Source: Ulota crispa (taxonomy: Eukaryota; Streptophyta; Bryopsida; Orthotrichales; Orthotrichaceae). Taken from it: a stretch of DNA of 64,000 nt. A program made the position numbers and the translations under genes. The DNA lies in contig OY987250.1 of assembly GCA_963920765.1 (NCBI GenBank), positions 5,456,001 through 5,520,000 of the forward strand. The letters run 5' to 3'. This document shows positions 1-64,000 of the stretch, in pieces (positions within the stretch are counted from its first letter, which is position 1; the number at the start of each line of letters is the position of its first letter). The notes under the pieces were generated by a model. That model was given only the letters and a program-made list of their open reading frames with translations. It ran no database searches and was not told the DNA's origin.

Positions 1-103
1 TTGCACAGTTTTGCAACATTTGGAAATGAGAGAATCGAGATGTTTTCGTAAGAAGCTGTGCATGTGGAACGGATGAAGGGTCGCCTCCAATTGCAGGATA
101 TTA

Positions 104-769
104 GGGGTAGTCACACCCAGTGTGTGGGGAAATTTTGAGTTTTTTTTTTTTTTTTTTTTTTTTGGGCTAAAAGCCTATACTTCTGAATTTCATCTGGTTT
201 TTCAGTGGATGCATTGGTTATTCTCCATATATCTATAGAAATTTTCCAAAAATTTAATTGGTTTTTAGCCAGTTTTATATAAATTTCAATTGGTTTTTTG
301 CACATGTCATTGGGCTGATTTTTTATTGTTTTTTGGCTCTCTATGTTCATTGGTCACACCTTCTCCACTCCCTTCTCAATCTTTGGAGAATGCTGACATG
401 GTAGGCTGTCTGTCTGCCCACTACTGACGGATGCTCCATTCTTTGAAGATGGAGAAATTTTTCTCTTCTTGTCCGTGGGTGTTGGAGAAGACTTCAAGCA
501 CCAAGTTTTAACCTCATGCCATCTTGTTTGATTACCCTCTTGTTCACTCTTTAGTGTCTCTGTCTGTTTTTATAGTAATCAATTCTCCTGCTTTCATAGT
601 CTTTTTATCATTCTCCATTCTATGTTTTCCACTACCCACAAAAGGGGAGTCACACCTTCTTCCATGGAAGAACTGCTTGCATTGGCTCCTACTTTCACTC
701 CGCCCGTTTTCGTTCTTCACTCAAGTTTGATTCTCTCAAGTTTGATTCTGTGAGAAGGTGTGACTACCC
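104..769. mobile_element. TA/TTA-flanked MITE with GGGGTAGTCACACC ends
   Basis: The left end reads GGGGTAGTCACACC and the right end, reverse complemented, GGGTAGTCACACC. TTA lies on both sides (101-103 and 770-772). The 666-bp interior is rich in 'attctcc/ggagaatg' words and has a poly-T tract at about 139-163. It encodes nothing recognisable. A relative with the same ends lies at 59812-60272. Superfamily is uncertain: TTA suggests PIF/Harbinger, but the second copy fits TA better. Confidence 0.7.
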
Positions 770-772
770 TTA

Positions 773-1640
773 TTGATTCGATTTGAACAAGTGAAAAGAA
801 CATTCGTCTAAAGTTTGTACATGTTTTTGGATGGAAATTGCTGCATCCTAGTCAGGACTGAAAATATTGAGTTGGAAAATCGTCAGAATTACTTGTGTCT
901 GGGTGTGCACACTACGGTGACTGCACAGCTGTAAGTGGACTTTGGGGGCATCCTTATCCAGGTTGGCCTACGGGTACAGTGGTTGTGGTCCTGTAGGTTG
1001 TACGGGTATTCCGGCGCTGATTTTAGCAACAGTACAATTGCTGTTTGACTTTGGGGTCTATTGTCTAGGCAATCTCAAGAAAATTTACGGGTTTCGGTCG
1101 GATCGGGTTTGCACCGCATGCGCTTGTTGGTGGGTAACAATACTCGGTAGATTTTGCAGCAGAAAAGTGTTTTTCCCTCGGTACCTTTTCGCTAGAAAAG
1201 AAGCAGCTACCTCGACGAAGATAACGAATTGCTCGGTTCCTGTACCGCTAGCTCTGTTATTGAGTACTGTACCTACTAGAGTGGTGCCTCGATAAGATGA
1301 AGGTATTCGGATAGCATATTCATTTCTTGTAAGGAAAGCATTCATTGTAACCAAACACTTCTTCTGTAGCTCCCTAACCGCCAAGGACAGTTATTTCCTT
1401 CATTTTAGTTAAGCATTTTTTCTTATAGAGGTTCATCTTAAAGAGGCATTACTATAGTGGGTGTCAAACTTGGCTATTTCCCACCCAACAAGTTTGGCTA
1501 GGTCCACCCCACAACTCAACTACTTTTTGAAATTATAAGGCATGATAACTTCATCACCCACCTCTAGAGGTGGTTGATATCTTAAACTAGTTATGGCTTT
1601 TCTTTATAAAAGTTATCAAGTGATCTTGTAGCTCTCTTCT
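773..1640. other. Unassigned intergenic DNA
   Basis: No gene, RNA or complete transposon is recognised. Open frames at 942-1295 (plus) and 1085-1384 (minus) overlap one another, have no familiar domain and are probably chance. Confidence 0.5.
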
Positions 1641-1832
1641 AAAGGGAGACTGTGATACTAAAGAGGGAGGGTGTGACATTAAGGAGGGAGGGTGTGATAC
1701 TAAAGAGGGAGGGTGTGATACTAAAGAGGGAGGGTGTGATATTAAAGAGGGAGGGTGTGATACTAAAGAGGGAGGGTGTGATATTAAAGAGGGAGGGTGT
1801 GATACTAAAGAGGGAGGGTGTGACATTAAAGA
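1641..1832. repeat. 21-bp minisatellite (tgatactaaagagggagggtg)n
   Basis: About nine 21-bp units alternate between 'gatact', 'gatatt' and 'gacatt' variants. Since 21 is a multiple of three, several frames stay open: (REGVILK)n on plus and (SHPPSLV)n or (FSITPSL)n on minus. These are artefacts, not genes. Inverted units occur at about 1880-1903 and 2813-2866, on either side of the element at 1904-2812. Confidence 0.9.
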
Positions 1833-1903
1833 TGATAGTGTTATTACTAATCATACTACCAAAATCTAAATTACCTCTATAATATCACACCCTCCCTCTT
1901 TAA

Positions 1904-2812
1904 CCCCTAAAGGACAAAGGAGCCCACTTTTGGCTTTATGAGAACTTGGGCAAGCTCTATTGACTTCATAATTTGGAAACTTTTCATGAAATTCTTAGGA
2001 TGGATGCTACTCATCATAATCTACATGTGAATCTTTATTTCATGTCATTCCGATAAGTAATGCAAAAGTTAGAAGGTTTTTTCAAATTCAATGTCGAACC
2101 GGGTAGCAAAAATATACATTTTGATTTTTTTTAAATTTTTTTTAAAGAATTGTATAGATTGATACCTACTCAAAAAAATTGAATCACTTAATTCCAAATA
2201 ATGAAGTAAGAGTTAAAAGGAGTTTTCTTTTGCAGGCAATGAAGGCAAGAAGAGGGTAGAAAAACCATATAAAATTATCTTTTACTCTCAATTTTGAAAA
2301 ATGAAAATGAAAATGAAAAATAAAGTTACTAATTGTCTCTTAGAGCATTCCCACCATTGGAATTAACAATTTTCAAATTCTTCCAAAAATTATTAGCATG
2401 TTAGTTATATCTTTCATTCATCAATACCTTTCACTTTACAATTTTTGTAAAATTGAATCCAAATATTTTTGGTTAAATTTTCTATATATGCTTTCAACCC
2501 ATTTTCCAACATATTGCAAAAATTGCACAAGAAATACAACATATGTGTTTTTTTCTAAAAAGTTTGAAAAATAAAACTTCACCTTTTGGAAGGACTAGAA
2601 AAACCTACATTTTGAAGTTTAGGCATATTGACCTTGCAATTGGTGGGGATATTCATTCTGCAATTTTGGGACAATGTACTTGTGCAAGTCAACCAAAGGA
2701 TCCTACAGCTGGATTTGTTAATAAATAAGTTTCAATGAAGATTTTGACTTAGGTTTGGAGACTAGTATTTCAAAGCAGTTTTGGGCCTCTAAACACAAAA
2801 GAATTTTAGGGG
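1904..2812. mobile_element. TTAA-flanked CCCC element inserted in minisatellite
   Basis: The left end is TTAA then CCCCTAAAGGAC; the right end, reverse complemented, is TTAA then CCCCTAAAATTC. The host DNA is the inverted arm of the 21-bp minisatellite. Removing the element with one TTAA restores the 21-bp period, so the four-base duplication is directly visible. The 909-bp interior has only a 61-codon open frame (2543-2728) without a known domain. TTAA duplication and CCC ends are piggyBac-type features; assignment is by inference. Confidence 0.75.
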
Positions 2813-2866
2813 TTAATATCACACCCTCCCTCTTTAGTATCACACCCTCCCTCTTTAATATCACAC
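2813..2866. repeat. Inverted 21-bp minisatellite arm
   Basis: Two to three units of the 21-bp repeat are in reverse orientation (tatcacaccctccctctttag type), continuing the partial arm at 1880-1903. With the array at 1641-1832 they form an inverted pair. Confidence 0.8.
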
Positions 2867-4382
2867 ATCAATCTTTGTGACATTATCCCATGCATAAGTT
2901 ATGAAGACTTACTCAAATTTTATCAAGTAGTTTGTGAAGCTTTTAAAGGGTGATAACTTGGGAGAATTTGGTTCAGCCACCACCAATATTCCCTAAACTA
3001 GCTAAATTTAGCTAGATTTCTACAAAACTAAATTGTGCGCTAAACTTGTATGGGGAAAATTTTGAAAAAAATGGAGATTTGAGCAAGAAATTGCACCTAG
3101 AAAATGTTGAATAGCGACTTGCTATTTCCTCTTGCTATTTCCTCTTGCTCCATAATCAGCATCCATCCCCTCCATCAACTTCATGAATGTAGCTCCTTAG
3201 CTATCTTGAGCATGCACATATCACTGCAGTAGTAACATTTCCACGTCCAAATTGCAACCTTCACTTTGCTCATGTGCAAATAAAGCAAATTGAAGTTAGT
3301 AGAGGGGTTAGTTGAACTAATGGAGTTTAGGCTTAGTGGTTTACTTGTTTAGGCATTGATCTTTGTTGCAGACTTGCAACAACGCAAATCCTCCAATGTC
3401 TCCTCTGGCCCTCTCATTCATGGCAATCACCGCCAAATTGTGAAAGCCCTTTACTTGTGTACTTGCCATTGTCCATAGAATTGTGTGGTCCAATGCTCCA
3501 TTGCTTGTTATTGTGCATTTTAGGTTCAATTGCATGGAATGCACGCATGCGCACTTGAATTGCAGCAGAGATTAAGCATGCTCTGCATTTCTAAAGTTGA
3601 ACCTTAACTTCAACAGCCTCCACTAGATTTTACTTGAACTTGCAAGGCAATTTGGAGCACAAAGTCTAAGGTGGGTGCAATTGCAACTTTACATTACTTC
3701 TGTCAATTCTAACCAATACTAACGTGGCTTATCTTTGTTATTGTGCAAATCACTAATGTTGCAAAATGGGCAATTTTGCTACGCAAATTGAGTTCAACTT
3801 CCAAACTAGTGGCACAATATTTGTTACAATGTTTGTCTTAGAACATTTGAAATTTTGCACCACAATTGTCAATATTTTACATTTTCCAAGACTGGTTAGT
3901 AATTCCAAGAAATTCATTAACCAAAAGTAGCCATCAATAAGCTCCACAATTTCCTTCAAGTTAGCAAGTTGTACTCTACTTTAGAAAAAAATATATATCC
4001 AAATTTCTACATTTTTTTCCATGAGTTAGCTACCGTGATTTTACCATTTTCCTTCTATATTGCGTTAATAGCTCCCTTCTACACATGGTTATAGCCATTT
4101 GACTAAAAACTCAAAACCAATTCTGGGAAAGCTGGCCACCACCCGGTAACTTTACAAAAAAATCTGGACAGAGTTATCCTCAAACCTTCAAATACGGTAG
4201 GTTTGACACCCACTACCTAGTCAGACTTCCTGAGGGTATCTTTCTCTCACGCCAGAGCTACACAGGTGAAACTGTGAAAGCAGCCGATTTGGAACAGATG
4301 AAGAAGTCAAATGTATTCTTGGGTTATTGGGAGGTTAACAACTTTGCTCGAGGCTCCGTGCATTGTTTTTTTTAAAGATATA
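2867..4382. other. Unassigned intergenic DNA
   Basis: AT-rich sequence in which I recognise no gene, RNA or complete mobile element. Confidence 0.5.
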
Positions 4383-4386
4383 TTAA

Positions 4387-5289
4387 CCCCTAAATGCCCA
4401 AGGCACCCAATTTGGGTGTCCAAAAAACTTCAAGAAATTTTGAAATTTTGTTGAAGGCATGGATTTTATCGTTTTCAGGTTTTTGTTGTTGGAAAAGTTG
4501 TGTGATGAAATTGGTTTCAATGTTCAAATTCAACTTCTTTCATGTTTTATTCCAATTATTTTTGGTGGAAGGTTAACTGCAAGCATACATTTTGGTTTGT
4601 GAATAGTGTCGTGAATAGTGTCACAAAGCCTATGAGAAGTTGCCACATTGAAAAGATGTGCATCAAGTTGAGCAAAAGATGAAGATTTCCTTTGGGCACT
4701 CCCTTGGGCAATAAGGGCCCTTTTTACGGAAATTTTGACATCTAACAAAATCTAAAAGAGCTTTTGGACTAATTTCAATTGGAATATCTTTGTTATATAA
4801 ATTAGAATCCATTCACTGTTGAATTTTCCTTCATTCAAATTGATTTTAGGTCAATAATTGAAGCTAAAAAAATTTCTTTGTATTAGGTGTTTGCACTTTG
4901 ATAGTTGCGTTGCAGGCTCATTTGTGAAAGTATGGTCATGGATTTGGAAGGGGGGCCATTTGTTTTGAAGTAACAACAATAAACACTAAAGCATCCTAAG
5001 TGGCTACTTCCCAATTTTGTATCCAAAAGTTGCCAATTTGCATTAGAAGTTTCGGGCGGCTCCAAAAAAAGCAAAAAATTCTATACTTATCATCATTCAA
5101 TCACAAATATCTGAAAATCCGCATGGCCATTTTGGGTTATTTTTAAGTAGCGTCATTTAGAAGCCTTGAAGTTCAAGATTCAACGGTTACAATTTTGTTT
5201 TGATGTTTAATAATGATCTTACAAGGACAATTCAAAAACTTCAAAAATGCATTCCAAAATCAAGAAATACACCCTTGGGCATTTAGGGG
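4387..5289. mobile_element. TTAA-flanked element, family A copy 1 (903 bp)
   Basis: Perfect 17-bp terminal inverted repeats, CCCCTAAATGCCCAAGG, are bounded by TTAA at 4383-4386 and 5290-5293. A near-full-length relative lies at 58191-59114. The interior includes a short tandem motif (gaatagtgtc, about 4598-4622) that is expanded in the second copy. No transposase is encoded; open frames at 4394-4576, 4530-4748 and 4883-5074 are not conserved as proteins between the copies. Confidence 0.85.
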
Positions 5290-5293
5290 TTAA

Positions 5294-6204
5294 CCTTTCC
5301 ACTATTCAAGGGTATGTACGAGCTTGGAGACAACAATTTCTAAAGACTCTAGGTTGGGTCACACCAAAATAAACAAGTTTTTTGTAAAAAAAAAATAGCA
5401 ACTTTTACATCTTTGCATAAAAGAAGGTTCTCTTCTTATGCCCACTTCTTTGGTTTGTTTTAAACCAACGTCTTTGAGAGTTCACAAACGGACGTCTCAA
5501 AACTCTTCCCCTAAAATAGTGGAGAGATTACCTTCCCCCATATTCCAAAAATACAAGACACTTCTTTATCCGTTTCAAACCGGCTATTTTGACATGTGAA
5601 GCCCCAGCATCACCTCATTTGCACTAGCCTACGGACTACCTCATCTGTTTATCATTAGCACTATTTGAAATGCATTTTTGAGTTTTCATTCCCATTGGCA
5701 TGAGTGTCAAAGGAATGAATTTGAATAAGGAAACATAAATACAAACTAAAAACACGTGAAATTTTCAGATATCCAATACTTGAAAGGCCCATATGGAAAT
5801 CCTTATTTTTTTTGGGTCATATGAAAACACTTCATTAGTTGCTTGAAATGAGAGAATGCACCACGAGGAGAATCACGTTAATTTGACGCTTTTCCAACAT
5901 TCACCATGGCATATTAAGAACGTTTGTGCAAACTTGAGTCGAAGACAGAGACAAGAACTCTGTGAAAGATATGCATCACATTTGCCGGTGCAAATATGCT
6001 CTTAAAAATGCCGGTTTGAAATGGAGCATATACTGTAGATGAGTGTCAAAATTCAACAGATCTACTTGTTCGCAAAGAAACCAGTTCTGCCATTTTATAG
6101 ATTATACCGGTTTGAAATGGCATAATTTTTTGGTGTGGCCCATATTCCAACGCAAAGTCTTGTTCCTTGTTGTACAAAGTCAAAAAAATATTCTTACTAG
6201 TGGT
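5294..6204. other. Unassigned intergenic DNA
   Basis: AT-rich DNA with no recognisable gene or complete repeat. Confidence 0.5.
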
Positions 6205-6208
6205 TTAA

Positions 6209-7134
6209 CCCCTAAAGGACCATTGTCCCTTTGGGGGACAAGTTGGACTTCGGGCATGTACCTATGACTAGACTACTTGGTGTAATTTTCTGTAACTTTT
6301 ATTGAAGATGTGAAGTTTGAAGATCTATGTGGGCATCTAATTTTTTCTTCATTCCGACATTTGATGAAGAAGTTATGCATGAATTTATGAACATTTGGGG
6401 AGGACTGCCCGTCTGGGCAGCCCAAAAACTTCTTTAGAAATTATTTAAAAAAAAAAGAAGTTTGAAATTGGTTTTTCAGATGTTTTTATATGTGAGAAGC
6501 TTTGAATCATTCAATTTCAATCAATGACATGAAAGTTATGAGGACTTTTTGTTTGTGGGTAGTTATGGATTCTCTACTCTAAAATAAACTTTGAAGTTCT
6601 TTATTTTACTCAATTTTCAATATTTTGGAAAAAAAAATTATACCATAGGAAGTAGATTTTTAATCACAACATTATAACTGTTGGGATTTGCATTTTTCAT
6701 TTCAATTATTGAATTCTAAATAAAATAGTGTTTTGACTCATTCTCTACTTTTTACTTATTGATTTTTCCCAAGTGTTGTATAGTTCCAATTGATTTGAAA
6801 ATTCTCCCACACATACCTAACTTGATCTCCTACATGAGAAAAATAAAGCGCAACTTTGGGTAGAGCAATTTTTTTGTTATAAGAGTGATCAAAGGCTTTT
6901 GAAATTTTTGGGCAGCATGGAAAAAAACTTGTTTTTTCACTTTAGATGTAAACATCTCACTCCTCTCCAATTGGAATGAGCTGATTTTTTCCCCACAAGT
7001 ACCTCTTCTAGTTTAGGACAAAATCTTATAGTTGGAATTCCCAAAAACAAAATATAAAATCCTTTTCTCTTAAACCTCCTAGAAATGGCGTTTTTTAGTA
7101 ATTTTCACAGAAAAAAGGGCTTGATCCTTTAGGG
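6209..7134. mobile_element. TTAA-type element with decayed right end
   Basis: The left end is TTAA (6205-6208) then CCCCTAAAGGACCATTGTCC, a terminal hairpin. The right end, reverse complemented, begins CCCCTAAAGGATC, but the flanking TTAA is lost (ACTT instead). The length of about 926 bp resembles the other family members. No coding capacity is recognised. The right border is approximate. Confidence 0.6.
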
Positions 7135-7730
7135 GACTTGTTTTTGTCCTCTTCCATTATTATTTTTTCTCACACTAGAGGGTCCATGCTTCTTATTTTG
7201 TCGAGCAAGAGAGCCCATAATTGTATTTTGGTTCACCTTGTTAAATGCAACCTTCATTTATTTTCTCAAAGAGAACATGGTTTTACGCGAGAAATCCGTT
7301 GTTCTTGCAGGAAAAAAGACCTACACTGAACTTTAACAAAATCCTATCACTCCTATGGTTTGAGACCCCATAGTAGGTTGTTGTTCACTTTAGGTTGGGA
7401 AAATTTCTATTGAATTTTAGTAGGTGTGAAATGAGTATTATTGCTTCCTCAACATGTGAATGATGCTTGGGGATTTGCCACAAGAGGACATGGAATTAGG
7501 ACTTGTGAAATAAGTTAGCTTTGGAAATCTACAAGACAGAAATCAAAGTGATACATGATCATTTATTGCTAAAGTATTTTGTACTAAAGTTACCAACAAA
7601 GTAACACTAAAAATTAATGCTCAACATAGAGTGAACATCAAACAAATACCGTGGGCAAATCTAATGACCCTATATGGTGTAGAGTCCGGGCGTGCTGCAT
7701 TCAAAGTATGGGAGATTTATGCTCTTCCAG
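7135..7730. other. Unassigned intergenic DNA
   Basis: No gene or complete element is recognised. Confidence 0.5.
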
Positions 7731-7925
7731 TAAGGTAGAAATATCATAAACTGACCTCTACTTGGAGAAGTAGACTGTTCTGAAACCAACAATAGTTGTA
7801 TCTGAAAAAGATTTTGTAATATTTTAAAAAAATGTTATTTTCTCGTATTTGATTAGTTCAAACTTAATTTGGAACAAGGTTCTAGAAGTAATTGTTTAAG
7901 GTGCACTTATAAAACGAGAATCAGT
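7731..7925. repeat. Partial direct copy of the MITE at 8002
   Basis: This stretch parallels 8000-8190: the aaggtagaaa end, the 'aaccaacaatagttg' block and the 'ttaaggtgcacttata' block recur in the same order and orientation. It lacks a clear right terminus, so it is a truncated or duplicated copy. Confidence 0.65.
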
Positions 7926-8001
7926 CCACCTTGACTACATCAGTGACGTCCATGGGTGCGGCTACCTTACTTGAAATAACTAATTGTTGCTTGAGCAGGT
8001 A

Positions 8002-8359
8002 AGGTAGAAACACCATAAACGGTTACTCCCGGATAATGGCAGAGCAGACTGTTCTAAAACCAACAATAGTTGATTTTGAAAAAGATTAAAAAAAGATGCT
8101 ATTACCTTGCATTTGATTGGTTCAAACTTGTTTCAAAATAAAGTTCTAGAGGTAGCCGTTTAAGGTGCACTTATACAACAAGAATAGGTTGAAATCCTAA
8201 CTCCACATTTATATTACATAAAATATTTATTCTTGAATAATTTGTTTTTGCACTCTTCCTTATCCTGGTTTCTCCACAAATTGACCTTAATTTCTCAAGA
8301 AATTCCCCATATCTTCAGGCTAAAGTGGCTTATTTTAACCGTTTATGGTATTTCTACCT
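8002..8359. mobile_element. TA-flanked MITE with AGGTAGAAA ends
   Basis: The left end AGGTAGAAACACCATAAACG mirrors the right end ccgtttatggtatttctacct, with one internal mismatch. TA flanks both sides (8000-8001 and 8360-8361). The 358-bp interior is non-coding. The termini resemble the AGGTAGGAG elements at 16836, 20966, 29061, 57298 and 59118. A 2-bp TA duplication suggests a Tc1/mariner or Stowaway-type origin. Confidence 0.75.
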
Positions 8360-8361
8360 TA

Positions 8362-10479
8362 AGTGCCCCTCTTTCAGCTGGTTTAGCCTTTCATTTCATC
8401 AAATGGCAAACATTAGAGAGGGTCCCACATAAATCTCACCCCGTCTGCGGTAACATGACATGCTGTTTTGTGGGGCCAGAGTTGGAAAATTTCAAACTCC
8501 AAGCAGCACAGGACGTGCACATGTGTGAGTCTTTGCCATCTAGAAGAATAATGAAGTGACTTCATTTGCATAGGTCCAAAGAGTAGACTAGGATGCTCAC
8601 TGCTCAGGACTATGACAGCAGTGTCTGGGGAGGTTTTCAAAAAAACTCGGTACATTTCCTACTCTTCTCTGGTTTATTCGGTTTTTATTTTTATTTTTTA
8701 TTTTTATATAATTGGCCATGGCCTAGACTTGTATTTTTTAGTTGGCCAATAACCTTAGTTTTTTTTTTTCACTTGGTTGATTTCCTAAGTTGAGGAAATT
8801 AGTTTGGTTGAAAACTGAATTTCAATGTATTATATCAGATTTCTTTTTTTTACAAATGCTGCAAACAAATCCATCTTTTGCTTACCATGTGCATGGTATA
8901 GCACAGTTAGGCAATCATAAGGATAATAAGAACTTGTCAAGTTAACCCCAATCAATGCAAAAAAATTTTATACTTTAAATGGATTTATTGTTGTCTTTTG
9001 TTACTTAAATATCTTTGGCTGGATTTTAACCAGGTCAAGTCCCACTCTCCCATGATCACCTACTCATCCACTCACCCTCTCACCCTCTCATTTACTCACC
9101 CACTCACCCACTCATCCATTCATCCACTCACTTACCCACCCACTCACCCACATGGCCACCTCACCCATATTTCTTGTTTTTTTAATTTTTGAATTTTTAG
9201 CATTGTGTAACTGCTCATGAGTTCAAAAAACATTTGATTTTTATTTAGAAGGTTGGAAAATTTCCTTATCACAAAAGAGTTCACAAGTTGATTTCTCATA
9301 ATTTCAATTTTCATTCAGCCCATTTCCTCATCTACAAGTGCATGTTCAACTAAATTTCCTAAGGCTAAAATTATAATTTGACTGATTTCCTAAAACCACA
9401 CTTTAATGGTTGGAAGTAAATCCGGCAACTTTCATTTTATTTTGGCAATTCCCCAAAAAAGTCGGCTACCTTGTAACTAAATGTTGATTCTCCTCGGACA
9501 CTGGGACTGTGATCTTGAGTGTGATTGTATTTGTTGATTTGAATGCACCATTGCATTCACCAATATTCATGAGTAAAATTTGGAATCAGTAAATATAATC
9601 TCCTCTAGAAGTGATTTTATGTCAGGTGTAACTAAACCTAGGCTTTTTCATGCTATTTCTTTACTGTATGTAACTTAGGAGCAGCGTTCCTAAGGTCTCT
9701 TAAGGGGTTTTTGCTGGAAAGCTACACCCGACCCTGTAAATAGCCATTCCAGCTAAAATTGAAACCAAACGGTAAAAACAAAGGTATACATTTGTGGAAA
9801 AAAGGGTGGATTCTGGCTATTTTTTGCTTTGCCAATGTAGCTTAAGGTGCCGATTTTTTATTTTTTGGGGGGTTCAACAATGCTACTTTTGCTTTTTCCT
9901 GATGGTGCAATTGCTAATTGATACAAGAGGGTGTCAAATTTTTTGGCAAATCTAGGATTCCAAAGTGCAACTTCTTAAAATAAATGTTAACAAACATAGT
10001 GGAGTGTCAAATGTGAATCCAAGACTAGGGTGCATGCATTGACAGTTAATATGAACAACACATAAAATTCCATGGCACTAACTTAATATGAACAACACAT
10101 AGAATTTTGTGGCACTAACTTGGGATTGAACCCAACTTGCTTTCAAAGCAAGACTGCCCATATTTGCAGTATTAGTGTCCTGCACACAAACACACAAACA
10201 ACCCACCCCTCTATACCCTAAAAGTTAGAACCAAAACAAGTCATGGCAAGTTGTAATTGCATGCGCATGAGGCTCCTTCCTCCATCTCCCTCATGTCCAG
10301 ATCAGCTCCAATGTAGCTCCAATGCAGCTCCAAGTATGTGGCCAATGTTAAGGATACTCTTTCAAACTCCAAAGCTTCTTTAGAACTCCAAAGTTTCTTG
10401 AAAACTCCAAAGCTTGCTTGACCTCATGTAAACTAAGGAAGAAGAAATAAATTGGAGAGGACACTAAAGTACTTACAGG
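8362..10479. other. Unassigned DNA with a short CTCACCCA-type repeat
   Basis: A low-complexity run of CTCACCCA/CTCATCCA words lies at about 9060-9150. A direct repeat of about 37 bp (atatgaacaacacatagaat type) lies at about 10040-10125. No gene is recognised; open frames here (8233-8559, 8413-8655, 8593-8793, 8998-9192) have no known domain. Confidence 0.5.
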
Positions 10480-13400
10480 TTATGCATCTCCATGTCTACC
10501 ACCCTTAACATTGCTTCTCCAAGAATCGATGGCTTCCTTGTAAGGAAAAGATTCTAGGGTGTAGTACTTTTGTCCAAACATGTGGACCACAAGTGGGAGG
10601 TGTTTCCCCAATCTGTTTCTTTGGCATGATTTGAGAAACTTCAAATTGGAAAAGCACCACTCATCCTCAACGGACCCAAGTACAAGGGTGCACCCAATTT
10701 GTGCTAGCTTAAAGTATTCTGAGATAAGCTTAGACAAATGCCTTGATTGGGACAGTCTCCTCCAGAGCATCACCAACAGATTGACATTAAGAAGTGATCC
10801 ACAAGCAAATTCTGCGTTTGCCTTCATGGTGACTTTAAAAAGCCCTTGTTGGTTATCCAACAATGATGAAGAAAGCATTTCAAAGGCAGTAAAGGGAAAG
10901 AATCCCGGCTCCCCCCTACTGAGGGCAACGGCCCTACAATAGAATTGCTTCAGCACCTCCAAATGTTTGACAAAACTCTCCTCAGCTCCGGGCTGCCTCC
11001 AGCATTGGGGGTATACAATGCCAAAGGCATCCAAAAGATGTTGTTGAAGAAATCTTTGGTCAAGCTTGTTTGAGAGATTCTGAGCTATCTCTATGTACAA
11101 CAAGAAGACAATGATGCACGCAGCTTCCATTAGGGTATAACCATCATGTATGCAAGCACCAAAGCACCGGGTTTCAAACAGATAAAAGTGATTGCATAAA
11201 AGATAGAACAACTTCTGCCACTTATCAAAGAGATAAAAGTGATTGCACAAAAGAGAGAAGAACTTCTACTCCTAAAAAACTAGTGAAACTGTAACTAGCA
11301 TGTATGCAAGCAGCCAATCACCAGTATCAAAGAGATAAAAGTAGTTTTGTCACACAGAAAACAAAGTTACTCTTCTTAAACAACTGAAGTCTCAACTAGC
11401 CACCCTGAATCCAATGCATACCATGAGAAGAAGTAAACAAGCAGACTTTACAAGACATCAGCAACACAACCAACCTCGGTAAACCACCACAAACCAATCC
11501 CAAATAAAAAGCAAACTCAAACTTAATGGGTCCAAGCAAGACCATAGACAACACGGCCTCCTACCTGCAAAACCAGCAACCAACATCAGTAACATAACCA
11601 AAATGAACAGCAAAAACTACAGATACTTTAATAACATGACTTTTGAGCAGCAGCTTACTCTAATGAGTCTGGCCTATACCAAACTAGCATATGCAAACCA
11701 TCAGCCACTCTAGAGAACCAAAGAAGAGAAGAGTAGAAAAACAAACAAACCTGCAAACTTCCGCTCCACATTTTCTTGCACTTGGTGGAATTGGTTTAGG
11801 TTCACAAACAGGTGCTCTCTAATCACCCTATCAAGGCAGCGTGCAAACACGCTGGTGACCCGGAAGTTGAAAAGCAGGTGTGCTTGTCCTCCTTCACTTG
11901 GCAACTCCTTCCACTCAAGTGGAATATCATTTGACTTCATGTTAACCAAATCACTGTACACTCTGAAATCACCATCACTGTACACTCTGAAATCACCATT
12001 GCTGTAAGAGGTAGATTTATCAATGAAAAGGAGTGCAAGCTCACTTTGGCAAACCTTGATGGCTTCCATGAAATCACAAATAAAGACATCTTGTGATTGG
12101 GAAAGCTTAATCAAGCAATGCACAACATTCAAAAGAAGAACAAAACAAGCCAATGACAGCAAAACCTCTATGTCAATTAGGATGTCAAAATTGTCTGCTG
12201 CAGCACCATTTGGCTTTTGGCTTGGACCGGCTGCCATATCTACACCCATCTTTGCTATCAAGGTCTTGTACTCTGCAAGAACTCTTTGGGCAGGACTTCT
12301 CTTGGAAATCCAACGTGTTTCCACATTTCTAAGCATCTTATTTCCCTTAGTTTGCATGAGATCAGCAAGCTTCTAGAGCTCAACATGGAGCTTGTGGCTG
12401 CGACAGAAATAAGAGTACACAGACTAAAACAAACCCTCTAAATGAGAAACAAGAGAATATTTGGACAAAGTCTCAACAACCAGATTAATCCTATGAGATG
12501 CACAACTTGCCCCCAAGGAGAAGGGGGCCCACTTCTCCTTGATCTGGATAGTAACTCCATTTCTGGGCCCCTGGAATGTGCTTACTCCATCAGCACCAAA
12601 ACAAACAAGTTTGGAGGCTATCTCCTCACAAGTTAGTCCCCCCTCACCAAGCAAAGAGTTCATGATCACATTGGTTAAGTGATCTGCTGTTCTACTCTTA
12701 GAAACGCATGACAAGTGCAGCAAGTGGGGGATTAGTTGCCAATCATCCATAGCATATACATGCACCCCAATCCAAGAAGTGTTATCCACAATAGTGACTT
12801 CGTCAGTACTAATAGATATGAATCTAGCACTTTGAACAACCGACTTCAAAGCAGACAGAACTGAAGCATGCATATGTTCACTCATTTCCCACCCCGAAGT
12901 CTCTAACCAGTGCTTTTTAGGCACATGTTTTATTTGCAAGTGCCTTAGGAGATGTTGTTCACTCTCAAAATCGCACATTGGACAACCATGACACAAAACT
13001 TGGAAAAGACTCAAAAACTGTACACCCTTCCTTTGTGCGTCGCCCTCCAAGCAGACACTAAGCTACTCCAGAATAGTGCCTGGCTGCTTCCGACTAGCCC
13101 ACAAGTTGCACATCTTCAGATGCTTGCATTGGAAATTTGTGAACACATTGCCTTTCTTCAAATGGAGCTGCGGAACCCCATCCACTCGACAAATTCTTTT
13201 TCCCTCATGCTTCTCCAAGTTGTCAGCCTTGGGGACCATGATTATTTTTTGCTTGCTGATACTGGTACAACTGCGGCAGATCACTCCCACCAAGTCACCA
13301 GCACAATCAAACTTCCATTCTGTCCATGCAAAATGACAGGACCAGACTTCCTACCAATGTCTGTTGGTGGTACTGGCAAAAATCTTCTGACGTTTTTGGG

Positions 13401-13650
13401 ATGAACTTGGGCCCTCTAGTTTCTCTTCCTCTCCGGCAGACTTGCCCTCTTGAACGTCACCGTTGTCTACTGTTGCTTCCGGCCCAAGGACAGCACCCTC
13501 GGCATTGTGCAATGCTTCTTCTAGCGACACAACGGTCGTCTCTGAAGTTGGAGAGACGCGCCGTAGGCTGTAAGTAAGATCCCAGAAGCCAGGTTTCCAA
13601 AACACAAGCGCCCACAGGAACAGGCGGGAGATATTTGCCCAGATCATTAG
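10480..13650 (-). pseudogene. hAT-superfamily transposase pseudogene (zinc finger 862-like)
   Basis: This looks like a plant hAT transposase of the ZNF862-like type. In one frame from about 13650 down to 11752 there are, in order: an acidic Ser-rich leader; a BED-like finger (CRSC followed by NLEKHEGKR, about 13260-13200); the start of the RNase-H-like core (SISTDE, about 12800; CFGADG, about 12600; CASHRIN, about 12500); and a region with NVETRWIS (about 12330). An intron donor probably follows KFAG (about 11752). The C-terminal exon ends at 10480 and carries the hAT dimerisation domain, with VEDEWCFSNLKF and RNRLGKHL. Four in-frame TAG codons (13351-13353, 13063-13065, 12424-12426, 12373-12375) interrupt the frame without any frameshift. 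A 27-bp in-frame tandem duplication lies at about 11950-12003 (VYSDGDFR twice). The start codon, the remaining exon borders, terminal inverted repeats and 8-bp duplication were not located. Confidence 0.85.
11170..11290. repeat. Short tandem duplication (agataaaagtgattgca)
   Basis: A block of about 55 bp starting agataaaagtgattgca appears twice (about 11180 and 11230), with a weaker third copy near 11330. It lies at the edge of the C-terminal hAT exon and probably within an intron. Confidence 0.6.
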
Positions 13651-13654
13651 AATT

Positions 13655-15619
13655 ACGGCTGGACCAAAATGACTTCACCCAAAATTTTTTGGGCAATCTC
13701 AACGGTGGACCCATGAATGCCAAGTTACAGCACCTCCACGAACCAGGCAAACCCACACTGTAGGACCTCCAAATGACCCTAAAACCGCATAGGCGCACCC
13801 CCTTGTAGTCTTGCAACCCTAAACCCAAGAAACACTAGCAGTACAAAAGTTGCGAAAGCAATTGCCAAAAAACTTGAAGAGCGCAATGCAAATGAAATTA
13901 GTTTGCACAAGTAAGAGACAAGAAGAGGGGCTTATCTTTAAGTGAACTGCTCCTAGCAGGACTAAACCCTAACACCCTTAGAGTTTTAGACCCTAAACCT
14001 TAGGCGGTAACAGAATTGGAACTTGTAAATCTCGACATCACCAAATTTTCAAATTTAGCCGCCTTGTTTCCAGATTGTAGTAAATGTTGGAGGCATAATC
14101 TGAGCCTTGAGATTTTCAAAACGACCAAGAAGCGGCGCAATTGCCGAAATTGACAACATGGAATGGAATAATGCTTTCTTCAAGCAATTTCTTGTTTCCT
14201 CATAAAATTTCAAGTTTCCAAAATTCAAAATAGCGCCGTGCAGAACTGCAATGAAAGGAAGAACACCTAAGTGACGGCTGCAATAGCAAAGAGAAACAAC
14301 GCCATGGCAGAGCAATAACAGCAGCTCTCAAGCTTACAGCCTTACACCGCGTCTATGAAAGTGAAGGCAAGGGGCGCATTGCAAGGCGCGGACGAGAATG
14401 CTATTGAGCAGCGCTCAGAGCATTGAAGTGGCAGAGACAAAGATTGCTGCTGCAGGAGGTAACTTAGGTAAGGTAAGATCGTAAACCATGCCTGCTAACA
14501 TTTGGTGGCTATGGTTTTGCAGGTAGAAACCCTAGGCGAAATGGAGGGTTGCGATGTAGTAGCTGGAGCTACTTGCGGTAGCAGGGGGGAGCGTGACAGC
14601 GACAAGGAGGAATGACTAATTGAAGCCATCTGCAAAAAGGCAATCTTATCATTATAGCAAGTGGCAATCGCATATCTGGCTGGTAAGATTTTTGGCTACT
14701 TTATCTTTTTTTTTTTTGGTTTCTATAATGTGCTTTTTGTGTACATTCTTGAAATGTCAAAAAAGAGCTAAATTTAGCCAATTCAGAGATCGCTACTTAG
14801 GAGATCTCCATAATTATGTCAAGTGCGGGATTGAGGGAAATAAACACCGTATTTGTTAATTTGGGAAACATAGGTGTCCCACTTTGTACTCCACCTTAAA
14901 CTCAAAAAGTTATCTTAAATTGAATTCAAAGGTATCAGATTTAGTTTGAGCCACTAAGATTTTTTCCCTCACAAATTCCTCCTCTCAGGTGAGGACACGT
15001 GTACAAAAAAAAACGTTAAACTTGGTTTTAGAAAGCCTCCTAAAACTTTTAAATCAAAATTCAAAAGTCCCAAAATGTACCGTTTTTCCCAAATTAACGA
15101 ATATGACGTTAATAATGTTTTCAATGCTTTGCAGAAATTGCTTGATGCTTTGTGTGAATTCTTTGCTGTTCTGCTGGGATATCACGTCGTTTTGTTTTGG
15201 GTAGATATCTTGATATTTTGGATACATTTTTTCATATTTTGCGTATAATGTTCAAAGTTTTGGATGTCTTCAAACGTTTTCCTCTAACGGTTTCTTCTAA
15301 CTGATTTGTTTGGACTTTGGACTATTCGAATCTAGATAGGTATGACGTTCAGTAATAAAAGTTGGATATTCAGTCAAAGTAATCCTGAAAGTATCAAATG
15401 TGAAGAATTCATTGCAAATGGTCCTCAAGACTGTATATATCATTGGTTTTACTACGAAGGAGTGATAGTGCAAAGTTTAGGAGATTTTTACTTTTACCAG
15501 AGGTAGAAAATTACCATAAGAACCAAACAACAAATGATTGAAATATTCTATTTTTTGAGTGTACTAAAAATATTTCTTGTCATGAGTGGCTCAAAATTTT
15601 GAGTGTAACCAATCTGGGG
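13655..15619. other. Unassigned intergenic DNA
   Basis: Sequence upstream of the hAT pseudogene. Short ccctaaa words occur near 13970-14000 but do not form an array. Open frames at 14055-14315, 14620-14859 and 14989-15204 have no known domain. No terminal repeat of the hAT element was found. Confidence 0.45.
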
Positions 15620-15825
15620 TTAACCCTTAAACTTCTAAGCAGCCCGTACACGTTCTTGACAACCACAATAAAAATGAATTAAAAACCTAATCTCTAGTAG
15701 CTATTGCATTTCAAAAGCCATTGTATTTATCTTATACAATAATAATTTTAACTAGTACATTACTTCCTTTGGAGTTACTTCAATGAAGGGTCACGCTTTC
15801 ATTAGTTGTCCTTGAGAGAAGTTAA

Positions 15826-16473
15826 CCCCTCACTGTCCATGGTAGTTTGAAGTATCTTAGAATTTGCTTGAAAGTGAACAAAATGCCGGCATTTTGATCA
15901 ATCTTATCAAGTTTCTCTAAACTGCAATCGTACAAATTTGAAGTAGACATATTAAAGATCACATAGGAAAAGAAATCACAACAATATCATTTATGGATTG
16001 AAAGGTTATAATGTTTGATCGTGAGGGTGTTAAAACTACAAAAGTGATTTGAAGCCTTTCAATCCTCTTTTTGAATCCCAAATCTAAAATTGAGGGTACC
16101 AAAAAAATACGAGTATGTAAAGTACAACATGTGTAACCCCAATCAATTTATGGCTTCTCAAAATCTATTCTATAATTTTTTAAATTGAAATTTTAATGTG
16201 ATTTTTCCTCCAAGTTCTAGTGTACTTGAAGCTCATTTCCAAGAGCCTTCAACACTAGAAAGTGAAGATTTGCAATGGACACCCTTGCACAAAATCTTGA
16301 ATAGACAAATAACTTTAATTCATTTTCAAAATTAGACTCTTGATGTTGAAACTAGACTTCAATTATAGAGTTTAAAAATCATAATAATCACTAAAAAAAA
16401 TCTTGTAGAAAGGTTGAGCATCCCTGAATTAAATTCAAAGAAGCCCGGTTTGGGCCCCTTGGGCAGTGAGGGG
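15826..16473. mobile_element. TTAA-flanked element, CCCCTCACTG ends (648 bp)
   Basis: The left end is TTAA then CCCCTCACTGTCCATGG; the right, reverse complemented, is TTAA then CCCCTCACTGCCCAAGG. The TTAA copies are at 15822-15825 and 16474-16477. Non-coding. A possible older pair of ends, CCCTTAAAC after TTAA at 15620-15623 and cctttaggg before CTAA at 16698, may enclose this element. Confidence 0.85.
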
Positions 16474-16835
16474 TTAACAAAAAATGGCATGCTATTCTTG
16501 CTCCTTGACTAAATAAAACCTATAAAACACCAATAAATTTTGAACTCTATATCCAATTCTAATTTTAAAAACTGGTTTCATGTAGCCCTTGTGAAACTTT
16601 GTTTTTAGTAAAATAAGAAAAAAAAGTTTAAAAATCTCAATAAAAAAAGCATGCCCAAAATCCATTTTGTCCTCAGAAGGGACAATGGGCCTTTAGGGCT
16701 AAACTATGACCTTATTAAGTTTTAAAAAGAGTAGCTAAGTCAAAATAATCATTCCCAATACATAATAGATAAACAAGTTGTTCTTTTAATATTCTAATTA
16801 TAGAATTTGGGTATTCATTAATTTGTTTACAATTA

Positions 16836-17242
16836 AGGTAGGAGCACCTTAATTGGACACGTTTGTTACATCAATTCACAGAGAGTTTGTATGGAGATTC
16901 TGAGAATGTAGAAGGGATAGAAAACCTACAAAGAGTGTTGGAAAATTGTTTTTGGAATTTTCTAAGATCATATGAATAAATTACAAATTGTTGAAGGTAA
17001 CTCCCTAGACACACCTATTGTGGACACTAGACCCCCATTGAATTGCTTGTATTGAAAAGCAAATGTGACATCAAAAAAATCCAATCACATGCTGCCACCT
17101 ACACAATTTGTGTTCCAATACTCAATTATGGTAAAAAACTTTAGCTGACTTGCATGTTTGATTTGAGTAACTGATGGATCTGAAATAAACTCATTTATAA
17201 GTGTTTGAGAACGAATCCTGTCCATTTAAGGTGAACCTACCT
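16836..17242. mobile_element. TA-flanked MITE with AGGTAGGAGCACC ends (407 bp)
   Basis: The left end AGGTAGGAGCACCTTAATTG mirrors the right end, reverse complemented AGGTAGGTTCACCTTAAATG. TA flanks both sides (16834-16835 and 17243-17244). Non-coding. Confidence 0.8.
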
Positions 17243-17244
17243 TA

Positions 17245-18382
17245 CTGCCTCATCCAAGCACGTCATCACAACAAGCTGTATCTTGAAATTACGTAGAGGC
17301 AAATACTTTTAGTTCGAAGCTCACAACAGGGACCCCACTATCTCTACTTCAAAGTCCAACGTTTCATTTTTTTATACTCTCCAAATCACTTTTAATTTAT
17401 TTCTATCCTAAAAAGGCAAAAAGCAGTTGTACAACTTTACAAACTACGCTCAATGTGCAAGCAAACATTTGTTTTTATGATATGTAAAATTTTGAAAAAA
17501 GGTGGACGGCTTACATTTCATTTGAGTCATTAAGTGTTTGAATATGACAAACATTTTAATCAAAACATTACATTCTAGTACATGTTAAGCTAATGCAAAT
17601 TAAACTACTTCAATATATTGCTCAAAATAATGATATCACAACATTAAACATATTGGAGAACATTGTAGCCGTCCATTGACCAAAACTTCACATAAATCTC
17701 CTTGGGCTTCAAAATTATGTGTTTTCGAATTTAAAGTTGTTTTACTTGTCATGCCGGTATCATACACTGTAAAGACCAAATCCAAACCCCAAAATTCACA
17801 AAGCCATCGGTGGTCCTTTTTAAAAGAAACATCATTAAAAACAATAAATGAAACAAAAAAACCGGTTATGGAAAATATCCTTTCAACATCTTATCATTGT
17901 ACTAAGGGCCAATTTTCATGTAGCATCAAAAGTAGAGAATCGCAGAAATAACAAGGGAGCACAAAGCCATGCATAGAAGTGTGTTACAAAACAACAAGAT
18001 CCAAAATCGGAAATAACCTCCATGTAGGTTTCTCCTAAGAAGCGTGGAAATTTTGAGAATTGAGTTTTAAGAAGTCAAAAAAGGCTAATCACCTTGTTCA
18101 ATTTTCACACAACATGAAAGTTTGCCCTAATAACAGAATTTTTACACTAAATTTTGCATTTAGGTTGCACCACATTAATTTACTAACATTTTACACTATT
18201 TACCGGCTCTACAATGATTTTGATCCATAATTACTCCAATAAGGACCTAGCAATAACAATAGCGTTGCAAAAAAACAAACTAGTAGTATCTAAGCCAAAA
18301 ACATGTGAAAGCCCTAATATTTAGAGAGTTGCATGTTCCTCCAAATGGCCAAGCAATTAGCCATGAGGTAACTTTCCAAGAT
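17245..18382. other. Unassigned intergenic DNA
   Basis: AT-rich, no recognisable gene or repeat. The 91-codon open frame at 17676-17951 has no known domain. Confidence 0.45.
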
Positions 18383-19327
18383 AAGGCAACCTAAATGCAC
18401 TTCACTAAATAGTGCATTTAGGTTGCCTTAACAACTAGGTTCCCTTACCATGAAAAGTTACATCATGACTCATGACTTGGCCACTTGAAGCTAGGTGCAT
18501 GTAACTCTTTAGATACTAAGATTTCACATGGTTTACCACGTGGACACAACTAATTTATCTTTTTACAATTGTGTTGTTATTGCCAAGGCCTTTGAAAGTT
18601 GCTTATTGTATTCATTATTGCTGAAAATTACTATAGCACAATAAGTATTTAAATAGTGTGAAATATCAAGCAATGAGTGTGGGGCAACCTAAATGCACTA
18701 TTTAGTGTACACCAAATAGTGCATTTAGGTTGCCTTAACAATTAGGTTGCTTTACCTTGGCAAAGTTACCTCATGACTCACCCTTGGTCACATGGAGGGG
18801 CATGCAACTCTCTTTATACTATAGTAATTCTTGGTTTGTGTAAAGTTCCAACTTTCTTGCTCCATAGCTTTGGCACTTGTTGCTGCACCCAAACCTTACT
18901 TGCTTCCTCCATTGTTTATCACAATAATTATTGACAGAAACTACAGTAATCTTGGTGAATATTTAAATAATATAAAATGTCAAGAAATTAGTATGGGGCA
19001 ATCTAAATGCACTATTTGGTGTACACCAAATAGTGCATTTAGGTTGCCTCAACAATTAGGTTGCCTTACCTTGGAAAGTTACCTCATGACCCACCACTTG
19101 CCCGCTTGGAATTGCATACAATTCTTTGTATATTTAGATTTCACTTGGTTTACAACTTGGATATAGTTAGTTTGTCTTTCTACAGCTTTGTAGTAGTAGC
19201 CAAATCTTTTAAATTTTATTTATTACAATAATTATTGCTGAAAACTACTGTAACAATAGTAAGTATTTAAATAATGTGAAATGTCAAGAAATTAGTATGG
19301 GGCAACCTAAATGCACTATTTGGTGTA
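18383..19327. mobile_element. Head-to-tail array of three MITEs joined at TA
   Basis: Three units of about 305, 312 and 302 bp (18403-18707, 18710-19021, 19024-19325) each begin CACCAAATAGTGCATTTAGG (CACTAAATAG in the first) and end with its reverse complement. Adjacent units are separated only by TA (18708-18709, 19022-19023), and TA also follows the last (19326-19327). A fragment of a further right end precedes unit 1 (18384-18402). The joined ends form strong 50-57-bp palindromes. Interiors are related and non-coding. Confidence 0.85.
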
Positions 19328-19439
19328 GGTGATGTATTTTCAATATTATCATTTTACTTATTATACATTAAAACCTACTTATTGGTACCTCAAAAAATGG
19401 AAAAGATAAACACCTAATTTTAGATTTAATTACCATGTA

Positions 19440-19871
19440 ACTACACTAATAATGGTATTTAGTGTTATGTTACCAATAGTGTTACTTGCACTTTTACTTC
19501 ATTCACTCTAAATCTCAACTAGTTTGCATTTAAAGTTGCCTTCTTTTTGTGCACATCACTCTTTGTTGCCTCCTTTTCTTGTCTTGCACCCCTTGTAGAC
19601 TAAGATTTTGGTTATAACAATAGGAATTTATGTTAGTTGTTTAGATTCTAACTCATAAGTTTAATTTAATTTTTTTTGTTATAATAAAAATGAACCAATT
19701 TCTATCACTAAATGTAAACTTGTAAAAAAACTATTTTCACAAAAATTACTATAGTTGACAAATAGTGTATATGTTGACATATAATATTTGTAACATTATG
19801 AGAATTGTTGACGTTTAGTGTTGGGGTTCGTAATTAGTGTTGCCAACACTAAATACCATTATTAGCGTAGT
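19440..19871. mobile_element. MITE with CTACACTAATAATGGTATTT ends
   Basis: An inverted repeat of about 26 bp lies at both ends: left ctacactaataatggtatt, right aataccattattagcgtag. The interior is very AT-rich and non-coding. Target duplication is unclear. Confidence 0.65.
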
Positions 19872-19874
19872 CTT

Positions 19875-20965
19875 GCCATTCTGTGATAGGGCCCACGTGT
19901 TGCTTACCATGTCTCCTCACTCGCACAGGCTCCGGGCCAGCCATGAGGCCCATGACCAAGTGTCACCTTCGCAATTCCTCAGCACTGCTTTAGCACTCGA
20001 AGCAAGCATCACGTTGAACTCATGCATTTTTCTCGCATTCCTAGACCTTTTCTTGCATTCTCTCAACTTTTTCTTTCATATTCATAGATTTTCTTGAGCA
20101 GTATATATTTGCGAAGAACTCATCGTAGCCAAAGCGGTGCAAGCGAAGAAACTATTACACTTGCCCTTTGCTGAAGCGTTCAGGAGTTGCTGAGATTGTG
20201 TGAGCTATCTGGCACATACATTGCGGCGTATTTTTATTCACAAGTAAGCATGGAGCCTGTTTCTGAACGGAGTCTCTAGCAGTTTGTGAATTTCTACTTT
20301 GAACTTATGTGCTTTGAATTTGACTCTGTTTCTAGAATAAAATTTTGAATTTTGGTCTAGTTTTGTCAACAAAAACTACAATGTCGGTTACTTGTGATTG
20401 ATAGTATGTCGTTTTTGAAATAAAGAGTGATTTCTGGCTTATGGTGTGCTTTGTGAACAGTTTGTACAGACAGAAAGGCTTCTGGAAGGTTCTAGAAGGA
20501 CTTTGATTAAGGCAGATCGTGGCTACAAGGTGTTTATATTATTAATTCAAATATTGCTTACCGAGTAATGAGTGGAAATATCTGCTGAATTGTTCTTGAT
20601 TTGTTGATCCTTTGCGTTCTAGTGCCGTCATTTCAGTAATTAGTGCATTCGGAAAAGTGCTCCTTTTGTAGTGTAGAGATAGGCAGGGATGTTTAAGATA
20701 GTAATTTGAAATTCTAGATCTTCCCGATTTTGCATTTTAGAGTTCAGAGATAAAAAACGGATTTTAATTTTGACATGAGAGCAGTTTGAGATGCTTGTTT
20801 GTGGTCGAAGCGGTTTAGGACAAGCGTAGGAAATGTTATATCTATACCAGTTCGAGATTTTAGAGCTCTGACGGTTCTCTTGCGGTTTGAGTATTTACAA
20901 GTTCTTTGGTTTTAAGGCTTGAGTGTCACGTGTTTGGCACAACTGAAATTCACCAGAATGTCGTA
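19875..20965. other. Upstream region of the LRR gene
   Basis: No coding sequence is recognised. The GTAAGC at 20244 is a plausible donor for a 5' untranslated exon, with ttcag just upstream of 21472 as acceptor. That is inference without transcript support. Confidence 0.35.
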
Positions 20966-21410
20966 AGGTAGGATCATCCATAAGCGTGGACATAAGGGTT
21001 TTGGGGAAGGAAAATCAGTTGATGAAGCAAATAGAGTTAAGTTAGGAAGAGGAAACCAAAAACATTGACATCAATTTGAAAGTTCTGTAAGCATTTGTTC
21101 ACAAAGATTTTTCAGAGTCCTAAATTACTATATGTATAGTTGTGTGTAGGAGATGTCTTTAGTGCTCATACACTCGTAATACTAACTGGAGGAGCTCTTA
21201 AATAGTGACATGGGCAATTCAAAACCATCATGCTAGTCACCAAAAACCATCACTCTATCACCCATAACCATCACTTTGTCGCCCATAAACATTTCTTTGT
21301 CACTCATAACCATTTTATTTAAATTGTCAAATTACTGATACAAGTAAGTATAGTGGTGACACAAGTAGGTGTGGGGATGGGGACACTCAAGGTGAGCGGT
21401 GCTCCTACCT
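20966..21410. mobile_element. TA-flanked MITE, AGGTAGGA family copy 1
   Basis: Ends are AGGTAGGATCATCCATAAGC (left) and, reverse complemented, AGGTAGGAGCACC (right). TA is at 20964-20965 and 21411-21412. The interior carries tandem ataaccatcactttgtc-type units. It is related to 29061-29494 and 57298-57693 but in the opposite orientation. It ends about 90 bp upstream of the LRR start codon. Confidence 0.8.
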
Positions 21411-21502
21411 TATATGATTTTTGTAATCTTCGTTTTTTTCTTCTGACCTGTGTCGTTTCACGGTTCAGGAGGCATTCAAGAATACTCTCGATCAAAGCCA
21501 GT

Positions 21503-23966
21503 ATGGACCAAACAGATGAGCACCGTTCGTGGACCACCCCTTGTGATTTTGAACCATCTCTCGAACACCTCAAAGCACATCAGGACCTGCAAAGTTTGGA
21601 CATGGCGCTCTTGGAGATGAACGACGTCGAAGCCAAGCAGATTGGGAAGGCCGTGGCATCACAGGAATCATTAGAAAAGCTCACTTTCATGCTGGATTCG
21701 GAGTTAAGTGAAGAGAAGAAATCTTCTCCCACGAGCATGTGGCCCATTGATAGTTTCCTCACCGCCGCATTTCTCGGAGAAGGTCGAAAGTGTCCCGTGG
21801 AAAGCTTAGTTATTGCTGGTTCCAGTACTGATGGTATGCTTATGCGAGTCGGGATTCTCCCTAAAGTCCTTCGTGAAAACTCGCGGATTAAAGAGGTTGT
21901 CTTTCGATGGCATGGCGATGATGGGTGCAGTCCGGAGGAGATGCACGAGCTTCTGGGTGTACTGGTGAGTGCCTCCACTGGTTTTCTTTGACCTGGCAAT
22001 TAGAGATCAAGTGATTCTTTTAAGGAATTGATATGTGCACACCCGGACTTTGATGTGTGCACTTGGCGGGGGAGTAAATTTTAGATATTTACCATTCACA
22101 AGCTGAGTTTGCAAAGTTTGAATTCAGATTTGGATTTAGAGATCTTTATTTAGTTTAGCACCACAGATGAGGTTACAATTGAACAACACCTAATGGAAAA
22201 ACTTAGCTAGTGGACAAATTACTACTTTTACTCTTGTTTGTTAAAGAAACTTAACCTTTTCATTAGGTGTTGTTCAATTGTAACCTCCTTTGTGATTTTG
22301 AGCTAATTCAAGGTCTCTAAATCCAAATATGAGTTTAAACTTTCCAAATTCAGCTTGTCAATGATAAATGTCTAAAATTTACCCCCCGGGTGTGCATATA
22401 TCAAACCTTGGGTGTGCATATATCAATTCCCTTTTCTTAAATAATGCAACTTTCAAAAAATGTGAAGAAGGATGTTATAGTCAATTATTGTGTGGCAAGT
22501 ATTTCAGGATGTCTAAGACGTCACTGAAGGTCATGAGTAACACGGCGGTTTGACTGTATTTGTTACTGGTTTTTTTAATTTGTACTTTGAGTACAACGTT
22601 TTTATTGCTCTGTGTTTAAAGTCATTCTTGTTTGAGAGCTTTGCAGCGGAACGTGAAGCTTGATTCTTTGACGTTACCCAGCATGGTGAGATGGGATTTT
22701 CCGGATAATGAAGACCTAGGGTTCCTCGATGCGGAGAGTTTCGCTCAAGTTGTGGAACTTGTGCAACACAACACGTCCATTCACAAGCTGCAACTCCCAA
22801 TCGGAGAATGCAGGGGCCCTAGGTACGCATCTTCTTTATTCTTTTAGAGCCAGCATTTGCTTCCGTTTTTTTATGAAGAGCGACTAGATGGACACCCCCA
22901 TAACCCAGCGTATTTTGACATTATTCTTACACTGAAATATGAAATAAAATCAAAGCAATAGTGGAAATCTACGTCTACAACAGTTGAGAAACATACCTCA
23001 AACATGTCTCATTTGTGATCTAGTTAGGAGTTAAACCAATAAATGAAAGGAAAGACTTGTTTAACCCTTAAATGACCATAGGGCATAGTACATATGCTAC
23101 CATATAATTAACATTTGCTACCAATAAGAAGTTTTAATTTGGGATCTCAAGTAGCTCACTAGAACCGGTTTGATCTATTCTCTATCTTCTTTGTTGATCT
23201 CAAATGTAGTAAAGGTGTGAATCTATTCGAAATAGAAGAAAAACACCTTGTATTATACTAGTTGCAGTGGGACATTTAGACGTTCAAGGGTTAACTCCTA
23301 ATCATGTCACAAATGAGACATATTTGTTGTATATTTACAATACTTGTAGATGTAGATGTACGCCAAAGTATTGCTTTGATTTTATTTCATACTGCAGCGT
23401 AATAATAATCTCAAATTTAATACGTTGGGCTATGGGGGTGTCCACATTGCAACTGTGGGGTGTCCACCTACCTAGTAGCTCCCTTTTTTCATTGTACAAG
23501 TTCGTACTAAATCGGTTTAACCTCGAATTCCGCTCACTCCTGGTACTCATGTTTGAGTTGTATACTCTGCAGGAAAGCTGGGGAGGTGATCAACTTGGAC
23601 GCGTTTTATAAAGTGTTGAGTTCGAACGCATCCATTCGAAGTCTGCATCTGAGTGGGCCATTTTGTACACCGATGGCGGAGACGGAGTTTTCGAAGTGGA
23701 TTCGTACAACGTCAAGTTTGCAGGAGCTGCATCTGGTGGGAGAAGGCGATGAATCTCCGGTGCCCAAGCTGGTGTTCCAGGCCCTGCGAGATAACAAGAG
23801 TTTGCGGAAACTGGAAATGGAGGACTTCATACTCGAGGACGAAGAGTTGGATGAGTTGATGCGTTCCTTGAAAGTGAACGAGACGTTGCAACAGATCGTT
23901 TTTGATCCGAAATGTGAACGAGAGGACGACGTGCAAGAAGCGTTGAAGAAAAATCTGCCAAAATAA
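21503..23966 (+). CDS. Leucine-rich-repeat protein (ribonuclease-inhibitor type)
   Basis: Three exons join in frame: 21503-21964, 22647-22822 and 23573-23966 (TAA), giving 343 residues. Donors are CTG|GTGAGT and TAG|GTACGC; acceptors end ttgcag and ctgcag. The product is a soluble, acidic protein with no signal peptide or membrane segment. Irregular LRRs of about 28 residues run through it (LQSLDMALLEMNDVEAKQIG near the N terminus; SIRSLHLSG, SLQELHLVG, SLRKLEMEDF and LQQIVFDP near the C terminus). The LxxLxL plus helix pattern fits RNase-inhibitor-like repeats, which serve as protein-binding scaffolds. No NB-ARC, kinase or F-box domain is visible, so no function is assigned. The ATG at 21503 was chosen because it follows a likely acceptor and the coding pattern begins there. 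Both introns contain MITEs. Confidence 0.8.
22024..22430. mobile_element. Foldback MITE in LRR intron 1 (GGAATTGATATGTGCAC ends)
   Basis: Left ggaattgatatgtgcacac and right gtgcatatatcaattcc are inverted. The symmetry extends inward through 'gtaaattttagat' and 'gatttggatttagag' and their complements, so almost the whole 407 bp can fold. A second copy lies at 24208-24617, just downstream of the gene. The target duplication is not clear in either copy. Confidence 0.8.
22889..23444. mobile_element. Foldback element in LRR intron 2 with nested insertion
   Basis: The left arm starts tggacacccccataacccag and the right arm ends with its near complement. Symmetry extends over about 150 bp per arm (ends plus 'gaaataaaatcaaagcaat'). 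The loop contains the TTAA-flanked element at 23065-23290. Confidence 0.7.
23065..23290. mobile_element. Small TTAA-flanked element (226 bp)
   Basis: TTAA at 23061-23064 precedes CCCTTAAATGACC. The right end, reverse complemented, is TTAA then CCCTTGAACG (TTAA 23291-23294). It is nested in the centre of the foldback element of LRR intron 2. Non-coding. Confidence 0.65.
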
Positions 23967-24207
23967 CTTGTGTCCAGCAGGAATCATTTCTTGAGGTTTA
24001 GGCAGGGAAGCCTGTTCCTGTGGCTTTCAGTTCTTAGAGTGGACTTGTATTGGAATAATGCTGGGTGAGTCTTATTGCCATTTTTGAGATGGCCCCAATG
24101 CAATGAAGTATGTATCTTTGGATAGTACGTGAATAAGGTATGAATTGTTGAAGTATAAACTACAATGGTGTCAATTATGATTTGAGACGTATCCTTGTTT
24201 GTGAGTA

Positions 24208-24617
24208 GGGAATTGATATGTGCACACTCAGTTTGATATATGCACACCTCCCCTCATGGTAAATTTTAGATTTTTACCATCAAAAAGTTGAATTTGAAAC
24301 TTTTGAATTCAGATTGGGACTTAGAGACCTTAATTTAGTCTAGAACCATAAAAGAAGTTAGAATTGAACAATACCCAATGAAAACCCTTAAGTAAGGTGC
24401 AAACTATTACTTTTATTTTTGTTTATAAAAAAAGGTAAGCTTTCTCATTAGATGTTGTTCAATTGTGACTTCCTTTATGTTTTGAACAAAATGAAAGTCT
24501 TCAAGTCCAAATCTGAATCCAAAATTTTCAAATTCAACTTTTTGATGATACAAATCTAAAATTTACCCATCGAGGGTGTGCATATATCAAACCCCAGATG
24601 TGCACATATCAATTCCC
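24208..24617. mobile_element. Foldback MITE downstream of LRR gene
   Basis: Second copy of the GGGAATTGATATGTGCAC element (410 bp), with the same inward symmetry as the intron 1 copy. It begins 242 bp after the LRR stop codon. Confidence 0.8.
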
Positions 24618-25220
24618 CTGAGAATACTGTATTTGCAAGTTATCACGTGAAAGCAGCTTCGCCTTTGGCACGGAATCTCGTAACATTATGTGACTTTTAA
24701 TTGTACATTCTAATGAAAAATTAAAGATTTGTTTTTTAAGATACGTGGGTGGTTACTATAAAACTTACAGACCCAAAACAATCTAGAGCAAATCCTTGTG
24801 CCCACACATTTTGAGAGACTGTTAGAATTTACCCTAGCATTAGATTATAGTGTTTAAATACAGCAGTACTGCATTGCTAAATCACTCCCTCGTGTCCAAT
24901 TCGTATCTTTGTATCTCATTTTGTGTAACTCCAATGCTAAACATGATTAATGAATTTGAGAATGAGGTATGACTTTTGTGGTTTATAATAAAATAATCAT
25001 AACGATACCATCAAATATGTTCATTTCAATGATTCAATAGAAACACAAGAATGGACATACACTCATGTTCATGTTTTAACCTCTATGTTCACTTCTAGAA
25101 ATAGGAGGGAGATTGATATTCAATTTTCATTGGAGATGACCAATGTTTGTGTAAATGCATGTATGAAATCCCTCTCCTGTTAGCACCAAATGTTGCAGCA
25201 GAAGAAAATTTTAAATATTT
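24618..25220. other. Unassigned intergenic DNA
   Basis: No gene or repeat recognised. Confidence 0.5.
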
Positions 25221-25224
25221 TTAA

Positions 25225-25462
25225 CCCCTAAGCGCCCAACACAGTTTACTCAAATCCAAACCCTTTGGAACTCATTCCAATCAAACTATCACCTAAAAGT
25301 AATTCACAAAAGTTGACTGTACTAATTGGTAGTGAACATAGGCCTGGAGCTCCAAGGAAAGGAACACGTCCTTTCACCATACCATTGAAAAGATTATAAT
25401 GATCAAACAAGAAAAAATTTCAAAACCAAGAGGCCATATTTGGCCCCTAGGGCTCTTAGGGG
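25225..25462. mobile_element. TTAA-flanked element, CCCCTAAG ends (238 bp)
   Basis: TTAA (25221-25224) precedes CCCCTAAGCGCCC. The right end, reverse complemented, is CCCCTAAGAGCCC, followed by TTAG (25463-25466), apparently a mutated TTAA. It abuts the next element directly. Confidence 0.75.
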
Positions 25463-25466
25463 TTAG

Positions 25467-26312
25467 CCCCTAAAGGACTTGATCCATATTGAAATGGTCA
25501 AACTTCATGTCTAAGCTCAATTTTGCCTTTGTTCAAACAACAATTTTATACTTTTATTGCTTGAAACTAGAACGATATACCATTGCAAGAAATTACAATT
25601 TGTTTCATGAAAAATTGTAATTGTTATCATTTTTTGAAAAAAAAATGAACATAAATAAGTTAAAATAGCAAAAAAAAATCCAAATTACTTGAACTTTTTT
25701 CAAGAGGTACAAGGAGCATTAAAAATTAGTTTGAAAAAATTTCAATTGGTTATTTTATTTTTTACACCCAAAACATCCTCAACAAAGAATTAAAAGTCAA
25801 ATTTGACTATCAAACCAAGTTTATCCTTATATTTAATTAATTTTTAAAATTTTGATGTTTTTTTCTTGAAGACTTATTCATTTTCTATTTTATTTTTATT
25901 TTTTGATAAATTTGATGGAAAAATAAAATTATTGTGATTTTTTTAAAGCTAAATGTGGAATTAAAATAATATCAACTATAAGATATATTAAAAAACATAG
26001 TTTCTACCATAAGTGAATGGTAGAATGAGAAACACAGTTTTGTAGTTTAAATTTAAAATGCATTTAAAGAGTAGGAAATATGAATGAAAAACCCACCATA
26101 ATGTGTTATTTGGATTCTAACACTTGGAGCTTTCAATGGCAATAACTCTTTTGATTTTTGATATTTTTCAAGAAAATTATATGGAATAGAAATGACACTT
26201 GTCAAGCTTCATTTTCTTAGTTTGAACCATGCACCAAATGTTGATGTTTTGAAAGTTACAATTAGGGTTGACCAAGGCACATCCACTTTTTGAATGCTTG
26301 GACCTTTAAGGG
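25467..26312. mobile_element. TTAA-flanked element, CCCCTAAAGGAC ends (846 bp)
   Basis: It begins CCCCTAAAGGACTTG immediately after the TTAG shared with the preceding element. The right end, reverse complemented, is TTAA then CCCTTAAAGGTCC (TTAA 26313-26316). Very AT-rich and non-coding. Confidence 0.75.
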
Positions 26313-26316
26313 TTAA

Positions 26317-26826
26317 GAGAAAGCAATGTGATAATTCCATATTATAAAAACCTTTGGCCCCAAACATGCCCCCTTTCTTTTTTGGCAAAATTTATTTCTT
26401 CTAAATGTGAACGTGCAAACAATCACTAAGTGCATGATTAGAACCCCAAAGTGCAACGCGAGTTAGAGGCCACAGAGCAAGTCACTTGCAATAGCGCATG
26501 CGCTGATTCTGAAATACTCTCATTGCACTCACCCTAACTCCCTCACCTCTTGCCATGATCAGCTTCTTCTCCCCCAACACCTTTCATCTATAGTCAAGGG
26601 AAGCCCTTCTGTAAGTTGTAACATGGATGGAAACGACCTTCACAATGACGTGAACAAAAGCTTGTACTGTCTCTCTGCATTGTCTAGAAATCAATAATGG
26701 TAATGCAATGGAGGTCTAAACAATAAATCCTCCCTATAAAATACTAGTTACATCTACCTTTCTGTTTGTAGTTGCGCTGCTCTAAAAGATGCTTTGTCCC
26801 TGTAGCAACTTGCTTTTCAAGTAAAC
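26317..26826. other. Unassigned intergenic DNA
   Basis: No gene or repeat recognised. Confidence 0.5.
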
Positions 26827-26828
26827 TA

Positions 26829-28113
26829 CAGTGACTTCAAAAAATGAGTCTATATGGGTATTTGGGTCAAAAAAGTGATATTGTAGAGAGTATGAAAAAT
26901 CAAACCAAAAAAATTTAAACACAAAAGTTTGAGAGCATGAGGTAACACATCATCTCAAAAAAAATTGAAAAAATATTGCTACTAAATTTTAAAAATACAT
27001 AATGCTAAAGTTGACTATGTACATAGACTCATTTTTTGAGGTTGGTATTCTTACAACTTCAAATGGGTGTAGAATTTAGAGAGCTTGTGTTTTTTGGTGA
27101 ATCTTTTTGTGGTTTCTCTTCTTGTCTCTTTGTAGAACATATTGTATTGTGTAGAAAGTGAAATTAGCATGATGAAGCCAATTTCAAGATAGATCTTATT
27201 TGTCACGGAAACATGCACTTGCTTTGCAACAATTCACAAAAATTAGACAATAGAGGATTGGAAGAGATTTTTTTTAGTATTGAGAGGAAAATAAATTGTT
27301 TTAATGCAAATGGGACTATCGGAGGGCCTAGTGTTGGGTCAATGACAATGAAGTTTGCTTGATTGTGGAGTGAAGCATGCAAAGAAGCATGGTAGTGGGT
27401 CTTTGATGCTATAGAGTTGCATGACATCAAGAGGTTTAGGTGATTTATAGAATGTGGATGGTCGTTTAAATGCATAAGACTATATTTCAATCTTACATGA
27501 AGATTTGTACTTGGGTTTGAAAAAATTAAGATTTTTCAACATTGATGGAGTTATTTTTGAGCATGAGAATGCTCCTATTTATAAAGCAAAGATTGTTCAA
27601 AAATGATTTTAAGAGCATCTATTTACTATTTTAGAGTGACTAACTCAATCTTTGGACCCAAATCCTATAGAACATGATTGGGAAATTTTCAAACATTGTT
27701 TAAATTCCTACCCAACTCCTCAAGCGGATCTTTTACAATTACGAGAATATGTGTTAGACGCTTTTAGAGCCATTACTACAAAACAATATGAAAGATTATA
27801 TACTAGCATGCCAAGTCAAATTTTAGTTGTTTTGGTTGCTTGTGACAAGTAGATAAAATTTTGATCACTTTGTATATACCACCTCAAAAAATGAGTCTAT
27901 GTACATAGTCAACTTTAGCATCATGTATTTTTTAAGTTTAGTAGCAATATTTTTTCAATTTTTTTGAGATGATGTGTTACCTCATGCTCTCAAACTTTTG
28001 TGTTTAAATTTTTTTGGACTTTTGTGTTTAAATTTTTTTGGTTTGATTTTTCATACTCTCTACAATGTCACTTTTCTGACCCAAATACATAGACTCATTT
28101 TTTGAAGTCACTG
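26829..28113 (+). mobile_element. Tc1/mariner (DD34E) element with dead transposase
   Basis: The 1285-bp element is flanked by TA (26827-26828 and 28114-28115). Terminal inverted repeats of about 215-230 bp are nearly identical and start CAGTGACTTCAAAAAATGAG. The right repeat has an internal duplication of about 25 bp. In each repeat the outer motif tcaaaaaatgagtctat recurs at the inner edge in inverted orientation. Remains of a transposase lie on plus: the motif FEHENAPIY (GAG at 27565-27567, where Tc1 enzymes carry the second Asp) and DPNPIEHDW (GAA at 27670-27672), exactly 34 codons apart, as in DD34E enzymes. Three stop codons lie between these motifs and the second acid reads Glu, so the enzyme is defunct. 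The intact tail is the 66-codon frame 27652-27852. Confidence 0.88.
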
Positions 28114-28115
28114 TA

Positions 28116-28592
28116 CCTACTCAAAATTCCCCAAGATAGCTTCTCTCAATGCAAACTCTCCTCCCCTGTAGTGCAAAGTCAACATACCACCATTCTTCTA
28201 CAAAAGTCCAATCTCACCCTGCGACCATACCTCGAAAATGCCAGGACACAAAATAGAAACTACACCAGAATTAGCTCTCAAAATTCATAGAAATTTATTC
28301 CCGGTTATTACACTTGCAAAACTGGACGCAGCAGCGCTCACAAGGGAGACTCCAAAGGTGTCCAAACCTCCGCAGCAAAGCTCAGTCTTCGCCACATTCC
28401 CTAACAACAGCAATTGAACCTGTTCATCCACCTCTGAACGTCAACACACTTCAAACACTGCTGCTCTCAAAGTCCCACCAACTCAGAGGATCTAAGAAAC
28501 TAACACCAGTTCACTCACTGCTCTTCGATCTCATTTCCAGCCCTAGTTTTTTGCTGGAACTTATTCTCCCGCTTTTTATTCTGAAAAAGAGA
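28116..28592. other. Downstream flank of PEPC
   Basis: No separate gene recognised. The 3' untranslated region of PEPC (minus strand) probably lies here. A 229-codon plus-strand open frame starting at 28314 runs antisense through the last PEPC exon and is a shadow. Confidence 0.5.
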
Positions 28593-31500
28593 CTAGCCGG
28601 TGTTTTGAATGCCGGCAGCGATGCCTTTCATGGTGAGAATCATGGTATCCTCCAGGCCAGGGGCGAACTCCGTGGTGGGGTTCAAAGTCACCAGCTCCGA
28701 GGCAGCCTTCAAGGGCTTGGGAGAGTCCGGCTGGGTGTTAGCGTTGGCGTTGGAGACGGACTCCTGCGTGTTTTGCTCTCGCATCTTCTTCAACGTGAAA
28801 GCTTGCTGCACATTCAGAGCTGTGATGTAAGGTTCTCGAAGCCGGAGACGCTGCTTCAACGTCGGATTGCCTTGGAGGATGTCGGTGTGCCTTGCAATCT
28901 GCCACCAGTCCAGACACCACACCATCAGAAGCAAGTCACCAGCCTTCAAACGAGAACTTATAATAGGAGACAGACAAACTGGAAAAACTGCTATCGCTAT
29001 TGATACCCTATTGAACCAGAAGCAAATGAACACACAGGGTGAAAAATTGTATTGTGTATAAGGTAGGAGCACTCCTCCACGTTAGTGTCCCCATCTCCGA
29101 TTTTTATTTGTGCTAGTGATGTCAATGACTGACAATTAAAGAAAAAGATTGGTTACAGGTGACAAAGTGATGGTTATGGGTGACAAGGGGATGGTTTTGG
29201 GTGACTGGCATGACGATTTTGAGTGCCCCATCTCACTATTTAAGAACTCCTCAAGTTAGTATTATGAACATATGAGAACACACTAAAGACATCTCGTACA
29301 CACAACTATACATTTTCAGTGATTTCAGACTTTGAAAAATCCTTGTGAACAAATGCTTGCAATTGGAACTTTAAAATTGATGCCATTATTTTTTATTTCC
29401 TCTTCGTAATTTGACACTAATTTTTTTCAAAGTCCATCACCTGATTTTCCTACCCCAAAACCCTTAGTTTCACGCTTATGATTGCTCCTACACTTATGTA
29501 GTGATTGGACAGAAAGGTTCTAACCGTGGCATAATTAGTTAAGATTCTTTCAGAAGCAGCAGGTGCTTTAGAATATTGCATTATTGTAACTTCGGATCCT
29601 GCTGTCTTGCAATTCCTGGCACCATATTTCACTGAAAGAGCCGAACTGGTGTAGGGGAAGGCTCACCGTGAGGAGATGCTTTTTGGTTTCGTGGTACTTG
29701 CGACGGAGCTCTTCGCCCAAGGGTCTGAGCTCGGGGGAGACGAGCAAGGTGTCGTAGAGCTCGGCGATGCGGGGGTCGCCCTTGGCGAACACCATCTCCA
29801 CCAAGTCGATGGTGACACGGAAGAAGGGCCACTGGTCGTACATCCGGGAGAGGACGGCCATGTTCTCGGGCTTCGCCTCCAAGGCCTGCTGCAGCGCCCC
29901 GCCCAGGCCCAGCCACACCGGCAGATGGAACCGCGTCTGCGTCCACGCGAAGATCCACGGGATCGCTCGCAGCGACTCGATCCCCCCGCTGGGCTTGCGC
30001 TTCGACGGCCGACTGCCGATGTTCATGCGCCCGTACTCCAGCTCTGGCGTGGCCTGCACAAGCCCCGGCAATCGTTCACACCAACCATTGACCAGACTCG
30101 AAACCATTTCTATCGACTCTCTTGTGAAGAGTTCCAGAGCTTCTATAGAACTCAGGTAGCTACATCGGCTATAAGCACAGCAAGTAGACTATTGCTAGCA
30201 TTGCAGATCTGGAGGGTCTGGAACTTTGTATTGCAGACCTTCTATGACGAAGGTAGCTATATCGGGTATAATCACAGCAAGTCGACTGTAACTAGCAGGG
30301 CAATTAAAGGTCTGGAACTTTGGAAGGATGTGATGGGGGCGGGCTTACCGTTCGGAAATACTCAACGAATCGAGGATTTTGGAAGACCACGGAGCGGTAC
30401 TCTTCAGTGGCGTGGATGGCCATGGAGTCCATGAGCTGCCGCCACTCCGGCTTGGGAGCGATGGGCGGGTGCATGCCGTGTTCCAGCGTGGCGGCAGTGA
30501 AGCGCTGCAACGTCTTGAAGCACAGGTGCTCCTCCCCGAACGACTGCTCGATGACTTCGCCCTGAATGGTGACCCTGAGGGAGCCGTTGATGGTGTCCGG
30601 AGGTTGAGACAGAATGGCCAGATGCGTGGGACCTCCGCCGCGTCCTACAGTTCCTCCTCGACCGTGAAACATAGTCAGTCGCACTCCATACTGCTTCGCC
30701 ACTTTCACCAGATCCTCCTGCGCTTTGAACATCTGCCACGCTGCTGAGAGTCGACCCGCGTCCTTCCCCGAGTCCGAGTACCCGATCATTACCTGCACGG
30801 GAAAAAAACAATTCATTCGCCATGAGCACTATCCTTCCAGCCTGCTCCGAGAAAAAACACTGGTACAGTACTTTCAAGGGAAAATTTCATGGATAGTTTG
30901 CAATATTTGCATAGATACCCCTGCTTTTTCAGAATTTACACAAATACCCTTGAACCATACTTTTTAGGCATTTATTTTGTTGTGGTGCTTGTACTTCCTT
31001 CATGACCAATGTTGAAGAAGGGAATGCAATGAAACTAAAAATGCATACAAAGGAAGAAGATAAGTGGCATGCACAACAAAACAAACGCCAGGTGAAATTT
31101 TTGGTCCAAGGGTACTTGTATAATTTCTGAAAAGGCAGGGGGTATCTATGTAAATATTGCAAACCTCAGAGGTATCCATGAAATGTTCCCTACTTTCAAA
31201 AGGAGAGTGAATTTGGTGGTTACCTCCTGCTTGCCGTTGATGCGCTTGAGGTACCAGTCAATGGAGAAGAGCCGTTGGAGCGCAGCGGGGGCGGATTCCA
31301 AGTCAGCCAGCTTCTCGAACAGTGGCACCACCCGCAGCGGCTTCAGCACGCGGCACTCGCGTTGCAGAAGCTCCACTGCCAGGACGTCCGAGGGCGCCGT
31401 GGCCATGGAGATGATGTAAGCACCGAAGCAGTCGGATGGAAGCTCGGCGATGACTCCGAACGTGTCCAGCACGTCTTTCACTTCCTCTGTCGTTGGTAAA

Positions 31501-34500
31501 TCGGCTCCAAACAACGGTCGCTTCCCCTGAAGCTCCGACAACAGCCACTTCTGCCGCTCGTCCTCCGTCCAGTCACGGTATGATCCGATCCCCAGGTAGT
31601 TCGTGATGGTGTCCAGCACGTCCGTGTGCCGCTCCGATTCCTGCCGGATGTCCAGTTTCACCAAGCTCAAGCCAAAGCACGAGACCTGGCGCATGAAATC
31701 CAACAGACTGCCGTCGGCGATTGGCTTGTCTCCTGTTTCGCACAGCGACCTGTAGCAGAGCTCCAAGGGCTCCAGAATCTGCAACAACCACAGAAATCTC
31801 ACTCTTCATAACGAACTCCCAACACAAGCCTTTCTCTCTCTCTTCTCCTTTCTACTCCCTCTGTCCCTCTAAAAACGTCCAAAAAGCTTCCTTGCAAAGG
31901 ATTAATCATGTTTTAAAGTCTTTGTGCTAGTGAAACATGCATTCTAGAATCAATATATCATCTACCAAATGTATGCGAAATCTCCAGTTTTGATGTTGCC
32001 GATTGGGCACCCAAATTCCATGCAAAAAGTACCATACTTGTGCATGTGGCCACCTCCTCATTATTGATGATTTATAGAATAGTACCAACAATGGTACCTC
32101 ATGTGGCAAGGCCAAACTTGCTAGAAGAGGAATGCTCTCTAATTGCTTAACTTGCCCCCATGAGATCATTGAACATGGCAAAGGCTTTCTTAGCGTTTGA
32201 AATTAGCAATAGGGAGCTTTTTTTAGTGGTACAAAAAACGTGTCTGATTTGGAAGTTTTTAGAGAGACAGAGGGAGTAAAATTTATGAGTCCCATCGGTG
32301 AAACGCACTGTTGAGAAGAATTGCAAACCTGAGATGAGTCGGTGAAAGTGTCTTCCAGATTGATGTCGCTCTTGCCATTCGCCAACATGAGCCGCATCCG
32401 TTCCCGAGTGTTGTACAGCTTGTCACGCATGTCTCCCAACAGAACTCGGAAGGGCTCGCTCGGTGGAATGTGCTTCCAAAACTCTACACAACAAGTTGAG
32501 TTATGAACATGATTTTGTAAGCTTAGCAAAAAAGAACTGTACACACCAATAGTAGAATCAAGGGAGCTTACCAACATAATGCTTCGCCTCCTTCTTGGCG
32601 TGTGCATCTAATTGCAACGCCCTCTGCTTGAGCTCATCGCTGCAGCGCCACATGGAGAGCTGACATTGGAACCAAACCAACCAAAATTCAACGTTCAGGA
32701 AAAAACTTGAGGAAATCAAACCGCATACTCTGTTGAAATGGTGGACTTTCACAACATGATGAAGGCTGAAGTATTCAAGAGCTGGAGCACTTTTGCGTTC
32801 CCTAACTGGAAACCACAGTCCAGCTGAACCCTGCCTCTATACTTTGTTAACGTTTAGATCTCTCAAGACTAGAGTTTGCCACTTCATAACCCAGAAGAGC
32901 ACCGGAAAGACGTAGTTCACAAAGCACGAGGCACTTGGAAAATACTAGTTTTCAAAGTGTTGTCAAAGTTTTGAGCATTTCAGGTAGCAAGTTTTTGGCC
33001 CTCTGACATCTGCCATATCAACAAGAGTGCGAGCTCAACGCAGAAAAATGAGTACCTCGAACATAAGATCCTCAATTTGAGCGAAGTAGAGATTAGCTCC
33101 CATGAGGCGAGCTAACAAGCACACATCTCGAGTCACATCTGGAGTGACACGCGGGTTTCCTGATTCCAGACAATTTAAGTTTCAGTACAAATGTAAACAA
33201 AATTGAACACAACCACGCTGTCAAAAAAAAAGTACTCAATTACAAGTGGAGACGAAGCAAAGCAAGTACACCACGAGACGTAAACTCCAAGGAATTCATA
33301 GCAAAGAAGTGACTCCCCTTTTCAAATACGAAATGTTGTTTACAAAGCATCGAAGTTCAGGTTTGTATTTACCATCACGGTCACCACCCATCCAAGAGGA
33401 GAATTGAATGAGAGGCACGTTGTAAGGCAAGCGCTCATTCACACCGATCGACTTCAAAGCCGTGTCCACACGCCTCAAGAATTTCGGCAACCCATTCCAA
33501 ATCGTCTCGTGAAAGTAGCTCATGCCAGCTCGCATCTCATCTTGCGGCGTAGGCTGCGACCGCCGAATCTCATCTGTCCGAAACGCCGCTTGAATCTGTG
33601 CTAAAAGGTAGAGTTCAGCAAAATTCATACGAAATAAAACAAGCATTGCTAGATTTTCAACAAGCCTGTACAAAACCTCAAGGAATAGAATGTGCTACTT
33701 CAGCTTTGATGAAGCTTTGATGAAGAATCACCAGAAACTGTAGTTCTCTTACGAGATAACAAAATGCTATACAAAACAATCTAGAATTCGTAACCTGAGA
33801 CCTAATTCTTGGAGGGGTTAACCTCTGAAGGATGTTGCCTACCAAAAGTATTGGCTGTATTCATACAGGGACTATTTAGTACTTGAAAAAAAAGAAGATT
33901 CATGACAAATGTCAAAAATTCCCCAAAAAATCCTAGTTAACCAGTAGTATGTTTATAACTTGGCTTAAAATTTACAGCTCTAATGAAATTCATGTGCTAC
34001 CCAAACACCCCATCCGTATACAACGCATGAGAGCGTACATAATAGGGAAAATTTCATGGATACCCCTGAAGTTTGCAATAATTTCATAGATACCCCTGCC
34101 TTTTCAGAAATTTCACAGATACCCTTGGACCATAATACCATAATTTTCAGGTTTTTTTTTTTTGTTGTGCATGTCATTTTCCTTCTTCCTTTGTGTGCAC
34201 GCATAACAAAAAGAAGTAGTGAGCGCACAAAGGAAGAAGGGAAGTGGCATGCACAACAAAAAAAACGCTTGAAAATTATGGTCCAAGGGTATATGTGACA
34301 TTTCTGAAAAAGCAGGGGTATCTATGAAATTATTACAAACTTCAGCCCTGGGTATCCATGAAATTTTCCCTACATAATAGCAACAGCCTTTAAGGGTTAA
34401 CCCGAAGAGAGATGGAGAGAAAAGAGCATGGAGAGAAAAGAGCATGGAGAGAAAAGAGCATGGAGAGTAAAGAGCATGGAGAGCAAAGAGCATGGAGAGA

Positions 34501-35482
34501 AAAGAGCATGGAGAGTAAAGGGCATGGAGAGCAAAGAGCATGGAGAGAAAAGAGCATGGAGAGAAAAGAGCATGGAGAGCAAAGAGCATGGAGAGAAGAG
34601 AGCATGGAGAGAAAAGAGCATGGAGAGAATAGAGCATGGAGAGAAAAGCGCATGCATGGAGAGAAAAGAGCTATGGACCTCTCTAGAGAGAGCCTCGTCG
34701 AGCTCGAGCTTCTCCTCGGGGGGGACGTTCTTCTGGTACAATTGCGACAAGCAGTTCCGAATCCTTGAGTGTTTCTGCAACAGAGACCGGCGCACAGACT
34801 GAGTGGGATGCGCTGTGAGCACCAGGTCCACAGTCTGATCCTTGAGAGCCTCGAAGATCTGCTGCGGCGTCTTCTTCAGCTGCTTCACCAGGCGTTGAAA
34901 GGTCTGCTCGAAATCAGACTCCGTGAGTGCCGAGCTCTCGTCTCCCAGGTCGCCACGGCGGTTCCCCGGACGCCGGTACGCAATTTGCACCTCCTCCGCC
35001 AAGTTGCCGAGATTGAGCATGTGCGAGAACGAGCTCGCCACCACGATGGAGTCGCCGGCGTCGAGGTCGTTCAGCAACGACGACAGCTGCTCCAGCTTCT
35101 GCACATCTTTGCCGTCCGTCTTGCAGAACGCGCCTGATAGCTCGTAACAATTTTGCACCTAAAAATCCAAACCACACAAACACTCCACGTCACAATTCAC
35201 AACACACACCACACACAGACAATAACAAGCACAATCACAAGCACAATCACAAGCACAATCACAAGCACAATCACAAGTACACAAAATGTGGTGGACTTGG
35301 AATGGAGAATTCGGGAGTACCGTTTCTTTGATCTCTTTCCCGTGCAGGTCTTCCACGATGTCGAGGAACCGATCTAGCAAGAGCGCGTCGTACTCGATGA
35401 GCTTGTCGTCGTCCGACACTCGCTTCGGCACTAGCAAGCGCATCTGCGCGTCAATCGACTCTATCTTTTGCAAGTACGCCAT
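28593..35482 (-). CDS. PPC: Plant-type phosphoenolpyruvate carboxylase
   Basis: PEPC adds bicarbonate to phosphoenolpyruvate to form oxaloacetate, in the cytosol. Ten exons (5' to 3': 35482-35321, 35158-34679, 33595-33373, 33159-33056, 32659-32572, 32483-32329, 31778-31224, 30792-30349, 30053-29667, 28898-28593) join in frame to 967 residues, the usual plant length. Motifs seen: phosphorylation motif SIDAQMR (Ser9), TAHPTQS (His171), [24 protein letters not shown] (about 631-641), SKRKPSGG and C-terminal QNTG. At the position where C4 enzymes carry Ser (IPWIFxWTQTRF) it has Ala, the C3-type state. The residue four before Ser9 is Gln rather than the usual acidic residue. An ATG eight codons upstream (35506) is in frame; 35482 was chosen because it puts the Ser at the usual distance. 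The reading frame is intact despite introns full of insertions. Confidence 0.97.
28948..29633 (+). pseudogene. atp1: Mitochondrial atp1 fragment in PEPC intron 9, split by MITE
   Basis: On the strand opposite PEPC, 28951-29060 translates as part of the ATP synthase alpha subunit, including the P-loop GDRQTGKTA and LNQKQMN. The match resumes at 29495 with YVVIGQKG and continues as [11 protein letters not shown] and LQFLAPY to about 29633. KQMN and ALEYC are mitochondrial rather than plastid type. The 434-bp MITE at 29061-29494 interrupts it; removing it with one TA restores LYCVYVVIGQ in frame. After that there is a one-base shift, one CAA-to-TAA type stop and a short deletion. The fragment is about 255 bp of organelle DNA, fills most of intron 9 and is not expressed as a protein. 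Confidence 0.85.
29061..29494. mobile_element. TA-flanked MITE, AGGTAGGA family copy 2
   Basis: The left end AGGTAGGAGCACTCC and the right end (reverse complement AGTGTAGGAGCAATCATAAG) are flanked by TA (29059-29060 and 29495-29496). Internal tandem units gtgatggttatgggtgac occur at about 29165-29215. The insertion target is readable because the flanks are a mitochondrial atp1 fragment. Confidence 0.85.
30150..30325. repeat. Tandem duplication in PEPC intron 8
   Basis: A unit of roughly 85-90 bp (ggtagctacatcggctataa... ggtctggaactttg) occurs twice within the 295-bp intron 8 with moderate divergence. Confidence 0.6.
30878..31190. mobile_element. MULE-type MITE copy 1 (PEPC intron 7)
   Basis: Ends GGGAAAATTTCATGGAT and its complement are flanked by perfect 9-bp duplications TACTTTCAA (30869-30877, 31191-31199). 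The 313-bp element has inverted arms of about 80-100 bp around a purine-rich centre. A 9-bp duplication is characteristic of Mutator-like elements. Eight bases (acccctga) are missing near the left end. Confidence 0.88.
33822..34396. mobile_element. TTAA-flanked element in PEPC intron 2 (575 bp)
   Basis: TTAA (33818-33821) precedes CCTCTGAAGGATGTTGC. The right end, reverse complemented, is TTAA then CCCTTAAAGGCTGTTGC (TTAA 34397-34400). It contains the MULE-type MITE at 34045-34370, so about 249 bp is its own sequence. Confidence 0.7.
34045..34370. mobile_element. MULE-type MITE copy 2 (PEPC intron 2)
   Basis: The same GGGAAAATTTCATGGAT ends are flanked by perfect 9-bp duplications TACATAATA (34036-34044, 34371-34379). 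326 bp, nested inside the TTAA element 33822-34396. Confidence 0.9.
34404..34670. repeat. 16-bp minisatellite next to PEPC intron 2 donor
   Basis: About 16 copies of gagcatggagagaaaa, read as pyrimidine-rich ctctccatgctcttttc on the transcribed strand. The array begins eight bases into intron 2 (donor GAG|GTCCAT at 34678). Open frames through it, such as the 253-codon frame 34397-35158, are read-through from exon 2 and not real extensions. Confidence 0.9.
35222..35276. repeat. 12-bp repeat in PEPC intron 1
   Basis: About four and a half copies of cacaatcacaag lie inside the short intron 1 (35159-35320). Confidence 0.85.
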
Positions 35483-35506
35483 AGCCGCGGCTTTTTTGCA
35501 ACACAC

Positions 35507-36901
35507 AACAATGGCGACGTACTACTCTTCCTTCTTCTCACAATCCATCTACACTCGCATCCCGCGATTATCCGACAATCAAGCCCATCCTCACGAGGAG
35601 ATGGATCAACTAACCACGCGATTTCCGCTCGGGTGCCGCCGGGGAGAAGTCTATACAGTAAGTACTCCTTGGATGGTGATGAGGCAATCAAGACGCCGCG
35701 GAGCGAGAACTCCAGTGTGGCAAGGTGGCCCCTTCCGAATGTCGCTTTTTATGCCGAAGCGGCCGACGCCATGCTTTCGATATTCTCATCCCATTGGACC
35801 TAGAAAATAGCAAGATTGTTCACAGCTGTGATTTTTCTAAAACTTCTCTGACTCACGGCCATCTCGCGGGGTCCACCAGCAAACACTTTGGTGTGACAAG
35901 TATCTACTCTTTACTGATGCACATCCTGTGACCAAAAAGATCAGAAAATTCAATCATGCAGCTGATCTCGAACGTCCAAAGCCGCGATCACGACAACTTC
36001 AATTTCTATCACAATCCAGCCCGTGATCTCAAATACATTTTTTCACGAGAAGCTCAAGCTGCTAAAAACTCTGCTCCTTTAGCTATGGAACATTCTGGTG
36101 GAAGTTTTGCTAAATTTAGGGTTTAGTATTACAGTGAACTCGAGCTAGTTAAGTTTTAAGAGATAGGCTTTGCTTTTCCAGGAATCACGGATGCTGAAGA
36201 ACATTCTCTTTTCTCTTTTCTGCAGATATGGCGGATAGGAGTCAATAATTTTGTGATCGCGGAGAATCGACCAGGTTAGATTGTTGGCCTTTTCCCCGAG
36301 AAAACTTTGTCAGGTTTGACGAAGCGTACGTGCTGCTTATCACGGGAATCGCGAGAACGAGATTCTTCGCTATCGCTGCGTGGATGGCACAGGATCCTGT
36401 TTGAGGATATTCGGCGAACCGTGCAGGTTGTTGTACGTGGACGCGGGGACGCGTGGTTCACATGTCAAGGTCTTGACGCATTTCCTTCATGAGAAGAAGT
36501 AGTTGCGTCGCGAGTTGCATGCAGCGTCGCTGAATCATGTCGTTCGCATCGTGGCCCTGGCTGCCTGGTTGATTGAACGAGACTCATCCTGCACGGCCTC
36601 GCTGCTCCTTGAAATCCTTGCGATGCTCCTCCTGCAAAGGAAAATCGGAGCAAGCTCGACAGAACTCGCCATTTCCGGATGCGTTAATTGGCTGATTTCA
36701 TAGCGCGAGGTACAAGCATGCTTGACGTACTCTCGCGCTTTTCCATCGCCGGACGAGTTCAAGCCACATTGATCTCTGTCGCCTCACCTCTGTTAGGGTT
36801 TGAAAGGTTTTACGTGAAGACCGACACCGCAAACCTGGTTTCCTGCTGCACTTTGTATTCCTCCGCGCAATCTCTGATTCAAGAACGGCGTACGTTGCGA
36901 G
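35507..36901. promoter_or_regulatory. Intergenic region between divergent PEPC and ribokinase
   Basis: About 1.4 kb separates the two start codons. It must hold both 5' untranslated regions and promoters, and its base composition is less AT-rich than the flanking repeats. I recognise no specific box with confidence. Overlapping open frames (35286-35810, 35468-35803, 36688-37257 and others) show no domain and overlap each other. Confidence 0.5.
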
Positions 36902-39900
36902 ATGACGACGACAACCAGCTACTGCGCTCCTTTGGTGGTAATCGGATCGGTCAATGCGGACATATACATGGAGGTGGAGCGGCTCCCGGTCGAGGGCGAA
37001 ACCATCGCTGCAAGAAGCGGGCGAACGTTTCCGGGAGGCAAGGGCGCCAACCAAGCTGTGTGTGCTGCTCGCCTCTCCTATCCGACCTTCTTCTGCGGCC
37101 AGGTACATACAATAACGCCGTTGCAATCACTGCTGGTATCGGATTTCCCTTCCATCTCAAGCTTTGGATCCATCTCAAGCTTGGATCAATCTCAACTCTC
37201 AAGCTTTGGACCGATCTCACGCTTTGGATCGATCTCAACTCTCAAGCTTTGGATTGATCTCACGCTTTGGATCAATCTCACGCTTTGGATTGAATGCTTT
37301 GGATCGATCTCAAGCTTTGGATGGATCTCAACTCTCAAGCTTTGGATCGACCTCACGCTTTGGAAGGATCTCAACTCTCAAGCTTTGGATCGATCTCAAG
37401 CTTTGGAAGGATCTCAACTCTCAAGCTTTGGATCAATCTCAAGCTTTAGATTGATCTCAAGCTTTGGATCAGTCTCACTCTTTGGATCGATCTCAAGCTT
37501 TGGATTGATCTCAAGCTTTGGATCCATCCATCTCAGCTCTCAAGCTTTGGATCGATCTCAAACCTCAAGCTTTGGATTGATCTCAACTCTCAAGCTTTGG
37601 ATTGATCTCAAGCTTTGGATCGATCTCAAACCTCAAGCTTTGGATTGATCTCAACTCTCAAGCTTTGGATTGATCTCAACTCTCAAGCTTTGGATCGATC
37701 TCAAGCTTTGGATCGATCTCAAGCTTTGGATCGATCTCAAGCTTTGGATCAATCTCAAGCTTTGATCAGTCTCACTCTTTGGATCGATCTCAAGCCTTGG
37801 ATTGATCTCAAGCTTTGGATCCATCCATCTCAGCTCTCAAGCTTTGGATCAATCTCACTCTTTGGATCCATCTCAAACGTCAAGCTTTGGATTGATCTCA
37901 ACTCTCAAGCTTTGGATCGAGCTCAACTCTCAAGCGTTGGATCAATCTCAAGCTCAAGCTTGGACTGATCTCAAGCTTTGGATTGAGAGACAACTGATTT
38001 GCAGTTCGGCGTTCTGCAAGGTTGGACAGGACGCGCATGGCAACCTCGTGAAAGACGCGCTTGCATCAGCAGGAGTGAGTATAGAGTACGTGAGAACTGT
38101 TAAGGGAGCTCCGACAGGTCACGCAGTGGTGATGCTGCAACCAGGAGGGCAAAACTCCATCATCATCGTCGGTGGAGCCAACACCGCATGGCCAAGGGTA
38201 GAAGAAGAAGACGGCGAAGGACTCATCACCAGCAACGTCCAGAAACTGATCAAACGAGCAGGAGCCGTGCTGTTGCAACGTGAGATTCCGGATGCTGTCA
38301 ACGTCGAGGCTGCCAAGGTACACGACGATGACGACGACACCAATCATCATCCCTACAAACCTCTGCTGTTTCATCAAAAGCTCAAACCCAGAATACGTGC
38401 GTCATGCTTGGGACTTTTCCCTTTGTCCGTTTTTTATTCGAATTTTTTTTACTACTAAGGCCTGGCAATGTTTGTTTTGAAACTAGGGAAAATTGTTTCA
38501 TGGATACCCCTGAAGTTTGCGATATTTGCATAGATACCCCTGCTTAGTCAGAAATTGCACGGATAACCTTGGACCATGATATTTAGGCATTTATTTGTTG
38601 AGCTTGTACTTCCTTCATGAGAAGGGAATGTAATGAAACAAAAAAGAGGCAACGTGCGCACACAAAGGAAGAATGGACGTGACATGCATAACAAAACAAA
38701 CTGCTTGATTTGGGTCCAAGGGTATTTGTGCAATTTCTGAAAAAACAAGGGTATCTATGCAAATATTGCAAACTTCAGGGGTATCCATGAAATTTTCCCT
38801 TGAAACTATTCTGGTGTTTTGATGCTTTCTTCTTTTTTCATAGTTCTGGATTTTCTCTGGCTTTGTTTGGTGTGTAGATTGCGAAGAGTGCTGGCGTTCC
38901 GGTGTACATGGACGCTGGTGGTGCTGAAGGCCCCATTCCTGATGAGCTTCTTAAATGTGTGATTGTGCTGAGCCCTAACGAGACCGAGCTAGCTCGCTTG
39001 ACTGCAATGCCGACCAATTCCTTGAAAGAAATTCTTCAAGCTGCTGCCAAGGTTCAGGAGATGGTACACAACGCGCTCTATAGTCTTTTTTTTTTTTGTT
39101 GTAACAATTGTTGACACTTTGCAATGACAAAGAACATCCAACCCTGACTAAAATTAGTATTCTTGTAACTGCACACTCCTTGCATATCCTCAGAATCTCT
39201 CCAACTGGGCACCTACCCTAAACCCTAAACCCACTCTGTTTTGGCACGTTCCTTTCATGTTGTCACTGGAGAAGTAATTGCACATGTCAAATCATGGAGA
39301 CTTGAGAACCCAAGCCCATGTATCCCCAGGTAGTGTTATTCGAGAGGTTGAATGTACTCTTCGCTCACAATCCTCAACCCGTTGCATCTTTTATGTAACG
39401 AACAGGAAGATAGGCATGATGGAAATCCAAAATCCAAGGCATAATGGTCCTTCCAAACAGATACAGGGCTCCCCATAGAAGGCTATGTATGGCTCATAGG
39501 TTTAAATTTGGTTCTCCTTTAAGTGTTTTCAATAGACTCTTGAAAGAGAAGGAGAATGTCATCGTGATAAGACTGCTGATGATTTCGGAAATGAACTTGG
39601 AGCTACAAGAGTTTATCAGCAAAATAGTGAGTGTGTGATGCAACTGTATAACGTCCAGGGTAACGCTGGGTGTAAAGCAGGGTGTGAAGCAAGTTTTGGT
39701 CAAGATGAGAGAGAAAGGCTCTGTGCTGGTACGCCAGGGGGAGCCTCCACTATATCAGCCTGCGATCTTGGCTCCCGAGGTAGTTGACACAACCGGAGCC
39801 GGTGACACGTTTACAGCTGCCTTCACTGTTGCCGTCATTGAACGCCAGACACCTGCAGACGCACTTAGATTTGCTGGTATGCTCGTCACTTCAATGCTTG

Positions 39901-40795
39901 CGTCCTTCACAATGTCTTCCGTTAGAGTAGGTTTAGCCAGCACGTTACAATCAGAAATAATCATTAGTTTGTTATGTATTATTAAATTATATGCTTGATG
40001 AAGATCATCCAATCTTGGAGATCTCGAAAAGTGAGCAGAAGAGAAGGTTATGTCTCTCTACCACTATCCCTCTTTTCAAACACCTTTTGTCACATGACAT
40101 TGAAAGCGTCAAGAGAGGGTTATGAATCATGATAAGGTCTCCCAATAGTCACAATGATATTATAGTGACCACTCTATCTTTGTGACCATAGAAACATGTT
40201 TAAGATTCATTGTAGGTGGCAAATCACATTATGTTCATGTCACAAGTCTCGCTAAATGGTTGAGAGCTTAAAACTTGGGACTTGACAATTCTCACCGAGT
40301 CCCACATCTTACTTCACTTAGAAATGTCTAAATGACAACACTTTTTGGAAGTATGGGCACCACAAAGATGGGACTTTGTTCAAGAGTTGCGTTAAGCAAA
40401 ATGAGAAGTCCAACTTTGATGCCAAATTCCACCAGTTTTTTTCTTATTGACGTATTCAAGACTTTCTTTAGTATTCCTATTAGACTTTGTAACCCAACAA
40501 AGTTGAGATCTTGCATTGCGATTGGACTTGTGTTGAGGTGGAACAAGGGATGCTAATTATTACTGTATGATTTCTAGTGTACTGAAAAAACATGCTTTCT
40601 CATTGAGAAGTATTAATCCATTTTGCTGCACACCTCGTTTATAGACAGTAAAAGCTCTAACTCTTGTTTCTCTTGCCATGTGGATTCCTTGCAGCTGTAT
40701 CAGCCTCTTTGTGTGTGCAGACAAAAGGCACAATACCCAGCATGCCTGAACGGAAAGCAGTTGTAGCTGCAGTTCTTAAAGCAGCTTGTGGCTGA
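36902..40795 (+). CDS. RBSK: Ribokinase (PfkB family)
   Basis: Ribokinase phosphorylates D-ribose at O5 using ATP, feeding salvaged ribose to the pentose phosphate pool. Five exons (36902-37102, 38021-38317, 38878-39063, 39681-39876, 40695-40795) give 326 residues ending KAACG. Family motifs: VVIGSVNADIYMEVERLP (substrate side), PGGKGANQAV (about 44-53, PfkB signature 1), GHAVVMLQ, LLQREIP, LSPNETE and DTTGAGDTFTAAF with catalytic Asp270 (signature 2). Exon 2 was started at GTTGGACAG (acceptor ctgcaag) because it restores the family's GQVGQDAHG; exon 4 was started after gtaaagcag to give GVKQVLVKM. Arabidopsis ribokinase has a plastid transit peptide; none is visible here, so the product is cytosolic or an upstream exon was missed. 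Intron 1 is an 18-bp-type minisatellite; intron 2 holds a MULE-type MITE. Confidence 0.95.
37150..37985. repeat. HindIII-site minisatellite in ribokinase intron 1
   Basis: About 40 units built on caagctttggatcgatct (18 bp) are interspersed with an insertion 'aactct' that makes 24-bp units. All unit lengths are multiples of three, so three plus-strand frames remain open for hundreds of bases (QALDRS, SSFGSI, KLWIDL peptides). One of these frames runs straight on from exon 1. The spliced ribokinase protein is continuous without it, so this is intron sequence. Confidence 0.92.
38486..38799. mobile_element. MULE-type MITE copy 3 (ribokinase intron 2)
   Basis: GGGAAAATTGTTTCATGGAT left end and complementary right end are flanked by perfect 9-bp duplications TTGAAACTA (38477-38485, 38800-38808). 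314 bp, closely related to copies 1 and 2 in the PEPC gene. Confidence 0.9.
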
Positions 40796-41326
40796 GTAAT
40801 TTTGAACTTGAATACACTAATCATAATTTAGGACAATACCTACATTTTAAAACTATAAACGTTAAAGTTCAAGTTGAATGCAAATCATCGTATAAAGTTT
40901 AGAGACAGTTTATGTATGATCTCTCACAAGCATATGAATTTGTAAGCTAAATTTTCAAATATATGAAATTTTAAGAATGCTAATAATGATGGAATTTGGC
41001 ATCAAGTAAGAGTGGAGCTGAATTTCATATTCGGGACTTGCAAATTTCCCCATTTATTTTAAATATGACAACTAATTTTTTTTCTTTGTGTTTGTGTTGA
41101 AGGAGCACATGATGATGACAAAATTGCAGTTGAGACTTCTTTTATCACAGAATTGTGTGCATAATTATTGCAATCTCGTAAATTCCATGCCAGCAGCTCA
41201 GTTTCAAGGGATAAGAGATAATCTCTTGGGGAAGGAGGAGCTGATTTGACAGTAGCTATGAAAATTTCAATTGTAAACTATTGTAGTAGCATTCTTATAC
41301 TTGAATGAGATACATGGTGTTTTTAG
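40796..41326. other. Downstream flank of ribokinase
   Basis: Probably includes the ribokinase 3' untranslated region. No other feature recognised. Confidence 0.45.
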
Positions 41327-41410
41327 CCCTTAAGCATTGGGGGTCACCATGCCTACACGGGGTCTTGTGTATTTGCAAGGACAATTTTTGTTTGTTTGGT
41401 CCTTTAGGGG
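41327..41410. mobile_element. Possible minimal TTAA-type element (84 bp)
   Basis: CCCTTAAGC after TTAG (41323-41326) and, at the right, cctttagggg before TTAA (41411-41414). The ends are short and only partly matching, so this may be a remnant of a larger element. Confidence 0.4.
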
Positions 41411-41442
41411 TTAACTACTTATGAACTATGCAAATTTCATAA

Positions 41443-41765
41443 GAGCATCTACAACATTGCACTTCAAACTTGACACTTCAAGAGATAACATCTATTTTTG
41501 AAGGGCTTTTAAAAATTTTGTTCTCCAACCTTGCACTTTAGATGTGGCCATTGCACTTCAAGTGTACTCCATAAATAGTCATTTGATCATTCACCAAGAG
41601 GAGTGTAGGTTAAAGTTGACTAAACACTTGATGAATAGTGTTTTGAAAGGCCTTCAATTTGATACTATAGGATGGAGTGCCATGAGAAAAATTTGAGGGA
41701 CCAAAGCACTTGTCATCCATGCTTGGAGTGTGTCAAACCCTTTAAGGGCAATGCTAGAGATGCTC
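41443..41765. mobile_element. Tourist-like MITE, TAA duplication (323 bp)
   Basis: Ends GAGCATCTACAACATTGC and (reverse complement) GAGCATCTCTAGCATTGC are flanked by TAA (41440-41442 and 41766-41768). A 3-bp TAA/TTA duplication and GAGC/GGGC ends fit PIF/Harbinger-derived MITEs. Confidence 0.85.
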
Positions 41766-41768
41766 TAA

Positions 41769-43386
41769 GGACCATTTTAGAAATTGCTCTACAGAAGATA
41801 CATGTAAAACATCAAGAGATACATGTAGAGCAAGAAGAAATCTCCAAATTTAGAACTATAGAGAGTCTGGAAATACATTAGTAGTTCACAATCATTGATT
41901 ATGTCATATTATGCTTGAGATTTTTCAACACTCTCAATATTCCTATTGTAGATGGTGCTTAACTTCTCCTTTTCAATTTGAACCCATGATCCCTTCTTCA
42001 TCCTTTGTGAGTGTTGGACATCTCCAAGCATTTTTTGGTAAATTTGTAACATAAGGAACTTGTATTCATCACAACTTGTTTTGTAACTTTTGTACTTTTC
42101 AAAATTAGGAAGCGTAACCAAAATTTCTAAAAGGGAATAATAATGTTGAGATGATCTTTTTTTCATGTTCAATTTCTTTGTACAAAGATGTCTTGGCCAA
42201 GGAGAATACACAACTCCAAAACTGCCAACATTTAGGTTGTGCACCCTTTGGGCACTTAAAGACATGAACATTGCCTCTTGTTCTTTATTGACTCTAGGGA
42301 GCTTCATCTTAACATCAAAGCATTTTATAATGAATAGAAGATATAATAATGGTTTCATAGGTTCATGGAGGTAGTTCAAATGTCTCCATTGTACACCTCA
42401 TTTGTAAACCTCTAAATTAAAAAGTCAATAACCTTTAGAAATCTTGAACAACAAATCTTGTAGCAAATGTTTGTATCATATCACTTCACTAAATTATAGA
42501 AATTATTTCAAAATTAAAACTTGTTTTGTTTAACTATTGAAACAGTGTAATTTGTGTAGATGTTTGGCATTAAAGCACATAAGCAAACACTGAATCCACC
42601 AACCCCACAAAAAGTTTCATGCAATGGATCCACTATCTTTGAAAAAAGCTCACCTAAATGCTCAAATGCCACTTTATCATAGTCTTTCCTCATATGTTTT
42701 TTTTATTGTATTAATTTATGCATGTCAATTCTTCTTTCCTTTGAACTTTTTTGTTGAATCATTATTACCAATAAACTATTCTACATTTTGGATTTTATAG
42801 TGAAAATTTATTGACATACTAAATAGTGTAATGTTTATGTTTCATTCTTCTTTGGTTGAAATCTAATAGAATCTCTTGTAACTAAAATATTTTAGCAATC
42901 CAAAAGATTTAAAAATAAGCCTTCTATAAAATTAGCTTTTAGTTATTGAGTGCCAAATCGTCTAAAATAATAAAATGATTCCAAATGTATTTGAATTGCA
43001 TCAATAAAATAAAAATGAAAAACCCTATTGATTGATTTGATGATAACTAAAATTCAATCAAAATTTCCTTGTTAGTTTTCTAAATAAAAACCTAAGAAAA
43101 AGTTGAAAAATTTATACATTGTAGTAGATCCAAATCATTCCACCTTGACTTGATCCTTTGTTTAGCTTTAGTTTTTTGAGCAAGTTGTTTTCACCAATAA
43201 TTTCCATAAAAAAGAATAGGAAGGAAATTTTTTTTTTTTTAACTAGTGAAAAGCAAATGATTGTTTGCTTAATACAATTACAAAATTCAATTTCTGCTTC
43301 TATAGCCGGCTCTCCTCAAAATTAAGGAGGATTTCGTAAAATTATGTAAAGATTTTCCAAATTCCCAACTTAATTACACTCTCTTA
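41769..43386. other. Unassigned DNA with a minus-strand 156-codon frame
   Basis: An open frame on minus at 41909-42379 reads KMKLPRVNKEQEAMF near its start and ends KSQA. It is lysine- and serine-rich without a motif I recognise. It may be a remnant of a transposon accessory protein, but this is not supported. The rest is AT-rich and unassigned. Confidence 0.35.
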
Positions 43387-43501
43387 GGGCATGTTCACAC
43401 TTGGTGTTACAAAGGGATGTAGCAAAGGATGCATTTGGACACATCTTTAGATTGCATTCATATTGCTAATATCCCTCTTAATACCAAGTGTGAAAATATC
43501 C
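43387..43501. mobile_element. Short Tourist-like MITE (115 bp)
   Basis: Left GGGCATGTTCACACTTGGTG mirrors right ccaagtgtgaaaatatcc. TTA lies on both sides (43384-43386 and 43502-43504). The arms cover most of the element. Confidence 0.75.
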
Positions 43502-43504
43502 TTA

Positions 43505-44182
43505 GTGTTAAAAATTTGAACAAGGGCTGTCAAATATTCTCCACTAAATAACTATTTCTATTACTTATTTCATAAGGTACACTTTGGCATATCCTTATTT
43601 ATGAGAAAATCAACTTCACTATCCTAATACTAAAATTTAGTGTTATAGTACCTACAATTTTGTTTACAATTGTCACGTAACTCATGTTAATTTTTATTGA
43701 GCTGACAATTAATGTTCATGTTAATGGTTAGATTTCATGTTGAATACTTCTTTGGTGCAAGGTGAACTAGATTATCTAGGTGCTAATTTAGGTGTTTTGG
43801 TAGGAATTTAGTTCACAACTAGCCGTTGATGCTTGTTATGCTACATGTTTACCATTATAATTTATGTAACAAATGTTTCAAATTACTTGGAAATAGCAAT
43901 AGAAAGTGAAATCATGAAAATCCGAAGCTCCCAAAATCACAAAATTTTAAAAATCAAAGAAGTGTGAATCAAAGAGAAGCAAGAAATTGATGACCTCCTT
44001 CATATCACCTCAACTTCAATGATTATCTCCTAGTTTTCTATAATACCATAGAGATTAGAGATGTGATATTATAGAAATTGAGATGTGATATTGCAAAGGG
44101 CCTTGTGATTTTAGTAGTATGATATTTGCTTGTATTTGACATTTAATTTTGGTAACATTAATAACATTGTTGATATATATTG
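43505..44182. other. Unassigned intergenic DNA
   Basis: AT-rich, nothing recognised. Confidence 0.45.
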
Positions 44183-44184
44183 TA

Positions 44185-44661
44185 AGGGCCGCTTCACACT
44201 ATGGCCAACCAAGTCAAGAGGACGTCAGATTGAGTGGCCGTACTTTTTTGAGAGGCCAAAAAATATGCTAAAATTATGCAATAAATGCTAAAACTAACAA
44301 CCTCTCAACCATAGTATGGGTCTTCATTTTTGCTGGACCCAAACTTCTCTTTGAGCGGCTATTGTTTTAGATGATAAAGTGTTGCCATGTAGGCATGCAA
44401 TTTGATGGATGACAAACTTTGGACTTTGGCCTCTAGTGTGGAGGGTCAAGAGCAAGGCTTTTTTTTTTGCCTCCTACCGCCAAATTTGAAGTTGATAGAT
44501 TTGATTTTAACCAACGCACTTTCTTCCCTCAAAATATCCTCCTGCTCACATTAGAGGGCACGTGGGGTTTTCTTGTGAGAGACCAAATTCTTGATTTCTT
44601 GCAATCTCATTGGTGGAAACCAATAGCCTCTCAACATTTGGCCATAGTGTGAAGTGGCCCT
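44185..44661. mobile_element. TA-flanked MITE with AGGGCCGCTTCACACTATGG ends
   Basis: The left end AGGGCCGCTTCACACTATGG and right end (reverse complement AGGGCCACTTCACACTATGG) are flanked by TA (44183-44184, 44662-44663). 477 bp. It directly abuts the next foldback element. Confidence 0.8.
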
Positions 44662-44663
44662 TA

Positions 44664-45181
44664 GGGCATTGTCAATGCAACTGTAACTAGGCCCCGTACA
44701 ATAAACCCATTTTTTTAAATTAATGATTTATTGTAATATAAAATTTATATGATTCAAATGGTATGACTTTTCTTGTTGTAAAAACACAATAAAATTTAGG
44801 TTAAGGGTTTAGGGTGATTTAGATATATGGAATCAAATGTTAACTAAATTCCAAAAAATTTAGAGGCCGCACCAAATCAAGCCTATAGAGGGGAAAATCA
44901 GCCAAGGGCATGATGTAAAAAACCATTTATATTGTGCCATTAGCTGATTTTCCCCTCTATAGGCTTGATTTGGTGAGGCCTCTAAATTTTTTGAAATCTA
45001 GTTAACATTTGATTTCATATATCAAAATCACCCTAAACCCTAAACCTAAATTTTATGGTGTTTTTACAACAAGAAAAGTCATACCATTTGAATCATATAA
45101 ATTTTATACTACAATCAATCATTAACTAAAAAGAACGGGTTTGTTGTACGGGGCCTGGTTATGGTTGCATTGGCGATGCTC
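44664..45181. mobile_element. Long-hairpin foldback element, TTA duplication (518 bp)
   Basis: Ends GGGCATTGTCAATGCAAC and (reverse complement) GAGCATCGCCAATGCAAC are flanked by TTA (44661-44663, 45182-45184). The two arms, about 230 bp each, are nearly perfect complements around a loop of about 45 bp near 44910-44950, so a transcript would form one long hairpin. Tourist-like by its ends and duplication. Confidence 0.88.
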
Positions 45182-45435
45182 TTAGTGCCTTGCAAACACC
45201 AAATCTCATTATTAGTGTAGCTAGATCTACTCCCATTATCGTTTTCTACATTCCAGCATGGCAAAAGACATTCTTGACGTGGCAAGTCCTAGCTGGCACG
45301 GAGAGCGACCTACCGAAGGCAGTAGAAGACTGAAGAAGCACGACAAGGCATTCGTCCCAGAAGCTTTCGACTGTTGTTTTCGAAGCCGCATTTTTCCCGA
45401 CGCTCTTCATCGTCATACGCAAATTGCTCGCTTCT

Positions 45436-46345
45436 GGAATTTGCCACCGCTCGGAACATCGTCGCCGGAGCCGACCGCCGCAGTTCGACTAACTTAGCGG
45501 AGGGAAGAGCCTGTTGCAGCCGTTCAGCAGAGGTAATTGAACCGCTCGCCTTGCCTCTCCAGCTTGAATTAGAGCTCCCTTTTCTATAATTTTGAATATT
45601 CGTTGCTAGGGTCAGGAAAATGTTTCAGTTTTTTCGGTTTATTTCCTTCAAATCCAGTATTGAACCGGTTTATCAAAGAATTATTTCGATTATTTTCTCT
45701 ATTTCATACTATAAATTTAAAAAATCTGATTCAAACCGATGTTTGTAAATTGCAACGGTTTTTTCTCATTTCAATCGGCTACCTTTGAACTAGCGGTCGG
45801 TTCTTCCCGGACCTTATTTCGTTCTGTGATCGAGTCTGAGGAGGATTTTCCGAGGGCGTGCGGTTTGATTACTTTACTTGACACTATATATTTTAGACGA
45901 AGGACTCGGAGTCTTATGCTGATTGCGATCAAGCTCACCGCAACAGGCCTTGAATCGAACTGTGTGCAACATTTCTTATTCTGAGTATCTATTCCTCCTG
46001 TTCGGTTTAGGGTTTAGGAATTTGCCACCGCTCGGAACGTCGTCGCCGGAGCTGGCCACCGCAGTTCAACCAGCGGAAGGAAGAGCCTGTTGCTAGCCGT
46101 TCAGCAGAGGTGATTGAACCGCTCGCCTTGCCTCGCCAGCTTGAATTAAGCTTAGAGCTACCTTTTTTATGGTTTTCAATATTCGTTCTGTGATCGAGTC
46201 TGAGGAGGATTTTCCGAGGACGTGCGGTTTGATCACGTTACTTGACACTATATATTTTAGACGAAGGACTTGGAATCTTATGCTGATTGCGATCACGCTC
46301 GTCGCAACAGGCCTTGAATCGAACTGTGTGCAACATTTCTTATTC
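45436..46345. repeat. Direct duplication upstream of chloroplast protein gene
   Basis: The block at 46018-46345 repeats 45436-45595 plus 45815-45990 with high identity (gaatttgccaccgctcggaa through ttgaatcgaactgtgtgcaa). The first copy has about 215 extra bases between two ttcgtt words where the second copy has one ttcgtt. Each copy contains a possible donor, cagag|gtaattg or gtgattg. Probably promoter and 5' untranslated DNA of the downstream gene. Confidence 0.85.
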
Positions 46346-46571
46346 TAAATCTTTATTCCTCCCGTTCGGTGTAGGGTTTAGGTATGCGGACCTCTCTTGA
46401 GTGTTGTGTTGGAGTGTTGCAGGGGTAATTCGGAATGATAGAGCACGGGTTCAGTTGCTGGAGATTAGGTCGGGAATGGATGCCGCTACCTTAACGTATT
46501 TTTAACTTACCGAGGGAAGAGGTGAACTGCCGGACTTTTTGGAGCTTGTTTTGTATCTATAGGCGCTTCGG

Positions 46572-48953
46572 ATGGCTGTAGCTATGGCGTCTCTCTGGAT
46601 GGCTCCTCTGTCATCATCGCAGTTAGCCTCAACGTCCACGTCCCTGCCTTATCGGAAGTGTGCTGTTGCTCTGCGTGCAAGCGGAATGTTACGAATGAGT
46701 ACAACTGATGCTCCTTCGCGTCGTGGTGGTTGCTCTTTGCTGGTTGTTCGAGCCTCTGCGGTGGATGCAGCCACGGAGCTTTCAACGGTGAGTTTAGGGT
46801 TTGGTTAAGTCATTTTGTAATCAATGTACTTTCAGTGACTTTTTTAGTGAATCTTTTGTGACTGATTTCGTGTGGTGGTAGTTCAGAGGACAGAAGATGA
46901 GATCTTCCACAAAGAATCTGCCTCCAGGAGCATGGATGACACACCTTCTCCTGAAGTTCAAAAAGAGGTGGAGACGAAAAAAATGGACCGTGTATGTGAT
47001 AAATTAATAGATGTGTTTCTCGTTGAGAAGACCAATCCGGAGGAATGGCACATTTTCTTAGGTTTTAGCAAAGAATGGGTCAATCTCAGGCCTCATTTTT
47101 TTCGCCGGTGCAAGTACCAGGCTGCTCAGGCTGAAGATCCCATGAATAGAACAAATCTGCTCAAACTTTCAAGGCGCTTGAAGGAGGTATGCTATCTCTG
47201 CACTGATTTAACCAAGGATTCATGGTTTTATGTTAACGAGTTCAATTGATAAGATTGTTGAAAATGAGGCCAACAGTATGAGCAATCAGATTGTTCAACT
47301 TGTTCTAATGACATAACAATTGGCAATTAATTCAGATGGGGCCAATTTTTGTATCACTAGACACAAGCGAAGAACGTTGTATGTACGGGTTAAAAAAGAA
47401 GTAAACTTGGTCAAAAGAGAACCCCCATTCGATGAACTCAAAACTGCTAAATCGAATTTGAGCTTTTTTAATATTAAACTACACTCACACTTTGCTTCTC
47501 CACGGTCGAAAGAATCTGAAGGGTGGAAGTGTTTATATGCAGCTGGACGAAGACATGCAACAACATGATAGACTCCTGACTTTAATTGAGAGATCTCCTG
47601 CAAATATTGATGCTATTGTAGCTCGTCAAAGAAAAGATTTTACTGAGCAATTCTTTGAGCACCTGCGTATACGCATTCAAGCAAGTTTTGACGATCAAAA
47701 GCGTAGGGAAGGTATGGCAACACCACGCATTTACATGTAACTGGGTATTTATTGGTGTAGGGTTTAAGGTGTTGTTGAAACCTGGTTTTTCAGTTTCTTC
47801 TGGTCTCCATGTACTGTGTTGAATTTCCTCCTTTTTACTGACTGCAACGTATCTTGTCTGCCATAGAAATTGCTGCAATTACCAAGAAGTGCCTGACCAT
47901 CGTTCAAGAGTATGACAGAAACGCCCAAGACTTCATGTCGTTAAGTGCAGCACAGATGAAGTTTGATGACATTGTAAACTCTCCTTCATTAGAGATCGCA
48001 AGTAAGAAAATAGAGAACCTTGCAAAGAAGGGGGAGCTGGATTCCTCACTCATGTTACTCATCACAAAAGCCTACTCTGCATCGAAGGAATCTACTCTAA
48101 TGAAAGAGGAGGTGAGGCTTCTTTACCCCTTACCACACGAACGCATTTAAAATTCGGGAGTTGAATCTACAAATGTTGGTCGGTTTAGGGTTCTATTCTA
48201 GATTCTGTTGATGTTGTAGTGAAACTTGCGCCACCCTTTGGCATCTCTAATTTAGTACTGAGCAGATGAAGGTACATGCTTATGCGAAGTCACCTTATGT
48301 TTGTTTTCATGTCAGATTTGGCAGCCCCGTCTTCTGTTGTTTTTCTTACAAGCAGATTGACTAGTCACTAAATGAACTGTTTACATGCAAACAGGCCAAG
48401 GATACCATGCTCCAACTTTACAATGCTGCAAGAGGGAACATGTCTCGGTTAGTACCTAAAGAAGTTCGAATCTTGCGGTACCTTCTTAGTATCAATGACC
48501 CTCAAGAGAGGAGTGCAGAGATGAAAAATGCCTTCACTCCTGGCCTTGAACTGGAAGGAAAAGATGTTGACGAACTTTACACGTGAGTATATTGACTCGT
48601 TACCATTTAGGAACTTATCCTCTCTTTCTAAGATGCTATGCTGGAATTTTCATAGGCTTTTTCTTATGTACCACCGCCGTTCCAAGTAGTTGCTCTTATA
48701 CTTGCACATAAAGTATCGCTTAGACTCAGGTTCTATTGCTCTACCCTATATTGCTCGGGTCCCATTGACGAGATTTTCTCATTTGGATTGCAGGACCCCT
48801 GAGGCGTTGTCTATGACCATCGAAAATCTTCTGGATGCTTTCGACACAAATAGAAAAGGCGCTCTAATGAAAGAAGCTCGGAAGCTGATCCAGCCGAGTG
48901 TAATTGGCCGCCTGAGAGCCATAAAACAGGAGCTGGAGTCGCAGTACATGTAA
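46572..48953 (+). CDS. Chloroplast-targeted protein, At4g37920-like
   Basis: Six exons (46572-46787, 46887-47186, 47543-47711, 47867-48111, 48395-48582, 48794-48953) join in frame to 425 residues. The first exon is Ser/Ala/Arg-rich and poor in acids (about 65 residues), as in a chloroplast transit peptide. The body is largely helical and charged: KMDRVCDKLIDVF, FSKEWVNLRPHFFRRC, RQRKDFTEQFFEHL, LMLLITKAYSASKES, LYNAARGN, VPKEVRILRYLLSI, FTPGLELEGKDVDELYTTPEAL. From memory this matches Arabidopsis At4g37920, a chloroplast protein whose function I cannot state. Exon 2 was started after gttcag because it keeps the frame to RTEDEIFHKES. The upstream region is duplicated. Known: family and plastid location; inferred: import and role. 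Confidence 0.85.
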
Positions 48954-51900
48954 TTCTTACTCAACATGTGGATTGCAAAGCTGGTGCCTTGCTTGACTGA
49001 AATTTGAATATGAGCTGATCTCCAAGCGAATTTATCTGCTACTTTTGCATAACAGATCTACATTGGAGTATCTGCATTTGTAAGTCACTTAAATAGTTAA
49101 AACCTGTCACTTTATAAGCTTGAGATGTTACTTGACTTTCACTCAGTCGCTTGTACAAGTTTCATACGCAAAGATTCGGGTCATATTCGGGACAAATCTG
49201 GAGTTTTGAATATGACTGTTTGAGAATGTGAGTGAAGTTGTCTTTACAATATTCTCTGTTTGATTCTAAAGGCCAGGTTAGGTTCTCTTTAGTGGAGTGA
49301 CAAATTGACCTAGAGTTATCGAGGGTAAAGGAGGGTGTCATCAGTTTCTGTCCATTTCAGTTTGACCAATTATCCGGAGTTGGTGTTGATTTTTCTTCTA
49401 GTTGTTGTTTGAGAGCACACACAAGATACAACAGAATGAAGAGTCAGAGATCCGTGCTGTTTTTTAAAAAGCATGATATATCCGTGGGCTTACTAAGCTT
49501 AGAGTAGTCAGGTCGAGTGATTCCAAAGGGGCAGATGTCGAGGGATGGCTCAGTCGGAGGGTAAGCAATCGCTACATTTTTTTTTTTTTTTTTTTTAAAT
49601 CTTATTTTCTAAAGTGTTTCAAAAGCAACACCGGCAAAACACAAGTAGTATAAGTATTTCTTGCAACGATTTCACTAGCCACATGATCAAGGACGGGGAT
49701 TGAAAGATAGTTTATTCAAAAGCGCACTTCAAAACATGATATGTTTTTCATATAACTAGACATGTCTGTTTTTTTTTTCTTTCATGAAATAGCCTTAGAA
49801 TTATTTAGCAAGTCAAGTTCTCTCTTAATAATAAATGAGATAATGCTTTCTGCAGTTGTGAGATTCCAATCCCTACAAATATGTCCTCCCCATGTACGTG
49901 GTTAAATATATGTATAGCCTAGTCCATCTCGATAGACGTGGAGAAAACGACATCCATAGGGCATGTGCAATGGACACCTTGTAAACAATTCCTATACTGG
50001 TAAATGATGGGCTCTTCCTTGAGACCCTTGGCGTGCCGGGTTTTTGTATTGTTGTAGGCGCCCCAATGCAAGCCGGTTTACTACACTTTAAGTTAAATTT
50101 TGGTCAATGGTTTTCTGAGGCGTGGCGTATGTTGTGGAATGGTTGGAGAATGTTTGGAGTGGATTCCTTTAGTTTCGATTTGGTTGTTGAAAGATTGGAG
50201 GCTTAGAGTGGATTTTTTGTTTTGATTTGGTTGCTCAAGAGTTGCGGCAAAAATTTTAGGTGTTTCTACGTTATTGGACTTTTCATTGCAAATTTATTGC
50301 ATTCTTCCACTACTTCCAAGAGTGAGCTTTGCATTTATGCTCCATTTGTTTTAAAGATGATTTTGCAACTTCATTCAAAATCTGATTTTGTTTCAGCATC
50401 AAAATTTGAAGATACCCCTTAAGAAAATTTGATTTAGCACTCTTTTTAGTGATTGCATTATGGTGTAGAACTTTGACACAGTTGGGTTTTTGGATGATGC
50501 CTTTGTTATGTGGTTATAGTGCATATGCTTGCTTGAGATCGTTGATGTGTTTTTTGCTCTAGCTCTAATTAGGGTTTAATAGCTTCAAACTCTAGGATTG
50601 TGTTTTAAGCGGTTGTATGTGTTCCAGAGTTTTAGGTGAACAACATTCCAATCGTGTTTGTTACAAATTCTTGTTTTAAAGCTCTAGTATTGTGACTTTT
50701 AGGTGTCTAGACCCTGAAGTTGGAAGACTAGTTTAGATCTAAGACTTCATTTTATGCAACTAAGTTTGCTTTTGTTGTTCTCAATTCTGCTATTTTCAAC
50801 AAATGCTTCTTTGTGGCTATCAACAATTGAAGGATTGTATAAAAATTCATGTTCAATGGTGAAAGTGGGATTCTCAAAATCACAAGGAGTTTTAGGTTGC
50901 AAGAGAACAAATTACCTTTGCAATGTCGTGGTAATTACATTTGAGCTTTTGCAAGCAATTCAACATCAACATTAGGTAATGCTCCTTATTACCATTGTGT
51001 TGGTACTATATTGGCATAAAAAAATCTTCTCTTAAAAGTTTCTCAATAAGCATGTTGTTGTATTGGTGCATTTTTTAAATAATTTATGTCACATTAGTAA
51101 TTGAGAGATGATTCCAACACATCTTAGCATGTTTTTGTTGGACACGCCGCCTGATAGTGTCACCAAGTACAAGTGCACTAGTGATGTCGCATTGTTCGTC
51201 TTTGGGTTTGTTATCTTTTTCAATGTAAAAGCATGGTTCAGGAGATTGTCGATTGTTTTCCTTTGATTGGTTTTTTCACAAAACATGCAAGAAATAGCTA
51301 AAAGTATAACCACCCATGTATCATGATGTCCAAAACAATTCAAAAGTTTTTTGTGGTTCTTGTGAATGCAGGGTACAATAATGGAGTCATCAAAGCTCAT
51401 ACAATACAACAAAGGAAACAAACCTTCTATTGTTTAGAACAAACATCTAAGCAAGAGAGTAATTGCATACACAACTTCATCTACAACTATAAATAAATGA
51501 ACTGCAAAAGTTGACATTCTAGCTTGGTTGAGTACAAGCATCCCTGTCTTTGCAAAAATTGGCTACATGAGCTTGCATTGATCTTTGCATTGGCCTATCC
51601 CTTGCAATGTGGACATCAAGCCCTTGCAAATTTTTGCTAACAAAGAACAATCGATTTGTCCTTACTAACCCTAAACCCAAAATTGAATTGCAAGTTAAAG
51701 TCAATTTTATAACATGAACAACATAGAAGACAACAAAAATAAAAGTAAACAATCCACATCCATAAGCAAATGAAGACAAAGAAAAATAAAATTCAATTGT
51801 CCTCACCAACAAAATTGAGTCTTGTTGTTGATGCAATTGGCCTATTTTTGAATTGCAAATTCTCCATTGGATGAAATTGGAAAGAATTGTCAATTTCTGC

Positions 51901-53150
51901 AAACATACAAACAACAGCATTTTCCTAACAACTTAGGACATGTGCCCTAGGGTTAAATAGGATCAGAGGCAGCTCAATCTTTACCGTGTTCACTCATAGA
52001 AAACAGAAATGACCGTAGTGTACTTACCGATTCTTCACATTGAGGAACTAGATTAGCAACATTGCAGATGATGAACGCCTCACTAGCTTGAAGCCCATGA
52101 AGCATTGTTGAACATGTAGGAGAAGAATTGCCGTAGCTGAGAGTTTACAAGAGCCCCCAAAAGCGACAAAATATGGCACAAAGAAGAGTGGAAGAAAAAG
52201 AGAGTAAAGGATTACAACAAAACCTATGAAACAGTGGCAAGACAAAGCAGAAACATAAAACTAAAAGATAAATACAACAAATAAAAAGAATTGAGTAAGA
52301 ACCATTTGAAGGAAGAAAGGAAATTAGTGGCCTAGCAAGGATTTTAATTAAGGAACAAAAAAAGGATGAAGACAATAAAAACACTAGTATAAATGTGAAG
52401 AATAGAGTGTTCAACAAATGGATTTGACATCATCTATAGCTACATTGACTAGCAGAGCTTTCACTTTAGTAGAGCCTACAGATGGTTGAAATAAAGATAT
52501 GACATAATGAGTGAACCAAGGCCAAGACAAGCAAAAATTCTTTTTAAACAAAATAAACAATTGAAAAACGCGTAAGAAAAGAGGAGGATGGCAATGAGCT
52601 ACTTAGCAAGAATTTTGAGAAAAAAAAAAAAAAGGGATGAAGGCAATAAAATTCATATATAAGAGTGGAAAAACATACAATTCACCAACAGTATTTACAA
52701 CATCGTTGACAAATATGACTTCCACTTCAATATGCGCATGATCAAGTCCACACAATACTCTAAAATCCTAAACGTTAAACACAACAATCAAGAATTGCAA
52801 AATCTTAAATGTACATTCCTGTAATAACAAAAGCATCTTGAGGATGATTGTTCAAAGCCATAGTATGTTGCCAATTTTGAAATCCAAAGTATGGTCTACT
52901 TGAGATGATTGAGTGTTTAAATAAGATAGGTTAGAAGCTTCTTCATTTGAAGTCCACTATCTGTTAACCTAAACCTTTAGCTAAAAATAAATTGGAGGCG
53001 GTTTGTGTGCTGTTACAATGAAATTGATCTTCTATAGGTGAATTGTTTTCTTCACCTTTGCTTGATGAAAAACTAATTATAGGAGAAAGCGGTGCACGCA
53101 TTTCTGCTAGAGGAATCTTGTTTCTACTTGGACGGCGTAATTCTTCTTCA
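48954..53150. other. Long unassigned stretch
   Basis: The first few hundred bases are probably the 3' end of the chloroplast protein gene. A poly-T run lies at about 49578-49597. From 50 kb on the DNA is AT-rich with scattered short open frames (50754-50975, 51089-51421, 51519-51920, 52145-52417 and others) that show no domain. Some may be decayed parts of the Harbinger-type element whose ORF1 remnant follows. Confidence 0.4.
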
Positions 53151-53159
53151 TTTTTGTGC

Positions 53160-54140
53160 GCCTCCTTATTTGCTTGACTTGGAAAATCTCTTTGTTACTA
53201 CCCAAAGCTCAATGCGACCTCTCAACCTTTCCAACTCTTCATGGTAGCATAAATCAAGATATTCTTGAACTTGCATGGGTCAACTCCTAGCATTGTAAAC
53301 AAATAGGGCAGATAGGGCGGCTTGATCTTGAAGAACTTTTGGCTTTTTAGAATTTGCAACTGCCATGTCTATTTCAGCTTTTGCCAGGACACAAAGAGCA
53401 CACTCTTGTTGCTTTTGCAACTTTTGTTCCTCCTTTGCCATATTCCCACCTATTGGACGGCCTTGCTTCCGTGAAATTGCTCCACTCCAATGATTGGAAA
53501 TTGGTATTTGAACGTTGTGTTCTTGGTTCTCCTACCCATCACAACTTAAGCTATGATCTTAAGCGTTGCCAAAATCTGCGAACACATTTGGAGGAGGTTG
53601 TGATTGCGTCTATTGCTTTGTTGGAGTTTCCATCCACTTAGGGGAATCCTTCAAAGTGATCCAATAATGAAGAAACACAAAACTTTGCTGCCTATGGTGC
53701 TTTATTTTGTACAATTCTAATGCATTTTGTAACACGTCATCAAGCAAAGAACCAAACTCTCTCACTACACAACATTGGTTGTAGACTTCTATAAATTTAG
53801 AAACATTGCATTTTATCACTCCCCATTTTGTCTCAAGAGAATGATAAAATCAAGAATCATAACCAATAGGTTTGTTGGCATTGTAATGATGTTCAACCCT
53901 CTTCCAAATATATCCTTTTGTTGGCCATTTCTTTGAATTGGATCTTGCAAAATATGAAGCACGCTCAAACAAACTTGACACTCTTCTTCCTTGGAAAAAT
54001 TTCTTCTCTTTTGCACACACAAAGTCGTACCCATTGCCATAATGACCTAAAAATTTCCAGTAGCAAGACACTTTGAGGGGCAGGGCACCAGGCAAAGAGA
54101 GCAAAATGTCAGTCCAACGCCTTTGCGTATGAGGCTGCAA
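53160..54140 (-). pseudogene. PIF/Harbinger ORF1-like (Myb/SANT, NAM-associated) remnant
   Basis: Read on minus, 54140-53850 gives a Myb/SANT-like piece (RWTDILLSL near the start; GYIWKRVEHHYNANKP near the end). It continues in another frame at about 53819-53610 with VSKFIEVYNQCC, DDVLQNALELYK and HYWITLKDSPKWMETPTKQ. Further down, about 53480-53400, comes GRPIGGNMAKEEQKLQKQQE. This order (SANT-like helices, 'FxxxHxWxxLKxxPKW', 'RPxGxKxAK') is that of plant proteins often labelled glutathione S-transferase T3-like or NAM-associated, which include the DNA-binding ORF1 of PIF/Harbinger transposons. Frameshifts and stops interrupt it. The partner DDE transposase was not found. Family assignment is from memory. 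Confidence 0.6.
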
Positions 54141-54141
54141 A

Positions 54142-54467
54142 ACTACAAGCTTCTATAATAGTTGCATTGGAGCCCTAGATAAATTGAGAACCACTTTTGC
54201 AACAGTATAGACTTGTACAATATTGATGCCATGCTAGATAGCGGCTACATTGCTGATGCTCTTCGTATGTGCATCAAGATAATCAAAATGACAGTATCCA
54301 TTCAAAATAAAACTCTAACAATTCAAAATTAAAAGTAATTATTCATTTGACGGAATTTGCAATATGCAAGAAAAATTCTCAACACTAAGACACTAAAATA
54401 AGGAATTGTTAGTGAATTTTTGACGTCTTATATTGACTTTCACATTAACATTTTTTCTAGTCATTGG
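54142..54467. other. Unassigned intergenic DNA
   Basis: Nothing recognised. Confidence 0.4.
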
Positions 54468-54471
54468 TTAA

Positions 54472-55447
54472 CCCCTCATTGCCCAAGGTCCAAACATGCC
54501 TAAAAGCATCCTTGCTTTTGAAGTGTTGTAAATCTAAATGTCAATGAGGTATGAAAGTCTCAATTGTTCAATCTTATAGAGTGCATGTTGTAGATGATGC
54601 GGATCAATTTGGGGTCATTTGATCACATAGATTGCAAGATTATAATATTTTAGTGTTGAAAAAAGACATTGAGATTTTCCTAAAAACATGTTTGGGGGTG
54701 AAATTAGATTTCTAAACCTACTCAAATGAAAATTTTCTAAAACGTAAAGTGATTCTAAACCAATATACAAACACATTGGTGAAAGAAAATATCATTCAAT
54801 ATACTCAGTGTGTCCAAAATTGTTTTGAAATGTCAAAAAACAATGAGAAAAGGTAGCAAAAAATCACATCTATAGGTAAACCTCCCTCTACTAAAATGCT
54901 TCCCATTTATTTGTACCTTCTTGGATTGATATGAAATTTTAACAAAAAAAACTAGACTAGTATGCACGTCAACTCTTCCAATAAAAAAATATTGAAAAAA
55001 GACTTTGTATGAAGAAGTTATAAGCCACCAAAGTTCACTATAATGCAAAAATCTGTGGATTTTGAACTTTGAGTTGGTCCCAAACATTCAAAACAACTTG
55101 GATTGACATGAAAATTTTACCACAATTACTAAACTTTAAGGGGAACAAAACCCAAAAAATTTGATTGAAAACAAACATTTGATGAAAAAGACACAAATCC
55201 CCAAAGTTGCAACCATCACAACGCAGTGTGGTGAACTCAAATTGAACATATCAACTTTGAATGGTTTTGACAAACTCAATATATTTTAAATTGATCTAAA
55301 AAAATTACCATAGGAACTAGACTAGTGTGTACAACTTTACTAACAAATTTTATTGAATTTAAACAATAAATGCAAAAATTACAACATTTCAAAATTGGAT
55401 AGCCAGACTGTTAGAAGACACTTTTTATCCCCTTGAGGATTGAGGGG
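54472..55447. mobile_element. TTAA-flanked element, CCCCTCATT ends (976 bp)
   Basis: TTAA (54468-54471) precedes CCCCTCATTGCCCAAGG. The right end, reverse complemented, is TTAA then CCCCTCAATCCTCAAGG (TTAA 55448-55451). AT-rich, non-coding. The ends resemble those of 15826-16473. Confidence 0.8.
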
Positions 55448-55451
55448 TTAA

Positions 55452-55883
55452 GCCTTGAACCACGGGTTTTTTTAAACCAAGCTCGTTAATCCATTCGATT
55501 GGTTAATGGCATTAAACCAGAAACTACTACTCTTTTGTACTCGTTGGTTGTGTTTTAGTTGGAATCCAAGTGGTTCAAAGTTTAAGCTAATTTGTATTTT
55601 TCAAAAAAAAGGCACGAGGGATCATACATGCAATTTGAACCTCAATGGAGCAATTTGGCACTCATTTTTCCCAGAAAAAGCTTTTTCCAAGGCAGAACCT
55701 TGTCCAAAGGCATCAGTTCAGTAGGGAAGTTCTTGGTAAACTTGAAGTTCTGACCTTGTAAATTTGATCAACAACTCTCTACATTTGAATTGGCCAATGT
55801 GCTCACACAACTTTTATACTTAAGTTCAATACTACCCAATTTTCATACAGTTTATAGTTCAATATTACTTTAAAAAAAATTCC
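55452..55883. other. Unassigned intergenic DNA
   Basis: Nothing recognised. Confidence 0.4.
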
Positions 55884-56122
55884 TTAACCCTTGAACGCTA
55901 GGCTAGTCACCGTGATCAGCGTGGCAATAATAAATTCTACAATGATTTCAATGCATCATTGGTGTGGCAAGTGTCCAATTATTCCAAATGTCAATAAGGT
56001 GGAAGTACTCATATCCGATAACGCCCCATTCCCAACCAATAGGGGGTGCTATTTCCACCATGAGCAAGGATAGGTGCTTTGGAATGTGTTTTTTTGACTT
56101 TTTCAAGGTTGGGGCTACCTAA

Positions 56123-56314
56123 GTCATGCCACATGTTCCAAAGTGAGGTAGGAAGTAATGAGCTGAAAGTAATTTGGCTAGTAATAGAATTGCATATATC
56201 TGGACATTGGCAATGGGAGTCATGCCACATGTTCCAAAGTGAGGTAGGAAGTAATGAGCTAAAAGTAATTTGGCTAGTAACAGAATTGCATATATCTGGA
56301 CATTGGCAATGGGT
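56123..56314. repeat. 96-bp tandem duplication
   Basis: Two nearly identical 96-bp units starting gtcatgccacatgttccaaa. The open frames in both strands across it (56009-56392, 56079-56318, 56119-56337) are repeat artefacts. Confidence 0.9.
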
Positions 56315-56442
56315 GTAGAATACTTTTTGACTCCCAAAATTCATAGTAATTTCAACTTTGCAAATAAAATTATGAAATATTTGCAATCCCAATATTTCTT
56401 ATCTTCCTAGTTCCAACATGGGAAAAATAATTTTTGCCTTAA

Positions 56443-56514
56443 CCCATTAATGCCCAAGCAACCCATATGTGGTTGATTTCCAGTGTATTTTGGGAGTGTC
56501 CGGGCGTTAATGGG
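56443..56514. mobile_element. 72-bp TTAA-flanked mini-element
   Basis: Ends CCCATTAATGCCCAAGC and (reverse complement) CCCATTAACGCCCGG are flanked by TTAA (56439-56442 and 56515-56518). It consists of little more than two termini. Confidence 0.7.
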
Positions 56515-56829
56515 TTAAACTCTTTGTAGTTTTTTGCAAAATTGCTTAAGTTATCAGATATGGATGCTTCCACCTTAATACATGTTGATTTCATGAAAAT
56601 TGCAAGGACAGCATGGGACCTAACATTGTGGCTCTACACCTTCTCACAATTTGAGTTACCTAAAAATACTAGTAAATTTGGTGTGGTTGTTTTTTACTCC
56701 ATGATAGACCATGTTCCTATGATCACTTCTGGAAAAAATCAAGTAAAAAACTGCTTTTCTCTATTCTGCAGAATGTTTTTTCACGGCCAGCGGAAGTAAA
56801 ACGTTTGCCATTTAGGGGGCGTTTAGGGG

Positions 56830-57297
56830 TTAGAAGCATCATTCTAAACAACAAACTTGAAATGTTCAGCACTACAAGCATAAGCCCCTGCATGCATTAC
56901 TGCAATCTTTTTTTATTGTTCTAGCCGTAGGTGTTGGATTTTGCCTAGAAACCCGCGTACTTGTGATATAGTTTTCGTTCGTTACAACTGCTGTCGGCAG
57001 CAATATCTATTATTCGTCATGACATTTTTTAAATTACTTAAGAATAAACCAACTGTTGGGCTACGGATCAAATAAAATATTCCAAAGAAAAAGTTTGAAA
57101 TGAATTTATGCCAGGATGATTGAGCCTAAAAACATGCGAGTGACATCCATCGATCAACTTGTAGCGCACGTGCTGCCAAATGTTAGTTGTAATCATGAGA
57201 ATATGCACAGAACTTGCTCACAACATTTTGAACACTTTTCTTGTGCTCAGCATCTTTACAATGTACCGTCTATGGTCATCATAATAAAACGCAAGCA
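56830..57297. other. Unassigned intergenic DNA
   Basis: Nothing recognised. The 75-codon frame at 57116-57343 runs into the adjacent MITE and has no domain. Confidence 0.4.
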
Positions 57298-57693
57298 AGG
57301 TAGAAGCATCCATAAGCGTTGCGTCCCCATGCCTGTTATTTGACAATGGTAAGCCTAATCAATAAAAAACACAAATGGCTGTGGGTGACTGAGTAATGGT
57401 TATGAGTGATGAAGTGATGGTTGTGGGTGATTAACATGAGGTTTTGAGTACACATCTCACTATTTAAGAATCAACAACCCTTGTGATTAACATCTCTTAC
57501 ACATGGTTCCTACAATTTTAGTGATTTTGGACTTTGAAAAATCTTTGTGAACAAATGCTTGCAGTTGGAACCTTGAAATTGATGCCAATATTTTTGGTTT
57601 CCATTTCCTAACTTACAGTATTTATTCAAAGTTAGTCAATTGTTTTACCTACTCCAAAACCCTTATTTCCACGCTTATGGGTGCGCCTACCTC
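57298..57693. mobile_element. AGGTAGGA-family MITE copy 3
   Basis: Ends AGGTAGAAGCATCCATAAGC and (reverse complement) AGGTAGGCGCACCCATAAGC, with CA rather than TA on both sides (57296-57297, 57694-57695). Internal gtgatggttgtgggtgatt units occur as in the other two copies. 396 bp. Confidence 0.8.
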
Positions 57694-57695
57694 AA

Positions 57696-58160
57696 ACTTG
57701 AAGGTATCCTTCTCGCTTGAGAGAAAAAATAAAGAGGAAAGACCTCCAGGAAACGACACAAAAAAGAAAAGGAGAGAGCTTCTGTAGCAGCTGCGCTCCA
57801 AGACGCTTGATAATCTTTACCGACATGCAATTGAAGCAACTCATTGGTTACAGAAGACCAAAAGAAAAAGGTTAGCTGACCAAGCCGCCTCATGCAACCA
57901 GCAACAGTGCCGCCATTTGAAAGCACTCGACCTGGTCACTCCAGTAAGCTCACCGCCATGCCATGCTTTTCAATCAACATCGCGGAGCTCTGAATCTAAA
58001 TTCTCGTACACCTTGAGTAAGCTCCGAAATGATGAAGGAAGAAAATTAGCACCAACTCCAAATAATTGAACGAATTGAAATGGACAGGAAATTGAGAACC
58101 CTCGGCTACTCTAGCTCATTTAGTCAGTCTCCATTAAACAGAATCCAAACAAGAAGTCTT
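57696..58160. other. Unassigned intergenic DNA
   Basis: Nothing recognised. Confidence 0.4.
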
Positions 58161-58190
58161 CCTCTATTAACCCCTATTAACCCCTATTAA

Positions 58191-59114
58191 CCCCTAAATG
58201 CCCAAGGCACCTGGTGTCCAAAAAATTTCAGGAACCTTTTAAACCTTGTTGAAGACACAGATTTTACTGTTTTGAGGTTTTTTTTTTTTTTTTTGGAAAA
58301 GTTGCGCACTGAAGTAAGCTTCACCGTTCAAATTCAACTTTCTCCATATCTTGTTCCATTTGTTTTTGGTGGAAGGTTAACTACAAGCATACATTTTCTG
58401 TCATGAATAGTGTTGTGGATAGTGTCATGAATAGTGTCGTGAATAGTGTCACAGAGCTTATGAGAAGTTGCCACATTGAAAAGATGGGCATCAAGTTGAG
58501 CAAAAGGTGAAGATTTCCCTTGGGCACTACCTTGGGCAACAAGGGCCTTTTTTCTAAAATTTTGACATCTAACAAAGTCTAAAAGTACTTTTGGACTAAT
58601 TTCAATTGGAATGTCTTTGTTAATAAGATTAAAATCTATTCACTATTGAAAATCTTTCATTTGTAATGATTTTTGGTCAATAATTGAAGCTAAAAATTTC
58701 TTTGTATTAAATGGTTGCGTTTTGACAATTGCGTTGCAGGCTCATTTGTGAAATTGTGGTCATGGATTTGGAAGAGGGGCCGTTGGTTTTGAGATAACAA
58801 CAATAAACACTAAAGCATCCTAAGCAGTTGTTTCCCAATTTTGTATCCAAAAGTTGCCAATTTGCATTAGAAGTTTTGGGCAGCTCCAAAAAATGCAAAG
58901 AAATCCATACTCATCATCCTTCAATCACAAATATCTTAAAATCCGCGAGGCCATTCTGGACTCTTTTTTGGATAGTGCCATCTAGAAACCTTGAAGTTCA
59001 AAATTCAATGGTTACAATTTTATTTTGATGTTTAATAATGATCTTACAAGGACAATTCAAAAACTTCAAAAATGCATTCCAAAATCAAGAAATACACCCT
59101 TGGGCATTTAGGGG
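58191..59114. mobile_element. TTAA-flanked element, family A copy 2 (924 bp)
   Basis: CCCCTAAATGCCCAAGG ends are flanked by TTAA (58187-58190 and 59115-59118). Near-full-length relative of 4387-5289. The left end is preceded by two extra copies of TTAACCCCTA (from about 58167). The internal gaatagtgtc motif is expanded to about four units (58405-58452), compared with two in copy 1. Non-coding. Confidence 0.88.
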
Positions 59115-59301
59115 TTAAGGTAGGAGGCTTTAATTCAACTCAGGCTCTAAAATGGATCACCTTCTCAAATGTATTATTGTTGTACATGTTGTTTTTCATA
59201 GGCTTCAACAATGTACAGTCGGGTATTGAAGACTTACGAATTGCTTATATAAGCCAATTAGCTTTTTGTTTGAACATGGTGTAATATTGATCTCTTTTGG
59301 T

Positions 59302-59501
59302 NNNNNNNNNNNNNNNNNNNNNNNNNNNNNNNNNNNNNNNNNNNNNNNNNNNNNNNNNNNNNNNNNNNNNNNNNNNNNNNNNNNNNNNNNNNNNNNNNNN
59401 NNNNNNNNNNNNNNNNNNNNNNNNNNNNNNNNNNNNNNNNNNNNNNNNNNNNNNNNNNNNNNNNNNNNNNNNNNNNNNNNNNNNNNNNNNNNNNNNNNNN
59501 N
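59302..59501. other. Assembly gap (200 N)
   Basis: Exactly 200 unknown bases; translated frames across it are meaningless. It lies next to an inverted-repeat arm, which may have caused the break. Confidence 1.
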
Positions 59502-59811
59502 ACAATGTTTGAGTCAAACAACAAATTTTGATTTTCATAGAAAAATATGTATTTTACAAAATTTGGGCCTATCACTAGTTTCATTGAATCTTTTGCTAGT
59601 AAAATTTTTGTTACTTAAGGGGGTGTTTTTTAGCATGGAAGATGTGCATATGGATGTTTCCTACATATCCATGGAATCAAATCTCAAAAATTCATCACCA
59701 ATATTTTTCAATAAATCATCATGTAAAACCATGATTTTCTCACAAAAGAATTCACCAGAAATGGAGTTTTAAATTTCAAGAATTGAAATTTGGTACACTT
59801 GCTTTATATTA

Positions 59812-60272
59812 GGGGTAGTCACAGTGCTTTCAAGAATGGAGAGAGAATGGAGATTGAGAAGTTGTGGAGAGAAAGAAGGAGCCAATAGAAGCTCGTTCTT
59901 CATGAAGATGCTGTGACACCCCTATTTGTGTGTTTTGGAGAATGAGAATGGAGAATAGAGAATGGAGAATGGAGAATGAGAACAAAGAATGGAGAATGGT
60001 TTACTTAGAGAAAGGTAGCACGGTCAATGATTGGAGGAGCAGAAATAGCTAGCATGAAAAGTGATTCTCCAATGGGGAAAACGAGTAGATCATGGTAAGA
60101 AGTTCACACATTAAGTCATTCTCCACTCCATTCTTCACCTCTGGAGGAGAAGAATGGGAGGCTGGGAAGTTTCACACGCTAATCCTGGCCGAAGCTCCCG
60201 TAGCCACTAGCGACATGCCACCGCTAAGTTCTCATTCTCCAAACCACCGCAAGAAAGTGCCATGACTACCCC
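59812..60272. mobile_element. MITE with GGGGTAGTCA ends, copy 2
   Basis: Ends GGGGTAGTCACAG and (reverse complement) GGGGTAGTCATGGCA, flanked by TA (59810-59811, 60273-60274). The interior has repeated gagaatggagaat units. Related to 104-769. Confidence 0.75.
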
Positions 60273-60868
60273 TATTGCATAAGGATGCAATGATAAAATT
60301 TCCTACCAAAATAGATCAATTGTACACCATGTTCAAACAAAAAAGCTAACCGGCTTACATAAGGAGGTGATCCATTTTAGAGCCCTATGCCATTTCAACT
60401 TCAAAATTTCATAACTAATTCCACAAAGCTCCAAAAAAATATGAAACAACTTGGGTCAGATGCCAATTCCTCTTGTCTTTGAAGGAAAATTTACTGAAAA
60501 ATATTTCAAGAAATTTCACCGCCCCAAAATTCAGTTTCAGCCCTTTAATGATCCATTTATGAGCCTCCTACCTTAGTCTCACCAGAGCTATCTTCCCAAA
60601 GCTACCAAAGTTACTCCAATCATGCTACCAGACCATCCTGTCTCAATTCTGAGTATTGTATTGCAGGGGCCACTTCGCGTTCTTCGTTCTGGTTGCAGCT
60701 GCGGAGCCCATTCTACAGCTTGGAATTAACTGGCACTATTGACACTTCCGGTGTGGTTTCGTTAGTGACCGTCCACACGAGAAAGAAAAAAAAACTAGAC
60801 CAACGGATAAAACCGTATGTATCTGAGAAAGAGCCAAAGAGGGGCTAGAATAGAAAATAATTATGACA

Positions 60869-63800
60869 TCAGCGCTCTGAATTACTGAAATATATCACTA
60901 AAAAGTACACAAGGAATCCAGCTACCAAAATTCCACCGTAAAGGAGAGTTTGTGTAGACTGCACTGGTCTTGCATACTCCACTTTACAGCACCTCATCGA
61001 ATCCTTCTCCGCTGCTATCATATGTTCAACGTAGCTGCAAGGACAAACAAAACCACAAGAGATGAAGCATTCGCAATCAAGTGCAATGATGTAACTTATT
61101 GGGATAAAAAAGGACGGAGTAAGAGTAGAGATCTAACTTACTCTAGGGTGAACATAGCAGATTGCATAACAGCCGAAGAGTTTCCAAGGGCGTGCTGAAT
61201 TTGGTGATCGTATAACAGCGAAGACACTTGCACTAACTGATCTTCCAACGTGCTCAAGTAATTTTCCAGCCGCTCTATTTTGTCATGTGGCAAGGGTGCC
61301 GGCAATGCTGTCCGTTTCTTGTAGAACTTGTCTATCCAGAGCTCTACTTTGTTTTTCGCCTTCTCACCCTTCACCTCCTCTCCGAGAGGTGTGCGAAGGT
61401 AACTACTTATGAAGTCCTGGACTTGATCAGTACACTCCTTGATTGTGCTTAGTGCCATATGCACACGAGCGTATACTGCATTTCGCTGCACCATGCCAAA
61501 CAAACAATTACACACGCCAGACATACATTTTCTAGGAAAGAAAACTTTTTAAATCAAAAAGCAAAACACAGGTCTGTTCTTAAATAGCAATGTTTGTAAC
61601 TGAGTCACGAGATGCAGCCACAATTTGCAACTAATGGAGGAACAGTACATCAACACTTGGGCTTACTCTTGCAGTGTCGCGCAGCAGGTGGCTCACAGAA
61701 GATGTGTTTGAAAATGGACCAAAAGGATGATGACCTGAAGCCCATAGCCAATCGAGAACAGGGCGATCATGCATGTGCGACGCTCTCTCATAAGGTGCTA
61801 CCAATCCGCCGACTACAGCCGCAAGCCCTGCCACTATATGACGCTGTGGGGAGTTTGGAATTGCCTTCATTCTTTTAGTTTCTGACACAGCACTGTCACA
61901 TTCAAATAACGAAAGAGTGAAAATCTCATAAAGACGATAGACTGTCAATTTTCCTATAAATTAAAAAAGATGCTTTCACAGACATGCTGAATTCACTGGG
62001 TTTGAACGTGATAAACAATATAGAAAGACAGACGCTGGATTTGGATAATTCTGACAGAGAGAAGTTGATCAACCTCGTGGAAATAAAAGGGCTTGTGAGA
62101 CTAACCTGAGAGGAACAGGCTCTCCAGGATGTTGCAGGACAAACACAGCGTCATGACTCACCCACATGAGATTCTCTCCTTCCATCAGCAGCTGTGGATC
62201 CACTCCATCCAAGGATAACACAAACCTGCGATCCAGCCGAGACCAATGTTACGATTTAAAATATCATGAATTTTACAACCCATAATATAGGAATGACTTT
62301 TCTTCAAAAAGCTCCCCCTGAATGAGCCAGCGAATATATTAATACATGCTGAAATGAAGTCCATACTTACACAGGAATTACTCGGGTTCCATGAGACTTA
62401 GTAACCGGTAGGTCTGAAAGGTCTGACGGCCTACGATCTCGACCACTCCTTTTGGCATTCTTTTCCTGTCTTGATACTCCATACGGGCTTTTTTGTACAC
62501 GTGACTTGACAACATGCTCCTCTGGCTCACTGTTGGGCGGTTGATCCCAGTTAAAATTCTGTAATAGAATAACTTTACAAATCAGAAAAGCCCATATTAT
62601 TCAACAATGAAAAATACCAGGTGAAAGAAAGGTGCTTAAATCAATAAGAAATTCTCAGAATATACTCAACTTCCAAGCAAAGATTCACGTTTATACAACG
62701 TCAACGTCCTCTTCAACAACTGTGGCGGGAAGGACTACAATGATAAGATTCGGAGATTATATTAAATAGCGACGTTACCTGTTGTTTCTGCCTGAAGTAT
62801 CTCGTGGAAAGTTCAGGGTCAGCCATTTCCAGAATACCAGCAGCAAGTACATCAGCAGAATGCCGCATCTCCTGCATCGCCGGATCATCAGACATTAATC
62901 ACTTCCCGTCAGCTGCTTCTGTTACAACGATTGAACAAACTGCTGTGTCATCAAAATTGTCGATTTCTCTCAAGAAAAACTCTCGAGCTACAAAACCATT
63001 GTGGATCTGAGTACGTCTCTGCAATACTCCATATCGCAATCAAATGGACATGAGATCTACTGGAAACAATGACATGGGACACACCTCTCGCAACACAGCT
63101 CCGTCAAGGAAGGTCAGAGTTTTGGCATGAAAACGGCCATCTTCGCGGGTATCATGAGTGGACATTCCCCGCGTGGCTTTCGCCACAGCCATGGCCAGGC
63201 GTTCATGGTCATGTAAGCTGTGAACCCCTGCCACTACCATAACTTCTTGCCCGGGTTGCAACATCAATTTTACCTGCACAAACACAGAAAAATTTGATTG
63301 TTTAATAATCTAAATCAAAAGACTATGAAGCATAGGAACGCAGGAAACCTGCTACTCTACAGAACATATTTGAACTTATAGATAAATAAAAGGGGATATA
63401 TGAGTAGGAGTAAAAACGGTCTGAACACTTCTTAGGGTATATAGAGTTGCATCACAAGCAGGAGTTATGACTGTAAACATCAATCAAAAATTGCTACTAA
63501 GTGCTCTCAAGCACCTCTCTAGAGCTTAACATCTACCTCATATGTAATTTTACAGAATACACCGCTTCAAAGATTGAGGGTTTGCATGCATAATTTGCTG
63601 ACGTAAAACAAAAACTACATAAAAATAATCAGATTTGTAGCTCAATGATAGAATTTTCACAATGGCAAAAGAAGGCTCTTGAAAGTTTCGCTAAGGGTCT
63701 AGTTCTTAACTGCGAAACCTATCAAAGAACTGAATTAGGGGAGGGCAGTCATGGTCAAACCTGATGCCTTATTTCATCCATATCTATGCTGTGATTACTT

Positions 63801-63887
63801 CCAGGTTGAAGAAGATTGTAGTGCAAGTGATTTCGAAGAACAATAATAGGCACCAGCAAGCGTGAGGATACATCCACCGTATCAAAC
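60869..63887 (-). CDS. At5g58100-like membrane protein, 3' part (interrupted by a stop)
   Basis: Eight exons on minus (63887-63761, 63273-63085, 63018-62779, 62558-62371, 62225-62106, 61892-61667, 61485-61142, 61034-60869) join in phase to about 533 codons. The 5' part lies beyond the window. Conserved-looking stretches: FDTVDVSSRLLVPIIVLRNH, VIPVFVLSLDGVDPQLL, HDAVFVLQH, PNSPQRHIVAGLAAVVGGL, PVLDWLWASGHHPFGPFSNTS, YLRTPLGE, ELWIDKFYKK and SSLLYDH. The C terminus is a single membrane helix (about 20 residues, LLYGGILVAGFLVYFLVIYF) and a short tail. From memory this matches Arabidopsis At5g58100, a large single-pass protein that I recall being linked to pollen exine formation; the biochemical role is unknown. 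An in-frame TGA at 62899-62901 (between ADGK and LMSDD) interrupts exon 3 of the visible set, so the allele may be non-functional or the base wrong. Confidence 0.75.
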
Positions 63888-64000
63888 CTGTGAAGACCAC
63901 ATACTAAGTACAGCATCAGATATGCTATTCCTGCTTTGAAATGGACTGAAGAAAGAAACTAAAATGCTGCATGCATGTCTGTAAGCATGAAATAACGGAA

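Follow-up and report, generated by a model that had tools for sequence, protein, structure and literature searches.

The window, the whole 64,000-nucleotide stretch of Ulota crispa DNA that was analysed, contains short segments that almost certainly belong to the piggyBac superfamily as non-autonomous, MITE-like elements of a land plant genome. The elements have CCC-type inverted ends and lie at a duplicated TTAA. Longer elements with CCC-type ends encode piggyBac-type DDD transposases, and a transposase-coding element shortened by internal deletion accounts for at least one window family. piggyBac has been described chiefly in animals and is valued as a transposon that leaves no footprint behind.

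Repeated TTAA/CCC-ended elements, proposed in an earlier sequence-only reading of the window, were borne out by motif counts. TTAACCC[CT]T occurred 22 times in the window (both strands) versus a mean of 1.4 expected from 30 first-order Markov simulations, and TTAACCCYTNANNGNCCA occurred 24,605 times genome-wide versus 6 for reversed controls; the genome carries thousands of piggyBac-type elements. In a 262,020-base sample consisting of the window and loci L021-L040, which were picked independently of end sequences, TTAA preceded the end motif CCCYTNANNGNCCA in 40 of 41 cases, the remaining one being TTGA. In a wider set, including loci fetched by end pattern, TTAA preceded 48 of 52 occurrences of CCCYTNANNGNCCA, and the others were preceded by TTGA (two), TTAG (one) and AAAG (one).

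All 12 claimed segments were re-read (Table 1), and their boundaries were compared with other genomic copies, with 40 candidates scored per search. The claimed CCC(C/T)T start was correct except at 33822 (CCTCT) and 56443 (CCCAT). Short inverted ends beginning CCY, as expected of piggyBac, were found, the left end of 33822 reading CCT. TTAA was present on both flanks of 8 segments and TTAA or a one-base variant, the flank claimed for all of them, on both flanks of 11; the exception was 6209-7134, with GACT at the right. Both boundaries were backed by other copies or empty sites for 7/12 segments and partially for 3 (15826, 54472 and 6209, the last without right TTAA). For 25225-25462, no other copy was present among 40 matches listed and support came only from its own ends, while the bounds of 55888-56829 were unsupported.

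Table 1. Segments of the window (window coordinates) and bounded long elements elsewhere in the genome (locus coordinates)
Feature	Position	Strand	Flanks or support
Non-autonomous TTAA/CCCC element, 909 bp	1904..2812	.	TTAA both sides
Internal-deletion derivative of transposase-coding piggyBac element, 903 bp	4387..5289	.	TTAA both sides
TTAA/CCCC element, right TSD lost (GACT)	6209..7134	.	Left TTAA and relatives
Non-autonomous element, 648 bp	15826..16473	.	TTAA both sides; interior by relatives, ends by own sequence
Short element, 226 bp	23065..23290	.	TTAA both sides and longer relative
Short element, 238 bp, adjoining 25467-26312	25225..25462	.	Own inverted ends, TTAA/TTAG flanks
Non-autonomous element, 846 bp, with TTAG as left TSD	25467..26312	.	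Other genomic copies
TTAA-bounded segment with unrelated foldback repeat inside	33822..34396	.	One other copy
Non-autonomous element, 976 bp	54472..55447	.	TTAA both sides; relatives back left end and most of body
Claimed element, bounds unsupported together; mosaic with another repeat and 72-bp insertion	55888..56829	.	No copy with both bounds
72-bp element inside another repeat; best-proven TTAA duplication	56443..56514	.	Empty sites
Second 4387-5289-family copy, 924 bp	58191..59114	.	TTAA both sides
Bounded long element	L021:1767-6785
Bounded long element	L030:1801-6818
Bounded long element	L024:1771-7508
Bounded long element	L025
Bounded long element	L026:1800-6893
Bounded long element	L037
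Bounded long element	L040

For 1904-2812, 39/39 other copies among the matches listed (88-92% identical) kept both bounds, starting within 8 bp and ending within 6 bp of the outer TTAA edges (window 1900-2816). At least 40 other matches to 4387-5289 were obtained (83-94%, mostly full length), and 58191-59114 was 84% identical to it over 935 bp. All 39 other matches listed covered 25467-26312 (84-88%); 28 of these copies started at query 261-264 and ended at 1116-1122, where the TTAG/TTAA edges are 264 and 1117 (window 25463-26316), and the rest were up to ~35 bp off. Both ends of 23065-23290 were common to a longer, TTAA-bounded element (L030:7083-7673). Among the matches listed for 33822-34396, one other copy (84%) spanned window 33825-34400, with bounds equal within 3 bp, and most others contained the inner repeat only (query about 344-673), a 329-bp foldback at 34043-34371.

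Query 22-537 of 15826-16473 was 75-79% identical to CCCCTAAATG family members (L021, L005, L004, L001), and the L021 relative (8806-9450) was TTAA-bounded. Relatives of 54472-55447 were found in L008 (82%, element positions 1-922, TTAA outside the shared end) and L039 (83%, positions 2-691, truncated at the edge of the locus). The full-length relative of 6209-7134 (L035:725-1651, 80%) has TAAA as its left flank; a second relative (L029:418-1347), matching in two pieces, is flanked by TTAA at both ends once one more terminal base is counted at the right. As one unit, 55888-56829 was rejected: among the matches listed (40 candidates scored), none had both bounds; the main homologies began at query 100 or further in, and one 67% match (query 727-973) ended near the right bound.

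The 4-bp TTAA target-site duplication characteristic of piggyBac was seen at empty sites and in the flank counts. Empty sites were related sites, recognised as such and not as excision products. For the repeat that hosts 56443-56514, 35 listed copies contained the left piece, 28 with the adjacent right piece and 7 without. A net 76 bp (72+4) was absent in 27 of the 28 scorable relatives, 23 with exact junctions, and 66 bp was absent in the other; a further relative (L027:1571-1706) has TTCA at the site. L037:8479-9385 compared with empty L039 gave exact TTAA at 96.1% identity, and the long element L026:1800-6893 has a related empty site at L037:684-788 (75.7%, TTAG at the site). A nested site in L036 was set aside as weak, with the insert absent in three relatives and TTAA retained in only one. 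PIF/Harbinger or Tc1/mariner MITEs, which are among the usual plant superfamilies according to a MITE survey (PMC12550479), could use a TWA or TA target inside TTAA, as TTAA contains TA, TTA and TAA; however, the CCC ends flanked symmetrically by TTAA, the net absence of 76 bp and the linkage of these ends to a piggyBac transposase, the enzyme type searched for in the genome, leave this explanation with next to no probability. Sequence alone cannot separate TTAA duplication from TA duplication inside TTAA, and the former was adopted because of the transposase identity.

The sequence-only reading had assigned the segments to piggyBac and proposed a search for a longer copy encoding DDE_Tnp_1_7; long TTAA/CCC-ended elements encoding this transposase were found in the same genome, outside the window, and that assignment holds. 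Twenty long regions were assessed by judgement: 6 had a matching exact-TTAA end pair, 2 more had one variant base, 3 were ambiguous and 9 were without a convincing pair. Ambiguity concerned a tied pair in L021 and unclear pairs in L023, L038 and L039. Bounded long elements were 5.0-5.7 kb in 7/8 cases and 6.3 kb in L029. The right 551 bp of 4387-5289 matched one terminus of L024:1771-7508 at 87.7% identity, and its left 111 bp matched the opposite terminus at 73%; for 58191-59114, the values were 84% (right 552 bp) and 68% (left about 111 bp). Because both ends are common with this 5.7-kb coding element, as expected of MITEs, 4387-5289 and 58191-59114 are internally deleted piggyBac derivatives.

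One window family thus has its own long partner through common termini, and the other families are linked by similar ends. That most window families are without an individual tie to a long partner, and that end sequences are diverse among genome-wide elements, would suit the alternative offered by the sequence-only reading, a TTAA-specific superfamily not described before; it would have no relation to piggyBac and share the CCC end by coincidence. As CCC/TTAA-bounded long elements encode the piggyBac transposase, and one has both termini of two window elements, this alternative is not needed and is very improbable. Scarcely any weight is given to the suggestion that the DDE_Tnp_1_7 genes are unrelated to the short elements and have CCC ends as chance neighbours through element density. 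End motifs are dense and some end pairs ambiguous, but L021:1767-6785 and L030:1801-6818 are copies of one 5.02-kb unit whose ends match in both places, the whole 5.1 kb of L026 has a related empty site, and L024 and the window copies have the 551- and 111-bp termini in common.

No DDE_Tnp_1_7-type transposase was seen in the window, and the enzyme was located elsewhere in the genome, as had been predicted: the profile (PF13843) gave at least 120 matches on contigs C1-C11, with a best E of 1.3e-73 (116/527 candidates scored). Transposase P0001 aligned with the solved chains of piggyBac from Trichoplusia ni (6x67, E 4.1e-20) and piggyBat from Myotis, a bat (9c0f, E 5.8e-17). T-x-DE and DN were present in 5/5 aligned proteins and, among the 4 that extend far enough, 3 have the third Asp (GVDxxDQ); these aligned Asp residues correspond to the DDD catalytic residues. 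Two observations on the transposase count against the piggyBac explanation: the third catalytic residue of P0001 is Asn, and stop codons occur in 110 of the 120 listed matches, which weighs against assuming present activity. A cysteine-rich C-terminal tail was recognised by eye in P0005 only (1/5 proteins), the other frames ending earlier or being broken. By analogy with the T. ni enzyme, transposase supplied in trans would nick each element end, a hairpin would form on the 4-nt TTAA flank and be re-opened, and the element would insert at another TTAA site, with excision expected to leave no scar.

Upstream of the transposase, the long elements carry a conserved protein module with a consensus around WRYLFYRQIAxLLGW. 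Its best Pfam matches were LPD16 (E 0.013) and ScsC_N (E 0.16), each in 1/9 members, and its best PDB match had E 0.15; eight upstream ORFs gave no Pfam match at E 0.5. A profile search with the module gave no match to the two solved piggyBac chains (T. ni and piggyBat). A 539-aa ORF in L025 was rejected as an in-frame transposase extension, as its frame differs from that of the conserved module. The module and transposase may be joined by splicing of exons or may be separate proteins; perhaps the module forms the N-terminus of the transposase and binds DNA or a partner there, or perhaps it is a protein in its own right.

Like T. ni piggyBac (6x67/6x68), the elements described here have a TTAA target and its duplication, CCC ends and a DDD DDE_Tnp_1_7 transposase. 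Unlike the long elements here, T. ni piggyBac is 2472 bp and bee elements are 2.23-3.52 kb (excerpts of PMC10140906). Like plant MITEs, the window elements are short, non-coding, internally deleted derivatives at high copy number; they differ from the Tc1/mariner, PIF/Harbinger, Mutator, hAT and CACTA types in their TTAA duplication and piggyBac partner. In a term search of the main text of a 207-plant MITE survey, neither piggyBac nor TTAA appeared (PMC12550479). Plant MITE pipelines that recognise five or six superfamilies could assign piggyBac-type elements wrongly or omit them. As a correction to the rarity in land plants suggested earlier, reviews already name plants among piggyBac hosts, although no native piggyBac family study in a moss or other bryophyte was among the matches listed in full-text searches. 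What is new is the extra upstream module and the scale that piggyBac has reached in a land plant. We tentatively propose, as slightly less likely than not, a land-plant piggyBac lineage at tens of thousands of copies that is a major DNA transposon here, with a distinct 5-6 kb form and a second conserved module absent from Pfam; it would offer an endogenous plant system in which insertion at TTAA and excision are seamless. Occurrence of these elements in relatives, if established, would allow the invasion to be dated and horizontal transfer to be tested, and would provide transposases adapted to plants.

Viral contigs scanned with transposase alignment A3 gave 11 pattern-matching stretches, of which 0 were confirmed. 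The ChlL profile (PF00142), tried as a marker for the host, had no match on the plastid contig C157 and one strong partial match on C7.

The twelve TTAA-flanked, CCC-ended segments had been read as piggyBac-like MITEs lying between TTAA or one-base variants of it. The flanks hold for eleven (TTAA on both sides in eight) and fail for 6209-7134. Unit bounds were judged from other genomic copies, with 40 candidates scored per genome search, and are collected with the remaining features in the table. The two strands of the window together hold 22 copies of TTAACCC[CT]T; 30 simulated sequences averaged 1.4.

Elements and other features (window coordinates unless a contig is named)
Position	Feature	Observation
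1904-2812	Element	39/39 other listed matches start ≤8 bp and end ≤6 bp from the outer TTAA edges
4387-5289	Element	At least 40 other matches listed, 83-94%, mostly full length
6209-7134	Segment	Right flank GACT
10483-13062 (minus)	Long reading frames	By eye, like hAT/BED-type transposase pieces
15826-16473	Element	Relatives match part only
23065-23290	Element	Both ends shared with L030:7083-7673
25225-25462	Element	Shares TTAG with adjoining 25467-26312
25467-26312	Element	Covered by 39/39 other listed matches, 28 with both edges a few bases from the flanking tetramers
33822-34396	Element	One other copy among matches listed has its bounds to within 3 bp; the 329-bp foldback inside is a separate common repeat
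30877-31193, 34043-34371, 38484-38800	~330-bp palindromic foldback repeat	Common in genome; accounts for most of 100 matches listed in the 33822-34396 search; no TTAA/CCC ends noticed
34364-34702, 37170-37979	Tandem repeats, 16-bp unit and ~18-/~25-bp units	Near or within PEPC-like and kinase-like genes
54472-55447	Element	Relatives match part only
55888-56829	Rejected as unit	Right flank TTAG; no match listed (40 candidates scored) has both bounds; one 67% match stops near the right bound
56443-56514	72-bp element	Inside another repeat
58167-58196	TTAACCCCTA ×3 in tandem	Runs straight into the left end of 58191-59114
58191-59114	Element	
C1:1180709-1181995 (L047)	Transposase copy	Two stop-free matches, for which a single 563-aa frame is listed; may be intact or domesticated
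C7:18203169/18223004, C2:36765124/36779670, C10:676128/785346, C5:10976110/10991109	Opposite-orientation match pairs	Equal or near-equal score at spacings of 14-109 kb; either large duplications in inverted orientation or artefacts of the assembly

The assembly comprises 275 Mb in 157 contigs (ten of 15.8-41.4 Mb, and C11), and the window was placed at C9:5456001-5520000. Genome-wide, TTAACCCCTAAATG was found 3188 + 3179 times versus 1 for the reversed control, and TTAACCCYTNANNGNCCA 12257 + 12348 times versus 6 for reversed controls. Assuming two TTAACCCYTNANNGNCCA ends per element, the genome would hold about 12,300 elements, an underestimate to the extent that ends are degenerate. With 12 of these ends, where 64 kb of the genome averages 5.7, the window is about twofold rich. 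Eleven segments (55888-56829 excluded) cover 7243 bp or 11% of it, which, scaled down, would give perhaps ~5% of the genome as a rough value. In 262,020 bases picked regardless of ends, 40 of 41 end motifs are preceded by TTAA, as are 48 of 52 in a broader sample, some of whose loci were retrieved via the end pattern.

Longer TTAA/CCC-ended copies encoding DDE_Tnp_1_7 (PF13843), the check proposed in the sequence-only reading, were found in the genome. C1-C11 carry at least 120 PF13843 matches (lowest E 1.3e-73; 116/527 candidates scored), and 10 of the 120 listed are free of internal stops; 14 control genomes, all bacteria or archaea and hence none a plant, gave no match. Twenty regions of 9.9 kb around transposase matches were retrieved, and the analyst judged their end pairs. 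A matching exact-TTAA pair, 5.0-5.7 kb apart, flanks the transposase in six (L021, L024, L025, L026, L037, L040) and a pair with one variant base in two (L030, 5.0 kb; L029, 6.3 kb); pairs were ambiguous in three (L023, L038, L039), and nine had no convincing pair around the transposase. One 5.02-kb unit is present in both L021 and L030. The long element L024:1771-7508 shares a stretch of each of its two termini with window elements 4387-5289 (551 bp at 87.7% and 111 bp at 73%) and 58191-59114 (84% and 68%). Transposase P0001 matches the solved piggyBac/piggyBat structures 6x67 and 9c0f; four further transposases are 33-40% identical to the first protein of the alignment, and several divergent lineages therefore coexist.

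Empty sites were examined for 56443-56514. Among 35 listed copies of its host repeat with the left piece, 28 have the adjacent right piece and seven do not. A net 76 bp, equal to the element plus one TTAA, is missing from 27 of the 28 (junctions exact in 23, alignments stopping short in four), and 66 bp from the other. A joined-flank test (40 candidates) gave related empty sites for L037:8479-9385 in L039 (96.1%, exact TTAA) and for the long element L026:1800-6893 in L037 (75.7%, site reading TTAG), and a weaker case at the nested L036 site. The observation is real, and the elements are piggyBac. By analogy with T. ni piggyBac, whose cycle comprises a hairpin at the TTAA flank, re-opening, TTAA insertion and seamless repair (PMC7351741), they would pass through the same steps.

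The mechanism is no surprise; the host, the scale and an upstream module are. Upstream of the core, at a distance of ~1.5-2 kb, divergent long elements have stretches of ~45-120 residues in common that are ~28-50% identical, with higher likeness between closer element pairs; neither Pfam nor PDB recognised the module. Searching with 78 aa from L026 yielded 103 matches (E up to 1). Among the best 66, of which 10 are not independent because they lie inside the 20 regions chosen for their transposase, 35 are followed on their own strand by a listed PF13843 match at up to 15 kb (up to 4.5 kb in 33); one such match lies upstream and none on the opposite strand; 31 have none listed within 15 kb downstream, the PF13843 list being a lower bound.

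As to the host, passages in reviews give PiggyBac as one of the MITE superfamilies of plants or angiosperms (PMC10004981; PMC10794571) or name plants as piggyBac hosts (PMC10140906), and a fern repeat table lists 1230 PiggyBac copies, 122 kb (PMC6890710). Neither 'piggyBac' nor 'TTAA' occurs in the main text of a 207-plant MITE survey (PMC12550479) or of a land-plant TE review (PMC9033089). A liverwort genome paper lacks 'piggyBac' (PMC9985172), and a moss draft genome paper lacks 'transposon' and, per search listing, 'piggyBac' (PMC9631980). As of 2017, P. patens was described as a species in which piggyBac still awaited testing (PMC5505980). Window exons resemble, by eye, plant-type PEPC and a pfkB-type kinase. 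The host is probably a moss, to judge by the size of a 112.5-kb contig, its 522-aa matK frame and the large contigs (ten of 15.8-41.4 Mb, plus C11). A ChlL (PF00142) search left plastid contig C157 without a match and C7 with one strong partial match. The 112.5-kb contig carries matK (maturase domain), trnT and trnF (ARAGORN) and, by eye, trnK, psbA, rps4, ndhJ, ndhK and ndhC.
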